A DNA stretch of 53,818 nucleotides from Elusimicrobiaceae bacterium (GTDB lineage Bacteria; Elusimicrobiota; Elusimicrobia; Elusimicrobiales; Elusimicrobiaceae). Position 1 is the first letter of the stretch. The number at the start of each line of letters is the position of its first letter. Where the stretch lies: NCBI GenBank assembly GCA_017528825.1, contig JAFXOI010000039.1, positions 1-53,818 of the forward strand, given 5' to 3'. Below the pieces are notes generated by a model that was given only the letters and a program-made list of their open reading frames with translations, made no database searches and had not been told where the DNA came from. The translations under genes were made by a program, and so were the position numbers. Shown piece after piece: positions 1 through 53,818 of this stretch.

Positions 1-741
1 GGGGTGTATTTAGTGTGCGGAGAGGGAACCGGCGGCAACAGTTGTTCAGACAATCCAAATCAAGAAAAATGCTGTAATACGGCGGCTCCGGTTTGTCAAT
101 ATTGGAATAAATCTTCTTCAAAGTGCTACACAAAGTCCTGTGAATCGGGTGTACGACATTTAGATACGAGTACTTGTCAATGTGTTTGTGACAAAACTCA
201 AGAAGATTGTGGATACAAGGAAGGTTGGTCTGTGGGGGGGTTAGGTAGTGACTGTACGTGTAATTGTGGTACCTGTGTAGATACCTACAATGGCCGGGAG
301 CCCAGAGCAGGGGATCTTTGTTATGCGAAATATCATGATGGAAATGGAAACTTCTTTTATAGAATGGGGGTCGTAACTGGGGATCCGACGTGTAATAATT
401 GCGTGCGCAATATTACTTGTGAATTCGCTGCTTTTGAATGGAAGCAGACCAGTGGCCCTCGTTATTATTGGAAAGCGGCGGCAGATGAGCAGGTGGCTCA
501 GTCGCATTCTTCTTGCAGAAGTGAAAGTGATTTAAATAAGCAACTATTTCGTGAGTATCCCACCGTTCACAATTCACAGTCAGCAGCATGTAAAGATGCT
601 GTAGGGAAGCCATCTCAGGGCGGTATAAGTAGTGAAACCTGTTGGGAAGTGTATACCTACACATGCCAACGCTCTGCTACTTCATCAACACCATGGACGC
701 AATTTGAGTATGGATATCCGCCGTGTTATCCAAACTGTTAG
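1..741 (+). CDS. Cys-rich hypothetical protein, 5' end outside window
   Basis: The reading frame is open from the first base, so the true start is probably upstream; a GTG lies at 4. The visible 246 codons carry about 25 cysteines in loosely repeated Cys-x-Cys and Cys-Cys spacings (for example CTCNCGTC), plus many Gly, Ser, Asn and aromatic residues. This suits a disulfide-rich extracellular domain. No known family or transmembrane segment is recognised in the visible part. A strong terminator 24 nt after the stop closes the transcript. It may be the C-terminal part of a long secreted or pilin-like protein, but that is a guess. Confidence 0.6.
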   Translation, partial: GVYLVCGEGTGGNSCSDNPNQEKCCNTAAPVCQYWNKSSSKCYTKSCESGVRHLDTSTCQCVCDKTQEDCGYKEGWSVGGLGSDCTCNCGTCVDTYNGREPRAGDLCYAKYHDGNGNFFYRMGVVTGDPTCNNCVRNITCEFAAFEWKQTSGPRYYWKAAADEQVAQSHSSCRSESDLNKQLFREYPTVHNSQSAACKDAVGKPSQGGISSETCWEVYTYTCQRSATSSTPWTQFEYGYPPCYPNC

Positions 742-765
742 TATAAAAGAGAGTCAAATCATTTT

Positions 766-794
766 ACACCCCCGGGTACTCCCGGGGGTGTTTT
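766..794 (+). terminator. Rho-independent terminator
   Basis: An 11-bp perfect GC-rich stem (ACACCCCCGGG / CCCGGGGGTGT) with loop TACT is followed by TTTT. It sits 24 nt after the stop of the Cys-rich gene and separates it from the histidine kinase gene. Confidence 0.9.
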
Positions 795-824
795 GCAAAA
801 AAGATATACGTTCCTAGACGGTTT

Positions 825-833
825 TGCTATAAT
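825..833 (+). promoter_or_regulatory. Extended -10 promoter of histidine kinase gene
   Basis: TGCTATAAT is an extended -10 element. The TATAAT ends 11 nt before the ATG at 845, so the predicted transcript would have only about 4 nt of leader, and no Shine-Dalgarno is visible. No convincing -35 box is seen. Confidence 0.55.
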
Positions 834-844
834 AAAAATAGCGT

Positions 845-2542
845 ATGTCTATTTTTTCCAAACTATTCAAACTATTTATTACGGTTGTTTTAATGCCGCT
901 TATTCCCATGGTTTTACTATTGGGATATTACCAGAGCCGGCAGAAGACTACCATCTTGGAAAACCACTATAATTTGGCGGAAATTGTTTCTTCCGAATTG
1001 CCTCATTATGTAACAGAGTTGGACGGACATTTAGATTTTATACCTGACTTGGCGGTGGCCTTACCGCAACAAACTGCGGTCACACAATTACTTGCCCAGG
1101 CTATGGAAAAAGACCCGCAATGGTTGTTTTTGGCAGTATTTACGCCGGAAGGGACTGAACTGACGGGTCTAGTCCGCGGTGAAAACACAAAGCCTCAATC
1201 TTCAACGGATTTAGCCCCGGCCCACGACCAAGATTTTCGTTTGCAAGCCCGTTTAACTGACGTGGATGGCAATATTCCTTCTTTGGAATTTGTGTATCCG
1301 TTGTCAAAGGGATATTGGCTGTACGGAAGGCAAACCCTGCCGGATTTATTAGACCGATTAGCCCAAATGCGTATTGGCCCGACCGGACAAATTTATTTGG
1401 CTACCAAGGAAGGAAAATTATTGACAGCACCTTATCAGGATAATCCGGAAATAGCACCTTTGCAGTTGCAACAACAATTTCAGGCTAAAACTCCGTTAAT
1501 TTTTAAGCTCAAAGGAAAAGAAGGCAAATTTGTGGGGGCGGTTTCGTCCGAGCCGCGTTTGGGTATATACACCGTTGTGTTGCAACCTAGGTCAGAGGCC
1601 TTTCGCAGTTTATATTTTTCCTACTTGGTGCTGATTTTATTTGTGTTGACAATTGCTATGTTGTCTTACTTTGGGGCATTGGCATTTTCGCGCAGTTTGG
1701 GAGAACCTATCGCACAACTTATTCAAGGAGCGCAAGCCGTTAGCCGCGGAGATTTGGACCACCGGGTGCGAGAAGACGTGGGGTGGGGGGAATTTCAAGA
1801 GTTGATAGCATCTTTTAATAAGATGACAGCTGATTTGAAAGATTATCAGGCCTTGCAACTTAAAAATCAGGTTAGCGAAATGAAGGAACAAGTGTTCCGT
1901 GCCGTGGCGCATGATTTACGCGCACCGCTAGTGGGGTTGCAAGGGTATATTTATTTGCTTTCCAGCGGTCAGGTTAGTGAACAGGAACAGCGGGAATATC
2001 TGTCTCGCATGATGGAGGCGGCGCAAAACTTATCTTCTTTGCTCGAAGATGTGCTGGCTGTTTCGCGGGTGGAGGCCGGAGTTGCTTTGCCTAAGCGGCA
2101 AACGATAGAAGTGGAACCTTTATTGCAAAGTGTTCTGCACGCGCAGTTACCCTCGGCCCAAAACAAGAACTTGGAAGTAAGTTGCGAGGTGCCCGCCGCC
2201 CTTACGGTCTATGCAGACCTCAAATTATTACGGCGCATTATTAGCAATTTATTGTCTAATGCCATTAAATTTACCGAGCACGGTTTTATCAAAATAAAAG
2301 CTTGGCAAGAGGACAACAATGTCTATATTTCGTTGCAAGACAGCGGGATTGGAATGACGGAAGAACAATGTCAAACAATTTTTGATAAATATCACCAAGT
2401 AAATGCCCGCACAGAAGGGTATGGACTGGGATTATTTATCAGCCGCCAGCTGGCTCAGGCCCATGGGGGAGATTTGACTGTTCAATCGGTATTGAACCAA
2501 GGAAGTACCTTTATGCTACGGTTGCCGCAGGAGGGAAAATGA
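845..2542 (+). CDS. Membrane sensor histidine kinase
   Basis: A 565-aa protein. It has an N-terminal transmembrane helix (about residues 8-28), a periplasmic sensor region of some 220 residues, a second helix (about 258-282), a HAMP linker, then a HisKA dimerisation domain with the phospho-acceptor His in FRAVAHDLRAP (about residue 355). An HATPase_c domain follows with N box (NLLSNAIKF), G1 box (DSGIGM) and G2 box (YGLGLF). All kinase motifs look intact. The sensor region resembles extracellular Cache/PAS-type folds in size, but no ligand can be assigned. No response regulator is adjacent, so it is an orphan in this window. The next gene overlaps its stop by 4 nt, implying co-translation. 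Confidence 0.93.
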   Translation: MSIFSKLFKLFITVVLMPLIPMVLLLGYYQSRQKTTILENHYNLAEIVSSELPHYVTELDGHLDFIPDLAVALPQQTAVTQLLAQAMEKDPQWLFLAVFTPEGTELTGLVRGENTKPQSSTDLAPAHDQDFRLQARLTDVDGNIPSLEFVYPLSKGYWLYGRQTLPDLLDRLAQMRIGPTGQIYLATKEGKLLTAPYQDNPEIAPLQLQQQFQAKTPLIFKLKGKEGKFVGAVSSEPRLGIYTVVLQPRSEAFRSLYFSYLVLILFVLTIAMLSYFGALAFSRSLGEPIAQLIQGAQAVSRGDLDHRVREDVGWGEFQELIASFNKMTADLKDYQALQLKNQVSEMKEQVFRAVAHDLRAPLVGLQGYIYLLSSGQVSEQEQREYLSRMMEAAQNLSSLLEDVLAVSRVEAGVALPKRQTIEVEPLLQSVLHAQLPSAQNKNLEVSCEVPAALTVYADLKLLRRIISNLLSNAIKFTEHGFIKIKAWQEDNNVYISLQDSGIGMTEEQCQTIFDKYHQVNARTEGYGLGLFISRQLAQAHGGDLTVQSVLNQGSTFMLRLPQEGK

Positions 2543-3246
2543 TTGTTTTTTGGCGATTATTATTAGCTTATTATTTATGTACGGTATTGTTTTATAACCG
2601 TCGTTTCTTTACGTGGCGGGGGAAAAATCCCATTTGTGCCTATTTATTGCAGGGGCTTATATTTGGGGCAATGGCTGCGCTGTTGTGTGCTCCGTATTTG
2701 GAAATGGATTGGCGTTTGGCGGAAAATTGGCTTTTGCCCGGCTGGAGCGCAGTAGCTATATTAACCGGCGTATATGTAATCATCAACCGCTTGTTGGTGC
2801 GCCGTGCTCAGCAAACAAAAGGATACACGGGTACATTTGTCATGCATGAAGTGGCGATGTGGGCCGCTGTTTTGGCGTGCTCTCCTTCGCTTACGCTCTA
2901 TTACACCGGTAACTGGATGTCAGAACCGCTGACGGTATCTTGTGTGGCACTGCTCATAGTGACTAAAGTATTTAGCATCTTTATTTACCGCATGGAACAG
3001 GATTTATATGGGCGCGAATTCCCTACGATAGACGAAAGTTTTGTTACCATGTTGATGCGGATGATTTTCTTTTTGATGGCGCTGTTGCCGGGGTGGCGGT
3101 GGCTGGTGTGGATGCTTATTTGGGGATGGGCCTGTTGGGTGGCGCGTAAAAACCGTTTAATGGATTTGTCTAATTTTGCGTTTTATTTCAGTATATTGGG
3201 TACGGTGGCAGTTGGGTTTTTAGTACGCTGTAGCTGGTATTGGTGA
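2539..3246 (+). CDS. Polytopic membrane protein (DUF3307-like?)
   Basis: A 235-aa, very hydrophobic protein with about six to seven predicted membrane helices and many Trp and Tyr residues. Its ATG overlaps the histidine kinase stop (ATGA) and the exonuclease gene starts 3 nt after it, so the three form one operon. The layout of the first helix (LLLAYYLCTVLFYNRR) and a later KGYTGTFVMHE segment recalls DUF3307 membrane proteins, but the family's usual acidic motif is not clear. It could serve as a partner of the kinase. Function unknown. Confidence 0.75.
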   Translation: MIVFWRLLLAYYLCTVLFYNRRFFTWRGKNPICAYLLQGLIFGAMAALLCAPYLEMDWRLAENWLLPGWSAVAILTGVYVIINRLLVRRAQQTKGYTGTFVMHEVAMWAAVLACSPSLTLYYTGNWMSEPLTVSCVALLIVTKVFSIFIYRMEQDLYGREFPTIDESFVTMLMRMIFFLMALLPGWRWLVWMLIWGWACWVARKNRLMDLSNFAFYFSILGTVAVGFLVRCSWYW

Positions 3247-3249
3247 GAT

Positions 3250-3867
3250 ATGACCCCGATAGAAAATATCAAATTTGCTTGTTTGGATACCGAAACCACC
3301 GGTTTATGTGCCGCGGCCGGCGGTAAAATTTGCGAGATTGCCGTATCGGTCAGCCAAAACGGTCAGAAATTGGAAGAATTTTCTACCTTGCTTAATCCGC
3401 AAATGCCTATGCATCCGGACGTGATTGCTATTCACGGTATTACTAATGAAATGGTGGCAGGTGCTCCTGTTTTTGCAGATATCGTTCCGCAACTACTGGG
3501 GCTGTTAGAGGGTTGCGTTTTGGTGGCACATAATGCAGATTTTGATTTAGGTTTTTTGCGGCAGGAAATGCAAAATTGTGGACTGCGCTTTCCGGAATAT
3601 CCGGTACTGGATACCTTGAAATTAGCGCGCAAAAACGGGAAATTTGAGCGCAATAAACTGGGGGTTATTGCCCAAACCTTGGGTATTTCTGCCGACGGAG
3701 CACACCGTGCCATGGCCGATGTGCGCATGACGGAAAAGATTTTGTATTGTTTTTTGCAAGATTTTATGAAAGAGGGCGTGAGAACTTGGGAGGAACTGGC
3801 TCAGTACCAGTTTAAGCGCCATGAAGCGGTGGTGCTTGGTTCCACGGTCTTTTCGTCAAAGAAGTAA
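3250..3867 (+). CDS. DnaQ-family 3'-5' exonuclease (Pol III epsilon-like)
   Basis: A 205-aa DEDDh exonuclease. Exo I is DTETTG (D13, E15), Exo II is HNADFDLGFL, and Exo III is HRAMADVRMT with the final His/Asp pair, so all catalytic residues are present. It should remove nucleotides from 3' ends of DNA, either as a proofreading subunit or as a stand-alone nuclease. It lacks the longer C-terminal tail of E. coli epsilon that binds the polymerase, so stand-alone or PolC-type partner use cannot be decided. It is the last gene of the three-gene group with the histidine kinase. Confidence 0.9.
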   Translation: MTPIENIKFACLDTETTGLCAAAGGKICEIAVSVSQNGQKLEEFSTLLNPQMPMHPDVIAIHGITNEMVAGAPVFADIVPQLLGLLEGCVLVAHNADFDLGFLRQEMQNCGLRFPEYPVLDTLKLARKNGKFERNKLGVIAQTLGISADGAHRAMADVRMTEKILYCFLQDFMKEGVRTWEELAQYQFKRHEAVVLGSTVFSSKK

Positions 3868-3927
3868 CTTTTCTATAATATATAAAAGGAAATTTGGATA
3901 CCGCACAACGGTAAAAAGGAGATATTT

Positions 3928-5475
3928 ATGAAGAAAGTAGTTTTGATTATTCGCGACGGATGGGGAAATGCCAAAGCAGGCAAGTATAATGCTGTCAGCC
4001 ATGCCAATACTCCCAATATGGATAAGTATTTAGCTCAGTGGCCGCATACGGAAATTGAGGCCTCCGGTGAGCAAGTGGGATTGCCGGCAGGGTATATGGG
4101 ATCTTCGGAAGTAGGACATTTGAATATGGGCGCAGGGCGCATTGTGGTACAAGAACTCAAACGCTTAAAAGATACTATTGAAGACGGCTCTTTATTTAAG
4201 TCCGCTCCGTTCGCTGCCGCGATTGATAATTGCTTGAAAAATAACAAGGCCTTGCATTTAATGGGACTGGTACAAGATGAAGGTGTTCACGCGCACCAAG
4301 ACCATTTGTTTGCGATTGTTAAATATGCCGCGCAAAAAGGCGTGAAACAAATTTGGGTACATTTCTTTTCAGACGGCCGCGATACACCGCCGAAATCTTC
4401 CGTTGGATTTATTCGCCAAACCGAAGACGTGCTTAAAGAATGCGGCGTAGGTAAAATAGCCACCATTCAAGGGCGTTACTATGCCATGGACCGCAGTGAA
4501 AACTGGGCCCTGACAGACCAAGCCTACAATTTAATTGTACACGCCCAAGGCGCACACGCCGCCACCGCTGAAGAAGCGGTGAAAACCGATTATGAAACCT
4601 TGAAAACCCCGGACGGCGGCCCCATGGTGGATGAATATATCCCGCCGACCGTATTGGGCGATTATAAAGGAATGACCGAAGGCGACAGCGTGATTTTCTT
4701 TAATTTCCGCCAAGACCGCGCTATTCAACTGACGAAAGCCTTTATTGATGAGGCTTATGCCGGACATATTAACCGCGTGCCGTGCGTATATTGCGGGCTG
4801 ACAAAATACTATGATTCCTTCCCGTACAATGCGCTGCCTTCCATGACAGATGGCGGCGGTATGGACCATTTGCTCGGACAAGTGATTTCTGATGCCGGAC
4901 TGAAACAATTGCGCCTAGCCGAAACGCAAAAATTCAAACACGTTACTTCGTTCTTTAACGGGAAACAAATTCAGCCGTATCCCGGCGAGGACCGCATTGA
5001 AATCAAAGGACGTTTTGATCCGGCTACTTTTGCCGAGCATCCGGAAATGGAAGCCTACCGCGTAGCCGAAGAAGCCGTCAAACAAATTGATAGCGAAAAG
5101 TATGATTTTATCGTTATCAATTTTGCCAATGGCGATATGGTGGGGCACACCGGCAATTTTAATTCTGTGGTCAAAGCCATTGGAGTGGTGGACGAGTGCG
5201 TCGGACAAGTGACGGAAAAAGCCTTGTCTAAAGGATATGCGGTGATGATTACTGCCGACCATGGAAACGCCGAAGAAATGTGGGACGAAAAAATCAATAT
5301 GCCCAAAACCGCGCACACTACCAATTTGGTAGATTTTGTGTATATTAACCCGGATGAGGCGCATGCCAAAATGGCCGCCACCGGCAATTTGGGTGATATC
5401 GCGGTAACGGTATTAGACGTCATGGGGCTTGAAAAACCCGTTGATATGACTGCCAAGAGTCTGATTGAGAAATAG
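3928..5475 (+). CDS. gpmI: 2,3-bisphosphoglycerate-independent phosphoglycerate mutase
   Basis: A 515-aa cytosolic glycolytic enzyme that interconverts 3- and 2-phosphoglycerate through a phosphoserine intermediate with two Mn ions. Visible motifs are the N-terminal metal Asp in IRDGWG (D10), the catalytic Ser in GSSEVGHLN (S60), the FFSDGRDTPP substrate loop, NFRQDRA, NFANGDMVGHTG and TADHGNAE metal-binding motifs. Length matches the family. AAGGAG lies 7 nt before the ATG. It is monocistronic, closed by a hairpin terminator shared with the convergent pilin gene. Confidence 0.98.
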   Translation: MKKVVLIIRDGWGNAKAGKYNAVSHANTPNMDKYLAQWPHTEIEASGEQVGLPAGYMGSSEVGHLNMGAGRIVVQELKRLKDTIEDGSLFKSAPFAAAIDNCLKNNKALHLMGLVQDEGVHAHQDHLFAIVKYAAQKGVKQIWVHFFSDGRDTPPKSSVGFIRQTEDVLKECGVGKIATIQGRYYAMDRSENWALTDQAYNLIVHAQGAHAATAEEAVKTDYETLKTPDGGPMVDEYIPPTVLGDYKGMTEGDSVIFFNFRQDRAIQLTKAFIDEAYAGHINRVPCVYCGLTKYYDSFPYNALPSMTDGGGMDHLLGQVISDAGLKQLRLAETQKFKHVTSFFNGKQIQPYPGEDRIEIKGRFDPATFAEHPEMEAYRVAEEAVKQIDSEKYDFIVINFANGDMVGHTGNFNSVVKAIGVVDECVGQVTEKALSKGYAVMITADHGNAEEMWDEKINMPKTAHTTNLVDFVYINPDEAHAKMAATGNLGDIAVTVLDVMGLEKPVDMTAKSLIEK

Positions 5476-5491
5476 AAATTATAAGTATAAA

Positions 5492-5524
5492 AATCCCCGT
5501 TTCGTATATTGCGAAACGGGGATT
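5492..5524. terminator. Bidirectional terminator between gpmI and pilin gene
   Basis: A 13-bp perfect inverted repeat (AATCCCCGTTTCG / CGAAACGGGGATT) with a 7-nt loop is flanked by A-rich sequence on the left and TTAAAATTTT on the right, so it can stop transcription from both sides. Confidence 0.88.
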
Positions 5525-5540
5525 AAAATTTTAACAAATT

Positions 5541-6107
5541 TTACATCTCATAAAATTTATCGTAAGCAGAACTCTTAATTGGTTCTGTGTTAGAAAACAT
5601 TTTGCAGAAGCCTTTGTTAATCCCGTCACTATCATTGTGTGCTAAGCAAAGAAGTTGTTTACTGTATTTCTTGTCTATTCCTGTATACACGGGATCATTG
5701 AGAAATGCAAATCCAGAACCTGCATAAGGACCTTTTGAGAAACGACCTAGTATCCAGTAACCTCTATACTGGTCACAGTATATTCCCACGCTAAAGTTGT
5801 CATTTCCTCTACCATTTATTCTGCCATACCCATCCCAAAATACGATGGTGGAATTATTGAGTTCTGTTGGTAGAGCTCCATCTAAACTGGTATCAATTGC
5901 AGCAAAAGAAGTAGCACAAGTTGCGTTGTCGTCATAATATATCTGATGTTCTTCCCCAATTCTTCTTGTGAGAAGTTGCAGATTAGCGGCTTTGCTTTTC
6001 CATATTGCTTTCTCATACTGTGGTAGGGCAATGGCTGATAAAAGGCCAATGATAAGAACGACTACTAATAATTCTATTAGCGTGAAGGCCTGTTTGTTGT
6101 GTTTCAT
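5541..6107 (-). CDS. Type IV pilin-like protein (prepilin N-terminus)
   Basis: 188 aa from the ATG at 6107, which has a good GGAG site 6-9 nt upstream; a longer in-frame extension has no such site. The N-terminus MKHNKQ-AFTLIELLVV fits class III prepilin signals: short basic leader, cleavage before Phe, Glu at mature position 5, then one hydrophobic helix ending IALPQY. Residue -1 is Ala, not the usual Gly. The mature domain has paired cysteines (CDQY, CATS, CLAHN, CKMF) typical of minor pilins. The gene has a long structured leader (6135-6322) and converges on gpmI. It may be a pilus or type II secretion pseudopilin; no assembly genes are nearby. Confidence 0.9.
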   Translation of the reverse strand: MKHNKQAFTLIELLVVVLIIGLLSAIALPQYEKAIWKSKAANLQLLTRRIGEEHQIYYDDNATCATSFAAIDTSLDGALPTELNNSTIVFWDGYGRINGRGNDNFSVGIYCDQYRGYWILGRFSKGPYAGSGFAFLNDPVYTGIDKKYSKQLLCLAHNDSDGINKGFCKMFSNTEPIKSSAYDKFYEM

Positions 6108-6134
6108 AATTTTCTCCTTTCTGTTACGAAACCC

Positions 6135-6322
6135 AACAAAAACGGCTGCATTGTTTGCGTGCTTATCACAGTCCACAAATAAAACAGCCGTAGTTTATTA
6201 TTTTTTCAAATAATAAACATTCGGCACAAAACAGCGGGTTTCGAAGGCCCGCTATTTTGTACCTCAAACAGGCTGTTCTTGGCGTGATAAGCCCCCTTGC
6301 GGGTACTCCGTTTCTGCAACGG
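6135..6322 (-). ncRNA. Structured leader RNA, copy C (P1 + outer arm + U-run)
   Basis: Read on the minus strand in RNA order: hairpin 1 (6318-6322/6308-6312), short hairpin 2 (6301-6303/6294-6296), a 9-bp P1 stem (6284-6292 with 6161-6169) enclosing a 13-bp hairpin with one G-U pair (6248-6260/6226-6238) and an 8-bp hairpin (6211-6218/6193-6200). The internal arm ACGGCTG (6185-6191) can pair with CAGCCGT (6142-6148), which lies 12 nt beyond P1 and runs straight into a U-run. The pilin ATG is about 28 nt further on. The same layout occurs at 21259-21404 and 42032-42183. The pairing is seen by eye; function as riboswitch, attenuator or sRNA is inference. Confidence 0.6.
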
Positions 6323-6387
6323 TTCCAAAAACAGATTCAAATTTTAACTACATTCCTAGTATAACAAATTTTGTATCTTACTTTTTA

Positions 6388-6393
6388 TATAAT
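6388..6393 (+). promoter_or_regulatory. -10 box of DUF167 gene, leaderless
   Basis: TATAAT ends 6 nt before the ATG at 6400, putting the expected transcription start at or next to the start codon. No Shine-Dalgarno is present. Confidence 0.5.
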
Positions 6394-6399
6394 ACCTGT

Positions 6400-6627
6400 A
6401 TGGAAACCTATCTTAAAGTAAAAGTACACGCGGATGAAAAGAAGGAAAAATTAGTCCAAAAATCTGCCGATACTTTCGAAATCTGGGTCAAAGCCCCTGC
6501 CGAGCGCGGACAAGCCAATGCCGCGGTGCGCAGCGCGTTAGCGGCGCATTTGGGCCTGCCGGAAAATAAGCTGTCTCTTATCAAGGGCGCCACTTCGCCC
6601 GCCAAAATTTTCCTACTGCGCAAATAA
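6400..6627 (+). CDS. DUF167 / YggU-family small protein
   Basis: A 75-aa protein matching the YggU (UPF0235/DUF167) fold: N-terminal KVKVHADEKK strand, central VKAPAERGQANAAV motif, and C-terminal LIKGATSPAKIFLL. These are the conserved family positions (Ala-Pro, Gly-x-Ala-Asn, Gly-x-x-Ser/Thr-x-x-Lys). The family is widespread and of unknown biochemical role. The gene is single, between a divergent pilin leader and the ribosomal operon, and its start codon lies directly after a -10 box. Confidence 0.88.
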   Translation: METYLKVKVHADEKKEKLVQKSADTFEIWVKAPAERGQANAAVRSALAAHLGLPENKLSLIKGATSPAKIFLLRK

Positions 6628-6628
6628 G

Positions 6629-6659
6629 TTGCATCGTAACCCCCAAAATTTGTTATAAT
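6629..6659 (+). promoter_or_regulatory. Promoter of rpsF-ssb-rpsR-rplI operon
   Basis: TTGCAT, a 19-nt spacer and TATAAT with an extended TGT element. The predicted start near 6666 gives a GC-rich leader of about 130 nt before rpsF. In many bacteria that leader binds the S6:S18 complex for autoregulation. The leader here has paired G+C-rich segments, but the specific S6:S18 motif could not be confirmed by eye. Confidence 0.55.
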
Positions 6660-6794
6660 ATCTACAAGGAAAGAATCGCCCGGGCCGCAGGTGAGTTAGT
6701 GCCCAAAAGAGATTCAATAAAACCCACGCGAGGCGCAGTAAGGCCTTGTGAGGTTTTTTGTCTGAAAAATCAGAGAAGAAAAAAGTATAAAACT

Positions 6795-7112
6795 ATGAGA
6801 ACCTACGAAACAGTAACTATTGTAAAACCGCAACTTTCCGACACGGAAGTAGCGACTTTCGTGACCAATGCTAAAGAATTGGTCGCCAAACATGGTGGCG
6901 AAGTCACCAGTGAAGAAAAATTGGGCAGAAGAAAATTTACCCACGAAGTAAATCACGTGCGGGATGGCTTCTACCTCTATTTGAAATTTAAAGCCCAGCC
7001 GGAATTTGTAAAGGTATGGGAAGACACCATGAAACTCAACGAACAAGTGTTGCGCTCCATGGTCATGTTGGCTACTGAAGTCAAAGCCAAACCGGCCGCG
7101 GTGGCCAAATAA
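6795..7112 (+). CDS. rpsF: 30S ribosomal protein S6
   Basis: 105 aa from the ATG at 6795 (MRTYETVTIVKPQLSD), the canonical S6 N-terminus; a longer in-frame extension is part of the leader. Conserved S6 features are the YETV strand, GRRKFTHEV and the DGFYLYLKF strand, followed by a basic, Ala-rich tail. S6 binds S18 and 16S rRNA in the platform of the small subunit. First gene of the rpsF-ssb-rpsR-rplI operon. The Shine-Dalgarno is weak (an A/G-rich tract), consistent with control in the leader. Confidence 0.96.
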   Translation: MRTYETVTIVKPQLSDTEVATFVTNAKELVAKHGGEVTSEEKLGRRKFTHEVNHVRDGFYLYLKFKAQPEFVKVWEDTMKLNEQVLRSMVMLATEVKAKPAAVAK

Positions 7113-7121
7113 GGCGTGTGT

Positions 7122-7580
7122 ATGGCAGGCCAAATTAAATTACCGGAACAGAACCAAGTCTTAGTGGCGGGCCGCTTAACGCGGGACCCCAATGTAGCCT
7201 TTACCCAAAAAGGGCAGGCTGTGTGCCGCTTTGACGTGGCTGTTAACCGCCGTTATTTAGACCAAGCCAGCAATGAATGGAAAGATGATACCGTGTATGT
7301 GCCCGTGGTAGTATGGGGCCAAGCTGCCGAACGTGCCAAGGACCGCTTGAAAAAGGGGACTCCGGTGTACGTAGAAGGCCGCTTGACAACCAGCGAATAT
7401 ACCGATAAAGCCACCGGTCAAACACGCCGTTCTTTGCAAATTACCTGCCGTCGGTTGCAAATTTTGGAAAGCAACTTTGCCGGCGGTGCGTCTGACTATG
7501 CCGCTCAACCGGCTGCCAAAGACGATGTACCTTCCGTAGATGTGGATCAACCCGTCATGGAAGATGATGTGCCATTTTAA
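7122..7580 (+). CDS. ssb: Single-stranded DNA-binding protein
   Basis: 152 aa from ATG 7122 (GTG 7116 is also in frame; ATG is preferred because AAGGCG lies about 5 nt upstream). The N-terminal OB fold shows NQVLVAGRLTRDP, FDVAVNRRY and VPVVVWGQ, the last a standard SSB signature. A short variable linker leads to the acidic C-terminal tip EDDVPF, which recruits replication and repair enzymes. Located between the genes for S6 and S18, the usual bacterial order. Confidence 0.96.
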   Translation: MAGQIKLPEQNQVLVAGRLTRDPNVAFTQKGQAVCRFDVAVNRRYLDQASNEWKDDTVYVPVVVWGQAAERAKDRLKKGTPVYVEGRLTTSEYTDKATGQTRRSLQITCRRLQILESNFAGGASDYAAQPAAKDDVPSVDVDQPVMEDDVPF

Positions 7581-7606
7581 ATTTAACAAATAAGAGGGAA
7601 GTAAAA

Positions 7607-7921
7607 ATGTCCGAAGAAATTAAAACTACAGAAACTACCGCCGCTGCTCCGGCCGCGGCTGCCAGACCGGAAAGACCGGCCCGTCCGTTTGCTAAAAAAC
7701 GCTTTGAAAGCCGCCGCAAAGTATGCAAAGTTTGCGCGGAAAAAATTGACAACATTGATTACAAAAATTTCCAATTCGTCAAATCTTTCACCATGGACAG
7801 CGGGAAAATTCTCTCCCGCCGCATTACCGGCACCTGTGCCAAGCATCAACGCCAAATTACCAAAGCTATTAAACGTGACCGCAATTTGGCTATCTTGCCG
7901 TATTCGTTGCCGAAGAAATAA
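7607..7921 (+). CDS. rpsR: 30S ribosomal protein S18
   Basis: 104 aa. A disordered Ala/Pro/Thr-rich N-terminal extension of about 28 residues precedes the conserved S18 core with CKVCAEK and GTCAKHQRQITKAIKRDRNLAILPY. The two Cys pairs (CxxC and C...H) would allow zinc binding as in S18 of the C+ type. GAGGGAAG lies 5-12 nt before the ATG. Partner of S6 from the same operon. Confidence 0.96.
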   Translation: MSEEIKTTETTAAAPAAAARPERPARPFAKKRFESRRKVCKVCAEKIDNIDYKNFQFVKSFTMDSGKILSRRITGTCAKHQRQITKAIKRDRNLAILPYSLPKK

Positions 7922-7941
7922 GTGTTTAGGGAGAATTTGAA

Positions 7942-8439
7942 ATGAAAGTTATTTTAAGAGAAAACGTAAAAAATTTAGGCATGGCCGGTGATATTGTAGA
8001 AGTAAAAACCGGTTACGCTCGTAATTTCTTGTTGCCGCAAGGTATGGCCGAAGTAGCCACCGAAGGCACTATTAAAAATTGGCAATTAGGCGCAGAACGC
8101 CGTGCCAAAAAAATCGAAGCCGAACTCAAAGAAGCCCGTGCCATTGCTGAAAAATTGGAAGGCGTCGTGTTGCCTTTTACTAAAACTGTCAACAGCGACG
8201 GTGTAGTATTCGGTTCCGTTAACAAAGCCGATATTTACAAAGCCTTGATTGCTTTAGGGCATAAAATTGCCAAAGACAGCATTGAGCTGAATATGCCGGT
8301 AAAGGCTTTGGGCGAAACGGAAGTGGGTATCTATTTGAAACCGACCGTTACTGCCAAAATTAAAGTGAAAATTGAAGCTTTAACTGAAGTGGAAACGAAA
8401 ATCCCCGATGCTAAAGCTGAAACGGCTCAAGCCAAATAA
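7942..8439 (+). CDS. rplI: 50S ribosomal protein L9
   Basis: 165 aa. The N-terminal RNA-binding domain has the family signature (VKNLGMAGDIVEVKTGYARNF), followed by the long connecting helix (KKIEAELKEARAIAEKLEG) and the C-terminal domain with GVVFGSVNKADI. It ends in an Ala/Lys/Glu-rich tail slightly longer than usual. GGGAG precedes the ATG. It closes the operon; a hairpin trailer and terminator follow. Confidence 0.96.
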   Translation: MKVILRENVKNLGMAGDIVEVKTGYARNFLLPQGMAEVATEGTIKNWQLGAERRAKKIEAELKEARAIAEKLEGVVLPFTKTVNSDGVVFGSVNKADIYKALIALGHKIAKDSIELNMPVKALGETEVGIYLKPTVTAKIKVKIEALTEVETKIPDAKAETAQAK

Positions 8440-8459
8440 TAGTTAATTAATTCACGCAA

Positions 8460-8478
8460 GGTGTCAGGTCGTGACACC
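8460..8478 (+). other. Hairpin in rplI trailer
   Basis: A 7-bp perfect stem (GGTGTCA / TGACACC) with loop GGTCG, followed by a short GAGA/TCTC stem, lies between the rplI stop and the operon terminator. No known RNA family was recognised. It may belong to the 3' UTR or be a small processed RNA. Confidence 0.35.
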
Positions 8479-8504
8479 GGTAGGGCCGAGAGGTTCTCTG
8501 ATTT

Positions 8505-8537
8505 ATCCCGCACGAGTTATGCTTGTGCGGGATTTTT
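8505..8537 (+). terminator. Terminator of ribosomal operon
   Basis: ATCCCGCAC pairs with GTGCGGGAT (extendable to 12 bp with a G-U pair), loop TTATG, followed by TTTTT. Confidence 0.88.
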
Positions 8538-8692
8538 GTAGGTAAAGTACTCCTTACTAACCAGCCTGTGAAACTCCTACAAAATGCTTTCATAAATGGC
8601 GGAGTAGGGAGGTTGAGTATTTAGTTTTTGAAACGCTTTGTTTTCGTTAGTATGATTTGATTTTGAATTATAAAATTTGATACTCTTATAGT

Positions 8693-9778
8693 ATGATTGA
8701 GATTGAAACAGAAGGCAATTCCATCGTCTGTATTTTAAAAGGTGTCTTAGACGACACCCAATCCATTAACATTCCGGTTGCTGGAGTGAGTAATAGAAAA
8801 ATACAGCTCATTGGAAAAGATATTACATCTTGGACAACGGATTTTGTAGTTAAACTTTTTAACGTACTACGCTCGGTTCCTAGAGAGAACATTACTTATT
8901 CACACTTGCCGGAAGGGATGGAACAGCTCCTTCGCTTGGCGTTTCAAGTTCCCACTAAGCAAGAGGATGCCGCCCCTGCAAAAGAGCCCTTCTTAGAGCG
9001 TGTAGGTCAATGGGGCATTAACTTTTTTGCTTGCATTTGCAAAGGCTTGTCTTTTATCCATGAATGCTTAAACTCTTGGATAAGACAGCTGACAGGAAAC
9101 GCCGTTTACCGCAGCAAAGACTTTTGGTTGATTCTATCCGATTGCGGACCTAAATCTATTTTAATTGTGTCGCTAATTAGTTTTATGGTGGGGCTTATTT
9201 TGGCCTTTGTAGGTTCCATACAACTCAAAACTTTTGGTGCGCAAATTTATGTGGCCAGTTTGGTCACGATTGGAATGACGCGTATTATGGGTGCGGTGAT
9301 GACGGGTATTATCATGGCAGGTCGCACCGGAGCCTCCTATGCTGCTACCATCGGAACTATGCAGGTAAATGAGGAATTGGATGCCTTACAAACCATGGGG
9401 ATTTCTTGTAAGGACTTTTTAGTATTGCCGCGTATTAATGCCCTCCTTCTTTCCATGCCTATTTTGGTTTTGCTGGCTGATTTCATGGGCATGTTAGGCG
9501 GATGCTTTGTATGTGTGGCATTTCTGGGCATTCCGTTTAGTGAATATCTGAAATATACGATTAACTCCTTTTACATAAAACATTTTCTGGTAGGTGTTTT
9601 CCACGGAATTGTTTTCGGCTATATAATCGCTTTATGTGGATGTTATTTTGGGGTAAACTGTGGACGCAATGCAGATAGTGTAGGGGCGGCCACTACCCAT
9701 GCAGTGGTATATTCTATTGTATGGATGATTGTGATGACAGGCGTGCTTACCGTAATCTTTCAAGGATTGGGCATATGA
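8693..9778 (+). CDS. mlaE: MlaE-type ABC permease with N-terminal STAS-like domain
   Basis: A 361-aa inner-membrane permease of the Mla/MCE phospholipid (or hydrophobic lipid) transporter. Residues 1 to about 90 are soluble and resemble a STAS/MlaB domain, which in E. coli is a separate protein. The remainder is the MlaE domain with an interface helix near FWLILSDCGPKS and five to six membrane helices, including the conserved MTGIIMAGRTGASYAATIGT segment and the EELDALQTMGI coupling loop. It overlaps the ATPase gene by 4 nt. The start lies in an AT-rich stretch with no clear Shine-Dalgarno. Confidence 0.93.
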   Translation: MIEIETEGNSIVCILKGVLDDTQSINIPVAGVSNRKIQLIGKDITSWTTDFVVKLFNVLRSVPRENITYSHLPEGMEQLLRLAFQVPTKQEDAAPAKEPFLERVGQWGINFFACICKGLSFIHECLNSWIRQLTGNAVYRSKDFWLILSDCGPKSILIVSLISFMVGLILAFVGSIQLKTFGAQIYVASLVTIGMTRIMGAVMTGIIMAGRTGASYAATIGTMQVNEELDALQTMGISCKDFLVLPRINALLLSMPILVLLADFMGMLGGCFVCVAFLGIPFSEYLKYTINSFYIKHFLVGVFHGIVFGYIIALCGCYFGVNCGRNADSVGAATTHAVVYSIVWMIVMTGVLTVIFQGLGI

Positions 9779-10548
9779 TGAAACAAGATCCGATAATCCG
9801 CGCGGAACATTTGAGCATTGGTTATGAGAATAAGGTAATCATGAAGGATTTATCGTTTGCCATTCCCAAAGGAGATATTTTTATCATTATGGGTGGCTCC
9901 GGATGTGGCAAAAGTACTCTACTGCGTACTCTCACAGGCCTTATTCCCGCTCAAACCGGCCAAATTTGGATACGTAACACTGATTTTACAAATGCCACGC
10001 CTAAAGAAAAATTGGATATTTGCAAGCATAGCGGTATTTTATATCAAAGCGGTGCATTGTTTAGTTCCATGACACTAGCTGAAAATGTGGCGCTTCCCTT
10101 GCAACAATATACCAATTATACACCGGATAAAATTAGCCAAATTGTAGCGTTTAAGCTGGCTTTAGTAGGGTTAGGCGGGTACGAGGATTACTACCCGTCC
10201 GAAATCAGCGGCGGTATGCGCAAACGTGCTGGGCTGGCCCGTGCATTAGCGTTGAATCCTGAAATTGTTTATTTCGACGAACCGTCTGCGGGATTGGACC
10301 CGATTAGCTCTAAAAATTTAGATGATTTGATATTGGAAATTAATAAAACATTAGGTACCACTATCATTGTTGTGACGCACGAACTTGCTTCTATTTTTGC
10401 GATTGGTAAAAATAGTATTTTCTTAGACAAAACGATTCGGACGATTTCAGCAAAAGGAAATCCAAATGAACTTTTAAAAAATCCGCCTAATCAGCAGGTT
10501 TATGAGTTTTTGACAAGAGGAGAAAATTATGAAAAGAGAACCAAATAA
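9775..10548 (+). CDS. mlaF: MlaF-type ABC transporter ATPase
   Basis: 257 aa from ATG 9775, which overlaps the mlaE stop (ATGA) and has AAGGA about 8 nt upstream. It is a complete ABC ATPase: Walker A GGSGCGKST, Q-loop LYQSGALF, signature SGGMRKRAGLARAL (the MlaF-type SGGM form), Walker B IVYFDEPSAGLDP and switch His in VVTHEL. It powers lipid transport between the membranes with MlaE and the MCE protein. Confidence 0.95.
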   Translation: MMKQDPIIRAEHLSIGYENKVIMKDLSFAIPKGDIFIIMGGSGCGKSTLLRTLTGLIPAQTGQIWIRNTDFTNATPKEKLDICKHSGILYQSGALFSSMTLAENVALPLQQYTNYTPDKISQIVAFKLALVGLGGYEDYYPSEISGGMRKRAGLARALALNPEIVYFDEPSAGLDPISSKNLDDLILEINKTLGTTIIVVTHELASIFAIGKNSIFLDKTIRTISAKGNPNELLKNPPNQQVYEFLTRGENYEKRTK

Positions 10549-11332
10549 AAAAGCAATCGGACTTTTTTTAGTAATCGGTTTTGCTTTATTTTTAGGATTA
10601 ATCGGACAAACGGTTTTGCACAAAATACACACAGATACAAAAGATTTAGCGGTGATGTATTTTAGCGAATCTTTACAGGGTTTGACCGAAGGCTCTCCTG
10701 TTATATTTCAGGGAGTGGAAGTCGGTAAAGTCACGCGTGTAGTATTAGTGACTAATAAAGATGATTTGAACTTTCATGTGGCGGTTTATGCCCGCTTCAA
10801 AGAAACGGATGTGATCAGTGAAGGATCTCTTTGGGAAAAATTGTGGAAAAAAGACAAGGAGCTTGATTTTTTGGGTCTGATGATTAAACAGGGGCTTCGA
10901 GCGCGGTTGGCTTCCCAAAGTTATTTAACGGGGCAACTGCGGATTGATTTGGTCATGTTACCAGATACGGAAGCTACGATGTTTGATAGCCCTAAAAAGG
11001 AGAATATCCCGCAAATTCCGACAGTTTTATCCCAGAAGGAAGAGCTGGTACGTGGGCTCAATAGAATTAAAATTCAGGAAACACTTGAAAAAATTAACAC
11101 GGTAGCGGAAACATTAGGCAAAGAATTGCCTGTTTTATTGCCCGCTTTGACGAACAGTTCTAAAAATTTAGATCAAACATTATCTCGGATATCTGAAAAT
11201 ACCGAGGAAACCCTTTCTAATCTAAATGAAACATTACATGATGTATCGGATGCGGCTAAATCTACTCGAAATTTGACAGATTATTTAGAACAACATCCCG
11301 AATCTCTGATTAAAGGAAAAAAAGGAGAATAA
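10529..11332 (+). CDS. mlaD: MCE-domain substrate-binding protein, MlaD/PqiB-like
   Basis: A 267-aa protein with one N-terminal membrane anchor (IGLFLVIGFALFLGLIG), an MCE domain (FSESLQGLTEGSPVIFQGVEVGKV) and a long helical C-terminal region with weak heptad character (about residues 170-260). It hands lipid to the MlaFE complex from the periplasm. The MCE domain carries an insertion (about residues 75-100) that resembles the layout of PqiB/YebT single domains. Start ATG follows AGGAG and overlaps mlaF by 20 nt. Confidence 0.9.
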   Translation: MKREPNKKAIGLFLVIGFALFLGLIGQTVLHKIHTDTKDLAVMYFSESLQGLTEGSPVIFQGVEVGKVTRVVLVTNKDDLNFHVAVYARFKETDVISEGSLWEKLWKKDKELDFLGLMIKQGLRARLASQSYLTGQLRIDLVMLPDTEATMFDSPKKENIPQIPTVLSQKEELVRGLNRIKIQETLEKINTVAETLGKELPVLLPALTNSSKNLDQTLSRISENTEETLSNLNETLHDVSDAAKSTRNLTDYLEQHPESLIKGKKGE

Positions 11333-11333
11333 T

Positions 11334-11903
11334 ATGAAAATTATAAAAATCATTATTCCTTGTTTATTGCTGGGTGCCTGTATGTTTGGGACGAGCAAAA
11401 ATTCCAAGTTCTACACCCTGACATCTACTCCTGCCCCAGCTGTTTCTATTGATTATAACGCTTTTGTAGTGGTCAACCGTGTTCAATTGCCAAAATATGT
11501 AGATCGGGCGCAGATAGTAACTCAACATAAAGATTCTGCACAGGTTAATATATCGGAATATAATCGTTGGGTGGAAGCCCCTGCAACTTTGGCAACACAT
11601 GCATTAACAGAAGATTTAAGTGTTCTTCTCCCGGCGGCACAAGTCAAGGAGACCCGGTTCAAAAGGGGCGCAGCCGACTGGACTATTACAGTAGAAATTG
11701 TTGAAATGAACGGCGTGCTGGGCCAAAAAGCAGAAATCATAGCTTGGTACACGGTTCAAGATAAAGCCGGAAAAATAAAGACTTATCAAAAATTCAGCAA
11801 TTCCGTCTCTATCGGTAAAACTTACGATGAGTTAGCGCAAGGTTATAGCCAGCTGCTAATGCAGTTGAGTCAGGAAATTGCTGAAAGTTTGCTCGCGAAG
11901 TAG
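11334..11903 (+). CDS. ABC transport auxiliary lipoprotein (PqiC/DUF330-like)
   Basis: 189 aa with a lipoprotein signal ending in lipobox LLGAC (Cys16) and the family features KFYTLTSTP, VVVNRVQLPKYVDRAQIV and EYNRWVEAPATL. PqiC-type lipoproteins sit in the outer membrane and partner MCE systems such as PqiAB. Position as last gene of the mlaE-F-D operon, starting one nucleotide after mlaD, supports this role. The terminator at 11952 follows. Confidence 0.9.
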   Translation: MKIIKIIIPCLLLGACMFGTSKNSKFYTLTSTPAPAVSIDYNAFVVVNRVQLPKYVDRAQIVTQHKDSAQVNISEYNRWVEAPATLATHALTEDLSVLLPAAQVKETRFKRGAADWTITVEIVEMNGVLGQKAEIIAWYTVQDKAGKIKTYQKFSNSVSIGKTYDELAQGYSQLLMQLSQEIAESLLAK

Positions 11904-11943
11904 TTTTTAATATAGATTGCGGAAAATTTTGTTTTGAATGGAT

Positions 11944-11990
11944 AGTTAAAGAAAAAGGCCCGAGAAGGGCCTTTTTTATGGGCATCTAAA
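11944..11990 (+). repeat. 47-bp terminator-bearing repeat, left copy
   Basis: Matches 30946-30992 at 41 of 47 positions without gaps, including flanks outside the hairpin (AGTTA on the left, GCATCTAAA on the right). In both places a second hairpin and the sequence AAATGGTGG follow at nearly the same distance (12085 and 31093). At the right copy AAATGGTGG contains the tRNA-Val 3' end. The two copies bracket the accessory island. Confidence 0.6.
11952..11977 (+). terminator. Terminator of mla operon
   Basis: AAAAAGGCCC pairs with GGGCCTTTTT around loop GAGAA, followed by further T. The symmetrical A and T tracts allow function in both directions. Confidence 0.88.
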
Positions 11991-12057
11991 TACGCTTTGG
12001 CGCCTTTCTCGTCCTAATGCAAGCAAAGTAGTTTTCCTGCTTCCACCCGGACATGCA

Positions 12058-12083
12058 AAAACCCACCAGCAAGGGTGGGTTTT
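12058..12083. terminator. Hairpin near left island edge
   Basis: AAAACCCACC pairs with GGTGGGTTTT, a stem with A and T tracts on both sides that could stop transcription from either strand. The stretch 11904-12310 has no gene. It holds the repeat above, this hairpin, the AAATGGTGG sequence and two degenerate AATTCCCT repeats. Confidence 0.6.
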
Positions 12084-12149
12084 CAAATGGTGGGGCAGCA
12101 ATTTTTGATGGGGTGCGGGTTCTTAGAACACGTCGTATGGGTGACGCGC

Positions 12150-12190
12150 AATTCCCTGTTTAACAGGCAATTAACAGGCAAAAAACAGGC
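12150..12190. repeat. Degenerate AATTCCCT...AACAGG repeat, copy 1
   Basis: Starts AATTCCCTG and continues with three AACAGGC units. It resembles the copies at 12271 and 14962, with GGC replacing GGGAA in the right half. Confidence 0.45.
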
Positions 12191-12270
12191 ATTTGAAAAG
12201 TTTGCCCGTTGGATTTTAGGGGGGTATGGCAATCCTCGCCCTCTTCAGAGAAATATCTGCCAAAAACACT

Positions 12271-12313
12271 CCCAATTCCCTACCAGAGATAACAGGGAAA
12301 GAACAGGGAATTA
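12271..12313. repeat. AATTCCCT...AACAGGGAA repeat, copy 2
   Basis: CCCAATTCCCT, then GATAACAGGGAAAG and AACAGGGAATT. It closely matches 14962-15003, so the two genes between 12311 and 14686 are bracketed by imperfect direct repeats. It overlaps the stop codon of the DUF4424 gene. Confidence 0.6.
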
Positions 12314-13492
12314 AAACACTTTTATCAGATTTTGCTTGTAGGTATAGCCGGATAAATCATTTTGACGCACGGGATACCACTTGCCCTTTTTATTGTCGGG
12401 CCAAACCCATACATAAGTCTTGTCTGCCAGTTGTGCGATAACTTTTCCGTTTGGTTTATCGCGCAAATTGGCCGGCCCATCTATACGGTAAAGTACAGGA
12501 ATATTTTTTTGTGTACGGTTAAAGGATAATACTCCATTTACCAGAAATTCCGCAGATAAATCCCACTCTGGGGTATAGTCTTGCCGATTAACGGCATAAT
12601 ATTCCTCACCGTAAAATGCCTCTCCGTCAAAACAGCCGACCGATTTGAACGGACTTTGCACGATTAAATTAAAACTTTCAATCGGCCCTTGCCAATTATT
12701 AGCGGTTGTAAGAATATATTCTAAGTAATTACGAGCCTGCAGATGATCTGTGGAGTACGTGTTTTCATTTTCCGGTATATAGGCAAATGATTTATACAGC
12801 TCACTCTCCCTGTTAATACATTCGGAAAATGGAAAGCCCACATTATTATAAATGGCAGTAGGAGTATAGGTATGTCGTACAGATATTGTTTTATGAGCGG
12901 GGAAAGTTTGCTGCCACGAATAGGAAATTTGTTTTTTCCAATTTGTATCGTCCGGTATTTTCCAATTTTGTATTTCGCCTTTATCTCTATCCAATGTCCA
13001 ACCCCACTCAATAATTTTTTTATCCTGTAATTTTTGACGGGTTTCTTCCTGTAAGGTTTGGATGCGTTTGGCTAATTGTTGATCCGTAATAACTTCTTCG
13101 GGACGGTAAAATAATATAGATACCTCTTTGGTAATGTCTTTATCGTTTTGTGTAACGGTCCAATGTGTTTGATACTGTTTTTGTTTGCCATTAACCCATA
13201 ATTTAAATTTGTAATCGTGAGACTCATCTCCTAAATATTCTTCGACGGCAGGCATTTCCGGTAGTGGAAAAAACATTTGCGTGGTAATATCTTTACCTGT
13301 AGTATTTTCAAAAAGATAATTCACTTCTATTTGATACGGACGGATATAAAGTGCTTCTACTTTCATTTTTATCCCGTCCTGTTTTTCAAACACGACCCCG
13401 CCGGTGGGAAGTATTGTTCCAGATGTGTCATTGGCGTAAATAGATAAACTAGTAATTATAAAAGTGCAGGCACACAGAAAATTTTTTAGCAT
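12311..13492 (-). CDS. Secreted DUF4424-like protein with C-terminal SH3 domain
   Basis: 393 aa from ATG 13492, chosen because GGAGGA lies 4 nt upstream; an upstream start 4 codons earlier lacks a site. Residues 1-20 form a signal peptide (MLKNFLCACTFIITSLSIYA). The next 300 residues match the DUF4424 pattern: a GGVVF segment, then ALYIRPYQIEVNYLFEN and FFPLPEMP. The last 60 residues (PANLRDKPNGKVIAQL...GWY-type motif KWYPVRQNDLSGYTYKQNL) are a bacterial SH3-like domain of the kind that binds cell wall. It lies downstream of the amidase-like gene on the same strand, 48 nt away. A role as immunity or wall-protecting protein is inferred from context only. Confidence 0.72.
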   Translation of the reverse strand: MLKNFLCACTFIITSLSIYANDTSGTILPTGGVVFEKQDGIKMKVEALYIRPYQIEVNYLFENTTGKDITTQMFFPLPEMPAVEEYLGDESHDYKFKLWVNGKQKQYQTHWTVTQNDKDITKEVSILFYRPEEVITDQQLAKRIQTLQEETRQKLQDKKIIEWGWTLDRDKGEIQNWKIPDDTNWKKQISYSWQQTFPAHKTISVRHTYTPTAIYNNVGFPFSECINRESELYKSFAYIPENENTYSTDHLQARNYLEYILTTANNWQGPIESFNLIVQSPFKSVGCFDGEAFYGEEYYAVNRQDYTPEWDLSAEFLVNGVLSFNRTQKNIPVLYRIDGPANLRDKPNGKVIAQLADKTYVWVWPDNKKGKWYPVRQNDLSGYTYKQNLIKVF

Positions 13493-13540
13493 GTTTTCCT
13501 CCATAGGCAGCCGGAAAAAATCCGGCTGCCTGACAGATAT

Positions 13541-14686
13541 TTATATAGGTCTTTTGTATCTATACACTTTGTATTCTATATTATTTTTATCCTTTGCCTG
13601 CCAATGAATGCTAATTCCTTCAGATTTAGCTGGTTTTCCATTGACACTGCCATATACCTCAGGTACTTTGCTTTTCCATGTGCCTGATTCTACTTCTTTG
13701 CCCGTTAATATTGCGGCGTGTCCATGTTCCTTCCCTTTTTCTGTAGCAACTACAATATATCCTTCCTTAGCTAATTTAGTTGCTTCTTTATGATCGGGAT
13801 TGCCCTTTTTATCTGTAGGCAAATTAGCCCAATCGCCGGATTTATCCATACTATCTATCATCGTGTTCATGTTTACTCCTTTTTGTACATTGATATCCAG
13901 TTTGGATAACTCGCGTCCAAGAGTTGTATTGCAACGGATTTCTGAACCAATGATATTCTGTTGTTTGTCTTCACGCGGAGTATTGCGCAAATATTCATTT
14001 GCTTTGTCCCATGCCTCTGTAGATTGCCCTTTCGGTTGTGGAAATCTATAAAAATCTCGTCTGTTTTTATCTGCTTCCGAAATGCTCTCTGGAGGATTTT
14101 TAGGATCAGGAACACCTAATCGTTCAAAAGCATTCGGGGTTTTGGAATCAGGCACACTTTGCCCTTCATGTTGAGATTTTTGAAATTCATCCCATCTTTT
14201 TTGATTTTCCCATAGTTCTTTTCGTCTGTCAAAATCGGACGGCTCATCGGGAGCAGCGGGGGTAAATGTTGGTTTTGATTCAGACGGTAGCTGCTCTTGT
14301 TGTTCGTTGGCGAATTGTTTGGCAGATTTCCCGTTTAATTCTTGCAAAATATTATGTCTTTCCTCGGCGTAATCTTTTTTGCCATACATGCGCGTGGTGA
14401 AATCATCTTGAGTGGCTTGCTGGCGCTCTTGATAATCAATGTCTTTGAGTCGGTTTTCTAAATATTGCTTGCGCAAAGGATGTAGTTGATCTTCCTCTTC
14501 TTTGTCGGGATATCTCTCAAGCAAATCTGAGGTGCTATTGTCCCATTCCCTTTTATCTTTCGGGATACGCAATTCCCAGGTAGTATAAGGTTTTTCTTCT
14601 TGGAATGGGTTTTGGTTTCGGATTATTTCATCTTCTTCATCTTGGCTGGGGCGGCGCAAGATAAAGCGCATACTTCGTTTAGGCAT
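13541..14686 (-). CDS. Candidate toxin with C-terminal NlpC/P60-like amidase domain
   Basis: 381 aa from ATG 14686, which has AAGGAGG 5-12 nt upstream. No signal peptide. Residues 1-240 are highly charged, Glu/Lys/Gln/Pro-rich and probably extended or coiled. The last 140 residues look like a small papain-fold amidase/peptidase: a Cys at 252 (IRCNTTLGREL) at the start of a helix and a His in EHGHAAIL (H321/H323) at the start of a strand, followed by a polar third position. This is the arrangement of NlpC/P60, CHAP and Tae-type enzymes. It has its own strong promoter and a leader of about 120 nt. A peptidoglycan-cleaving effector is plausible; the assignment rests on motif spacing by eye. Confidence 0.55.
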   Translation of the reverse strand: MPKRSMRFILRRPSQDEEDEIIRNQNPFQEEKPYTTWELRIPKDKREWDNSTSDLLERYPDKEEEDQLHPLRKQYLENRLKDIDYQERQQATQDDFTTRMYGKKDYAEERHNILQELNGKSAKQFANEQQEQLPSESKPTFTPAAPDEPSDFDRRKELWENQKRWDEFQKSQHEGQSVPDSKTPNAFERLGVPDPKNPPESISEADKNRRDFYRFPQPKGQSTEAWDKANEYLRNTPREDKQQNIIGSEIRCNTTLGRELSKLDINVQKGVNMNTMIDSMDKSGDWANLPTDKKGNPDHKEATKLAKEGYIVVATEKGKEHGHAAILTGKEVESGTWKSKVPEVYGSVNGKPAKSEGISIHWQAKDKNNIEYKVYRYKRPI

Positions 14687-14816
14687 AGAGCCTCCTTTCA
14701 GATTAGATTTAATTGCAGATTTTTGTAACAAAAACACCCGCGCCGGGCGGCGCAGATAGTTGGCACGACGATGTTTTTTGTGGATTTACGGCCAGGATAC
14801 AACTACTATATTTAAT

Positions 14817-14846
14817 ATTATACTATAAAATAGCTATCTTTGTCAA
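14817..14846 (-). promoter_or_regulatory. Consensus sigma-70 promoter of amidase-like gene
   Basis: On the minus strand, TTGACA (14841-14846), an 18-nt spacer and TATAAT (14817-14822). The leader runs from about 14810 to 14687 and contains a TAGTTG/CAACTA stem and a GC-rich hairpin (GCGCCG/CGGCGC) followed by a T-rich run, which could attenuate expression. The rest of the gene-free stretch 14847-15081 is AT-rich and holds the repeat at 14962 and a TATAAT upstream of the SIR2 gene. Confidence 0.75.
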
Positions 14847-14961
14847 GTTTTTTTCAAATACAAAGAAAGGTAAGGAGAAAAATAGCCCACAGATTTATCC
14901 TTTTGATTTTTGAGTCATTTTAATTATTATACTCCTTTGAATAAATTGATGATGAAATCTT

Positions 14962-15003
14962 CCAAATTCCTTATGCAGAGTAACAGGGAATATGCAGGGA
15001 ATA
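14962..15003. repeat. AATTCC...AACAGGGAA repeat, copy 3
   Basis: CCAAATTCCTTATGCAGAG, then TAACAGGGAATATGCAGGGAAT. Same order and spacing as 12271-12313. It marks the junction between the amidase/DUF4424 pair and the SIR2 operon. Confidence 0.6.
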
Positions 15004-15081
15004 TATTATAATGATAGTAGATATATAGAAAAGATAAATTATTTTCGAACAATAAATAATTGGAGTATTATAATTACATTT

Positions 15082-16113
15082 ATGGCAGTAGAGAATAAAT
15101 TTGACTTGATTCCTGCAATTCCTAGTGAGTTATTATCTCAATTTCTAAATGATAATGTAATAGTTTTCGTGGGAAATGGCATTTCTCGATTAGCGGGAGT
15201 TCCATCTTGGCGTGAACTTGCTTTAAGGTACTTGGAAAATTGGTTCGAAAAAGGGAATCTGTCTTATGATGCATACAATAAATTAAAGGATGAGTCAGAT
15301 CCTTTAACGCTTCTCACTATTTGTGCTGGGAAACTGGGAAAAGATGAGTTGAAGAATGAGCTTTATGCGAGATTAACTCAGTTTATTAAACAAGATTCTG
15401 AAGAAGAGAAAAAGATATTGCGTATTTATAGATACATAAGGGATTTTCATGCAGGATATATTACCACAAACTATGATGATTATTTAGAGATGAGTACTCC
15501 TACAAGTGAAATCGAAGATTTGCAAGGAATAGAGTTTTTGCAACCATATAAAATAAATTTACAGAAAACATTAAATCGTTTGGGACTGAATGATAAAATG
15601 GAAAAAGCCCGAGATAGTATAGTATATTTGCATGGCAAAGCGTCTAAACTTGGGGTTGTTGAGAAAGATGCCGTGCGCAATGACATTATTTTGACACTCG
15701 AAGATTATTTAGAACATTACAAGGATGATGATGGGTTAGGAAAAACTTTTTTAAGTAATGTGTTTGCCAATCATGTTTTTCTATTTATAGGTTTTGGCCT
15801 CAAGGAATTTGAGATTATTCAGCATATTAGGCGCCCTGATAATAGTCACAGCCATTATATACTATTGGGGGTATCAGATTATGAATATGACATATCCGAT
15901 CAATATAGGAATTATTACAGTATCCTAAATATTACTCCAGTTTTCTACAGCACATCTCAAAAAGGCTATGCGCAATTAGAAGACGTTTTGAGAGAATGGT
16001 CTTTAAATATTAGGACTGCTAGAATGGAAAGATTGAAAAACTTACAAAATGCTGAACAAAAGGCAAAAAATTTGGAAAATATCCGGAGATTGGGTAATGG
16101 AACCTTTAGATAA
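15082..16113 (+). CDS. SIR2-domain NADase-like defence protein
   Basis: 343 aa from ATG 15082 (an upstream in-frame start only adds low-complexity sequence; no clear Shine-Dalgarno for either). It is a SIR2 fold with the NAD-binding motif VGNGIS (30-35, SIR2_2-type GxGxS), TTNYD (128-132 with N130 and D132), the catalytic His in VYLHG (H184) and GFGL (237-240). SIR2 domains in prokaryotic immunity usually hydrolyse NAD+ rather than deacetylate. The protein has no sensor domain of its own, and a short C-terminal helix (about 315-343) may bind its partner. The gene overlaps the next by 17 nt, and the operon is strikingly AT-rich compared with neighbours, a sign of transfer. Confidence 0.88.
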   Translation: MAVENKFDLIPAIPSELLSQFLNDNVIVFVGNGISRLAGVPSWRELALRYLENWFEKGNLSYDAYNKLKDESDPLTLLTICAGKLGKDELKNELYARLTQFIKQDSEEEKKILRIYRYIRDFHAGYITTNYDDYLEMSTPTSEIEDLQGIEFLQPYKINLQKTLNRLGLNDKMEKARDSIVYLHGKASKLGVVEKDAVRNDIILTLEDYLEHYKDDDGLGKTFLSNVFANHVFLFIGFGLKEFEIIQHIRRPDNSHSHYILLGVSDYEYDISDQYRNYYSILNITPVFYSTSQKGYAQLEDVLREWSLNIRTARMERLKNLQNAEQKAKNLENIRRLGNGTFR

Positions 16114-19100
16114 GGAAGAAAATGAGATTTTAAAGTTGATATGTGCAGAATCGACTGCTTTAGAGGATTTTCTAATTGAATCCTCAAATCCTCGCTTTTT
16201 GCCTTTTCTAAATGGAAGAAATGATAAAAATTTGAATATTTTTCAAAATGGATTTGATCCTCAAGCTACCCAGTGGAAAGATCATTCTGTTTTTTGGTTA
16301 CCGGCTATATATTTGGAGAGAATTTCTAATAGATTACGTCAAGAATCTGATGTGTCAGATTCAGTACGCCAAGAATATGTATGTAATATCCAACAAGCTC
16401 TTGAGGACATAATTAAAGGTTATGATAAAGAAAATAAAAAGGACCTCGATGTTGTACAACTACTGCTACATATAATTCAAACTCAACATATATCTTCTTT
16501 AGATAATCGGCTTATTGATTTTATTATTATAAATCTAAAAAATGAAAAATCTTCGGCAGTAGTGCGTAATGCTCTCCCTATCATTAGAGAAATGTTATTT
16601 AATGGTAAGGATATTGAGCTTATAGAAAAATATATAGAACTTATGTTGGAATTATTGCCAAATGAACACGGAGCATCAGATAATCGAAGTTATTTTATAG
16701 AGGAGTTTCTATTAGATCAGGAAATTATAGAAAAATTGGCAGATATTTGTTCTGAAGCTTTTTTAATCAAATTAGCTAATAATTTAACACAAACATTGGA
16801 TCAGCGTCCTGAAGTGGTTTTGAAAGATGGACTAAAAATTCAAATCCAAGAGGATAGCTCCTTACGAGTAACTCTTACAGATACAAGTATTGACTTTACA
16901 TTACAATATTTTGAATTCAAAGACAAATATGCAAAAATTAAACCTATTATAGAAAAGGAGTTAGAAAATTATAATGGAACTAAAGATAGATTCCTTGTGA
17001 ATAAAATTTTGTATTGGTATACGTATATATGGAGTGATTTAACTTACATATCTTACCCATCTTTGTACGCTAAGCCTAAAGGATATTATAAAGCTCGTCA
17101 AGCGGTTTTAATTTATTTGTTAAAAGAAATTTTATTAATCAAATTAACAAAACAAGGAGTAGATAAATTTTTGAATACATACCAAATTATTACTTCTCAA
17201 AATAAGTATTTTATTTTTAAACGAATTTTCTTATACTGTTATGCCAAAGAATTTGAACAGACACGAAATGAATTATTAGCTTTGCTTGAACACGAGAAGT
17301 ATCTGTTATTCTCTTTGTATTTTGAAGCAGAGATGTATAGCTTATTGGAAAATAATGTTGAGAAGTTTACGCCTATAGAAAAGAAGAAAATAGAAGAAAT
17401 AATCGAAAATGGTCCCTATTCAGAAAGAATATGGGATGAAAATAGGGCGGATGGAACCACTCTAAGCAGAGCAAAAAAATTTTGGCAACAAGAATGGTAT
17501 GCCCCATTAAACAACGTGGAACCTTTTAAACATAAATATGAAGAATTGAGGCAACAAACTCATATGAAAGAGTTTTTTAATTTTCGAGATGGGACAGAAA
17601 TCCGGCCACTTCATTACAATTCTTTGTTAGGGGACATGGAAATTCTCTCACTACTAGAAAATGCTCCAAAAGAGTATGTTACTAAAATTGTTGAATTTAC
17701 TAAACGCGAGCCAAATCGAGTAATTGCTTCTATGCATGAGATGGCCCATACTGAAGGGAATGTAGAGCAGATGCGACGTCTGGCAGAAAATTATCCAGCA
17801 ATTATAACTGAGTCAATAACCGAATTAACGGAACTGGCACCCATTTATGTGCGGAATATTTTGTATGGTTTACGTGCGACGAAGGATAGAAAAAATATTA
17901 AATGGAAAAAAGTGAATTTCTTTGTAGAAAGCTATGTGGATCGTTTATTTCAAATTAAACAAGTTGTGCCAGTAAATGAAAGTACAGAAGATATTATAAA
18001 TGATGAACCTGAGGGGAAAGTTGCGGAATCTATTGTGGGCGCATGGGCTGATGCGATATCTATTCAAGAGGATAGAGACTATTTTGATATATCAGAAATT
18101 AAAAGATTGTTATTAAAATATTTAGAATTACTCTTAGAAAATTACTCTTTTGATAGTGAAGCTATGTATTACTTACAAGGAGGGAAAAAATATCCCTTAG
18201 ATTATTTGACTTTAGCTATAAATACAGAAGTTGGAAAAGTATTAGAAAAATTAATTAGGCTGCTACTTTCTGAGGATGTTCATAATTTAGTAACATTACA
18301 AAATGTTTATGATATGATGATAGAACGAAGAGTAGTAGAAGCACATGTTTTTCTAGGTTTCTATTTTATTTATTTTTATCAAAATTTAAAGGAATGGACC
18401 AAAAACACAATTGATTCTATATTGAACTTATCCAGAAACGAAGAAACATATAAATACTGGGAAATGTTTTTTGAGGGATTTATTAAAAGCAATAATCAAT
18501 ATTTGGATTATTATGAATGGATGTTTGCACATTATGCCAGAGCTATAGAAACATACAATGGCAAGGGAAATGAGAGACTTATAAACCTTTTTGTTCAATT
18601 TTTCATATCTGGTAAAGATGAATTAAACGATAAATCTTTAATTTGTTTGTGTTGGGAAAAATCGGCATTTCAGCTCTTATCTGGATGTATAAGAGATATT
18701 TCTTTTTCTTTAAATAGAGCCAAATCGTATGGTTATACTCCGACAGAAGAAGATATCGAACAAGAAAAAAGGGTTCTTCCAAAAGCTAAAAAATTATGGG
18801 ACTTCTTATGGAGAAAAATAGATGATATGCATAATATCTCGTTGGCGGAAAGTCCTACAGAACAGAAGAAGCTATTTGCAGATATGTTAGAACTGATACC
18901 ATCTTTGTCTTCCTTGAACAATCAAACGGAAGGAAGGATTTCTCAGCTTATAGATTGTGAAGATCCGGCGTTTTGGGGAACATCTTCCCTATTTAGTAAT
19001 TTAATGTATTTAGTAGAAAAAAATGATAATCAGAAAAACGAAATCCTAAATCTAGCAAAACTATATCATAAAATCATTCAAAGAATGGATTATTTTACAA

Positions 19101-19234
19101 TTTCCGAACAACATCAAGAGATTATAAATTTATTGAAACGGTATATTAGCGATTCCGAAATAAAGTTTCAAATAGATTTAATCAAAAATGTTTATGTAGA
19201 TAAAAAATGGAATCAATATTTGACTTGGTTTTAA
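16097..19234 (+). CDS. 1045-aa helical partner of SIR2 protein, family unknown
   Basis: 1045 aa from ATG 16097 (GGAG 8 nt upstream). The sequence is rich in Leu, Glu, Lys, Ile and Tyr and looks all-helical with repeated helix pairs across most of its length, as in HEAT- or TPR-like solenoids. No Walker A, nuclease, helicase or membrane motif was seen. Its start lies inside the SIR2 gene, so the two are translationally coupled and probably form a complex. By analogy with DSR- and Avs-type SIR2 systems the large protein may sense phage structures and switch on NAD+ loss. Its C-terminal third might belong to a DUF that accompanies SIR2 proteins (DUF4020 comes to mind), but this was not verifiable. 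Confidence 0.8.
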   Translation: MEPLDKEENEILKLICAESTALEDFLIESSNPRFLPFLNGRNDKNLNIFQNGFDPQATQWKDHSVFWLPAIYLERISNRLRQESDVSDSVRQEYVCNIQQALEDIIKGYDKENKKDLDVVQLLLHIIQTQHISSLDNRLIDFIIINLKNEKSSAVVRNALPIIREMLFNGKDIELIEKYIELMLELLPNEHGASDNRSYFIEEFLLDQEIIEKLADICSEAFLIKLANNLTQTLDQRPEVVLKDGLKIQIQEDSSLRVTLTDTSIDFTLQYFEFKDKYAKIKPIIEKELENYNGTKDRFLVNKILYWYTYIWSDLTYISYPSLYAKPKGYYKARQAVLIYLLKEILLIKLTKQGVDKFLNTYQIITSQNKYFIFKRIFLYCYAKEFEQTRNELLALLEHEKYLLFSLYFEAEMYSLLENNVEKFTPIEKKKIEEIIENGPYSERIWDENRADGTTLSRAKKFWQQEWYAPLNNVEPFKHKYEELRQQTHMKEFFNFRDGTEIRPLHYNSLLGDMEILSLLENAPKEYVTKIVEFTKREPNRVIASMHEMAHTEGNVEQMRRLAENYPAIITESITELTELAPIYVRNILYGLRATKDRKNIKWKKVNFFVESYVDRLFQIKQVVPVNESTEDIINDEPEGKVAESIVGAWADAISIQEDRDYFDISEIKRLLLKYLELLLENYSFDSEAMYYLQGGKKYPLDYLTLAINTEVGKVLEKLIRLLLSEDVHNLVTLQNVYDMMIERRVVEAHVFLGFYFIYFYQNLKEWTKNTIDSILNLSRNEETYKYWEMFFEGFIKSNNQYLDYYEWMFAHYARAIETYNGKGNERLINLFVQFFISGKDELNDKSLICLCWEKSAFQLLSGCIRDISFSLNRAKSYGYTPTEEDIEQEKRVLPKAKKLWDFLWRKIDDMHNISLAESPTEQKKLFADMLELIPSLSSLNNQTEGRISQLIDCEDPAFWGTSSLFSNLMYLVEKNDNQKNEILNLAKLYHKIIQRMDYFTISEQHQEIINLLKRYISDSEIKFQIDLIKNVYVDKKWNQYLTWF

Positions 19235-19249
19235 AGTAAGGTTATAGTT

Positions 19250-20176
19250 ATGCGCTCAAAAAATATTAAAAAATTAAATCGGTTATTGTACTTGCTCAAT
19301 CGATTGGATGGAACGGGTGTGCGCGTGCAAAAAGAGGCACGAGAATTGGAAGTCACGGAACGTACTATCCAGCGAGATTTGCGGGATATTGAGCTTGGGG
19401 GATTTCCTATCTATAAAGCAGCGCCGGGAGTGTATAAGTTTATTGAGGGGTTTTCGCTTAAGAAAATAGATTTAACCGATAAAGAAGCCTCTTTGCTACT
19501 TATGATGCAAGAATTAATTGCGCCGTTCGGAAAGCGGTTTCAGGAGCCGTTTGAGCGGTTGCGTCAAAAAGTGTTACGCGTACCGGACGAATCTCCATTT
19601 TATATCAAAATGCCGAAGGGACGCCAATACCAAGAGACAAAAATCACGCGCGTGCTGGAAAAAGGGATTTTGGAGCACACGGAAGTGCGTATGTCGCTGG
19701 CGGCCGATATCACGCGTAAACTAACTTACGAGTTAAAACCGCTTAAAATTATGAATTATGACGGTTTTTGGTATCTTTTGGGTATCAATGCCTATAAGCA
19801 GGTGCGAAAATTCCGGCTTGATCGTATTTTGGATGCTATCAATACCGATAAACCGTTTAAAGTAGCCAAGAATATCCAAAAAATGCTGGCTGAAAGCCAC
19901 AACATTTGGTTCGGTGAGAAACGGGATAAAACTGTGTCGTTCATCGTGCCGGCCCAATTTGCGGCGTATTTTAAGCAGAAAGATTATTTCCCTATGCAGA
20001 AAATCCGCAAAACGCAAAAAAACGGAGATATCGTAGTTGAAACACGTGTGAGCAACTACCGTGAAATTATCCCTACGGTGCTAAGTTGGCTTGAACATAT
20101 TACGCTAATTAGTCCGGCTGATTTTAAACAACTCATCCGGCAAATTCTGCGTCAAGCCGATAAACGGATGAAATAA
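19250..20176 (+). CDS. WYL-domain HTH transcription regulator
   Basis: 308 aa. N-terminal winged helix-turn-helix (VRVQKEARELEVTERTIQRD), then a WYL domain (ELKPLKIMNYDGFWYLLG... FRLDRI) and a C-terminal WCX-like extension. WYL regulators bind DNA through the HTH and small ligands or nucleic acid through the WYL fold, and many control phage-defence or CRISPR loci. The gene starts 15 nt after the helical partner and ends at a strong terminator, so it is the last gene of the SIR2 operon and its likely regulator. Its codon use is less AT-rich than the two genes before it. Confidence 0.9.
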   Translation: MRSKNIKKLNRLLYLLNRLDGTGVRVQKEARELEVTERTIQRDLRDIELGGFPIYKAAPGVYKFIEGFSLKKIDLTDKEASLLLMMQELIAPFGKRFQEPFERLRQKVLRVPDESPFYIKMPKGRQYQETKITRVLEKGILEHTEVRMSLAADITRKLTYELKPLKIMNYDGFWYLLGINAYKQVRKFRLDRILDAINTDKPFKVAKNIQKMLAESHNIWFGEKRDKTVSFIVPAQFAAYFKQKDYFPMQKIRKTQKNGDIVVETRVSNYREIIPTVLSWLEHITLISPADFKQLIRQILRQADKRMK

Positions 20177-20201
20177 AAAGCGGAGTAAAACTCCGCTTTT
20201 T
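20175..20201. terminator. Terminator between WYL gene and convergent nuclease gene
   Basis: A 12-bp perfect inverted repeat (AAAAAGCGGAGT / ACTCCGCTTTTT) with loop AAA. It works in both orientations and overlaps the WYL stop codon. Confidence 0.9.
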
Positions 20202-20203
20202 GA

Positions 20204-20713
20204 CTATTTTTTAAGTAACTCCCATTTGTCCTTGTACTGATCCAACCAATTCGAAGGGATATCCGGAGATTCATTATAAGTTGGTTTAATTCTTCGCATT
20301 GTTGTATCTTGGTGCGCTTGCCCTTTTTGTCCCGGTGTTTTGAGCCAATCTTGATGAGTCTTTTTTAGAATTTCTGCTACTTTTTTGGCAGGCATGATGT
20401 ATGTTTTTGGCTGACATTCATCGGTCCATTTTTCAGGCAAAGTTACAAAAACATAGAATAAATCTTTATCGCAGATTTCCTCATGTTTTTGACTCATCAT
20501 CCAGCCATTATCAGCAGATTTTCCCTCAGTGCGAGTTTTTACTTGAATACGAATAGGAGAATCACAATTCGGATAAATTGCTAGAATATCTATGTCCTTG
20601 GTGTTTTCGGGAGCAAGTCCAGCCGGAATGGCTAGTTCTTTGGCGATGCGTGCTAACACATAGTGTTCTCCCGCAGAACGAATAAAAGCCTTGTCTTTTT
20701 CTTGTTTAGTCAT
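20204..20713 (-). CDS. PD-(D/E)XK nuclease-like protein
   Basis: 169 aa from ATG 20713 (AAGGAG 8 nt upstream; a start three codons earlier is too close to that site). The N-terminal half carries the elements of a PD-(D/E)XK fold in order: helix with Glu (SAGEHYVLARIAKEL, E16), KDIDILAIY (D42), then strand IRIQVKTR (Q57, K59). The rest is a basic C-terminal region with no known motif. It could act as a restriction-type or defence nuclease. It is downstream of a coiled-coil gene on the same strand, 15 nt apart, and converges on the SIR2-WYL operon. Confidence 0.65.
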   Translation of the reverse strand: MTKQEKDKAFIRSAGEHYVLARIAKELAIPAGLAPENTKDIDILAIYPNCDSPIRIQVKTRTEGKSADNGWMMSQKHEEICDKDLFYVFVTLPEKWTDECQPKTYIMPAKKVAEILKKTHQDWLKTPGQKGQAHQDTTMRRIKPTYNESPDIPSNWLDQYKDKWELLKK

Positions 20714-20728
20714 AATATACACTCCTTT

Positions 20729-21157
20729 TTATTTATTTTTGTTCCTTTGCCATTCTTGGATCTCTAATTGATAGTCGGCAATTTGTCGTTGGAGCCGTTT
20801 TTCGTTATACTCATCGGCCCGTTGCAGAGATTCAATTTCCCGGTTGTATTTACGGGAGAGTTCCTCAATCGTGCGCTTGTAGTGACGGGATAATTCATCT
20901 ATTTCACGTTGCCAACGTTGTTCTAGCTGACGTTTCTGTTGCTTGAAATTATCATTTTCCTGCTTTTCTTCTTGTCCTTGTTGGCGCAAAATCTGACTCT
21001 TGTGTTCGTAACGGCGCAACTGCAGGTTTTTTAATTCTTCAGCCGCGCGGGTAATCTTATTTTTCAGGTCGCTGGGAAGTTGATAAGGCAAATTCCCAGT
21101 GGCGTTGCGATACTGTCGTTCAATTTCCGATTTTTCTGAGTTTGAGAAGAAAAACAT
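20729..21157 (-). CDS. Coiled-coil protein of unknown function
   Basis: 142 aa from ATG 21157, preceded by AAGGAGG with 4-nt spacing. After a short N-terminal stretch with MFFFSNSEKSEIERQY, about 100 residues are rich in Gln, Arg, Glu and Lys with heptad-like repeats (for example WQREIDELSRHYKRTIEEL), predicting a long coiled coil. No enzyme motif. It is first in a two-gene unit with the nuclease-like gene and has a long leader that includes a structured RNA (21259-21404) and a 16-bp palindrome (21226-21241). Confidence 0.7.
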   Translation of the reverse strand: MFFFSNSEKSEIERQYRNATGNLPYQLPSDLKNKITRAAEELKNLQLRRYEHKSQILRQQGQEEKQENDNFKQQKRQLEQRWQREIDELSRHYKRTIEELSRKYNREIESLQRADEYNEKRLQRQIADYQLEIQEWQRNKNK

Positions 21158-21225
21158 ACTTCCTCCTTGTGTGCATCTAACCTTACTTTGGCCGTAAACA
21201 TCAAGTAAATTGTAAAAAACCATTC

Positions 21226-21241
21226 CGACAAACGTTTGTCG
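21226..21241. promoter_or_regulatory. 16-bp perfect palindrome, operator-like
   Basis: CGACAAACGTTTGTCG is a perfect palindrome lying between the structured RNA and the coiled-coil gene, 69 nt before its start. It has no loop, so it is more like a repressor operator than a terminator. The binding protein is unknown. Confidence 0.5.
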
Positions 21242-21258
21242 CTTTTTAATATTACAAT

Positions 21259-21404
21259 AAAAAAGGCGGCAATCTTTTTAGGTAGCTGAGAACCGACCCA
21301 AAACGATACGCCGCCTGCCCACCCCATAAAGGGTGTGCAAAAGACGACTTCGTTTTCGTTTCTCAGCTCGCCGGATACCGGCGGGGTTATGCCAGACACA
21401 TAAC
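21259..21404 (-). ncRNA. Structured leader RNA, copy A
   Basis: In RNA order on the minus strand: hairpin 1 (GTTATG/CATAAC, 21399-21404 with 21386-21391), hairpin 2 (CGCCGG/CCGGCG, 21369-21383), a 9-bp P1 (21360-21368 with 21284-21292), an internal hairpin CACCC/GGGTG (21331-21335 with 21320-21324), then GGCAGGCGGCG and TTGGGTC. GCCGCC (21265-21270) lies 13 nt past P1, can pair with the internal GGCGGC (21310-21315) and runs into six U. The order and spacings match 42032-42183 with different stem sequences. The gene-free stretch 21158-21527 holds this RNA, the palindrome and AT-rich TATAAT-like boxes near 21428 and 21448. Confidence 0.65.
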
Positions 21405-21527
21405 GCCAAAAACAAGTCCAAAATCAAATTATATTACGACTGTTTATATTATAACTTTTTACAACAAATGAGGGGGAGTGTTGCCAGCCGGGTCTAATTT
21501 TTATATAGAAAAGATATAGGTAATTTT

Positions 21528-22385
21528 ATGAGTAATCTTAAAAAACCGTTGAAAATAGGCTTTTTGGTAACCTGCTTTGTGTACCCGAAAAAGCCCGAGC
21601 ATGATTTAGACTCCGTGCGTTTGGAACGTTCGATTGTATATTCCTGGGAAGATTTCCCCAAAAGAGAGAAGAAATTGATACCGTTAGAAATGGGAATACT
21701 TTTTCAAGCGTTAGGGTATTGTGAAGTATTAGTGGATTCTGTTGTGAAATTTCGGAAGACATTCGGTTTACCTGCGGAGGGAATTCCGTTTAAAAAATAT
21801 GAGAAACTAATTTGCCGGGCAGAGCCAGGGCCCATATACAAGTTTGATACTATCCCGGAAATGCGCAACGGTAAATATGAGCAAGCAAAAAAATTCTTAA
21901 AGAAGTTTGTTAAGGACAATATTATTGCCAATCCTCTTTCGATTTATTTGGAAACCATTTTCTTCGCAGGATTTGTAGATATTGTGTATTATCGTTATGA
22001 CGACCTTGCTATTCAAATTCCGTTCATTCATACCTATACTACCGGTACGATAGAGCCATATCGGCCTCCTGTTGCTATTTTTATCAATTCTTTAGCTGTT
22101 ACAAAAAAGAGTGTCCATCAATTAATTGATGAACACTGGGGCGAAATTAACTTCTATTTTAAGAAACATCCGTATATATCTGACGTCCAAATTGCCAAAG
22201 AGAAATTGCAAAATTTGGCAATGAAAATGAAAGGGAAAACATCTTCTCAAATTTTAGATTACTTGAATGATGAAAATATTAAACAAGGGAAAGCGGCGGT
22301 TGATAAAGAAGAGGATGCTATGCGGCAGGAACTCAATCGAACAAAAAAGCAACTTAAACAGTTGATTTGTCGTCGTAAAAAATGA
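21528..22385 (+). CDS. Hypothetical protein of accessory island
   Basis: 285 aa, soluble, with no recognised family. The first 130 residues include conserved-looking KIGFLVTCFVYPKK and LIPLEMGILFQALGYCEVLVDSV. A central hydrophobic patch (SIYLETIFFAGFVDIVYY) is too short and polar-flanked for a sure membrane helix. The last 60 residues form a basic helical tail, probably coiled coil (EDAMRQELNRTKKQLKQL). It stands alone between the coiled-coil leader and the methyltransferase cassette, with different composition from both. It could be a cargo gene of the island. Confidence 0.65.
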   Translation: MSNLKKPLKIGFLVTCFVYPKKPEHDLDSVRLERSIVYSWEDFPKREKKLIPLEMGILFQALGYCEVLVDSVVKFRKTFGLPAEGIPFKKYEKLICRAEPGPIYKFDTIPEMRNGKYEQAKKFLKKFVKDNIIANPLSIYLETIFFAGFVDIVYYRYDDLAIQIPFIHTYTTGTIEPYRPPVAIFINSLAVTKKSVHQLIDEHWGEINFYFKKHPYISDVQIAKEKLQNLAMKMKGKTSSQILDYLNDENIKQGKAAVDKEEDAMRQELNRTKKQLKQLICRRKK

Positions 22386-22446
22386 ATGTGACAAAAAAAT
22401 CTCATTTTGTGTCACGGTAAAACTTAACTTGATCTTACTATACTTT

Positions 22447-22481
22447 ACTCTGTGCCTATCACTATATTACAGGCACGGAGT
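22447..22481 (+). promoter_or_regulatory. Hairpin covering methyltransferase Shine-Dalgarno
   Basis: ACTCTGTGCCT pairs with AGGCACGGAGT (11 bp including one G-U) around a 13-nt loop. The GGAG that serves the ATG at 22487 is in the 3' arm, so the fold would hide the ribosome site. The dyad could instead be a protein operator. Confidence 0.5.
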
Positions 22482-22486
22482 TTTGT

Positions 22487-23758
22487 ATGGAAACCATAAA
22501 AATCAACAAACTAAAACCACATCCCCAAAATGCGCGCACACACAGCAAAAAACAGATTCGCCAAATTGCCCAAAGTATTGAGATATTTGGTTTTACAAAT
22601 CCCGTTCTTATAGACGGGAAAAATAATATACTGGCCGGGCATGGGCGCGTAGAGGCAGCAAAATTAGCCAAACTTGCCGAAGTTCCTTGCGTACGGATTA
22701 CACACCTGACGCCCGCCCAAAAGAGAGCCTATATTTTGGCTGATAACCGTCTTGCGGAACTGTCCGGCTGGGACGAAGACTTGCTTCAGGTGGAGCTGGA
22801 AGAAATCAATCATTTGGATTGTGATTTTGATTTGACCCTGACAGGGTTTGAAACGCCGGAGATAGATAATCTTCTGCAGCCGGATACCGCACCCGCTTCG
22901 GAGAAGACCGATTTCCTGTCAGCTGATATTCCGCTCCGCGTTCAACCCGGTGATTTGTGGCAACTGGGCCCTCATAAACTGTTTTGCGGGGATGCTACTA
23001 AAGCACAATCATACGCACAGTTGCTTGGAAAGGAAAAGGCTAACCTGATTGTAACGGACGCACCGTACAACGTCAAAATTTCGGGTCACGTTCGCAGTAG
23101 CAAAAAATACCGTGAGTTCGCTATGGCCTCAGGCGAAATGAGCCAAAGCGAATTTACAGAGTTCCTATATGGGGTGTTTATGCTGTTGGTCCAATACAGT
23201 GTGCCCGGAAGTTTGCACTATGCGTTTATGGATTGGCGGCATATAGGAGAGATGTTACAAGCCGGGCGGGTATATAGCGAACTAAAAAATATCTGCGTGT
23301 GGAATAAATTAAGTGGCGGAATGGGTAGTTTATACCGCAGCCAGCATGAACTTGTTTTCGTGTTCAAAAATGGAACAAGTCCACATACCAATAACATTGA
23401 ACTGGGGGTACACGGGCGCTATCGCACGAATGTGTGGGACTATCCCGGCATCTATCTAAACGGTAAAGCCAACCGCGCCAATATCCACTTACATCCCACG
23501 GTAAAGCCCGTTGGGTTGCTGGCAGATATTTTATTGGATGCGAGCCGCCGCAAGGAGATTGTGCTGGACCCGTTCGGCGGGAGCGGCAGTACATTACTGG
23601 CCGCAGAGCGTACGGGGCGTCGTGCCCGATTAATGGAAATTGACCCGCATTATTGCGATGTGATTTTATACCGGTATGAACAACTGGGAAATAAGGAAAT
23701 AAAACTTTTACAGAGAGGAGAAACAGATGAAAATACGCAGAAAACAAATTCAAAATAA
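22487..23758 (+). CDS. ParB-fused DNA (adenine/cytosine-N4) methyltransferase
   Basis: 423 aa. Residues 1-130 are a ParB/Srx-type domain (LKPHPQNARTHSKKQI, ILAGHGRVEAAK). Residues 150-420 are a beta-class methyltransferase with catalytic motif IV before the SAM motif: DAPY (191-194) and, near residue 360, LDPFGGSGST. Motif IV usually reads DPPY or NPPY; the Ala here is unusual. This protein type is common in phage-like cassettes beside DUF5681 and terminase genes. It may protect element DNA or mark packaging sites. The next gene starts inside its 3' end. Confidence 0.9.
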   Translation: METIKINKLKPHPQNARTHSKKQIRQIAQSIEIFGFTNPVLIDGKNNILAGHGRVEAAKLAKLAEVPCVRITHLTPAQKRAYILADNRLAELSGWDEDLLQVELEEINHLDCDFDLTLTGFETPEIDNLLQPDTAPASEKTDFLSADIPLRVQPGDLWQLGPHKLFCGDATKAQSYAQLLGKEKANLIVTDAPYNVKISGHVRSSKKYREFAMASGEMSQSEFTEFLYGVFMLLVQYSVPGSLHYAFMDWRHIGEMLQAGRVYSELKNICVWNKLSGGMGSLYRSQHELVFVFKNGTSPHTNNIELGVHGRYRTNVWDYPGIYLNGKANRANIHLHPTVKPVGLLADILLDASRRKEIVLDPFGGSGSTLLAAERTGRRARLMEIDPHYCDVILYRYEQLGNKEIKLLQRGETDENTQKTNSK

Positions 23759-24125
23759 GCCATTTAACTATGCTGTAGGATATTGCAGACCACCCCTACA
23801 TTCGCGTTTCAAACCGGGACAGTCAGGTAATCCCAAGGGGCGTTCTAAAGGGCATAAAACCTTGAATGTGTTATTACGGCAAAGTCTTAACCAAGGAATA
23901 GAAGTCACGATGGGGGGAGAAAAGCATATAATACCCAAATTCACGGCTATGGTAATGGCTCTTATCAATAAGTCCTTACAGGGGGATATGCGGGCCATTA
24001 CAGTTCTTTTCCCTTATATTTTAAGAATGGAACAGGCGGAAGCTGAGGTAATGCGAAAAGTAGAAGCATTATCGGCCAATGACCAGGAGATTTTAAAAGA
24101 ATATGCCAAACGAATTGTCAAATAA
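23727..24125 (+). CDS. DUF5681 protein, terminase-associated
   Basis: 132 aa. The N-terminal motif RFKPGQSGNPKGRSKGHK is the DUF5681 signature (Phe-x-Pro-Gly-x-Ser-Gly-Asn-Pro-x-Gly-Arg). The remainder is helical, ending in a basic tail. Genes of this family often sit directly before phage terminases and may be a small-subunit-like DNA-binding partner; that role is inference. It overlaps the methyltransferase by 32 nt and the terminase gene by 23 nt. Confidence 0.85.
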   Translation: MKIRRKQIQNKPFNYAVGYCRPPLHSRFKPGQSGNPKGRSKGHKTLNVLLRQSLNQGIEVTMGGEKHIIPKFTAMVMALINKSLQGDMRAITVLFPYILRMEQAEAEVMRKVEALSANDQEILKEYAKRIVK

Positions 24126-25587
24126 GAATGAACGGCAACTTTTAAGAGCCGTATTAAGAAGTGATTTTAAGTCATTTTGCATTAAAGTATTTAATGAAGT
24201 GTCGGGTAGTTCTGTATATCAGGACAACTGGCATGTGGATGTAATATGCCAGTCCATTGAAAATATACGTTGTGGAAACGAAACACGTCTGATTATCAAT
24301 GTACCGCCGCGCTACATGAAATCCATCATTTGTTCGGTGGCGTTGCCGGCTTTTTTACTTGGGCATAATCCCAAAGAGCGGATTTTGTGCGTTAGTTATA
24401 GTGATGAACTTGCCGCCAAAATGGCTTCCGACCAACGTAAGATAATGGAAAGGGAATGGTATCAGGAGCTTTTTCCGTTTACGCGTTTGTTGCGCCGCGG
24501 AGTGATGGATTTAGAGACGACTGCCGGAGGCGGGCGGTTTTCTACATCCGTAGGCGGTACGATTACGGGGCGCGGGGGAAATTGGATAATTATTGATGAC
24601 CCGATTAAACCTGCGGATGCTTATTCTGATGTCGTACGCAATAAAGTTAATGATTGGTATGGTAATACATTACTTTCCCGTTTAGATGATAAGAAAAATG
24701 GGAAGATACTGGCTATTATGCAGCGTACACACATAAACGATTTGACGGGGCATTTGTTGGAAACAGATTCTTCATTTCGCTTAATCAAAATGCCTGCTAT
24801 TGCCATAAAAGATGAAACGTGGTCTATTGGCACTCCGTATGGAGAGCAGCATATTATTGAACGGCCGATTGGAGAAGCGTTACACCATACCCGGGAGAGC
24901 GTAGAAGATTTACAGCGTATTAAATCTACCGCAGGAAGTTATACGTTTGCAAGTCAATATCAGCAGACGCCGGAGTTGCTTGGTGGAAATATCATCCGGC
25001 GGGAGTGGTTACATACTTACAAGGTGGATGAATTGCACAAACAAGTACGAACGGGAAAATTAAAATTGTCCTTGTGCCAAAGTTGGGATACGGCCAGTAA
25101 AGCAGAAGAAGACAATGATTATTCTGTTTGTATCACATATGCCCATGATTATCGTAAGACCATATGGATTATAGATGTTTTCCGGGCAAAATTGGAATTT
25201 CCGGATTTGGTAGAAACGGCCACATATATGGCCCGGGAGTGCCAGCAGAAATACCGTTCTTTAAATCCTTATATTCCGGATATTTTAATCGAGGATATGA
25301 ATAGTGGCATAGGTTTGGCGCAGACACTTGCGAACTCTTTTGGAAGCAACGTCAAGCCTATTAAACCTACGCAAGATAAAGCTACGCGGTTGAAAACAGT
25401 ATCTTATTTATTAGAAACGGGGAAATGTCTGTTCCCGGATAATAATCCCACGTGGTGGCCGGATTTTGAGCGGGAGCTACTACAATTTCCAAACGGTCGG
25501 CACGATGACCAATGTGATGCCCTTTCCCAACTGCTTACTTATGAGCAACAAGAACGCAAAGATCTTTCGTGGCTTGAATATGTGTAA
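24103..25587 (+). CDS. Phage-type terminase large subunit
   Basis: 494 aa with both TerL domains. The ATPase half has a Walker A-like NVPPRYMKS (K73, S74), a conserved SYSDELAAKM segment and Walker B IIIDDP (D165, D166). The nuclease half has an RNase H-like fold with SWDTASKAEEDNDYS, LIEDMNSGIG and HDDQCDALSQ acidic positions. It should cut and translocate DNA into a procapsid. No portal, capsid or protease gene follows, so the packaging motor has no visible shell in this element. Confidence 0.92.
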   Translation: MPNELSNKNERQLLRAVLRSDFKSFCIKVFNEVSGSSVYQDNWHVDVICQSIENIRCGNETRLIINVPPRYMKSIICSVALPAFLLGHNPKERILCVSYSDELAAKMASDQRKIMEREWYQELFPFTRLLRRGVMDLETTAGGGRFSTSVGGTITGRGGNWIIIDDPIKPADAYSDVVRNKVNDWYGNTLLSRLDDKKNGKILAIMQRTHINDLTGHLLETDSSFRLIKMPAIAIKDETWSIGTPYGEQHIIERPIGEALHHTRESVEDLQRIKSTAGSYTFASQYQQTPELLGGNIIRREWLHTYKVDELHKQVRTGKLKLSLCQSWDTASKAEEDNDYSVCITYAHDYRKTIWIIDVFRAKLEFPDLVETATYMARECQQKYRSLNPYIPDILIEDMNSGIGLAQTLANSFGSNVKPIKPTQDKATRLKTVSYLLETGKCLFPDNNPTWWPDFERELLQFPNGRHDDQCDALSQLLTYEQQERKDLSWLEYV

Positions 25588-25685
25588 GGTGCTATAAAAG
25601 GACCGACAAAGGGTTGTCGGTTTCCTTTTGTATCATAAACTGGACTTATTTGCCGCAAGTAAGGCGTAATGAGTTGGGAGGATTT

Positions 25686-26474
25686 ATGGAAACTTATAAC
25701 AATCAGCAACTATTGCAAGAATTTCTACAACGTATGTCTTGGAAACAGGAAACTGGACACTCCGGGTATGAAACTTCGTTACAGGGGTTAAATAGACAAA
25801 CAGGCGGTTTGCAACCGGGATGTTGCTATTTGTTTGTGGGACCGGATGCGGTACTTAATCGGGCTTTTTTTGCTACATTGGTCCATGATTTGTGTTGGAC
25901 GCAGCAATTAACTACTCGTTGGATTTGTTGTAGGCAACTGGCTGGAGATATTATGGCTTTGTTGTTAAGCCGCGCAATAGGGAAATCCCCGGTTCTTTTA
26001 TCTGCTAAAAACAATCAAAATGAGGTACAAGAGACGGCTGGAGAATTTCAAAATCGTCCGTTAGATATTTGGGAAACGAATACGGACACATTCTTAGATG
26101 ATGAAATTCATCATCTTTGGGATACGGCAGGTAAACAAGTATTTATTGTTGAGGACTTAAATTTGGTCCAATCACGATTACAAAATAAGATTAGTTTTTT
26201 AACGGAATATGCGCGAGTTTTTAAGAGTGTGGTAATTGTCAGTTCGGTCATATCTATCAAACATTATACACCTCAAAACGTGATTGGTAAACTCCGTTGG
26301 TTGGGAGAAGTAGATCCTTACTTTGATTGCATTAGTTCGTTGACGGCTAGAGATAAGTTAGGTCCTACAGTTGTTACACTACAAAACGTGAAAAACCGTC
26401 TTTTGCCTTGTAGCACTGCTGAATTTACCTATACGATGGGGGAAATGAATTTTAAGGATAAGGGGACGCTATGA
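25686..26474 (+). CDS. RecA/DnaB-fold protein lacking P-loop, paralogue 1
   Basis: 262 aa from ATG 25686 (GGAGG 5-9 nt upstream). The N-terminal half resembles DnaB/KaiC-type ATPase cores: SLQGLNRQTGGLQPGCCYLF followed by VGPDAVLNRA where GxxxxGK[ST] is expected (residues 51-60). The P-loop Lys and Thr/Ser are absent. It aligns along its length with the next gene (TGGL..G....F.G and LHDLCW/LHSLCW-type segments), so the two are tandem paralogues. The fold is probably kept without ATP hydrolysis. The genes overlap by 4 nt. Confidence 0.65.
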   Translation: METYNNQQLLQEFLQRMSWKQETGHSGYETSLQGLNRQTGGLQPGCCYLFVGPDAVLNRAFFATLVHDLCWTQQLTTRWICCRQLAGDIMALLLSRAIGKSPVLLSAKNNQNEVQETAGEFQNRPLDIWETNTDTFLDDEIHHLWDTAGKQVFIVEDLNLVQSRLQNKISFLTEYARVFKSVVIVSSVISIKHYTPQNVIGKLRWLGEVDPYFDCISSLTARDKLGPTVVTLQNVKNRLLPCSTAEFTYTMGEMNFKDKGTL

Positions 26475-27346
26475 TTACGTACGAAACCAGACATTTAGTA
26501 GATAAATTCTTATCGGATATGGAATATCAGACGAAGAATCCTTCCGCAGAGCAGGCCAAATTAGCTTCAACGGGTTTTTGTACGGGATTAAAAGGCTTTG
26601 ATTGGCAAATTGGCGGTCTGCGGCGCGGAGATGTATTTTTGCTAATCGGAAGCCAAGAACAGATTAACACGACATTTTTAGCGTTTATTTTACACTCGTT
26701 GTGTTGGAAACAACAAATTCCTGTACAAGTTTATTCATGTGCAAATCCGGTGGACCGATGGTTACCTTATTTGTTATCAGCCGAGTTAAAGATGTCTTAT
26801 TCTACTTTGCGGTGGGGGGCGGTTACTGAAGAAAAAGCACGTGTCAAACAGGCAAGTCAATACGTGAAAAATTTGCCACTTTGGCTTAGTGACTTGGAGT
26901 TAAACTTAGCACGATGGAGCGATTTTGAATTATCCAAAGGCCAAATCCTATTGATAGATGGATTTCTATTTGAAAGAGGAGGAAAGGGTGAGGAGTTTTT
27001 GCGCAATTTAAAACATATTGCCTTGCAAAAGCAAAAAATTATCTTAATTAGCACGAAACTTGACGAAGAGATGTGTCACTATCCGGATGTTTATACCAAT
27101 TTACGCTTATTTGGTTTATTGAGCAGCATGTGTGATTTTGTGGGGCTATTAAGTTTATGTGTTCCAGGGTCGAATACGATTGTGGATGCGACGAGTGATA
27201 CAGGGGAAATGAAAATTATTGAGCAAGATTTTTCACCTATGGAATTGGTATCGTTGCGTATGTTATACAATTCACGTTTGCCACGCTCTTATGCCAATTT
27301 CCTATATAAATTTGATGCGGTAGATTTCAGAGATACAATCAATTAA
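26471..27346 (+). CDS. RecA/DnaB-fold protein lacking P-loop, paralogue 2
   Basis: 291 aa; ATG overlaps the preceding stop (ATGA). It begins like DnaB-type cores (TGFCTGLKGFDWQIGGLRRGDVFLLIG), but the loop is SQEQINTT (61-68) in place of GKT. A later strand QILLIDGFLF fits the Walker B position with one acidic residue. It is less diverged from active DnaB-family enzymes than paralogue 1. With the previous gene it may form a hetero-oligomer that handles element DNA. That is inference. Confidence 0.65.
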   Translation: MITYETRHLVDKFLSDMEYQTKNPSAEQAKLASTGFCTGLKGFDWQIGGLRRGDVFLLIGSQEQINTTFLAFILHSLCWKQQIPVQVYSCANPVDRWLPYLLSAELKMSYSTLRWGAVTEEKARVKQASQYVKNLPLWLSDLELNLARWSDFELSKGQILLIDGFLFERGGKGEEFLRNLKHIALQKQKIILISTKLDEEMCHYPDVYTNLRLFGLLSSMCDFVGLLSLCVPGSNTIVDATSDTGEMKIIEQDFSPMELVSLRMLYNSRLPRSYANFLYKFDAVDFRDTIN

Positions 27347-27382
27347 ATAATTTTGATAAATTGACTTGACTTATCGCCCGAT

Positions 27383-27421
27383 AGTAAGCGTGAATGTAGT
27401 ACGAAGTAAAAATCGCTTACT
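27383..27421. promoter_or_regulatory. Inverted repeat upstream of DUF2924 gene
   Basis: AGTAAGCG (27383-27390) and CGCTTACT (27414-27421) form a perfect 8-bp inverted repeat 23 nt apart, just before the AAGGAG of the next gene. A TTGACTTGACT tract lies upstream. It may be an operator, a leader hairpin or a recombinase-related site. Confidence 0.45.
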
Positions 27422-27435
27422 TAAGGAGATAAGTT

Positions 27436-27744
27436 ATGAAGAAAAATACCAAAAAATCAGTAGCAAAAAATACGCCTGCAAAACCTGCTGTTTTGCGGGT
27501 GGTTAGTCCCATTGTGCAAACAGAAACCACGGTTGAAAACATACCTGTCCGGGCACGAGATAACCGTCTACCAGCGCCGGGAAGCATCATCACTAAAACC
27601 TACCGCGGTAAAACCATAGAAGTAAAAGTATTAGAGAATGGCTTTGAATACGAAGGTAATGTATTCAAAAGTATTTCGCGCGTGGCGATGACGATTGTAA
27701 AACGTCACATCAGCGGTTATGTATTCTTTGGGCTTACTAAATGA
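27436..27744 (+). CDS. Short DUF2924-like protein
   Basis: 102 aa. A basic, Lys/Ala/Pro-rich N-terminus precedes the DUF2924 C-terminal module: PGSIITKTYRGKTIEVKVLENGFEYEGNVFKS, then ISRVAMTIVKRHISGYVFFGL. The module (Gly-x-x-x-x-Lys-x-Tyr-x-Gly..., FFGL end) recurs in the gene at 27941. DUF2924 proteins accompany serine recombinases in many genomes; function unknown, DNA binding likely. AAGGAG precedes the ATG. Confidence 0.8.
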   Translation: MKKNTKKSVAKNTPAKPAVLRVVSPIVQTETTVENIPVRARDNRLPAPGSIITKTYRGKTIEVKVLENGFEYEGNVFKSISRVAMTIVKRHISGYVFFGLTK

Positions 27745-27944
27745 CACCGCGTCATCTGCCACCAGTATCGGGGCGATTTGTAAAGGGCCGTTCGGGCAAT
27801 CCCCTAGGGCGGCCTCCCCGAAATTTTCGTGAAAGAGATATCGTTTTGTTAGTTGCTAAATTCTTTGAAACTTTAGCCAAGGCCTATTGTAATCAAAGCC
27901 GTTCGGTGGAAAAAATCCGTCAGATTAAAGATATTTTATCATGA
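27741..27944 (+). CDS. Short DUF5681-like protein
   Basis: 67 aa. It contains GRFVKGRSGNPLGRPPRN, the DUF5681 motif seen also at 23727, followed by a short helix. It overlaps both neighbours by 4 nt. It is likely a truncated or minimal family member. Confidence 0.72.
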   Translation: MTPRHLPPVSGRFVKGRSGNPLGRPPRNFRERDIVLLVAKFFETLAKAYCNQSRSVEKIRQIKDILS

Positions 27945-28390
27945 GAAGAAAGTGCTATTTGCCCAAAAGTTATGAAGAACTAAAAGGACTATCCCCCAAA
28001 GAGCTGCGGTTTTATTGGAACGCTTTTTATGCCAGCCCTTTGAGAGGTGTTAAGGCCAAGTTGCGCCCTTTGTGGTATGCCATTCAATGTGAATTAGGGC
28101 GTTGTAAATTGCAAGGAAAATACATCACGCGGCTTGACCGGTATGCGAGCAATCCCGACAAGTATATTGAGCATGCGCATAAAAAGCGTTATGCACTCGC
28201 TGTTGGCACGATACTGACTAAAACCTATAAAGGTCGGATGTATCAAGTGACCGTAAAAGGGGAAAACGCTTATGAATGGGAAGGAAAAATATATCCCAAT
28301 TTAACAGCGCTGGCGGAGAAAATCGTGCGGGCCCACGTCAGCGGCCCTAAATTTTTCGGATTAACAGGGAAAAAATATGCCCAAAATTAA
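27941..28390 (+). CDS. DUF2924 protein
   Basis: 149 aa, full-length DUF2924: an N-terminal helical part (SYEELKGLSPKELRFYWNAF... LRPLWYAIQCELG), then the module AVGTILTKTYKGRMYQVTV and HVSGPKFFGL. It overlaps the recombinase gene by 14 nt, the standard pairing for this family, which suggests it helps or controls the recombinase. Confidence 0.85.
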   Translation: MRRKCYLPKSYEELKGLSPKELRFYWNAFYASPLRGVKAKLRPLWYAIQCELGRCKLQGKYITRLDRYASNPDKYIEHAHKKRYALAVGTILTKTYKGRMYQVTVKGENAYEWEGKIYPNLTALAEKIVRAHVSGPKFFGLTGKKYAQN

Positions 28391-30035
28391 TTGTGCTATA
28401 TATACCCGCAAATCGACGGAGCGTGGGCTCGAAATGGAGTTTAACTCGCTCCAAAACCAAGAAGAAGCGTGCAAGGCCTATATCCTCTCACAAGCTTTTA
28501 ACGGGTGGAAGTATTATAAGACCTTTGAAGACGGCGGGATTAGCGGCGGCACGATGGAGCGTCCCGGTTTGCAAGCGCTTTTGGAAGAAATCCGTGCCCG
28601 TAATATACAGGTGGTTGTCGTCTATAAAGTGGACCGCCTGTCGCGCTCTATCTTTGACTTCCATAAAATGATGCAGGAATTTGCCAAGCACGAATGTAAC
28701 TTCGTGTCTATCACGCAGTCGTTCGACACGAGCAACTCTATGGGCAAATTAACGCTTAATATGCTCCTGTCCTTTGCCCAGTTTGAGCGGGAAGTATCTG
28801 CCGAGCGCGTGCGCGATAAAATCGCGGCCAGCAAAGCCAAAGGACTATGGATGGGAGGCACTCCACCGATTGGGTATGATGCCAATGAGCGGCAGCTTAT
28901 CGTAAACGAGGGTGAGGCGCAATTAGTGCGGCTGATTTTTCAAAAATATATAGAAACTGAGAATATGTTTGCGGTGGCCGATTATCTTAACGCACAGGGT
29001 ATTTGTACGAAGAAATGGGTGGCACGGCGCAGCAAACGCGAACATGGCGGCGGGCAATTTTATAAAAGTAATGTGCAGCGCATTTTGACAAACCCGCTTT
29101 ATATCGGCAAAATCGCACACTATGCCAAAAACAAAGTGTATGAAGGCAAGCATCCGGGGATTGTACCACCGGATTTATGGGATCAAGTTCAAACGCTTAT
29201 ACGCCGAAGAATTAACGACCCGAACGCATTTCTGCACTATAAATGCCATAAAACAGTTTTGGCAGGCAAATTATATGACGACAAGGGGCAGAATTTTCGG
29301 TTCACTTCGTCAAAAAAGCAAGGCAAAAAGTTCCTGTATTACTACAACGGAGTGGGCGGGCATTATCTATCCGTAGAGCAGTTGGACAGATTTGTACTAA
29401 ATATGCTCAAAACGGCGGATTTTGACGAGATAGAGCCATTAGCGGATATGAGTGCCATTACTGATGCTCAATTGAGCGCATGGATTACCAAAGCTACCTG
29501 CCAAACGGTAGGTAAGAAACATTATTTAACAGTGTTTTTGGATGAAAAGCAGATAAAGACAGATTTGGGGAATTGTTCCAAAATGTCAGGTCAGGTGGAT
29601 GCCAAACCCCTCAAAATAGAGCGCATAGAAGATACAATTTACCTGCGGGATAGTTTTATGGTGGATAATATATCGTCTGTACGACTACGGAATGGGAATG
29701 CCCGTAACATCTTAACTATACGGCAACTCAATGAAAGTTTAGTGCGCGCCTTGGCACGAGGTTGGCAACTTAAAAAGAGGATAGAACAGGGGATTATTAT
29801 CCGGGAGTTAGAAAAAGAAATGCACATGACCAAACGCACGATTACACGGTACGTCAATTTATGTTATTTATCACCGCGTATAGTGGGGGATATCTTGGAA
29901 TACAAGAATCCTGCGAGTTTAACCTTGCGCGAGCTTATGAATCTAGCCGAGGGGCAGGTGGATTTTGAGAGGCAGGAAAAGGGATGGAATGGGGAGAAAG
30001 GTCATAGGTTCGAAAGTAAAAGATATATTACTTGA
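28377..30035 (+). CDS. Large serine recombinase
   Basis: 552 aa. The resolvase catalytic domain has IYTRKS with the nucleophile Ser13, VVVYKVDRLSRS and the long E-helix region FAQFEREVSAERVRDKI. A recombinase domain (GGTPPIGYD..., SNVQRILTNPLYIG) and a C-terminal region with HTH-like ITRYVNLCYLSP follow. A zinc ribbon like that of many phage integrases is not obvious. It should integrate or excise the cassette by strand exchange at short att sites, which could not be located by eye. In the 229 bases after it no gene is seen. Confidence 0.93.
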   Translation: MPKINCAIYTRKSTERGLEMEFNSLQNQEEACKAYILSQAFNGWKYYKTFEDGGISGGTMERPGLQALLEEIRARNIQVVVVYKVDRLSRSIFDFHKMMQEFAKHECNFVSITQSFDTSNSMGKLTLNMLLSFAQFEREVSAERVRDKIAASKAKGLWMGGTPPIGYDANERQLIVNEGEAQLVRLIFQKYIETENMFAVADYLNAQGICTKKWVARRSKREHGGGQFYKSNVQRILTNPLYIGKIAHYAKNKVYEGKHPGIVPPDLWDQVQTLIRRRINDPNAFLHYKCHKTVLAGKLYDDKGQNFRFTSSKKQGKKFLYYYNGVGGHYLSVEQLDRFVLNMLKTADFDEIEPLADMSAITDAQLSAWITKATCQTVGKKHYLTVFLDEKQIKTDLGNCSKMSGQVDAKPLKIERIEDTIYLRDSFMVDNISSVRLRNGNARNILTIRQLNESLVRALARGWQLKKRIEQGIIIRELEKEMHMTKRTITRYVNLCYLSPRIVGDILEYKNPASLTLRELMNLAEGQVDFERQEKGWNGEKGHRFESKRYIT

Positions 30036-30264
30036 AGATATTCGAATCTGTAATTCCTTGTAAGGCCCAAACTAAATGAAAAATCAAATGTGTGCCCTTT
30101 AACATAATTTGGTGCCACGTGGTTTTTAGAAACGGGCCATACTTAAAAAAGTATTGGGTAGGCTGGGATTTTATGTCGATATGTCTAATAGCATACATCC
30201 TAATGAGTAAAGTAGTATAATAAATGCTAGTAAATTCTCTTGTAAGACAAAAGGAACATTAACA

Positions 30265-30915
30265 ATGAAGAATAATAATCCTCGTTTAGCCCTTATTGCA
30301 GAAAAATTTTATCTTGCACATCCTGATTTTGTGAGAAAATCACTAATGAGTGTGAAGGTGTTTGCAGATATATTAAGTGTTCTGGGGATATTTGGAGGAA
30401 TTATTTTGTTATTTGTTGGACAGTGGCGTTTGGCTTTACAATTGTTAGTATTTTTACTAATAGGAAAATTCTGTCTTGGGCTTGTTTTGTGTATTAGACT
30501 TATCTTCTTCGCACCTGCGGTAGCGTTGTTTGACAAGGGGGGATTTTTTCGTGCATTATCTTTTATCTTTTGGTTATTGAGTGCTTTGTTTTTTGAATTT
30601 ATTATGTGGATGTTTAGTATGGGGATATTTCAAACTGCCGTGGCACACACAGAAAATAGCAATATGTTTGTGATTATCTGTGCGATGCTTGCTTCTTATT
30701 TGGTGAGTACGGGTATTGTTCACTCAATGGCTGAGAAGAATAATACAGCAGATGCTCTAAATTTCATATTTTATTCAACTGTTTGGGGCGTCTTGTACTT
30801 ACTTTTCGCGTGTGCTTTGTTGCCTGCCCGTGCGGTTATTGCCCTATGTTTTGTGGTTGGATTATTGAAAGCAGTAGCATTGACTATATTATTATTTGTT
30901 GATAATAGAAAGTAA
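30265..30915 (+). CDS. Polytopic membrane protein, unknown
   Basis: 216 aa with about six membrane helices: residues 30-50, 55-80, 95-120, 125-145, 165-185 and 190-212. AAAGGAA lies about 10 nt before the ATG. No family recognised. It lies between the recombinase and tRNA-Val, and ends at a terminator of the repeated 47-bp type. It could be island cargo or the first host gene on this side. Confidence 0.65.
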   Translation: MKNNNPRLALIAEKFYLAHPDFVRKSLMSVKVFADILSVLGIFGGIILLFVGQWRLALQLLVFLLIGKFCLGLVLCIRLIFFAPAVALFDKGGFFRALSFIFWLLSALFFEFIMWMFSMGIFQTAVAHTENSNMFVIICAMLASYLVSTGIVHSMAEKNNTADALNFIFYSTVWGVLYLLFACALLPARAVIALCFVVGLLKAVALTILLFVDNRK

Positions 30916-30945
30916 TCTTCCCGAATTGGATCCTGCAAAATTGGC

Positions 30946-30992
30946 AGTTAGAGAAAAAGGCCCGAATTGGGCCTTTTTTACGTGCATCTAAA
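30946..30992 (+). repeat. 47-bp terminator-bearing repeat, right copy
   Basis: Partner of 11944-11990 (41 of 47 identical). The hairpin AAAAAGGCCC/GGGCCTTTTT at 30954-30978 terminates the membrane-protein gene. A second hairpin and AAATGGTGG (31093-31101) follow, as on the left side, but here the latter is the 3' end of tRNA-Val. Confidence 0.6.
30954..30978 (+). terminator. Terminator after membrane-protein gene
   Basis: 10-bp stem AAAAAGGCCC/GGGCCTTTTT, loop GAATT. Confidence 0.88.
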
Positions 30993-31061
30993 ACCACTCT
31001 ATGACCCGGATAGATAAAAATGAGCTCAAAACACCGACGAGAGCGGGGAAAACTACCCAAC

Positions 31062-31089
31062 AAAAAAGGCACTCTACTAGGAGTGCCTT
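31062..31089 (-). terminator. Terminator of tRNA-Val
   Basis: AAGGCACTC pairs with GAGTGCCTT; read on the minus strand it comes just after the tRNA 3' end and is followed by TTTTTT-equivalent sequence. Confidence 0.85.
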
Positions 31090-31095
31090 AATAAA

Positions 31096-31171
31096 TGGTG
31101 GACCGGACAGGACTTGAACCTGTGACCTTCCGCGTGTAAGGCGGACGCTCTACCAACTAAGCTACCGATCC
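31096..31171 (-). tRNA. tRNA-Val (UAC anticodon)
   Basis: 76 nt with encoded CCA. Acceptor stem GGATCGG/CCGGTCC (one G-U), D arm GCTTAGTTGGTAGAGC, anticodon stem-loop CCGCC-TTACACG-CGG with TAC at the anticodon, and T arm CAGGTTCAAGTCCTG. The 3' end points toward the accessory island, the usual arrangement for a tRNA used as integration site. Confidence 0.96.
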
Positions 31172-31224
31172 CAAATTGTTTGACTACCTTCTTATTGTAT
31201 CAAATATAGTCGATAAACTCAATC

Positions 31225-31779
31225 TTATTTCTCGTTTTCCGTCACATGATTACCGGTTATTTGCATGGTATCATCTGCGTGACAACACTGAGCCACTTCT
31301 TCTTTTGAAGGAGTTGTGCGAGTCCACTCTTCTTCTTCAGGGCCCCATTTATTGCGCACCGCTTCGGGAAGCTCATACAGCAAACTGGTACATTTGGCTG
31401 TTACCGTTCCGTCAGGAAGTTGAATCTCGCCTTCCACTTGCGCGCGTTTCGGAGTATAACGCAGCAGTCGTCCAACCGCTTTTAAGGGGACATTTGTGGG
31501 AGTATTGTGTTTGTACACTACTTCCATTTTAAGAGTAACCATCAAGTGTGCAAAATCATTGTTAAGCAAAATGGCGCGGCCGGATGTTTCATCTAAAATC
31601 GTGGCTACAATGCCACCATGCACCGTTCCCGGATAAGAGCAATAATTATCATCTAAAGTAAAAGAGGTTTCCACCTGTTTTTTGTCATAATCGTTAAACC
31701 ATTCCAATTTGAGGCCGAAGGGATTATTCCGCCCGCAACCAAAGCAATGCAGAGAGGTGGGTTGGCGTAATTTTTTCAT
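31225..31779 (-). CDS. PaaI/hotdog-fold thioesterase-like protein
   Basis: 184 aa from ATG 31779 (AAGGAG 6 nt upstream). The hotdog fold is indicated by CFGCGRNNPFGLKL, GTVHGGIVATILDETSGRA (HGG catalytic loop with Asp/Glu) and VVYKHNTPTNVPL. These resemble acyl-CoA thioesterases of the PaaI/4HBT group. The last 40 residues are an acidic tail not typical of the family. Substrate unknown. It is monocistronic and divergent from the CYTH gene. Confidence 0.85.
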   Translation of the reverse strand: MKKLRQPTSLHCFGCGRNNPFGLKLEWFNDYDKKQVETSFTLDDNYCSYPGTVHGGIVATILDETSGRAILLNNDFAHLMVTLKMEVVYKHNTPTNVPLKAVGRLLRYTPKRAQVEGEIQLPDGTVTAKCTSLLYELPEAVRNKWGPEEEEWTRTTPSKEEVAQCCHADDTMQITGNHVTENEK

Positions 31780-31818
31780 AAAATTCTCCTTTTCTTTATT
31801 ATACCTTTTGCGTGTATT

Positions 31819-31827
31819 TGCTACACT
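31819..31827 (+). promoter_or_regulatory. Extended -10 promoter of CYTH gene
   Basis: TGCTACACT ends 6 nt before the ATG at 31834, so the transcript is expected to be leaderless. No Shine-Dalgarno. Confidence 0.5.
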
Positions 31828-31833
31828 AATAAT

Positions 31834-32463
31834 ATGAATCATGTAGAACAAGAATTTAAATGGACGTGTAATCGTGCGGCAGATTTTGATGCTTTTTTAA
31901 GTATGCTCAAATTGTTGCCGGTGCATTGTATCGGCCCAAAGGAACTACATATTGTGGATACTTATTTAGATACTGCGCAACGGAAATTATCTTCTCAAAA
32001 AATTGCTTTACGTTTGCGCCGGACCTATAATCGGTTTGAGGTAACCTTAAAAACAAAAACGGCTTTGCAAAAGGGAATGGCGACTCGAAAAGAAATTACA
32101 ATCCCCTTAAAAAAGGCCGCCACGTGGCATAGTGCGCTCAAACAATTAAAAGAAAAAAATCGGTGGGAAGGAGTGGAACTGGCTTTACTACAGCGGATTT
32201 TTACCATTGAAAACTACCGACGGGCTTATCAGCTGTCTTATAAAAAATGTACTTGCGAGCTGGCATTAGATCAGTATCTTACGAAAGCAAACGGGCATCA
32301 GTGGTTGCGGCGGGAAATTGAGCTGGAACTTAAGAAAGGAGCCGCAAAAGATTTTTTACAATTAGTGCAAAAAATTACTCACGATGTCGCACTACCCGTT
32401 GCCAAAATATCCAAAGTAGCGGGCGCTGAAAAGTGGATAAAAGAAAAACTTAGGATAAACTAA
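31834..32463 (+). CDS. CYTH-domain (triphosphate tunnel) protein
   Basis: 209 aa. CYTH features in order: EQEFKW near the N-terminus (in place of ExExK), IVDTYLDT, ALRLRRTYNRFEVTLKTKT, RKEITIPL, CELALDQY and REIELELKKG. The alternating charged strands form the triphosphate tunnel. Members include adenylate cyclase class IV, thiamine triphosphatase and inorganic triphosphatase; the last is most common in bacteria, but the exact activity is not set by sequence. The first-strand ExExK is altered to EQEFK, which keeps two Glu and the Lys. Confidence 0.85.
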   Translation: MNHVEQEFKWTCNRAADFDAFLSMLKLLPVHCIGPKELHIVDTYLDTAQRKLSSQKIALRLRRTYNRFEVTLKTKTALQKGMATRKEITIPLKKAATWHSALKQLKEKNRWEGVELALLQRIFTIENYRRAYQLSYKKCTCELALDQYLTKANGHQWLRREIELELKKGAAKDFLQLVQKITHDVALPVAKISKVAGAEKWIKEKLRIN

Positions 32464-32655
32464 CTTTTGAAAAAATTTATTTTTGTGCAATTTTGTCAAA
32501 GATATTTATAAAAATATATTTACCAAATTTTCAGCAAGGTGGTAAAAGAGATTTAATTGTGTTTCTCGACGGTAAAAATAGAAAATAAAGTCTTTTTAAT
32601 GCGCTTGTAGAGAGAGAATGAAAAGAGCAAAAAAATATTTTAGACGAAAAAATAG

Positions 32656-32684
32656 TTGATTTTTCAAAATTTTTGTTGTATTAT
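32656..32684 (+). promoter_or_regulatory. Sigma-70 promoter of H1-like gene
   Basis: TTGATT, 17-nt spacer, TATTAT. The leader is about 30 nt with AGGAG before the ATG. The stretch 32464-32655 is AT-rich with no gene seen. Confidence 0.65.
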
Positions 32685-32721
32685 TTTTATGAGGTTAAAC
32701 TTATTATCCTAGGAGACAAAA

Positions 32722-32946
32722 ATGGCTGTTAAGAAAACCGTAAAAAAAGTAGCCGCTAAAAAACCGGCTAAAAAAGTAGTAAAAAAAGTAGCTGCTAAAA
32801 AACCGGCTAAAAAAGTAGCAAAAAAAGCTTGCAAAAAAGCTTGTGCTAAAAAAGCCACCAAAAAAGTAGTAAAAAAAGTAGCTGCTAAAAAACCGGCTAA
32901 AAAAGTAGCCAAAAAACCGGCCAAAAAAGTAGCCAAAAAGAAATAA
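32722..32946 (+). CDS. Histone H1-like Lys/Ala/Pro repeat protein
   Basis: 74 aa composed almost wholly of KKVAAKKPAK-type repeats; over half the residues are Lys, with Ala, Val and Pro. Two Cys lie in KKACKKACAKK. It resembles the C-terminal tail of histone H1 and bacterial HctB/AlgP-type nucleoid proteins, and should bind DNA without sequence preference. The coding sequence is internally repetitive (AAAAAAGTAGC-type units), so repeat number may vary between strains. It converges on recA. Confidence 0.85.
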   Translation: MAVKKTVKKVAAKKPAKKVVKKVAAKKPAKKVAKKACKKACAKKATKKVVKKVAAKKPAKKVAKKPAKKVAKKK

Positions 32947-32960
32947 TTTAGTACAGACAC

Positions 32961-32990
32961 AAAAACCCCGCTCAACCGAGCGGGGTTTTT
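32961..32990. terminator. Bidirectional terminator, H1-like gene and recA
   Basis: AAAAACCCCGCTC pairs with GAGCGGGGTTTTT (13 bp), loop AACC. Confidence 0.92.
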
Positions 32991-33007
32991 TATTTAAGAT
33001 AAGACTC

Positions 33008-34057
33008 TTATTTCTTAGCAGTTTTCTTTTCGGCTTTTTCTTCTTCGCCGGCGGCGCTGCCGTCATAATGGTGGCCGAGATATTTGACATAGAGCTTGTC
33101 TTCAATTTCGGCCGCGAGTTGCGGATTATCTTTTAAGTACTGGCGGGCATTTTCAGCGCCTTGGCCCAGTTTTTCATCGCCGTATAAAAACCAGCTGCCG
33201 CTTTTTTCCAAGATGCCGCTTTCTACACCTTTATCCAAGATACATGCCTCGCGGGAAATACCTTCGTTGTGTAGCATCGTAAATTCGGCTTGGCGGTACG
33301 GGGGGGCTACTTTGTTCTTAGTTACCTTAGCGCGCACCCGGGTACCGATAATTTCGTCACCTTTTTTCAAGTTCTCAATGCGGCGCACATCGATACGTAC
33401 CGAGGAGTAAAATTTCAAAGCCAAGCCGCCCGGCGTGGTTTCGGGGTTGCCGAACATAATGCCAATTTTTTGGCGCAGCTGGTTAATAAAAATAATACTC
33501 GTTTTAGTCTTATTCAAAATGCTGGTCAGTTTGCGCAGCGCTTGGCTCATTAAGCGCGCTTGCAGACCCACGTGAGAATCTCCCATTTCGCCTTCAATTT
33601 CCGCTTGCGGAACAAGGGCGGCTACGGAGTCTATAATAATTAAATCAATCGCACCGGAGCGGACTAATTTTTCTGCAATTTCCAAGGCTTGTTCTCCGCT
33701 ATCGGGTTGTGAAATTAACAGTTCATCTACATTGACGCCGATAGACGATGCATACACCGGGTCCAACGCATGTTCGGCATCAATAAATGCTACCACACCG
33801 CCGTGTTTTTGCGCACTGGCGGCACAATGCAAGGATAAAGTAGTTTTACCGCCGGCTTCCGGCCCATAAATTTCAATGACACGTCCGCGGGGAATACCGC
33901 CTACGCCCAAAGCTAAATCCAAAGATAAAGCCCCTGTCGGGATAGCATCTACTTTTTTCACATTAGCAGAGCCCAAGGTGGTAATTGCTTCTTTGCCGAA
34001 GGCTTTTTCAATTTGGCCCAAGGCTAAATCTAAGGCTTTTTGTTTGTTTGCGTCCAT
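33008..34057 (-). CDS. recA: Recombinase A
   Basis: 349 aa. The core shows GPEAGGKT (Walker A, about 65-72, a slight variant of GPESSGKT), [40 protein letters not shown] (Walker B and loop L1 entry) and [20 protein letters not shown] (loop L2). The acidic/basic tail is [15 protein letters not shown]. It forms filaments on single-stranded DNA for recombination and SOS induction. GGAGGA precedes the ATG. It begins 22 nt after clpC, so the two are likely co-transcribed. Confidence 0.98.
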
Positions 34058-34079
34058 AATTCCTCCGATGATTAAATGG

Positions 34080-36593
34080 TTAGGCTGTCACGGTTTGTGC
34101 AGCGGGACTGAACCCCAATGCATGGGTATCTTGGTTAAAGTCTACCAAAATTTTACCTTGCGCGGGGGACGGATTTTTCAAAATATACTCTGCCAACGGG
34201 TCTTCTAATAAACGTTGTACAGTACGTAGTAGCGGCCGGGCACCGTATTTTTCATCAAAACCGTTTTCGATTAAATAATCCTTCGCGGCATCGGTAAATT
34301 CTAAGGTCAGCTGGCGGTCAGATAATTTAGCTTGCACTTTGCTGAGCAGTAAATCCAAAATCTGGCGCGTATGCGTTTTTGTTAATGCATGGAACACGAC
34401 GATTTCATCAATACGGTTAATAAATTCCGGATTGAACGTTTTTTTGACAGCTTGCATCACGTGTTCTTGCATTACTTGATGTTGTTTCTCGTCAGTTGTG
34501 GTGGCCGTAAACCCTAGGGAAGAACCTTTATTGGTAATATCCCGCGCGCCTACGTTGGAGGTCATAATAATCACACAGTTTTTGAAGCTGACGTGGTGAC
34601 CTAAATTGTCCGTCAATGCTCCTTCATCCAACACTTGCAGCAGGATATTATAAATGTCCGGATGAGCTTTTTCCAGTTCGTCTAATACGACTACACTATA
34701 TGGGCGGCGGCGTACGGCCTCGGTCAATTGACCGCCTTCTTCATAACCTACATAGCCCGGAGGGGCCCCAATCAAGCGTGAGACCGCAAATTTTTCCATG
34801 TATTCGGACATGTCAATGCGTACCATGGCCTCTTCATCGCCGAATAAGAAAGCGGCTAAACTTTTGGCCAGTTCCGTTTTTCCTACTCCGGTCGGTCCCA
34901 AGAATAAAAATCCGCCAATTGGCCGATGCGGATTACCTAAACCGGTGCGGTTGCGGCGGATGGCTTGCGACACGGCACGCACGGCCTCTTCTTGGCCGAT
35001 AATGCGCTGGTGCAAGTGTTCTTCCATGTGTAAAATCTTATCGGTTTCACTTTGTGTCAGGCGTGTTACCGGAATGCCAGTCCACTTGCTGGCCACTAGT
35101 GCAATATCTTCGTAAGTGACCTGTATCTTTTGGGAAGCCTGTTCCGTTTTCCAATCCAATTTGGCCTGCTCTAATTGCTTTTTCAAATCTTCTTCGGTTG
35201 TTTTTAGCTGGGCCGCTTTCTCAAATTGTTTCTCACGCAAAGCCTGATCTTTGTTTTCTACCGCTTGTTGATATTTATGTTGCAAATCTCGAATGGATTG
35301 CGGTAAGGAAGCGTTTTTAAGCCGTGCGCGGGCCCCGGCCTCATCGAATAAATCGATGGCTTTATCCGGTTGTGCGCGGTCGGTAATATAGCGGTCGGCT
35401 ATGGCGGCAGCGGCTTGCACGGCATCATCGGTGTATTCTACGTGATGATGGGTTTCGTACCCGGCCCGTATACCTTTCAAAATACGCACGGTTTCTTCCA
35501 CATCCGGCGGTTCTACGGTGACAGGTTGAAAACGGCGCTCGAAGGCACTATCTGACTCAATATACTTGCGATATTCGTCAAAGGTGGTGGCCCCGATGCA
35601 TTGAATTTCTCCGCGGGCTAATGCCGGCTTGAGCATATTGGAAGCATCCATGGAACCTTCGGCGGCTCCGGCCCCGATGAGGGTGTGCAGTTCATCAATA
35701 AAGATAATGACGTTGCCTGCTTGGGCCGCCTCATCAATAATATTTTTCAATCGTTGTTCAAATTCGCCGCGGTATTTCGTGCCGGCTACTACGGAAGCCA
35801 AATCCAAGGCTAATAAACGTTTGTCTTCCAAAACGGAAATATCGCCGGAAGCCATTTTTTGGGCCAGCCCTTCTACAATGGCGGTTTTACCTACGCCGGG
35901 CTCACCCAGCAGTACAGGATTATTTTTGGTTCGGCGGGCCAAAATTTGCACCAATCGTTCGATTTCCTTTTCCCGCCCAATAACCGGGTCTAATGCGTTT
36001 TTAGCGGCTAGAGCCGTTAAATCACGGGTATATTCATCCAAAGTGGGGGTTTTGCTTTTTTGTGCGGAGTGGCTAGCCGGTTGAAAAGAGGGGGCTTCCG
36101 TTTCTTCTTCCTCCTCTTCTTCGGGAGAAACCGGTTCTTGCAGGTCTTGCGGCTGAGCCCCTTCCAAAAAGTTAAGGGTGGTTTCGCGTAAAGCGGTCAG
36201 AGTAACATTTAGGTTTTGCAAAATGGTTACAGCCATCCCTTCTTCTTCGCGGGCCAGCCCCAACACGATGTGCTCTGTGCCGATCGTTTCGCTACCGAGG
36301 GATTGGGATTCTTCCACCGCATATTCCAACACCTTTTTGGCACGTGGCGTGAAAGGAATTTCTCCTAGCAACATGACCGCATCTCCCATGCCTACCATCT
36401 TTTCAATTTCCAGGCGTACCTGGCGAAAGGTGATGCCCAAAGAAGTTAAAATTTTATTGGATACAGTGCCGTTTAAGGCGGTGAGTCCTAACAAAATGTG
36501 TTCGGTACCTACATAATCGTGATTGAGCCGTTTGGCTTCCTCTTGCGCAATCAAAATAATTTTTTGCGCATTTTCCGTAAATCGTTTAGCCAT
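34080..36593 (-). CDS. clpC: ATP-dependent Clp protease ATPase subunit ClpC
   Basis: 837 aa, a two-ring AAA+ unfoldase. N-terminal Clp_N double repeat ([28 protein letters not shown]), first AAA with GEPGVGKT (about 229-236) and Walker [14 protein letters not shown], a middle coiled coil with a UVR-like segment ([17 protein letters not shown]), second AAA with GPTGVGKT (about 565-572), and a C-terminal ClpB-D2-small domain. A ClpP-binding loop of the IGF/LGF type is expected near SLGFTA. It unfolds proteins for ClpP; ClpP is not in the window. AGAGG lies 7 nt before the ATG. Confidence 0.95.
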
Positions 36594-36700
36594 CTAAAAC
36601 CTCTTTTTTACCCCTACTAAAATAGATACACATATTATATAAAATACGTTGCCGGTTGCGCGTGTGTAATCTCGAAACGGATATATAAAAAAAGGGAAAG

Positions 36701-36730
36701 TTGACAAATAACTAATTAATTTTATATAAT
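36701..36730 (+). promoter_or_regulatory. Near-perfect sigma-70 promoter of Tlde1-like gene
   Basis: TTGACA, 18-nt spacer, TATAAT. The leader is about 150 nt, ending in AAGGAG before the GTG start. The stretch 36594-36886 has no gene other than this promoter and leader. Layout parallels the strong promoter plus long leader of the amidase-like gene at 14686. Confidence 0.78.
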
Positions 36731-36886
36731 TAAAAATGATTCTTATTATTTATATACCTCAAAGTATCCTATTTTAGTACTGCTAGCAAGTATCCCACAT
36801 AAGAGTTCGTGAAAGTTTTAGCTTCACCATCACCATCTTGGTAAGCACGCCCCTATTTTTGGAAAATTCGATTAAGGAGAACTAAT

Positions 36887-37594
36887 GTGAATAAACAAAA
36901 TTACCATCCTCAACAGGATGTATTTCGTCTAATTGACGGGAAAAAAGAATCTATACAACCGTATCGTTTCTCTGACGAGCGTGAACGGATGTCCCAGCCC
37001 AAAAAGCAAGCGGCTACGGGTACTCATATTGAATCCATTATGTTTGATGGCAAAACGTTAACGACAACGGCTGTAAATGATCAAGGAGAAAAAACAATAC
37101 AACAGCTTCCAGCGGTATCGGGGTTAAACCCGGAGAAACCGTTTAGTTATTCTCCTTTAAGACAGCGTTTGCCCGATAGAGGCCCTATTCCGGAAGGAAA
37201 TTACTTCGTTAATCCGCAAAAGATACAAAAACCCACTTTGGCGCAGGATGTTTTGGGCAGAGTGGGAAAAAAGATTAATAGTGTTTTAGAAACAATACCA
37301 ATAAAGAAAAGAAAATTCCCAACAGGTAGATATCCAGGGGGCAGAACTTCTTGGGGAAATGAAAGAACCCCCATTAAAAATGATCCTGAGGTGACAAAAA
37401 ATACGGGAAGAGATAATTTTTTTATCCATGGGGGAAAAGAACCGGGTAGCGGCGGTTGTATTGATTTGACGAATCATGAAAAATCTTTTTTTGATTTTTT
37501 AAGAAAATATCGCGGCAAAGAGCAAACAGCCGTACCGCTAACGGTAAAATATCCACCGGAACTAACGGGAGAGGATATAATTGATAATTATTAG
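36887..37594 (+). CDS. DUF2778 / Tlde1-like L,D-transpeptidase-fold protein
   Basis: 235 aa from GTG 36887 (AAGGAG 7 nt upstream; the overlapping ATG at 36885 is followed by a stop). No signal peptide. The C-terminal half has RGPIPEGNYFV (98-108), a variable stretch, and NFFIHGGKEPGSGGCIDLT (His181, Cys191). HG...GSxGC is the active site of YkuD-related DUF2778, the family of type VI effector Tlde1 that edits peptidoglycan. The N-terminal 90 residues are polar and may be a trafficking or linker region. A membrane-protein gene follows (37662), as expected for an immunity partner. No type VI genes are present here, so the delivery route is unknown. Confidence 0.75.
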   Translation: MNKQNYHPQQDVFRLIDGKKESIQPYRFSDERERMSQPKKQAATGTHIESIMFDGKTLTTTAVNDQGEKTIQQLPAVSGLNPEKPFSYSPLRQRLPDRGPIPEGNYFVNPQKIQKPTLAQDVLGRVGKKINSVLETIPIKKRKFPTGRYPGGRTSWGNERTPIKNDPEVTKNTGRDNFFIHGGKEPGSGGCIDLTNHEKSFFDFLRKYRGKEQTAVPLTVKYPPELTGEDIIDNY

Positions 37595-37613
37595 TTAAAT
37601 TATTATATAATCT

Positions 37614-37652
37614 AAATAGGGTATATAATATAATTTAAAATATACCCTATTT
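37614..37652 (+). other. 12-bp inverted repeat between effector and membrane gene
   Basis: AAATAGGGTATA and TATACCCTATTT are perfect complements separated by 15 A/T-only bases, just before the GGAGAG of the next gene. It can form a hairpin that affects read-through, or act as an operator for separate expression of the downstream gene. Confidence 0.6.
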
Positions 37653-37661
37653 GGAGAGAGT

Positions 37662-38201
37662 ATGAATAAGAAACAACGGTTGTTTTTTTACGTGTTATGT
37701 TTTCTGTATCTATGGAATCTAACGATGGAACATTATGGTTATCTAGAATTTGTCCATCATACTGCTTATTGGTTTTCTTCTGTCGGTTTTTATGCCTATG
37801 CTATATTTAGTTACTTAGAATTAATTTATATGGTTATCCTGACAGGCTATTTGGGCAGCACGAAAGGAACTTTTGGCCGGAAATTTATGATTTGGTTTTG
37901 GCAGATGTTGCTGTCTTTTATGTTTATAACCCCTTTGTTTCGTATATTTTGTCCCATTTGCACTGGACCAGGAGAATTAGTGCCGCAAGAGGAAACAATT
38001 CAAAGCGCAATCTCAGGTATCCCGTGGGCGGTGTGGTGTCTGTGGGGCTTGTATCATTTATATAAGTATCCGGTGCTTCCACGGGCAGAAAAATATTTTC
38101 ACTGGACGGTAGGTATCTTGTTTGTAATAATTCCCCTTTCTGTGCTTTCGGTATTGTTGTTATGGGATTTGATTACCGATCCAAGCTCCTTTGCCTATTA
38201 A
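37662..38201 (+). CDS. Polytopic membrane protein, immunity candidate
   Basis: 179 aa with five membrane helices (about residues 5-22, 34-65, 80-102, 124-142, 147-172) and FCPICTGPG between helices 3 and 4, a CxxC-like pair. GGAGAG precedes the ATG. No family recognised. Its place directly after a peptidoglycan-editing effector candidate suggests an immunity role. It might equally be an unrelated small membrane protein. Confidence 0.6.
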   Translation: MNKKQRLFFYVLCFLYLWNLTMEHYGYLEFVHHTAYWFSSVGFYAYAIFSYLELIYMVILTGYLGSTKGTFGRKFMIWFWQMLLSFMFITPLFRIFCPICTGPGELVPQEETIQSAISGIPWAVWCLWGLYHLYKYPVLPRAEKYFHWTVGILFVIIPLSVLSVLLLWDLITDPSSFAY

Positions 38202-38220
38202 AAACTTCATCTCTTTTACG

Positions 38221-38243
38221 CCTCGCATTTACTGCGGGGTTTT
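38221..38243 (+). terminator. Terminator after membrane-protein gene
   Basis: CCTCGCA pairs with TGCGGGG (7 bp, one G-U), loop TTTAC, followed by TTTT. Confidence 0.75.
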
Positions 38244-38253
38244 CTATATTTTG

Positions 38254-38259
38254 TATAAT
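38254..38259 (+). promoter_or_regulatory. -10 box of kdsC, leaderless
   Basis: TATAAT ends 6 nt before the ATG at 38266 and follows the terminator directly. No Shine-Dalgarno. Confidence 0.5.
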
Positions 38260-38265
38260 AAAAAT

Positions 38266-38868
38266 ATGAATGAAGAACTCTTGGCGCGTGCGCGCAAAAT
38301 TAAAGTAATTTTGAACGATATAGACGGCATTTGGACCGATGGCAAACTGCATTTCTTCCTAACTGCTGAAGGAAAAGTGGAAGAAATCAAGGCTTTTAAT
38401 GCTCAAGATGGTATTGCCGTGATGTTGTTGCGTGTCGCCGGTCTAAAAAGCGGGGTGATTACGGGTCGCCGCCATGAAACCACTATCTCCCGTGCGCGCA
38501 ATTTAGGCATGGATTATTTTTATCAAGGGTTTTTGACCAAATCAGTGCCATTGGAAGACATTTTGAAACGGGAAGATATCTCTCCGGAAGAAGTAGCCTT
38601 TATGGGAGATGATTTGACGGATTTGCCCGTATTGGAAAAGGTAGGGCTGGCGCTGACCGTGCCCAATGCCGTTCCTCTGGTGCAACAGGCGGCTCATTAC
38701 GTGACTACGCGCCGCGGCGGGGACGGAGCTTATCGTGAAGCGGTAGATTTTATTTTAACTGCCCAAGGCAAAATGCCGCAACTTTTAGAAAATGTGCATA
38801 CAGGTCAGTGGCCTACCGGTGAGAAAAAAACCCTGCAAATCATTACTTCTCAAGAAGGAATTTCATAA
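38266..38868 (+). CDS. kdsC: KDO 8-phosphate phosphatase, HAD family
   Basis: 200 aa from ATG 38266. HAD motif I is NDIDGIWTDG (D18, D20), then NAQDGIAV, VITGRR (motif II), FMGDDLTDL (motif IV) and RRGGDGAYREAVDFIL near the end, typical of KdsC. It makes 3-deoxy-D-manno-octulosonate for lipopolysaccharide, supporting a Gram-negative envelope. Usual VDGV/LTDG reads IDGIWTDG. It starts the kdsC-tmk-holB-metG operon; its stop overlaps the tmk start. Confidence 0.92.
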   Translation: MNEELLARARKIKVILNDIDGIWTDGKLHFFLTAEGKVEEIKAFNAQDGIAVMLLRVAGLKSGVITGRRHETTISRARNLGMDYFYQGFLTKSVPLEDILKREDISPEEVAFMGDDLTDLPVLEKVGLALTVPNAVPLVQQAAHYVTTRRGGDGAYREAVDFILTAQGKMPQLLENVHTGQWPTGEKKTLQIITSQEGIS

Positions 38869-39497
38869 TGAAAGGAAAATTTATTGTTTTAGAAGGGCCG
38901 GATCGGTGCGGTAAATCCACGCAGGCCAAGTTACTATATAATTATTTGTTGTCGCAAGGATTTGACGTGGTTTTAACGCGCGAGCCGGGGGGCACCTTCA
39001 CCGCGGAAAAAATCCGACAGATAGTACTGGAGCCGGAATTAGATGTGCGTCCGATGGCAGAACTATTGTTATATGAAGCCAGCCGCGCCCAACATACGCA
39101 AGAAAAAATTATTCCGGCCTTAGAAGAAGGAAAAATCGTTATTTGCGAACGCTATACGATGTCCACTTGCGCCTATCAAGGCTATGCTCGCGGAATAGAT
39201 TTGAAACTCATTCAGACGGTCAATGAAATTGCCACTACCGGTTTGCAGCCGGATTTAACCTTGGTATTTTTGATGTCAGATAAATATTTTTCGTCCCGTG
39301 GGGAGTATTTGTTTTCGGATCGTTTGGAACGGGAAGATTTAGAATTTAGGCAACATATGCGTCAAGGATATAAGAGCCTGGTCGCTTCTACCCCGCATGC
39401 CCATTTAATAGATGCGGACGGAGAGGTGGAATCTATTCACCAACAAGTGGTAGGATTGTTAGAAAAATATAAGATATGTCCTTCCGTGAAATCTTAA
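38868..39497 (+). CDS. tmk: Thymidylate kinase
   Basis: 209 aa. P-loop EGPDRCGKSTQAKLL, DR/E-R loop TREPGGT, a lid with ASRAQHTQ, and ICERYTMSTCAYQG (the ERY substrate motif). It phosphorylates dTMP to dTDP. The 3' end overlaps holB by 22 nt. AAGGA lies upstream within kdsC. Confidence 0.96.
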   Translation: MKGKFIVLEGPDRCGKSTQAKLLYNYLLSQGFDVVLTREPGGTFTAEKIRQIVLEPELDVRPMAELLLYEASRAQHTQEKIIPALEEGKIVICERYTMSTCAYQGYARGIDLKLIQTVNEIATTGLQPDLTLVFLMSDKYFSSRGEYLFSDRLEREDLEFRQHMRQGYKSLVASTPHAHLIDADGEVESIHQQVVGLLEKYKICPSVKS

Positions 39498-40474
39498 ATC
39501 AATCAGCGGCGATAGCCTATCTGCAAAAGAGTGTGCGCGGCCATGTGCCGCCGGCAATGTTGTTTTGCGGGCCTTCGGGCGTGGGCAAGAAAAAAACCGC
39601 CTTGGAAGTGGCAAAAGCATTAAATTGTTTGGATGAACAAGCTCGGGCCCAGGGGGACAGTTGCGGAGTCTGTGCGCATTGTAAAGCCATTGAGCAAGGC
39701 ACATACGCAGATGTAGTAGTGGCAGATTTTCTGTATCAGGCGCGTCTGGAACTAAAAAAAGAGCCTTCGGATAAGGCATACGCAGAAGAACTGGAGAAAG
39801 AGCTGGCCAAGCAACAGCGTATTAAAGTGGACACGATCCGTGATATCACGGCTAAAAGTCAGCAAAAAAGTGCGGTCGGCGGTTGGAAAATTTTTATTGT
39901 AGATGAAGCCCAAAGTATGCAGGCCGAAGCGGCCAATGCTCTCTTGAAATTTATTGAAGAACCGCCGCAAAAAACAATTTGGATTTTGCTGACAGATAAA
40001 AAATCGGCCATGCTCAAAACGATTTTATCCCGTTGCCAGCTTTTGCAATTTGCACCTCTGCCGGTGGAAACGGTAGAACAATTGTTGCGGCAAGTACAAC
40101 CCGACATTGCAGATCCGTCTTTAGCAGCGCAGTATGCAGCCGGTTCTCTCACGCGGGCTTTGCGTGCGGCACAAGCGTTGGAAGTATTGCAGACTACGGA
40201 GCAGGGAGCTACATGGCCGGCCGCGGTAGCCGCTGGCTTGTCTCGCACCGTAGCGGTAGCTAGGCAAGAAGCCCAAGCGGTGTTGGATATTTTGATATTG
40301 GCTTTGCACCGTCAATGGACACACGCCGATGGGCAACAACGTATCGTTTTACAGCAATTATTACAAAAAATGGAGTCTTACAAAACAGCTGTATTGCGCA
40401 ATGTATCACCGGCACTGGTACTGGAAACAGCTTTGATGTGCATTACGCAACGAAAAATATCAATTTTTGAATAA
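39476..40474 (+). CDS. holB: DNA polymerase III delta' subunit
   Basis: 332 aa clamp-loader subunit. It has a Walker A-like GPSGVGKKKTA, a zinc-binding set CGVCAHCKA (with an upstream Cys), FIVDEAQSMQAEAANALLKFIEEPP and TILSRCQ (the sensor 1 SRC motif). Delta' loads the sliding clamp with tau and delta. The C-terminal part is a helical collar domain. It overlaps tmk and is followed by metG 10 nt after the stop; tmk-holB adjacency is common. Confidence 0.93.
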   Translation: MSFREILNQSAAIAYLQKSVRGHVPPAMLFCGPSGVGKKKTALEVAKALNCLDEQARAQGDSCGVCAHCKAIEQGTYADVVVADFLYQARLELKKEPSDKAYAEELEKELAKQQRIKVDTIRDITAKSQQKSAVGGWKIFIVDEAQSMQAEAANALLKFIEEPPQKTIWILLTDKKSAMLKTILSRCQLLQFAPLPVETVEQLLRQVQPDIADPSLAAQYAAGSLTRALRAAQALEVLQTTEQGATWPAAVAAGLSRTVAVARQEAQAVLDILILALHRQWTHADGQQRIVLQQLLQKMESYKTAVLRNVSPALVLETALMCITQRKISIFE

Positions 40475-40484
40475 TGGAGTATTT

Positions 40485-41990
40485 ATGAGCAAAAAATTCT
40501 TTATTACCACCCCCATCTATTATGTCAATTCCGTGCCGCATATCGGGCATGCCTATACGACGATTGCCTTAGATATTTTGGCGCGTTATAAACGCCAACA
40601 GGGTGCAGACGTACATTTTCTGACCGGAACCGATGAACACGGTGCCAACATTGAAAAATCGGCCGCGGCCAAAGGGGTCAGCCCCAAAGAATGGACGGAC
40701 CAAATTTCCGCCCAGTATCGCCAGATGTGGAAAGATTTGAATATTTCCTACGACGATTTTATCCGCACCACCGATGCTAAGCATGAGCAAGTGGTGCAAG
40801 CCGTGTTTGAAAAACTGCTCAAACAAGGCGATATTTATAAAGGTTCTTACAGCGGAAAATACTGCCTCTCATGCGAGCAGTATTACGATGAAAGCGAAAT
40901 GTTGGAAGGCGGATTGTGCCCGGTGCATAAACGCCCGCTGACGGAAATTCACGAAGAAACTTATTTCTTCAAACTTTCCAAATATGAGCAGCCGCTACTT
41001 AAATTTTACGCCGAACATCCGGACTTTTTAAGCCCCAAATATCGCGCCAACGAAATTTTAAGTTTTGTCAAAGGCGGCCTGCGTGATTTATCTGTTACGC
41101 GCACTAAGGTCAAATGGGGCGTGCCCGTCCCATCCGATCCGGCCCATACGGTGTATGTGTGGTTTGACGCGCTGATTAACTATATTTCCGCCACGGGAGC
41201 GGGTACGATTTTGTGTGAGGATAAAACCTTGCACACCGAGCATTTGAAAAAAATCGGTGCGGAGAAATTTGAAGATTTTTGGCCGGCTGATCTACATTTG
41301 GTCGGTAAAGAAATTTTCCGCTTTCACAGCGTGATTTGGCCGGCTATGCTCATGGCGCTTGGCTTGCCGCTTCCCACCAAAGTGTTTGCGCATGGTTGGT
41401 GGACGGTAGAAGGGGAGAAAATGTCCAAATCTTTGGGCAATGTAGTTAACCCCGTGGAACTGGCACAAAAATACGGCGTGGACCCGGTGCGCGCCTTCTT
41501 ATTTAGAGAAGTACCGTTTGGCCAAGACGGCGATTTTTCCATGCAGAGTTTCAAAAACCGCTACAATTCCGATTTGGCCAATAATATCGGCAATCTTTTG
41601 TCGCGCACGCTGAATATGGCGGCAAAAAATGTGGGAGAGTTGCCAGAGGCGGCGGGCGCGGGTTCTGACGTAGAGAAAAACGCGTTGGAAACGGCCAAAG
41701 CCATAGACGGATTTTACAATGAACTGGCTTTTGATAAGGTACTGGAAAGCATTTACGGTTTTGCCGGCGAACTTAATAAACTGGTCAATGACAAAAAACC
41801 GTGGGAACTGGCTAAAACCGATCCGGCCGCCGCAAAAGAAATTTTGTTACAATTAGTGTGCGGACTACGCTTTATCGCGCAATGGATAGAGCCGTTTATG
41901 CCGACGGTTGCAGCAGAAATGAAACGGCGCTTGGCGGCGGGCAAAATTGAAAAATACGCTCCGCTGTTCCCGCGTTTAGAGGAGAAATAA
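40485..41990 (+). CDS. metG: Methionyl-tRNA synthetase
   Basis: 501 aa from ATG 40485, chosen for GGAG 8 nt upstream and the conserved KFFITTPIYYVNSVPHIGHAYT start; a start six codons earlier adds unconserved residues. HIGH motif is HIGH, KMSKS motif is KMSKSLGN. A zinc knuckle is visible as CLSCEQYY...CPVH. No C-terminal tRNA-binding domain, as in many short MetRS forms. Last gene of the kdsC operon; the structured RNA at 42032 follows. Confidence 0.97.
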   Translation: MSKKFFITTPIYYVNSVPHIGHAYTTIALDILARYKRQQGADVHFLTGTDEHGANIEKSAAAKGVSPKEWTDQISAQYRQMWKDLNISYDDFIRTTDAKHEQVVQAVFEKLLKQGDIYKGSYSGKYCLSCEQYYDESEMLEGGLCPVHKRPLTEIHEETYFFKLSKYEQPLLKFYAEHPDFLSPKYRANEILSFVKGGLRDLSVTRTKVKWGVPVPSDPAHTVYVWFDALINYISATGAGTILCEDKTLHTEHLKKIGAEKFEDFWPADLHLVGKEIFRFHSVIWPAMLMALGLPLPTKVFAHGWWTVEGEKMSKSLGNVVNPVELAQKYGVDPVRAFLFREVPFGQDGDFSMQSFKNRYNSDLANNIGNLLSRTLNMAAKNVGELPEAAGAGSDVEKNALETAKAIDGFYNELAFDKVLESIYGFAGELNKLVNDKKPWELAKTDPAAAKEILLQLVCGLRFIAQWIEPFMPTVAAEMKRRLAAGKIEKYAPLFPRLEEK

Positions 41991-42031
41991 AAAAAGAATA
42001 ACATTTACAATTTGAAGATTATTTGTTGGAA

Positions 42032-42183
42032 GTACGGGGAGAGCCCGTACATGGTCTAATGAAAATTAGACTGCTTCGAATCCTTCAAATGGTCGCTTGC
42101 ATTTGCCTGCCCCTTTTTAGGGGCAGGCGGCGGCGATTATTACTTGGGTCATTCGAAGCGCTCACGTAATACGCCGCTTTTTT
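42032..42183 (+). ncRNA. Structured leader RNA, copy B
   Basis: Hairpin 1 GTACGGG/CCCGTAC (42032-42050), hairpin 2 GTCTAAT/ATTAGAC (42054-42071), 9-bp P1 GCTTCGAAT/ATTCGAAGC (42073-42081 with 42151-42159) enclosing hairpin 3 CTGCCCCT/AGGGGCAG and the segment GGCGGCGGCG with TTGGGTC. CGCCGC (42172-42177), 12 nt beyond P1, can pair with the internal GCGGCG and runs into six U. The spacing equals the copies at 21259 and 6135, with each stem changed in sequence but paired. Gene-free stretch 41991-42222; the pilin start is about 40 nt after the U-run. Confidence 0.68.
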
Positions 42184-42222
42184 ATGGGCATTACGGGAGC
42201 CGACTAATAGGGAAAATGTGAT

Positions 42223-42786
42223 ATGAAAAACAGTAAAAGAGGTTTTACTCTCATTGAATTGTTAGTAGTAGTGTTAATTATAGGTATATTATCGGCCATT
42301 GCCTTGCCGCAATATCAAAAGGCAGTTATGAAAGCAGATTTAGCCAAAATGCAGGTGTTGTTAATGCCAGTAGTGAATGCACAAAAAGCATATTATTTAG
42401 AAAATGGAGAATATGCATCTTCCCTAAATGATTTAGGGGTTGATTTACCAGTAACGGGTATATGTGCTTTATCACCATGTTGTGCCGGTAGAAAAACAGG
42501 TAATGGTTGGAAAATTGGAAGTGAAGGTTTTTGTTTATATTTACTGAAATATGATGACGTACACAGTGTATCTATTACGTTTGGTGATAAAACATCCCAA
42601 TATGGTTTATCTACGTCGTATGATAATGGATTCGATTATTTATTGGAAGATTTTGCATACATAGGTAAGGGAAGTGCCAATAAAATGTATTGTAGGACAG
42701 CATCTGTAGGTGATGAAAAAGCAGGGAAATATTGTAGTGGCCTCTGTCGTCAAGCGAATACTTTCGGAGCATGGTATGATATGTAG
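42223..42786 (+). CDS. Type IV pilin-like protein
   Basis: 187 aa. Prepilin signal MKNSKRG cleaved before FTLIELLVVVLIIGILSAIALPQY, with Gly at -1 and Glu at +5. The following helix (KADLAKMQVLLMPVVNAQKAYYLENG) is typical. The C-terminal domain has paired Cys (ICALSPCC, CLYLL, MYCRTA, YCSGLC). RBS is a GGGAAA tract. It is near other cell-envelope genes but no pilus assembly genes are present. The gene follows the structured RNA and converges on recG with no clear terminator between. Confidence 0.92.
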   Translation: MKNSKRGFTLIELLVVVLIIGILSAIALPQYQKAVMKADLAKMQVLLMPVVNAQKAYYLENGEYASSLNDLGVDLPVTGICALSPCCAGRKTGNGWKIGSEGFCLYLLKYDDVHSVSITFGDKTSQYGLSTSYDNGFDYLLEDFAYIGKGSANKMYCRTASVGDEKAGKYCSGLCRQANTFGAWYDM

Positions 42787-42810
42787 TAGTTGATGGGTCA
42801 ACATACAATG

Positions 42811-44898
42811 TTAACTCAAATCAATTAAGTGCCAGTTTTTTTGGTAGAGCTCGAGTAGGCGCGCTTTGAAAGCCGCATGCTCGGGCTTTTTTAATAGGGG
42901 GTCGTCGGCTAATAATTCGTCGCGGTCTTCAATGGCCCACTCTAATATATTCCGATCCTTAAAAATATCACCGGCCTTAAACTCAAAATCACCGCTTTGG
43001 CGCGTGCCCAAAATTTCGCCCGGTCCGCGCAACTGCATATCGCGCGCCCCGATTTTGAATCCGTCGCACGTGTCGCAAATAATGCGTAGTCGCTCACGCG
43101 AAATAGACCCCTGATGCGGTGCTACCAAAATACATTGGCTGTCATATTGACCGCGGCCCACACGTCCGCGCAACTGGTGCAGACTGGCCAGCCCAAACCG
43201 CTCTGCATTTTGAATGACCATAATCGTAGCATTGGGCACATCAATGCCTACCTCAATGACCGGTGTGGCTACTAAAATATCAGTTTTATGCGCGGCAAAA
43301 TCTGCCATCACGCTTTCCTTTTCCGTGCGGCTCATTTGTCCGTGTAGCATGGCCAACTTAAACTGCGGGAAAACGGTTTTTAATTTTTCAAATTCCTCGG
43401 TAACTGCCTTAGCCGAAATGCTTTCGCTTTCCTCAATCAACGGATAAACAATATAGGCTTGGCGCCCTTTTTGCACTTCGGCGGCTACACGTTGTTGCGC
43501 TTGCCATTCGTCGGCCAGTTGGGTGAAAATAGGGCGGCGGCCCGGCGGCAGTTCGGTCAGCGTAGAAACCGCCAAATCTCCGTAAAACGCCAGTGCCAAA
43601 GTGCGCGGAATAGGGGTGGCGGTCATGGTCAGTAAATCTAAATGGTCCGTCTTTTCTTTCAAGGTGGCCCGTTGTTTTACGCCGAAGCGGTGTTGCTCGT
43701 CAATCACAGCCAGTTTCAAACAATGAAATTTCACGTCTTCTTGCAGTAGCGCGTGTGTTCCTACAATAATGGAAATACTGCCCTCTGCTAAGCCTGCCAG
43801 TATTTTTTTACGCTCGGCCGTTTTGGTGCTGGAAGTTAAAATGGCCACCGGCACTTTGAGTTTTTTGAGAATTTTTTGAAAGGTTAAATAGTGCTGTTCA
43901 GCTAAAATTTCCGTCGGAGCCATGAGCGCACTTTGATAGCCGTTTTCGGCCGCGAGCAGCATGGCAGACAAGGCAACAATCGTTTTACCTGAGCCCACAT
44001 CCCCTTGTAATAAACGGTTCATGGGGAGTGGAGATTGTAAATCGGCAAAGATTTCATTAATTACTTTCTTTTGGCTACCCGTGAACTCAAAACCCAAATT
44101 TTGGCGAAACGGCGTAAGCAAATGTTTTTTAATCTCATAGCCATAATGTTTAGCCACGGCTTTGGTTTGGGTACGTTTGACGCCCCACGCCGTTGCCAGG
44201 AGCAAAAATTCTTCATACGCCAGCCGTGCGCGCGCATTTTCCAGTTCGGCTAAACTAGATGGAAAATGAATGGCTTTTAAGGCTTGAGCACTATCTAAAA
44301 AATGACGTTTTTCCACCAAAGAAGGGGGTAAAATATCCGGCTCTTGTTTTGCCTCTGCTTGCGAGAGTGCCTCATGCATAAACTGGCGGAATTGTTTATT
44401 AGTAAGTCCTTCCGTCAGCCCGTAAATCGGCGTAATGCGCCCTGCGTGCCATGGTGTATCGGGTGCGTTGACCGGGTAATATTCATCTACGGTTACTTTA
44501 TTGTCAAAAAAATTGTTTCGGTTTTCGCGGCGGCCGATAATCCAAATTTCGGCATTCATTTTGAAATCTTTTTTGAGTTGGGCAAAGGGGTCGAAACGGA
44601 AATTGCGAAAGCTGCGCCGCTTGAACCAGGTACATTCAATTTGATTATTTTTTTCATCGGCTAAAAATGCTTTGAAAATCAGCACCGAGCGGGCGGGTAC
44701 GGTCTGCGCTCGCAACACCCTACCCTTAAATATCACCAGCGAAAGGGGATTTAATCCGTTAGCGGCCGGATTTTCCCGTCGGTCTTGATACGTGCGCGGA
44801 TAATAATGCAAAAGGTCGGCGGTAGAGTAAATTTCCAACCGCTCGAACAGTTTTGCTTTGGCCGGCCCAATGCCTTTGAGATATTGAATACCGCTCAT
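42811..44898 (-). CDS. recG: ATP-dependent DNA helicase RecG
   Basis: 695 aa. N-terminal wedge/OB domain (IQYLKGIGPAKAKLF, IFKGRVLRAQT), helicase domain with Walker A RLLQGDVGSGKT, DEQH-type box VIDEQHRFGVKQR, MTATPIPRTLA, and second lobe ATPVIEVGIDVPNATIMVI and QLRGRVGRG. It branch-migrates stalled forks and Holliday junctions. Promoter TACAAT ends 7 nt before its ATG with no Shine-Dalgarno, so the mRNA is probably leaderless. Divergent from the channel gene. Confidence 0.96.
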   Translation of the reverse strand: MSGIQYLKGIGPAKAKLFERLEIYSTADLLHYYPRTYQDRRENPAANGLNPLSLVIFKGRVLRAQTVPARSVLIFKAFLADEKNNQIECTWFKRRSFRNFRFDPFAQLKKDFKMNAEIWIIGRRENRNNFFDNKVTVDEYYPVNAPDTPWHAGRITPIYGLTEGLTNKQFRQFMHEALSQAEAKQEPDILPPSLVEKRHFLDSAQALKAIHFPSSLAELENARARLAYEEFLLLATAWGVKRTQTKAVAKHYGYEIKKHLLTPFRQNLGFEFTGSQKKVINEIFADLQSPLPMNRLLQGDVGSGKTIVALSAMLLAAENGYQSALMAPTEILAEQHYLTFQKILKKLKVPVAILTSSTKTAERKKILAGLAEGSISIIVGTHALLQEDVKFHCLKLAVIDEQHRFGVKQRATLKEKTDHLDLLTMTATPIPRTLALAFYGDLAVSTLTELPPGRRPIFTQLADEWQAQQRVAAEVQKGRQAYIVYPLIEESESISAKAVTEEFEKLKTVFPQFKLAMLHGQMSRTEKESVMADFAAHKTDILVATPVIEVGIDVPNATIMVIQNAERFGLASLHQLRGRVGRGQYDSQCILVAPHQGSISRERLRIICDTCDGFKIGARDMQLRGPGEILGTRQSGDFEFKAGDIFKDRNILEWAIEDRDELLADDPLLKKPEHAAFKARLLELYQKNWHLIDLS

Positions 44899-44903
44899 AT
44901 TAC

Positions 44904-44935
44904 CTATTGTAGCAATTTAAATTTTGCTACAATAG
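44904..44935. promoter_or_regulatory. Perfect palindromic divergent promoter, recG / channel gene
   Basis: CTATTGTAGCAA (44904-44915) and TTGCTACAATAG (44924-44935) are exact inverse complements around an 8-nt A/T core. Each arm contains an extended -10 (TGCTACAAT), one pointing each way. On the right, AAGGAGG precedes the ATG at 44952; on the left there is no leader. Confidence 0.75.
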
Positions 44936-44951
44936 AAAAAAAGGAGGAATT

Positions 44952-45635
44952 ATGAATTTGGAAACTATTTCGACACAAGTCAGTGAACATTTGGTAGGAC
45001 TGGCCCAACAAACAGGTCATGTATTGGGTGCTTTGTTGGTGGCTGTATTAATTATGGTGTTAGGGCTTTATATATCCCGTTGGGCAGGCTCGCAAACGAA
45101 AAAATGGTTGGGGAAATTCAAATTTGACGAGAAAACTTCCAAATTAGGTATTAATGAATTGTGTGTGCGCTTTGGACTGGGCAAATCTCCGACGTATATT
45201 ATTGCCTTTGTGCTGGCGTGGGCTGTGACTTTTTACTCGGTAGTGCTGGCCGCTGATGTGTTGCATTTAACCATTTTGCGCGACTTATTCACTCGTTTCT
45301 TAACGTTTATCCCGACGGCTTTTGTATCGTTGCTGATTTTATTTGCGGGCTTACTGTTAGGCAAATTAGTGAGCAACATTATTGATAATTCCGCCAAAGC
45401 AAATAATTTGAAAGGGGGAGTTATTTTAGCTCGTGCAGTATATGTTTTTGTCGTGTTCTTTTTCACTTTGGCTGCGGTAGAGAATTTAGGAATTGCTATC
45501 CAACTGGTCAATCAGGTAGCTACTATTGTGCTAGCTTCATTAGGGTTGGCTTTTGCGATTGCGGTAGGACTGGGGGCGCGGCCTTTAGTGGAAGAATCTT
45601 TACGCGATTTATTTCAAAAAAAGCTGGATAAATAA
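44952..45635 (+). CDS. Small mechanosensitive-type membrane channel protein
   Basis: 227 aa with five predicted helices and two TM-helix repeats characteristic of cyanobacterial/bacterial mechanosensitive small channels: ALLVAVLIMVLGLYISRWAG and ASLGLAFAIAVGLGARPLVEES. The conserved ending GLGARPLVEESLRDLF is a strong signature. The long soluble C-terminal domain of MscS is missing. It should sit in the inner membrane and could release solutes under stress. AAGGAGG 6 nt before ATG. Confidence 0.82.
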   Translation: MNLETISTQVSEHLVGLAQQTGHVLGALLVAVLIMVLGLYISRWAGSQTKKWLGKFKFDEKTSKLGINELCVRFGLGKSPTYIIAFVLAWAVTFYSVVLAADVLHLTILRDLFTRFLTFIPTAFVSLLILFAGLLLGKLVSNIIDNSAKANNLKGGVILARAVYVFVVFFFTLAAVENLGIAIQLVNQVATIVLASLGLAFAIAVGLGARPLVEESLRDLFQKKLDK

Positions 45636-45678
45636 ATCAATACTCTTTATATTATAAGAAACACTAAAAGGAATTGTT

Positions 45679-47124
45679 ATGAAAAAAACCATTTGCCTGC
45701 TAGGGGTATTGTTACTTGCTAGCGGGTGGTTGTGGTCTAAATCTGCAGAATTAGATAACTATAATCAAATCCAATGGCCCCATGAGCCGGCTGTATCGGC
45801 TGTAGGAGCTGGGTTTGCCTTGCGCCCTATTTTAGAAGGGAAAACATTAGTAGTTTCTCTGTCGATTGAAGACGAACAAGAAGACAATAGAGAAGTATTT
45901 ACTTCTTTAATTAAAGACAGCTACCAGGCATGGTTTAACAATGTTGCGGCTCAAATTAAAGGGCAAGGACGCGAAGCTGAATTTCCACAAATTTTGAAAT
46001 ATGTAGATCGGCAAATTCCTATTTCTGTAATTGCACAAGGACCGGCTGACGTAGCTGTACATGTGTGGAAAAATGACGCTTCTTTAAGAGAGCATTGTTT
46101 GCACAGAGAAAGCGCTGCCGCGTGTTATCACGATGGGCAACTGGAATTTATGAAAACCTTAACAATGGAAAAGCAACGCATCACTTTTATTCATGAAATA
46201 GGCCATTCTTTAGGATTAGCAGACCAATATCATATCGGTATGCAAAATGCTAGTCCGCTGTACTCTTCCTATCAAATTCATGATGAAATAATGAAAGAGA
46301 GTAATAAACTTTCCTGCGCAGATGCAGACGGACTGGTAAATTTGATAGATAGAACATTGCAGTTACAACGTCCGAATGGGGCCCGTTGGAATAGTTTTTG
46401 TCCGGATTCTATAGAAACATTTAAAAATGGGATATCTTCCCATGCCAACCGTTATTTGTTTGATAGACGTGATTTTCGGGTATTGATACAGGAATATGAA
46501 AAGAGTGAAAAAATTTCGGAAAAGATATTTCCGACTACTCGTCAAATAGTAGATCCTTTTTATATTCCTAACGACACGACGGTCTTGAAACAAGACGGGG
46601 CGGGGCGTGCCGCACTTTTGCGCAGTGAGGCCGGAGAAGAAATTTATAGAGTCTATGGGCAGGATAAAGAATATACGGAGCAAGTCGTGGTTAAAGAGAA
46701 TGAAGTGCTTTCGGTCCAGAAAAGTCGTTCTATGCAAAGGACGAAGTACGAGGAAGAACACAAGTTTTTATTTAAAACGTTTGGCTTGGGTAATCGGGAA
46801 GGAAAACTCGCTTGTGAGTTTGGGGTCAATATGCGCTTTGCCAAATACGAAGAATATAAATACGGTGAAAAGAAACCTTATTTTACCGTAGAAGTACGTT
46901 TTGATAGAGGGAATAGAAATAAAACGAAAAATATTGTGTCAAAAGGAAATATGGAAGATAGTGTATTATTTAAACAATTTCAGGGCTCTGCAGAACCGAA
47001 CTCTATAGAAGGTAGAGATCAATTTCAAAAAAAACAATCGGCTTGGGTGACGCGTTTTGTTACGTTTGCTGAAAATTGGCCTAAGTATCTAGGCCTTTTA
47101 CCGGAAGAAGAGAATTTAAACTAA
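45679..47124 (+). CDS. Secreted zinc metalloprotease, paralogue 1
   Basis: 481 aa with an N-terminal signal peptide (MKKTICLLGVLLLASGWLWS). The active site is FIHEIGHSLGLADQY (H172, E173, H176, D182), an HExxHxxGxxD motif as in metzincin-related enzymes, where Asp is the third ligand. Several Cys (C140, C149, and others near SCADADG and FCPD) suggest disulfides. The C-terminal 250 residues have no known domain and are similar to paralogue 2 at 47773. It is separated from that by a pilin gene only. AAAGGAA precedes the ATG. Confidence 0.78.
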   Translation: MKKTICLLGVLLLASGWLWSKSAELDNYNQIQWPHEPAVSAVGAGFALRPILEGKTLVVSLSIEDEQEDNREVFTSLIKDSYQAWFNNVAAQIKGQGREAEFPQILKYVDRQIPISVIAQGPADVAVHVWKNDASLREHCLHRESAAACYHDGQLEFMKTLTMEKQRITFIHEIGHSLGLADQYHIGMQNASPLYSSYQIHDEIMKESNKLSCADADGLVNLIDRTLQLQRPNGARWNSFCPDSIETFKNGISSHANRYLFDRRDFRVLIQEYEKSEKISEKIFPTTRQIVDPFYIPNDTTVLKQDGAGRAALLRSEAGEEIYRVYGQDKEYTEQVVVKENEVLSVQKSRSMQRTKYEEEHKFLFKTFGLGNREGKLACEFGVNMRFAKYEEYKYGEKKPYFTVEVRFDRGNRNKTKNIVSKGNMEDSVLFKQFQGSAEPNSIEGRDQFQKKQSAWVTRFVTFAENWPKYLGLLPEEENLN

Positions 47125-47191
47125 AATTCTGATAATCACTATTGTTTTTTAGATGTTTTTGTATTAAATTATATAGTAGTGAGGAGGAATT

Positions 47192-47725
47192 ATGAACAAT
47201 AAAGCATTTACATTAATTGAATTATTAGTAGTGGTACTGATTATCGGTGTTCTGTCTGCTATTGCGTTGCCGCAATATGAAAAGTCAGTTACCAAAACGC
47301 GTATCATGACCGGTATGCCGATCGGCCGTGCATTAGCGACGGCCTTGGACGAATATAATATGGCCAATCCTGAGGGATATACCGCGGTATATGATAACTT
47401 GGTTTTGGGTGTGCCCCCCAACTTTACCGATAAAGACGGTAATGCTTACTCCAATGTAACGGCTGGATCGGAGTTGTATTATGACGTCGGTAAAGCAGGA
47501 CAAAAAATGTTTAAAATACTTTCCGGCGGAAAAGTACAATATACCTATCTTTTACCCAATGGGAAGAAAATCAATATTTATTTCTACGCCCAGAATGCCA
47601 CGGCAGATAGCGGTGATTATAAAGGACGCATTTATTGCACCGGAGAGAGCAATGCAGCTGCCGCTACGGAGTATTGCAAAGCCATTGGTGGGGTTAAAGA
47701 CGGAAGTAAGTATTTCCTGAATTAG
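47192..47725 (+). CDS. Type IV pilin-like protein
   Basis: 177 aa. Very short leader MNNKA then FTLIELLVVVLIIGVLSAIALPQY; Ala at -1, Glu at +5. The downstream domain has two Cys near the end (YCTGE, YCKAIGG). GAGGAGG lies 5-11 nt before the ATG. It is flanked by two metalloprotease paralogues on the same strand, suggesting a three-gene unit, perhaps a protease that acts on or with pili. No structured leader of the 6135/42032 type is present here. Confidence 0.92.
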   Translation: MNNKAFTLIELLVVVLIIGVLSAIALPQYEKSVTKTRIMTGMPIGRALATALDEYNMANPEGYTAVYDNLVLGVPPNFTDKDGNAYSNVTAGSELYYDVGKAGQKMFKILSGGKVQYTYLLPNGKKINIYFYAQNATADSGDYKGRIYCTGESNAAAATEYCKAIGGVKDGSKYFLN

Positions 47726-47772
47726 TCCACAGTAAGAAAGGTAGAGAATCTTTGTAGACACTCGAGGAACCT

Positions 47773-49371
47773 ATGAGATGGTTTTTGATGGTGTGCTTTA
47801 TCATGAGCGGGCTCGCTGCTTTTGGTAGCGAGTGGGGGCTGTTGTGGTACATTGATGAGTCGGCTGACCAAAGTTCTAGCGTTCAAAGCACGGTCAGTCC
47901 GACAAAAGTTGCCCCGGAAGATCTCTCGGAAGAATCTGGAGATGAACGCCCGCTAGCTTCTTCTCCGGAAAATTATAGTACCCATGCAAATAGTTTGTTG
48001 AGAGATGTGTTAAACGGAAAGCCCGTTTCGGCGGCTGTCGTGCTGGAGGAAGACGTGCCACAACCCCAGTCTTATTATGAAGAGGTGGTACGGTCTGTTT
48101 ATCAAGAATGGTTTCTTTCCCCGGTGCAATATATTACCAATAAAAAACGAGAAAAAGAATTTCAAGATATCCTACCAATGCTTCAGCAATCTATTTCCGT
48201 TCAATTTACCCACCCGGACCGCGCCCGTATAGTGTTTCATGTTGCTTCGTTAAATCGGATCAAAGAAGTTTGTGAAAAAAGTTGGGCGGCCGGTTGTCAT
48301 CTAAAAGCAGTTCCCGGGCAACCGGAACATATTTGGTTGTCAAGCGAAACACAGGCATATGAACTAGCTTTGCACGAGGTGGGGCATTCCTTGAGCTTGT
48401 CGGATCAATACAGGAGGGCAGCAGATCAAAATACACATCCCGCATATCATTCTGTTTCCCCCGGAGATGGCGTAATGAATTCGGATTATTCCCGGAAATT
48501 ATCTTGCGATGATGTAGACGGATTGATTAATGCAATCGATGTAACACGTAAGATAGATTCTCCCCGCAATCAACGCGGTTGGAAGAGCTTTTGTGCTAGA
48601 TCCAAAGGAATATATGCTTATGGAAAACCCGTCGAAAATCGCTATCAACTCAAAGAGGCTGCAGATAATCAGGGTTGGTATGTGATAGATTTGCAAAGTC
48701 CTACTCCCCAGAAAACATTATTTCCATGGGATGATAGGCCCCGCAATATATTGTCTGATCGGACCTTTTCTGATGATACTGTTTTTGTGCGTGACACGCT
48801 GCGCAGGCCGATTCGTGCGCGTGGGTTTTCGGGCGCACAAATCTATTATGCTTATCCGGACTTATATACTAAGACGCAAATTCGTTTGGTAACCCGTGAC
48901 GGAAAAGTAGTGCAGGTAGAAAAAACAAGTCTTGCCGCAAAAAAACAGATTTTTTATCAAGATGGTGTCCATTATACGGATAGATGGGATAATTTCAGAA
49001 CCTATTCTCTGCATGCCAGAAATCGGGATCAAGATGTTCAAATACAATTTGAATATAATTTAGACGATGGACGAGGGAGCATTTCTTATACAGAAAAAAA
49101 TAATGCCGACGCTTCGGATCCTTCTTCCAACATCGAATTCATGCTTTTATTGGATCAGAAAGGGGCCGTGGCGGTCCCATTGGAGGGGGTAAAACTACAA
49201 ACGGATTTTCCCGTGAATCCAGACATAAATCCTGTTGAAAGCGTAGCTAAAGCGGCGAAGCTTGCACAGCAAGAGCAATATGTGAAAGAGGTGCAAAAGG
49301 AATTGCTCAAGTTATATAAAGAACGGTATAGGAGAGTTCCTATGCGTACAAAATCTGCTTTAAAGAAATAA
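47773..49371 (+). CDS. Secreted zinc metalloprotease, paralogue 2
   Basis: 532 aa. Hydrophobic N-terminus (residues 1-18) acts as signal. A Ser/Glu/Pro-rich segment follows (about 30-70). The active site is LALHEVGHSLSLSDQY (H201, E202, H205, D211), so the Gly of HExxHxxGxxD is Ser here. It shares the SCADADGLVN/SCDDVDGLIN segment and the later fold with paralogue 1. A basic tail (KERYRRVPMRTKSALKK) closes the protein. No good Shine-Dalgarno is clear; GAGGAACCT lies close to the ATG. Substrate unknown. Confidence 0.75.
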   Translation: MRWFLMVCFIMSGLAAFGSEWGLLWYIDESADQSSSVQSTVSPTKVAPEDLSEESGDERPLASSPENYSTHANSLLRDVLNGKPVSAAVVLEEDVPQPQSYYEEVVRSVYQEWFLSPVQYITNKKREKEFQDILPMLQQSISVQFTHPDRARIVFHVASLNRIKEVCEKSWAAGCHLKAVPGQPEHIWLSSETQAYELALHEVGHSLSLSDQYRRAADQNTHPAYHSVSPGDGVMNSDYSRKLSCDDVDGLINAIDVTRKIDSPRNQRGWKSFCARSKGIYAYGKPVENRYQLKEAADNQGWYVIDLQSPTPQKTLFPWDDRPRNILSDRTFSDDTVFVRDTLRRPIRARGFSGAQIYYAYPDLYTKTQIRLVTRDGKVVQVEKTSLAAKKQIFYQDGVHYTDRWDNFRTYSLHARNRDQDVQIQFEYNLDDGRGSISYTEKNNADASDPSSNIEFMLLLDQKGAVAVPLEGVKLQTDFPVNPDINPVESVAKAAKLAQQEQYVKEVQKELLKLYKERYRRVPMRTKSALKK

Positions 49372-49417
49372 CTTCTTTCAAGCACCAAGAGAGTTTAATA
49401 ATCAGTTTGCTGATGAT

Positions 49418-49448
49418 AAAAAACCCCCAGCTAGGCCGAGGGTTTTTT
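49418..49448. terminator. Bidirectional terminator, metalloprotease and rpoD
   Basis: AAAAAACCC pairs with GGGTTTTTT around an internal partly paired loop; A and T tracts suit both strands. Confidence 0.8.
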
Positions 49449-49462
49449 ATTGTACTTCTTTA

Positions 49463-51178
49463 TTATTCCTGATAATCTTTGAGCATTTTGGTGCGGCTGG
49501 GGTGACGTAACTTGCGGATGGCTTTTGCCTCAATTTGCCGCACACGTTCCCGTGTCACATTAAACATTTTGCCCACTTCTTCTAAGGTGCGGGGATACCC
49601 CGAATCAATACCAAAACGCAAGCTGATAATTTTGGCTTCTCTCTCCGATAAAGTGGCCAGCACGTCCGCCACTTCTTGTTTGCGCAAGAAATCTGCGGCA
49701 GACACGGTGGGCGTCGGGCCGTTCTTATCTTCGATAAAGTCTTCTAAGTTAGAATCCTCATCTTCGCCAATAGGGGTGGAAAGTGAAATAGGGTCTTGCA
49801 TAATTTTAAGCACGCTTTTCACCTTTTCCATAGATAGGCGCATTGTTTTGGCATAATCTTCCAAAGTCGGTTCTCGACCATATTCCTGACGGAATTTATT
49901 GGTCACTTTGGTTAATTTAGAGACCAATTCTTTCATGTGTACCGGAATACGAATGGTATTGGCTTGGTCGGCAATGGCGCGGTTAATACTTTGGCGAATC
50001 CACCAAGTGGCATAAGTGGAAAACTTAAATCCGCGTTTATATTCAAATTTCTCCACTGCTTTCATAAGACCCAAACCGCCTTCCTGAATAAGATCGGAAA
50101 GTTCCAGATTGGAATTGACGTGTTTTTTGGCAATAGACACGACCAAGCGCAAATTGGCTTTAATGAGTTTCAATTTGTCTTGCAGAATCATGTTTTCAAA
50201 AAACACAATCCGGTCATTGAAAGATAAAAATTCTTTCTCCGTCATCGGCAAGGCTTCCACCATACGAGTATGGCGAGCGCGGACGGCCTGAATATTGTTA
50301 ACGGCCCGTTCTAATTCTTCCAAGGAAAATTTAGTTTTCTTTTTGAATTCTTTTTCTGTAATTTTCTTGTTTTTGTAAGCATTGACCAGTGCTTTTACAG
50401 TATTATAGGGGCCAAAATATTCATCGAAGCGTTCCATGTCTGTACGGGCCTCATTGAGGCGGTCGGCTAAATTTTTGATTTTGTTAGTCAGACGCTTAAT
50501 CTTATTCTGGTTTAAGTTTAGTTTAATAATACGGGAGACTACTTCTTTTTGTTTGGCTTCCAAGGAATCAATATAATAATTGCGTCTTTTCTCAGACAGT
50601 TTGTCTTCTTGCAAGATTTTCATTATTTTAGTGATTTCTTGTTCGCGTTTGCCAATAAACTGAGCCGCTTCTTTGAGTTTTTTACGCATGTTATTGAGTT
50701 CGCGTGTCGTGCGTTTACCGCGCGGCATGAGTTCTTTGGTGGTCATTTCATCTTGATCGACCAACTCTTCCCAGTTGCAAATTTCGCGCATCGTGATGGG
50801 AGATTCCAGCACTAATTTGCGCAGTTCACGTTCCCGTTCGCGGATATTGCGGGCTAAGGTGATTTCTTCGTCGCGGGTCAGCAAGGGTACGCGGCCCATT
50901 TCAGACAAATACATGCGGATGGAATTGGAAATGTCCGGCATGGCGGCGGACCAATCTTCTGAATAAGAGCTGTCCTTCATGTCGGAGCTGGACTTAAATT
51001 TTTTGTCGTCCACTACCGCAATTCCCATGTCCTCCAATGTTCCCATTAGTCCGTCTACATCTTCTGCACTGGCAGAATTAGAAGACAAGGAGCGGTTAAT
51101 TTCGTCTAATGAAACCATGCCGGTTTCTTTTCCCGTTTCCACTAAATCTTTAAAACCTTTATTTCCAGAATTTGCCAT
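49463..51178 (-). CDS. rpoD: Primary sigma factor RpoD
   Basis: 571 aa. Regions in order: short 1.1, then 1.2 ([20 protein letters not shown]), a non-conserved insert, 2.1-2.4 ([47 protein letters not shown]), 3 ([18 protein letters not shown]) and 4.2 ([27 protein letters not shown]). The region between 1.2 and 2.1 is shorter than in E. coli. It is third in the rpsU-dnaG-rpoD operon, the classic macromolecular-synthesis order, and closes at the terminator above. Confidence 0.97.
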
Positions 51179-51199
51179 TTGTAGTCTACCTCATTACCG

Positions 51200-52960
51200 C
51201 TAATTTTTTAATTTATTTTGCAACTGCGTCATTTTTTGTAGCAGTTCCGCTGGTACCTGTCCGGTGCCGGCGGTTTTAATTTGTTGGCGAACGGCGGCTA
51301 ATTGTCGCTGAAGTGCTTCTTTTTCTACTGTTTTTTTGCACGCGTCAATGTCGCGTTTCGCCTGAAAATCTTTGGGCACTTGCGTAAGCGAGAGCCGAAG
51401 GGCCTGTTGCGTATGTGCCGGTGCTAATGCGCAGACCCGTTCGGTAAAACCCGTCGGATCTGGGTTTTGGGTTGCGGCTTGGCACAGGGCCGTGAGCAGT
51501 TGCCCTAAGCTACGGCTGTCAAAGTGTTCTGCCAAGGTTTCGCAACCGCTTGCATACTGCGGATAGCGCAGTAGCCAACTAACTAAATTTTCTTCCGCGG
51601 CCAAAAACGTTTCTGCGGCCGGCCGGGAGGTTTGTTGTTGTGCCTTCTGAAAGTGTTTTTGCACACGTGCCGCCGCATTTTCTTTGCTACGCAAACGTTG
51701 CAACACTAAAGACTCATCCACTTTCACTTGCTCTGCGACGTATTTGACCCATTCCCGCCGCACAATGCGGTCCGGTTGCTTGAGTAAGGTCTCGGTCAGC
51801 TCATCGATGATAGATGTTTTGGCTTGTGCCTGCAAAGGTTGCGGATACAAATCTAATTGTAATTGCGTGTGAAAAGCAATCAAATCTTGCGCTTGATCAA
51901 GTACCTGTTCAAATTTTTCCTTTCCGTATTGGGCGATATATTCATCGGGATCCAGTCCGTCGGCCAAGGAAGCAATTCTTACAAATAATCCCTGTTCGAT
52001 TAAGATGAGCGCGCCCCGCAAAGCGGCTTTAATCCCCGCTGCATCCGGATCAAATAGCACGACCACATTGTCTGTATAGCGTTTTAATAAGCGAGCATGG
52101 TCTGCTGTTAAGCTGGTGCCCAACGGAGCAACGGTATATTCAAATCCGGCCTGATGACAGGCAATTACGTCCATATATCCTTCTAATAACACAGCCCGTC
52201 CTGCTTTACGGATAGCCGGTCCTGCAAAATTCAGTCCGTACAAAATATGGCTTTTGCTAAAAAGCAAAGTTTCGGGAGAATTGAGATATTTTGGTTCTCC
52301 GTCACCTAAAATACGCCCGCCAAATCCCACAGTTTCTCCCCGTTGATTGAGGATGGGGAACATTAAACGCCCCCGGTAATAATCGCGCGGACCATAGCTG
52401 GTCAGCGAGCAAAGACCGACTTCTTTTAACTGTTGAGCGGAATAGTGATTGGCCAAGGCCACTTTGCAAAAGTCGGTAGGGTCATTTTTGGCCAGTCCCA
52501 GTTCAAATTTCTGAGTTGTTTCCTTGGTCAGACCTCTGCTCTTGATATAATTTCTGGCAGATTCTCCGCCTAAAGACATTAAGTTTTTATGGTAAAAATG
52601 TTTGGCAAACTCTAAGGTTTTGCGTGCTTGAATGCGTTGTTGTTCGGCGGGGGAGAAACTGCCTTGTGGTTTGTATTCCACTCCGGCCATGGTGGCCAAT
52701 TTTTCCAAGGCTTCGTTGAAGGGCAAGTTTTCTATTTTCATCAAAAAGTCGAAAATATCTCCGCCGGTACTGCAACCAAAACAATAAAATAAATTTTTCT
52801 CCGGATCAACCGTGAAAGAGGGGGTTTTTTCTTTATGGAACGGGCAACAAGCCTTCCAAGTTTTGCCTGCTTTTTTCAAATGCGGTACGTATTGGCGAAT
52901 AAATTCCACCAAATCCAAACGCTGCTTAATTTGTTCTACCGTATTGGTTTGAGGCATCAT
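51200..52960 (-). CDS. dnaG: DNA primase
   Basis: 586 aa if the ATG at 52960 is used; an alternative TTG at 52969 or ATG at 52957 is in frame, and no clear Shine-Dalgarno decides. N-terminal zinc finger CCPFHKEKTPSFTV...YCFGC, then the primase core (GLTKETTQKFELGLA, GRLMFPI, GFGGRIL) and Toprim acid/DxD region (VLLEGYMDVIACHQAG, VVLFDPDAAG). The C-terminal helicase-binding part is present. It makes RNA primers at the fork. Between rpsU and rpoD; a hairpin upstream may attenuate. Confidence 0.96.
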   Translation of the reverse strand: MMPQTNTVEQIKQRLDLVEFIRQYVPHLKKAGKTWKACCPFHKEKTPSFTVDPEKNLFYCFGCSTGGDIFDFLMKIENLPFNEALEKLATMAGVEYKPQGSFSPAEQQRIQARKTLEFAKHFYHKNLMSLGGESARNYIKSRGLTKETTQKFELGLAKNDPTDFCKVALANHYSAQQLKEVGLCSLTSYGPRDYYRGRLMFPILNQRGETVGFGGRILGDGEPKYLNSPETLLFSKSHILYGLNFAGPAIRKAGRAVLLEGYMDVIACHQAGFEYTVAPLGTSLTADHARLLKRYTDNVVVLFDPDAAGIKAALRGALILIEQGLFVRIASLADGLDPDEYIAQYGKEKFEQVLDQAQDLIAFHTQLQLDLYPQPLQAQAKTSIIDELTETLLKQPDRIVRREWVKYVAEQVKVDESLVLQRLRSKENAAARVQKHFQKAQQQTSRPAAETFLAAEENLVSWLLRYPQYASGCETLAEHFDSRSLGQLLTALCQAATQNPDPTGFTERVCALAPAHTQQALRLSLTQVPKDFQAKRDIDACKKTVEKEALQRQLAAVRQQIKTAGTGQVPAELLQKMTQLQNKLKN

Positions 52961-53024
52961 ATGATTCAATTTTCAGTCGGTACATCGTACGCGTCCGCCC
53001 GCCTGCGCGCGAAAAGACAGAAGA

Positions 53025-53056
53025 CAATAGCCCAACGGTTCCCCGCGGGGCTATTG
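53025..53056 (-). terminator. Hairpin between rpsU and dnaG, attenuator-like
   Basis: CAATAGCCC and GGGCTATTG form a 9-bp stem around a 14-nt G+C-rich loop, with a T-rich sequence after it on the minus strand. E. coli has a partial terminator in this same place, which sets the high S21 to low primase ratio. The T run is not perfect, so partial termination is likely. Confidence 0.55.
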
Positions 53057-53073
53057 CCTGTAAAAACTACGTA

Positions 53074-53268
53074 TTAATAACGCCGACGTTTGGTGCGGCG
53101 AGCGCGACGTTGCGCTTCTTGTGATTTAATTTTACGTTTTACGCTGGGCGGCATGTAGGTCTCGCGGCGTTTGATTTCCTTGAGAATGCCGTTCTTTTCA
53201 CATTCGCGTTTGAAGCGTTTAATCGCTTCTTCCAAATGTTCAGCGTCTCTGACTTTCACAAAAACCAT
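53074..53268 (-). CDS. rpsU: 30S ribosomal protein S21
   Basis: 64 aa from ATG 53268 (GTG 53283 is in frame but too near the AAGG tract). FVKVRDAEHLEEAIKRFKRECEKNGILKEIKRRETYMPPSVKRK is the S21 signature, with a strongly basic tail ending TKRRRY. It joins the small subunit near the anti-Shine-Dalgarno. First gene of the rpsU-dnaG-rpoD operon. A -10 TATAAT on the minus strand at 53315-53320 is the likely promoter. Confidence 0.95.
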   Translation of the reverse strand: MVFVKVRDAEHLEEAIKRFKRECEKNGILKEIKRRETYMPPSVKRKIKSQEAQRRARRTKRRRY

Positions 53269-53314
53269 TTCGTTTTTCACCACCTTCTGTTTCCAGCAAA
53301 AAATCGGTACATAT

Positions 53315-53320
53315 ATTATA
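53315..53320 (-). promoter_or_regulatory. -10 box of rpsU operon
   Basis: TATAAT on the minus strand, about 47 nt upstream of the rpsU ATG; no strong -35. The region is A/T-rich. Confidence 0.45.
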
Positions 53321-53543
53321 TAAAGTTTTGTACAAAAAAGTCTTTTTTTCGCTCACTTCTCCAAAAAATGCAAGTCACCACTTCACACAAAACTCAGCGC
53401 AGTGACGACAAAATAAAAAACGAAAGCGGCTGAGATTCCCGACAGAGACACTCGGGAATGACAATTAAATAATATCATCCCCGAAATTTATAAACGGGGA
53501 TTTCATCCTTATTTGTTGTTATAAATCGGCCTTGAAGCGTAGT

Positions 53544-53628
53544 AAAAAAGAGTCTGCAAAGGGGGTAGTCTGTTTGATATGTATGAGCAAAGTGAGTTTA
53601 TCAAACAGCCGTTTGCAGATTCTTTTTT
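53544..53628 (+). other. Long inverted repeat in gene-free stretch 53.3-53.8 kb
   Basis: AAAAAAGAGTCTGCAAA and TTTGCAGATTCTTTTTT pair over 17 bp with one mismatch; inside, CTGTTTGATA and TATCAAACAG pair over 10 bp. The whole forms one 85-nt hairpin ending in a T-run. It could be a terminator or a small MITE-like element. Around it, 53440-53520 has two further inverted repeats (ATTCCCGA/TCGGGAAT and ATCCCCG/CGGGGAT) with no tail, function unknown. Confidence 0.6.
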
Positions 53629-53694
53629 GCTTATTGGCCGAGAGTCTTTTTGGATACTTTTTCTTCTGAAAGAAAAAGTATTAGTAAAAAAGGC

Positions 53695-53722
53695 TTGACT
53701 CGTTTTTTTTTTTTGCTACGAT
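53695..53722 (+). promoter_or_regulatory. Sigma-70 promoter at window end
   Basis: TTGACT, 16-nt T-rich spacer, TACGAT. The predicted start is near 53729. The leader of about 80 nt can close an AACGCC/GGCGTT stem (53730-53780) with two small inner hairpins before AGGAG and the ATG. Confidence 0.55.
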
Positions 53723-53808
53723 TTCTTAGAACGCCGCTGTTTTTAAAACACTTACTTGTGAAACGTTGCATTACGGGCGTTTTAAGATTATTAAACAGGA
53801 GAATAAAA

Positions 53809-53818
53809 ATGTCAAAGA
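53809..53818 (+). CDS. Start of a gene truncated by window end
   Basis: ATG TCA AAG A with AGGAG 8 nt upstream, after a promoter and leader. Only three codons (Met-Ser-Lys) are visible, so the product cannot be named. Confidence 0.6.

Follow-up and report, generated by a model that had tools for sequence, protein, structure and literature searches.

Three sites (A, B and C) in the window, that is, the whole 53,818-nucleotide stretch of an Elusimicrobiaceae genome that was analysed, look like members of an apparently undescribed RNA switch family of some gut Elusimicrobia. The element, a leader about 200 nt long, ends in a terminator. Two subfamilies were found: the long form (site A) contains the internal hairpins P2 and P3, the short form (sites B and C) a single internal hairpin. 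In our reading, to which a probability of about 0.78 is given, it is a transcription attenuator that acts in cis within the 5' leaders of surface genes, mainly pilins, and the long form would in addition form kissing contacts through its P2 loops. The analysis thus describes a structured leader-RNA family outside Rfam 15, which is very numerous in some genomes and is tied to an unusually large pilin repertoire in these gut bacteria.

The first-pass annotation had placed at these positions a common plan of two hairpins, a P1 stem, one internal hairpin, a segment inside P1, a GG[AT]C motif, P1 closure, 12-13 nt and a complementary arm running into a U tract. The part coordinates (Table 1) and a strict descriptor confirmed the three sites with a P1 of 9-10 bp, and the series from the segment inside P1 through GG[AT]C to the U tract is present at all of them. 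The start at hairpin H1 did not hold, as the true start lies about 12-15 nt earlier, at segment 1; the single internal hairpin was right for B and C and wrong for A, which has both P2 and P3. That reading had also overlooked segment 1, the division into a long and a short subfamily, and the self-complementarity of the P2 loop. The strict descriptor, composed after the sites had been read, matched the three sites and nothing else in the window, and gave one match each in 4 of 40 dinucleotide-shuffled windows. A looser descriptor gave one extra match (minus strand, about 40.8 kb) that is evidently due to chance, and a still looser one gave four more, scattered over the window. Covariance model R1, built without site C and containing site A by construction, recovered site C with 38.1 bits (E 7.8e-7) and site B with 19.6 bits (E 0.015); model R3, built without site B and containing site C, recovered site B with 41.4 bits (E 3.4e-8).

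Table 1. Parts of the three elements and the genes 3' of them (window positions)
Site	Feature	Position	Strand	Basis
A	Segment 1, partner of segment 2	6324..6334	-	
A	Hairpin H1, pentaloop GCAGA	6308..6322	-	
A	Hairpin H2, GCAA loop	6294..6303	-	
A	P1 5' arm	6283..6292	-	descriptor, model, covariation
A	Segment 2, partner of segment 1 or 3	6271..6282	-	
A	Hairpin P2	6223..6263	-	
A	P2 apical loop (locus L034), 9 nt, CCTTCGAAA	6239-6247	-	
A	Palindrome TTCGAA in P2 loop	6240-6245	-	
A	Hairpin P3	6193..6218	-	
A	Segment 3, antiterminator or terminator 5' half	6176..6190	-	
A	P1 3' arm, inside terminator loop	6161..6170	-	
A	Segment 4 and U tract, intrinsic terminator 3' half	6138..6159	-	
A	Type IV pilin-like gene (N_methyl)	5541..6107	-	PF07963, E 5.5e-8
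B	Segment 1	21406..21418	-	
B	Hairpin H1	21386..21404	-	
B	Hairpin H2	21369..21383	-	
B	P1 5' arm	21360..21368	-	descriptor
B	Segment 2	21343..21359	-	
B	Lone internal hairpin (short subfamily), loop not palindromic	21320..21335	-	
B	Segment 3	21297..21315	-	
B	P1 3' arm	21284..21292	-	descriptor
B	Segment 4 and U tract	21259..21283	-	
B	Putative coiled-coil protein gene	20729..21157	-	label from earlier reading
C	Segment 1	42017..42030	+	
C	Hairpin H1, pentaloop GAGAG	42032..42050	+	
C	Hairpin H2	42054..42071	+	
C	P1 5' arm	42073..42081	+	descriptor, model
C	Segment 2	42082..42096	+	
C	Lone internal hairpin	42105..42128	+	
C	Segment 3	42130..42149	+	
C	P1 3' arm	42151..42159	+	descriptor
C	Segment 4 and U tract	42160..42183	+	
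C	Type IV pilin-like gene	42223..42786	+	PF07963, E 1.6e-9

With covariance models, about 43 long copies and 7 short ones were found in this 1.53 Mb genome, and 95 copies in a 1.1 Mb congener whose assembly is estimated to be 72% complete; the number per congener genome ranges from 0 to 95. The search across genomes scored 10 candidates per genome and another search scored 49, so that the counts from both are lower bounds. All matches found belong to Elusimicrobiota or to records titled merely 'uncultured bacterium'. The models recovered 221 distinct sequences, of which two are cut short by the end of a contig and one, L103, is of the short form. Some match positions were misplaced, certainly that of L241, and the long set leaves out L241, L251, L255 and the short-form loci; in genome G026, 5 of 18 additional loci could be parsed, L277 and L289 being among the poorly parsed ones. 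The first-pass annotation had recognised no known riboswitch family, in agreement with the Rfam 15 scans at gathering threshold, where only tRNA was matched in the whole window and likewise in 20 loci, most of them with elements. Low-threshold scans of the three sites returned sub-threshold matches only.

The selection on structure proposed from the three copies was borne out in the larger alignment of 95 relatives' copies, in which 96.4% of the pairing cells are paired (71.7% when shuffled) and the covariation score is 0.733, against 0.245 for shuffled and at most 0.146 for slid alignments. Changes on both sides were observed at 10 of 10 pairs of P1, 16 of 16 of P2, 11 of 11 of P3 and 2 of 7 of helix 2:3, and the pair-preserving changes include G-U pairs. 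Neither of two outcomes that the first-pass annotation had named as refuting its reading, absent covariation and an Rfam hit, occurred. Alignments A2, A3 and A4 are biased towards the model structures used in fitting them; A1 was made free of such fitting. A MAFFT alignment of 13 copies, made without reference to structure, has both-side changes at 31 of 44 pairs. Helix 3:4 has such changes at 12 of 17 pairs, with 84.5% of cells paired against 75.5% when shuffled. For helix 1:2 the corresponding values are 4 of 11 pairs and 97.0% against 95.8%, from an alignment which took in 137 of 139 copies; helices 1:2 and 2:3 receive little support from covariation because they are nearly invariant. Within one genome almost all copies differ in their P1 sequence. 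A P1 of at least 8 bp is formed in 205 of the 221 distinct copies, compared with 7.7% when arms from different copies are combined.

Segments 1:2, 2:3 and 3:4 are complementary in alternation, segment 1 being able to pair just 3' of the P1 5' arm. Folding was carried out for 170 of the 205 copies with a P1 of at least 8 bp, the others having segment 1 (30 copies), segment 3 (3) or segment 4 (2) unmatched by the pattern. Before segment 4 is made, the predicted folds contain P1 in 167 and helix 2:3 in 166 of the 170 copies; once segment 4 is present, 1:2 and the U-tailed terminator are each predicted in 160. The earlier suggestion of a switch in which the terminator excludes P1 was reproduced by these predictions in most copies. 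It speaks against the fuller scheme below that, in the best full-length fold (computed without pseudoknots), P1 survives in no more than 9 of 170 copies, and mere mutual exclusion of P1 and the terminator may account for this. Two exclusive folds, one of them a U-tailed intrinsic terminator, are predicted, and they lie between a promoter-like consensus match and a same-strand gene, as expected of an attenuator.

In the nascent RNA, segment 1 would at first be able to pair with segment 2. Once segment 3 has been made, together with the 3' arm of P1, helix 2:3, stacked on the copy-specific P1, could displace 1:2 and act as the antiterminator; in the long form it would also close the three-way junction that includes P2 and P3. 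After transcription of segment 4, 3:4 would form the intrinsic terminator and segment 2 could go back to segment 1, with P1 either broken or retained as a loop-loop pseudoknot. The winning branch would determine read-through into the gene. From these models attenuation probably takes place in cells, and a ligand, a protein or the leader concentration may serve as its trigger. The trp and his leaders, the T-box and riboswitch expression platforms are transcription attenuators with alternating hairpins, and there too the 5' leader forms either an antiterminator or a U-tailed terminator, but not both. Our family differs from these systems in that no leader peptide was noticed in an unsystematic look, no Rfam T-box or riboswitch family is matched, P1 is copy-specific, and some genomes carry tens of copies.

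The reported link to pilin genes was upheld for sites A and C, where genes with PF07963 matches start 30 and 39 nt past the U tract, and it extends to the genome, as a pilin signature (a loose pattern, counted without a chance control of its own) follows 38 of 44 own copies and 89 of 139 in the relatives' set. Of 43 own copies, 31 have a TATAMT box 5' of segment 1, compared with 4 of 44 after shuffling; over all copies the counts are 102 of 183 and, after shuffling, 17 of 221, the shuffles being drawn from a slightly different stretch than the observed counts. The signature is missing after 50 of the 139 relatives' copies. From 50 non-pilin proteins, 20 were chosen by eye, not at random, and included five OMP beta-barrels, two GT2, RgpF, GT9, YrbL and a sulfatase-domain protein; some neighbours, such as an HSDR-like domain and a zinc ribbon, fall outside the surface class. 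RNA copy number is loosely related to pilin number, and genome G011 combines 6 RNA copies with 150 or more N_methyl matches.

Loops were scored in 212 of the 221 copies for P2 and P3 and in 179 for H1 and H2. A self-complementary apical loop kept through sequence change, which would mark a DIS-like element, is present in 200 of the 212 long copies, whose P2 loops hold a palindrome of at least 4 nt (81.1 when shuffled). Palindromes of at least 6 nt occur in 144 of 212 (12.6 shuffled) and in 22 of the 36 distinct loops (2.3 shuffled), whereas those in P3, H1 and H2 loops are near chance. The P2 palindromes fall into seven recurrent sequences; the 212 copies are not independent, and the TCATGA class and the GACG class each consist of one loop sequence. 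The other 12 loops are GACG (6), TCGCT (2) and TCGC, CGAA, CTCATTA and CTCGCTA (1 each). The short-form copies, B and C included, have no palindromic loop, so dimerisation would be dispensable for the basic switch.

The HIV-1 DIS and the GACG tetraloops of MoMuLV/MoMuSV are dimer initiation loops of retroviruses, whose RNAs kiss through GACG or through loops with a 6-nt palindrome (PMC7357161, PMC516450). Our family has in common with them a 5' leader hairpin whose apical loop carries one or the other of these motifs; it differs in being bacterial, in combining seven palindromes and GACG, in its attenuator part and in a dimer that is only proposed, and several of its palindromes are all A/T while that of HIV-1 is G/C-rich. 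Judging from the loop sequences, leader dimers through P2 may form. Two leaders of the same loop class would then kiss, and the second, perhaps already terminated, could influence the nascent one. On a further, rather doubtful proposal, such kissing by loop class would bind the surface genes into a regulon of 7-8 compatibility groups without any metabolite, P1 preventing mispairing between siblings. A single bacterial leader family with interchangeable self-complementary loops would lend itself to studying how RNA dimerisation can regulate genes. OLE, ROOL and GOLLD are described as homo-oligomeric bacterial RNAs, large and ornate (PMC12286853); the likeness in self-assembly is conjectural on our side, and the present RNA is a leader with a terminator at its end and a length of about 200 nt.

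The strongest competitor, a possible though not the favoured one, is an orphan small-molecule riboswitch in which the 2:3/P2/P3 junction is the aptamer and the palindromic loop makes merely an internal or ligand-induced contact; it overlaps the attenuator reading. The junction letters are conserved in alignment A1 and the predicted folds are switch-like, but the short form has a lone hairpin in place of the junction, and a ligand pocket leaves the interchangeable self-complementary loops unexplained. The c-di-GMP-I (GEMM) and c-di-GMP-II riboswitches are leaders of pilus and other surface genes with several copies per genome, and the neighbours found here resemble theirs. Both are absent from the sub-threshold Rfam lists of the three sites and from the gathering-threshold matches. 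All 20 genomes checked have GGDEF matches, which would suit a c-di-GMP ligand, but four of these genomes are without an R2-detected copy; a link to c-di-GMP synthesis was dropped, as GGDEF genes present with or without the RNA are uninformative. Control by a protein (a NusG paralogue or one that binds RNA), which would recognise H1 in the manner of a boxB hairpin, is unlikely. It would account for the recurrent GNAGA pentaloop of H1, which we take to resemble boxB (GCAGA 29, GAAGA 29, GTAGA 10; 68 of 179 scored), but 18 genomes have a single NusG match apiece and two incomplete ones have none; a leader of RfaH/LoaP type was set aside, no specialised NusG paralogue being seen among the 20 genomes. 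H2 loops are GAAA, GATA, GTAA or GCAA in 75 of 179.

Quite improbable is a DNA-level repeat (a mobile or recombination site or a cruciform) aiding the shuffling of surface genes. The strong variation in copy number between congeners speaks for it, as does the locus common to L055 and L206, which keeps the P1 arm and differs in its middle part and loop class; in addition, element and gene are near-identical across two genera (L068 against L171 and L172). However, pair-preserving changes that admit G-U, the U tract, the promoter-like box and the preferred gene class on the same strand fit RNA, and carriage by viruses or plasmids was set aside, as two exact patterns found no match in viral contigs and a blastn search of phages and plasmids with site A gave none either. 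That ordinary terminators of upstream genes resemble one another by chance is hardly credible: a terminator-like hairpin does end every copy, but 221 distinct model-recovered sequences, the covariation and the preferred downstream gene class speak against it.

Some minor observations concern P1 and site B. A third copy of the P1 arm near its own locus, as a possible trans target, was rejected, since 12 extra occurrences were counted for 205 copies against 18.4 for the arms of other copies. P1 divergence within a genome beyond chance was not seen relative to column shuffles; P1 pairs agreeing at 6-7 of 8 positions were slightly commoner (17 against 9.6 in the own genome). The putative coiled-coil gene starts 101 nt past the U tract of site B and its protein has no Pfam match; in genome G019 (L306), a similar element is followed by a near-identical start of this protein.

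The three structured sites that the first-pass annotation had placed in the window (A, of a long form with two internal hairpins, P2 and P3; B and C, of a short form with one) were confirmed in their plan, and their coordinates were re-read. From 5' to 3' the long form consists of segment 1, the hairpins H1 and H2, the 5' arm of a copy-specific helix (P1), segment 2, P2, P3, segment 3, the 3' arm of P1, segment 4 and a U tract. The pairings 1:2, 2:3 and 3:4 are mutually alternative because segment 1 resembles segment 3 and segment 2 resembles segment 4. A descriptor requiring at least 8 perfect P1 pairs, an inner arm exactly complementary to the stretch preceding a T run and closure of P1 between the two found no site in the 53.8 kb window other than these three, and gave 4 matches in total over 40 dinucleotide shuffles. 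As it was composed after the sites were read, homology is the stronger test.

Three copies are indeed present in the window, but the family was found to be far larger. Of the 30 pilin loci looked at first in the own genome (1.53 Mb, 41 contigs), many show the same plan. This genome has 113 matches to the type IV pilin-like family N_methyl (PF07963); three congeners (G011, G026, G032) have 146 to at least 150 such matches, and two genomes from another family of the order have 8 and 11. A covariance model built from the alignment and consensus fold of 13 copies (R1) gave 45 matches in the own genome (E up to 2.2e-5); site C and C1:191643, both among these, are members of the short subfamily. R3, a further model made from 7 sequences of that form with site C but not site B, gave 7 clear short copies (E up to 1e-6) and scored site B at 41.4 bits. 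Long and short copies together number about 50 in this genome.

The covariance search proposed earlier also returned many homologues among relatives. R1 matched 33 of 61 genomes, own included, all of them among the 37 of the genus, and none of the 24 from other genera of the order. With a model built from 95 relatives' copies (R2), 20 genomes gave 95 (G026), 45 (own genome), 29 (G032), 12 (G031) and 11 (G036) copies, and 0-9 in the other 15. In a phylum sample, where copy numbers are lower bounds, 85 of 294 genomes were matched: 55 in the genus, 16 in a sister genus and 14 in another family (f15). Deeper search found up to 25 copies in a single one of these 14 f15 genomes, and one weak match each in two of five own-family genomes (E 0.0015 and 0.008); R3 added matches in the own-family genera g13, g15 and g16 (E 5e-6 to 2e-30). 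An exact pattern for the 3' half of the long form, scanned in 84,980 species with one genome each, returned 64 stretches, 61 titled Elusimicrobiota or a subgroup and 3 merely 'uncultured bacterium'; one exact pattern misses diverged copies, and this result is thus no proof of absence beyond Elusimicrobiota. Two exact patterns had zero matches in viral contigs, as had blastn with site A in phages and plasmids.

The claim that pairing is kept while stem sequences change was borne out. In a plain MAFFT alignment of 13 copies both sides had changed at 31/44 pairs, and in 95 relatives' copies fitted to R1 at 10/10 pairs of P1, 16/16 of P2, 11/11 of P3 and 2/7 of 2:3, with 96.4% of cells paired (71.7% shuffled) and a covariation score of 0.733 (0.245 shuffled). 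The alternative helices 3:4 and 1:2 showed such changes at 12/17 and 4/11 pairs. The short-form consensus fold (7 sequences) has 1:2, H1, H2 and 3:4, lacks P1, and is changed on both sides at 11/41 pairs.

Minimum-energy folds, with pseudoknots outside the calculation, were obtained for 170 long copies in which every part was recognised. When the RNA was stopped before segment 4, P1 formed in 167 folds and the 2:3 helix in 166; once segment 4 was included, the terminator (hairpin median -23.2 kcal/mol) and 1:2 each formed in 160 and P1 was retained in 9. Of the two arrangements suggested earlier, the exclusive choice between P1 and terminator is thus seen in predicted folds, which speak neither for nor against a P1-terminator pseudoknot. 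Upstream of segment 1, a TATAMT resembling a -10 box is present in 31/43 own copies (median 37 nt) against 4/44 shuffled, and in 102/183 of the whole set against 17/221. From this computational evidence the RNA family is taken to be a new one, and its members are read with high confidence as leaders of the attenuator type. Regarding possible triggers, no extra NusG paralogue was seen in the genomes searched, GGDEF matches occurred in 20/20 genomes checked, and H1 has a recurrent GNAGA pentaloop which may resemble lambda boxB. Literature searches on Elusimicrobia riboswitches, pilins and noncoding RNA and on self-complementary kissing loops of leaders, in a collection thin in subscription journals, found nothing on this RNA by title or abstract start.

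The P2 apical loop is mostly self-complementary. Palindromes of at least 4 nt were found in 200 of 212 long copies (81.1 letter-shuffled) and of at least 6 nt in 144 (12.6 shuffled); these copies are related and so are not 212 independent cases, and among 36 distinct loops 22 had a palindrome of at least 6 nt (2.3 shuffled). P3, H1 and H2 loops were near chance (12, 1 and 9 against 10.4, 2.7 and 6.2), and the short form has no self-complementary loop of this kind. The recurrent palindromic classes are TAATTA (78), GATC (46), TTATAA (28), TCATGA (18), AGCT (10), TTGCAA (10) and TTCGAA (8); the rest are GACG (6), TCGCT (2) and six singles. The loop sequence thus varies while self-complementarity stays, which fits the trace expected of selection for homotypic loop-loop pairing. 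Two papers (PMC7357161, PMC516450) describe a 6-nt palindrome within the apical loop of the HIV-1 DIS, and a retroviral GACG loop, without a 4-nt palindrome, that kisses through two base pairs; both loop kinds also occur in long-form P2. Dimerisation through this loop may be proposed with moderate confidence, and regulation in trans with low to moderate confidence.

The suggestion that copies stand ahead of pilin genes holds genome-wide, a loose pilin signature lying within about 300 nt downstream of 38/44 own copies (89/139 overall). Twenty proteins hand-picked from the other 50 were searched against Pfam: 5 were outer-membrane beta-barrels, 2 family-2 glycosyltransferases, and one each a family-9 glycosyltransferase, RgpF, YrbL, a sulfatase-domain protein, TRL-like, DUF4823, a zinc ribbon, an HSDR-like domain and a weak MptE-like match, while 4 had no Pfam domain. 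The neighbours are therefore mostly, not exclusively, cell-surface genes.

P1 is copy-specific: among 41 own-genome arms no pair is identical over all 8 positions adjoining segment 2, even between copies up to 88% identical elsewhere; the arms of L038 and L050 have their first 8 letters in common. Across genomes, 66 pairs of identical 9-nt arms were found in 192 arms (0.84 expected), many being plain orthologues and hence not independent. Some lie at loci with related flanks (L055/L206, L043/L138, L118/L214), where the flanking genes are related and the element middle is just 68-83% identical. In L055/L206 the P2 loop differs (TCATGA and TAATTA), and the middle part may have been swapped among siblings, with P1 changing slowly. 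At L068, L171 and L172 the element accompanies a zinc-ribbon gene in two genera, and the protein identity of about 95-99% suggests recent transfer. A short-form element in G090 (L303) precedes a similar protein start.

Further features of the window are collected in the table. Its third pilin-like gene has no upstream element by R1 or R3, and the switch is therefore carried by only part of the pilin set.

Structured sites (given from H1 onwards, without segment 1) and other features of the window
Feature	Position	Strand	Remarks
Site A	6135-6322	minus	long form
Site B	21259-21404	minus	short form
Site C	42032-42183	plus	short form
Defence-like cluster	14992-20176		near site B
SIR2-domain protein	within 14992-20176		Pfam SIR2_2; top hit in PADLOC is Dsr1, covering just the profile's N-terminal part
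1061-aa protein	within 14992-20176		overlaps SIR2-domain protein; no Pfam or PADLOC match
WYL/HTH regulator	within 14992-20176
Phage-like stretch	22487-30035
ParB/N6_N4 methylase fusion	within 22487-30035
Terminase with RNaseH-like domain	within 22487-30035
Large serine recombinase	within 22487-30035
tRNA	31099-31171
Third pilin-like gene	47192-47725
HExxH-type proteins	45679-47124 and 47773-49371		either side of third pilin-like gene; motifs HEIGHSLGL and HEVGHSLSL; putatively metalloprotease-like, by eye

Follow-up and report, generated by a model that had tools for sequence, protein, structure and literature searches.

We identified a SIR2 gene and an overlapping gene for a large helical protein that most likely form a two-gene (split) antiphage system of the DSR1 type, in which a predicted SIR2 NADase is paired with a separate solenoid that corresponds to the C-terminal portion of Dsr1. 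The pair was found in a 53,818-nucleotide stretch of DNA from an Elusimicrobiaceae bacterium, which was analyzed as a whole (the window); its host genome is placed by named relatives near Elusimicrobium, in a group of gut bacteria. A preliminary description of the locus had proposed a SIR2 NADase effector and a separate non-ATPase solenoid, probably a sensor, on a mobile island, and the analysis below supports this proposal. The features that we refer to throughout are as follows.

14849..30968, no strand: inserted element of about 16.1 kb that carries the pair (flanks joined in close relative G037)
15082..16113, + strand: predicted SIR2-family NADase effector, 343 aa (PDLC04166 and PF13289 matches, invariant residues, AF2 model)
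16085..16113, + strand: GGAG Shine-Dalgarno and 17-nt frame overlap (overlap of 1 to 83 nt in 24 of 25 homologous pairs)
16097..19234, + strand: large alpha-solenoid, probable phage sensor, 1045 aa, probable counterpart of the Dsr1 C-terminal part (AF2 model, relatives' PDLC04166 matches, HHalign)
19250..20176, + strand: WYL/WCX regulator with HTH, 308 aa, accessory (Pfam domains; GC content 0.426)
20174..20202, + strand: intrinsic-terminator-like hairpin at the operon end (13-pair stem, then T-rich tail)
22487..25587, + strand: ParB-like DNA methylase and terminase large subunit, phage-like (phrog_498, 4e-127; phrog_38, 8.7e-105)
28377..30035, + strand: large serine integrase/recombinase (phrog_95 integrase, 1.5e-98; phrog_125 DNA invertase, 1.5e-44)

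Gene organization and the mobile element

All three open reading frames of the preliminary description are present. For the SIR2 gene, 15082 is the most likely start; an in-frame ATG at 14992, 5' of this position, is less probable. As had been described, the end of the SIR2 gene overlaps the start of the solenoid gene, here by 17 nt, and a GGAG Shine-Dalgarno lies 8 nt before the solenoid ATG, an arrangement that points to two distinct proteins whose translation is coupled. The WYL gene starts 15 nt past the solenoid stop, also as described. The AT richness attributed to the first two genes was likewise evident, with GC contents of 0.337 for the SIR2 gene and 0.304 for the solenoid gene, compared with ~0.43 in the surroundings and 0.426 in the WYL gene. 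Promoter-like matches at the operon were no more frequent than in shuffled sequences.

The operon resides within the inserted element, because the sequences that flank this element are about 75 nt apart in G037, where a single locus (L175) aligns with the window on both sides of the element, to the left of about 14849 and to the right of about 30968. The interval that is missing in G037 contains the terminase, the ParB-like methylase, and the serine integrase, confirming the earlier placement of the operon on an island with phage-like genes. The element is a recent insertion. A search of its ends revealed no att core repeat. Two other genes within the element, both on the minus strand, lie beside the operon, namely, a small gene that is nuclease-like by eye (20204-20722; phrog_29029 match, 5e-14) and a coiled-coil gene (20729-21223). 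A tRNA-Val gene (31096-31171, minus strand) is found just beyond the right end of the element. At 13541-14737 (minus strand), a 398-aa gene without a family match adjoins a DUF4424 gene; its G037 counterpart is shorter (352 aa), and a perfect sigma-70 consensus match is located upstream of it at 14846-14817 (minus strand).

The WYL protein contains WYL (PF13280; E = 1.1e-9), WCX, and HTH_11 domains, which is the BrxR-type set of HTH, WYL, and WCX. Since no WYL homolog was found by sequence at the other loci that carry the pair, we rejected this gene as a core component; its GC content also differs from that of the pair. Thus, of the three-gene operon originally proposed, the order of the first two genes is kept elsewhere, while the WYL gene is not conserved with them. 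The regulator was most likely picked up locally and, by analogy with BrxR, a WYL repressor of a defense operon (PMC9122601), and CapW, likewise a WYL regulator (PMC9122588), probably represses the operon or adjusts its expression.

The SIR2 protein, the solenoid, and their homologs

The SIR2 protein matched Pfam SIR2_2 (PF13289; E = 1.1e-13) and the PADLOC Dsr1 model PDLC04166 at model positions 5-288 (E = 9e-47); its score against NCBIfam NF041818 was 37.1 bits, far below the 1400-bit cut-off. The NAD-site residues N130, D132, and H184, which had been reported as intact, are invariant among 19 SIR2 relatives and are the counterparts of the catalytic N/D/H in DSR2, ThsA, and KomC, with H184 aligning with KomC H146. 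In addition, the SIR2 profile matched DSR2 over the DSR2 catalytic region, where the pocket consists of N133, Y134, D135, and H171 (PMC11263360). A fold search with the AF2 model (pLDDT 83.4) placed the protein nearest to defense SIR2s: KomC (Z = 20.6; rmsd 3.1 over 249 residues), ThsA (Z = 20.3; rmsd 3.8 over 263 residues), DSR2 (Z = 20.1; rmsd 3.2 over 245 residues), and Avs5 (Z = 15.5). The C-terminal end is formed by a helix (295-339), with no additional domain according to Pfam and the model. Because the catalytic residues are intact and the model resembles defense SIR2s, NADase activity of this protein is likely.

AF2 predicted the 1045-aa protein to be a nearly all-helical solenoid that contains a single small beta element (pLDDT 77.8, pTM 0.49; seven sequences), in agreement with the solenoid-like fold proposed at the outset. 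On its own, this protein had no Pfam, PADLOC, or NCBIfam family match, including no ATPase Pfam match, and did not match the Dsr1 models directly; the link to DSR1 runs via its relatives. The earlier statement that it lacks any recognized motif holds for the protein alone; several of its relatives match PDLC04166. A Walker A motif was absent from 22 solenoids, relatives included, which fits the proposed non-ATPase partner. The fold search with the solenoid model gave generic HEAT/importin/CAND1 matches, with no DSR structure among the matches listed, and the solenoid profile matched no DSR2 among PDB sequences. A likeness to Avs4 (8dgf; Z = 10.5, 272 residues, rmsd 5.2) was discarded, as it is below the level that discriminates helical repeats. 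No variable sensing surface stood out among the solenoids of close pairs. Searches of viral contigs, genome contigs, phages, and plasmids with the 1045-aa protein alone returned nothing, and relatives surfaced only through whole-genome and profile searches; the lack of relatives is only apparent.

Counting co-occurring homologs, as the preliminary description had suggested, yielded about two dozen SIR2-solenoid pairs from Elusimicrobiota, Proteobacteria, deltaproteobacteria, and Zixibacteria; in almost all of them, the two frames overlap. Within the genus, whole-genome searches located the pair in five more genomes, at identities from 34% down to about 20%; one further genome with the pair belongs to the order and others to the phylum. 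It is also carried by a Vibrio coralliilyticus plasmid and occurs in Shewanella, Acidithiobacillus, Bradyrhizobium, and Dechloromonas, as well as in the deltaproteobacteria and Zixibacteria. All SIR2 relatives that exceed the background of general SIR2 similarity have an adjacent solenoid, which is fragmented in one Endomicrobium locus. In Endomicrobium (L074/L081), an intact SIR2 gene precedes the pieces of a solenoid gene that is apparently decaying. Distances between SIR2 proteins and between solenoids co-vary (Mantel r = 0.895; 0/2000 permutations), a correlation that is confounded by species descent. Because both genes are under purifying selection (omega 0.07-0.37) and their order is kept in about two dozen genomes, the pair is not a chance ORF arrangement. 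In a raw tally without a matched control (77 neighbors at 13 homologous pairs), the neighbors included type I, IIG, and III restriction-modification genes, DISARM-type DrmMI/DrmD, DpdE, GajB of Gabija, and an RT-helicase; the homologs are thus found in defense surroundings, consistent with the antiphage role first suggested.

Relationship to DSR1 and alternative explanations

The PADLOC Dsr1 model PDLC04166 describes a single chain of 1227 positions, and homologous pairs cover it from end to end. The Vibrio SIR2 protein and solenoid matched positions 5-301 (E = 1.6e-58) and 311-1213 (E = 5.6e-113), respectively; the corresponding regions were 8-286 and 308-1213 for a pair from Enterobacterales (G519) and 6-303 and 308-1223 for a pair from Shewanella (G341). 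The solenoid family is also homologous to a canonical Dsr1 (L143 in genome G528; 1780 bits against NF041818, cut-off 1400): its profile matched this protein colinearly (E = 8e-11), and HHalign gave 97.8% (E = 6.6e-13, 580 columns) versus ≤1.2% for reversed sequences, shuffled sequences, and other SIR2-linked C-termini. In the reverse direction, the canonical Dsr1 model matched the split solenoids in a single region, 603-766. Because of the end-to-end coverage of PDLC04166 and the homology of the solenoid family to canonical Dsr1, we regard the pair as a split relative of DSR1 and not as an unrelated new system; it very probably functions like DSR1. The preliminary description had called the system unclassified pending a clear match to a named one, and with the match to DSR1 found by the PADLOC search, that designation has to be dropped.

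By strict definition, the pair is not a member of DSR1, because it is encoded by two overlapping ORFs (in the window and at 24 other loci) where Dsr1 is one polypeptide, and because it falls short of the 1400-bit equivalog cut-off of NF041818, to which the solenoid has no match. The SIR2-like domain in the N-terminal position, with intact N/D/H, is present, and a helical region homologous to Dsr1 is evident through the family, the window solenoid alone being below detection. The genomes that we searched yielded no fused member of the PDLC04166 family, so we infer the fused form from the single-chain model. A SIR2 tree, with support of 39/48, gave no placement of the split forms with respect to the fused ones. 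A literature search, which had most subscription papers outside its reach, found no paper on a split DSR1.

We consider it unlikely that the pair represents an unclassified SIR2 system with no relation to DSR1, in which the solenoid arose on its own and resembles Dsr1 only because both consist of helical repeats. Such an origin would be consistent with the absence of family matches for the 1045-aa protein alone, with a model that matches generic HEAT folds only, and with an HHalign value of just 42% when the Elusimicrobial solenoid subfamily alone was compared with Dsr1. However, the wider family spans the Dsr1 model with colinear order and spacing, and the controls described above did not approach its value against canonical Dsr1.

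Some relatives of the solenoid occur in other contexts. In one genome (G106, L023:8210-11605), the solenoid has an N-terminal TIR domain (TIR_2, 2e-25) and overlaps a SIR2 gene by 4 nt, an operon that is predicted to bring two NAD-acting effector types together. Two Endomicrobium-type solenoids (L072:7324-10776 and L073:5352-8144; HHalign 99.9% and 99.6%) have a different N-terminal region of ~200 aa in place of SIR2, and no SIR2 gene lies beside either; the L073 solenoid is near an N6-methylase-like gene. In G238 (L069:888-11160), three overlapping large genes encode a PLD-SNF2 helicase, an Eco57I-type methylase, and, third, a Dsr1-C-like solenoid whose N-terminus differs. These loci suggest that the solenoid is a sensor subunit that is joined with several effectors. 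It is conceivable, and we propose it tentatively, that it acts as an exchangeable phage sensor for several kinds of killing module, combined with a separate SIR2 protein at most loci, with a fused TIR domain plus SIR2 in G106, with another N-terminus in Endomicrobium, and with a helicase and methylase in G238. If so, DSR1 would be merely the fused form within a wider family of sensor-plus-effector systems.

The existence of related solenoids without SIR2 also bears on whether the pair could be toxin-antitoxin-like, with the solenoid inhibiting a SIR2 toxin and the pair maintaining the element without sensing phage. Although its location on an integrative element and the toxicity of uncontrolled NADases would fit such a role, this is quite improbable, as the homologs lie beside other defense genes, the pair is related to DSR1, and the solenoid is far bigger than known antitoxins. 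Finally, a single Dsr1 gene that is broken by a frameshift or translated through one would fit the 17-nt overlap and the one-chain nature of known Dsr1 but is highly implausible, since 24 of 25 divergent loci share the two-ORF layout but differ in overlap, frame, and start codon, a Shine-Dalgarno precedes the start of the second ORF both in the window and in several relatives, and purifying selection acts on both ORFs.

Proposed mechanism and comparison with known systems

As a split DSR1-like system, the pair would be expressed from one mRNA, with coupled translation yielding the SIR2 protein and the solenoid. The solenoid would bind the SIR2 protein and probably keep it inactive until a phage protein binds the solenoid, upon which SIR2 would be released or assembled. 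The activated SIR2 protein would then hydrolyze NAD+, and infection would be aborted or stopped. In this scheme, the WYL protein may act as a repressor, like BrxR. The model for the solenoid as a probable phage sensor is DSR2, whose helical part binds the phage tail tube protein (PMC11263360). DSR1 has been reported to halt phage without cell death (PMC10952713).

A DSR1-type SIR2 effector and its helical probable sensor thus exist as separate proteins in several phyla. They can therefore be purified, mixed, and swapped individually, and the activation step, which is hard to study within a single polypeptide, becomes accessible to direct tests. Such pairs would probably be overlooked by tools designed for a single long Dsr1 protein; the Vibrio pair is annotated merely as "SIR2 family protein" and "hypothetical protein."

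Several known systems share properties with this operon. ThsA of Thoeris and Avs5 have the same SIR2 effector fold as the SIR2 protein described here. ThsA carries a C-terminal nucleotide-sensing domain and has a TIR partner, ThsB, whereas the SIR2 protein has no further domain and the operon has no TIR gene. In Avs5, SIR2 is fused to a STAND ATPase (PMC12931631), and SIR2-HerA (Nezha) likewise has a P-loop ATPase in the partner, a feature that the solenoids lack. SIR2-HerA (PMC11559045) and KomBC (Kongming) resemble the pair in that a separate SIR2 NADase has a separate partner; however, these partners are the HerA ATPase and KomB, not a helical solenoid. BrxR and CapW are WYL regulators in defense operons (PMC9122601, PMC9122588), like the WYL protein here, but its gene is the last in the operon and is absent from homologous pairs. 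DSR2 of B. subtilis, in which SIR2 is followed by helical repeats and the phage tail tube protein is the activator, shares the SIR2 fold and the N/Y/D/H pocket (PMC11263360); it is a single chain of about 1005 aa, and no sequence relation to the solenoid was detected in the profile search of PDB sequences. The closest system is DSR1 (NF041818; PADLOC PDLC02183/04167/04166), in which a SIR2 NADase is followed by an extended helical region; the order of the two parts and the length of the helical one match those of the pair. Whereas DSR1 is a single chain, the pair consists of two overlapping genes and is nearest to PADLOC's divergent PDLC04166 model. Such split pairs are widespread and represent a two-gene form of a known type of system, one that largely goes unnamed in current annotation.
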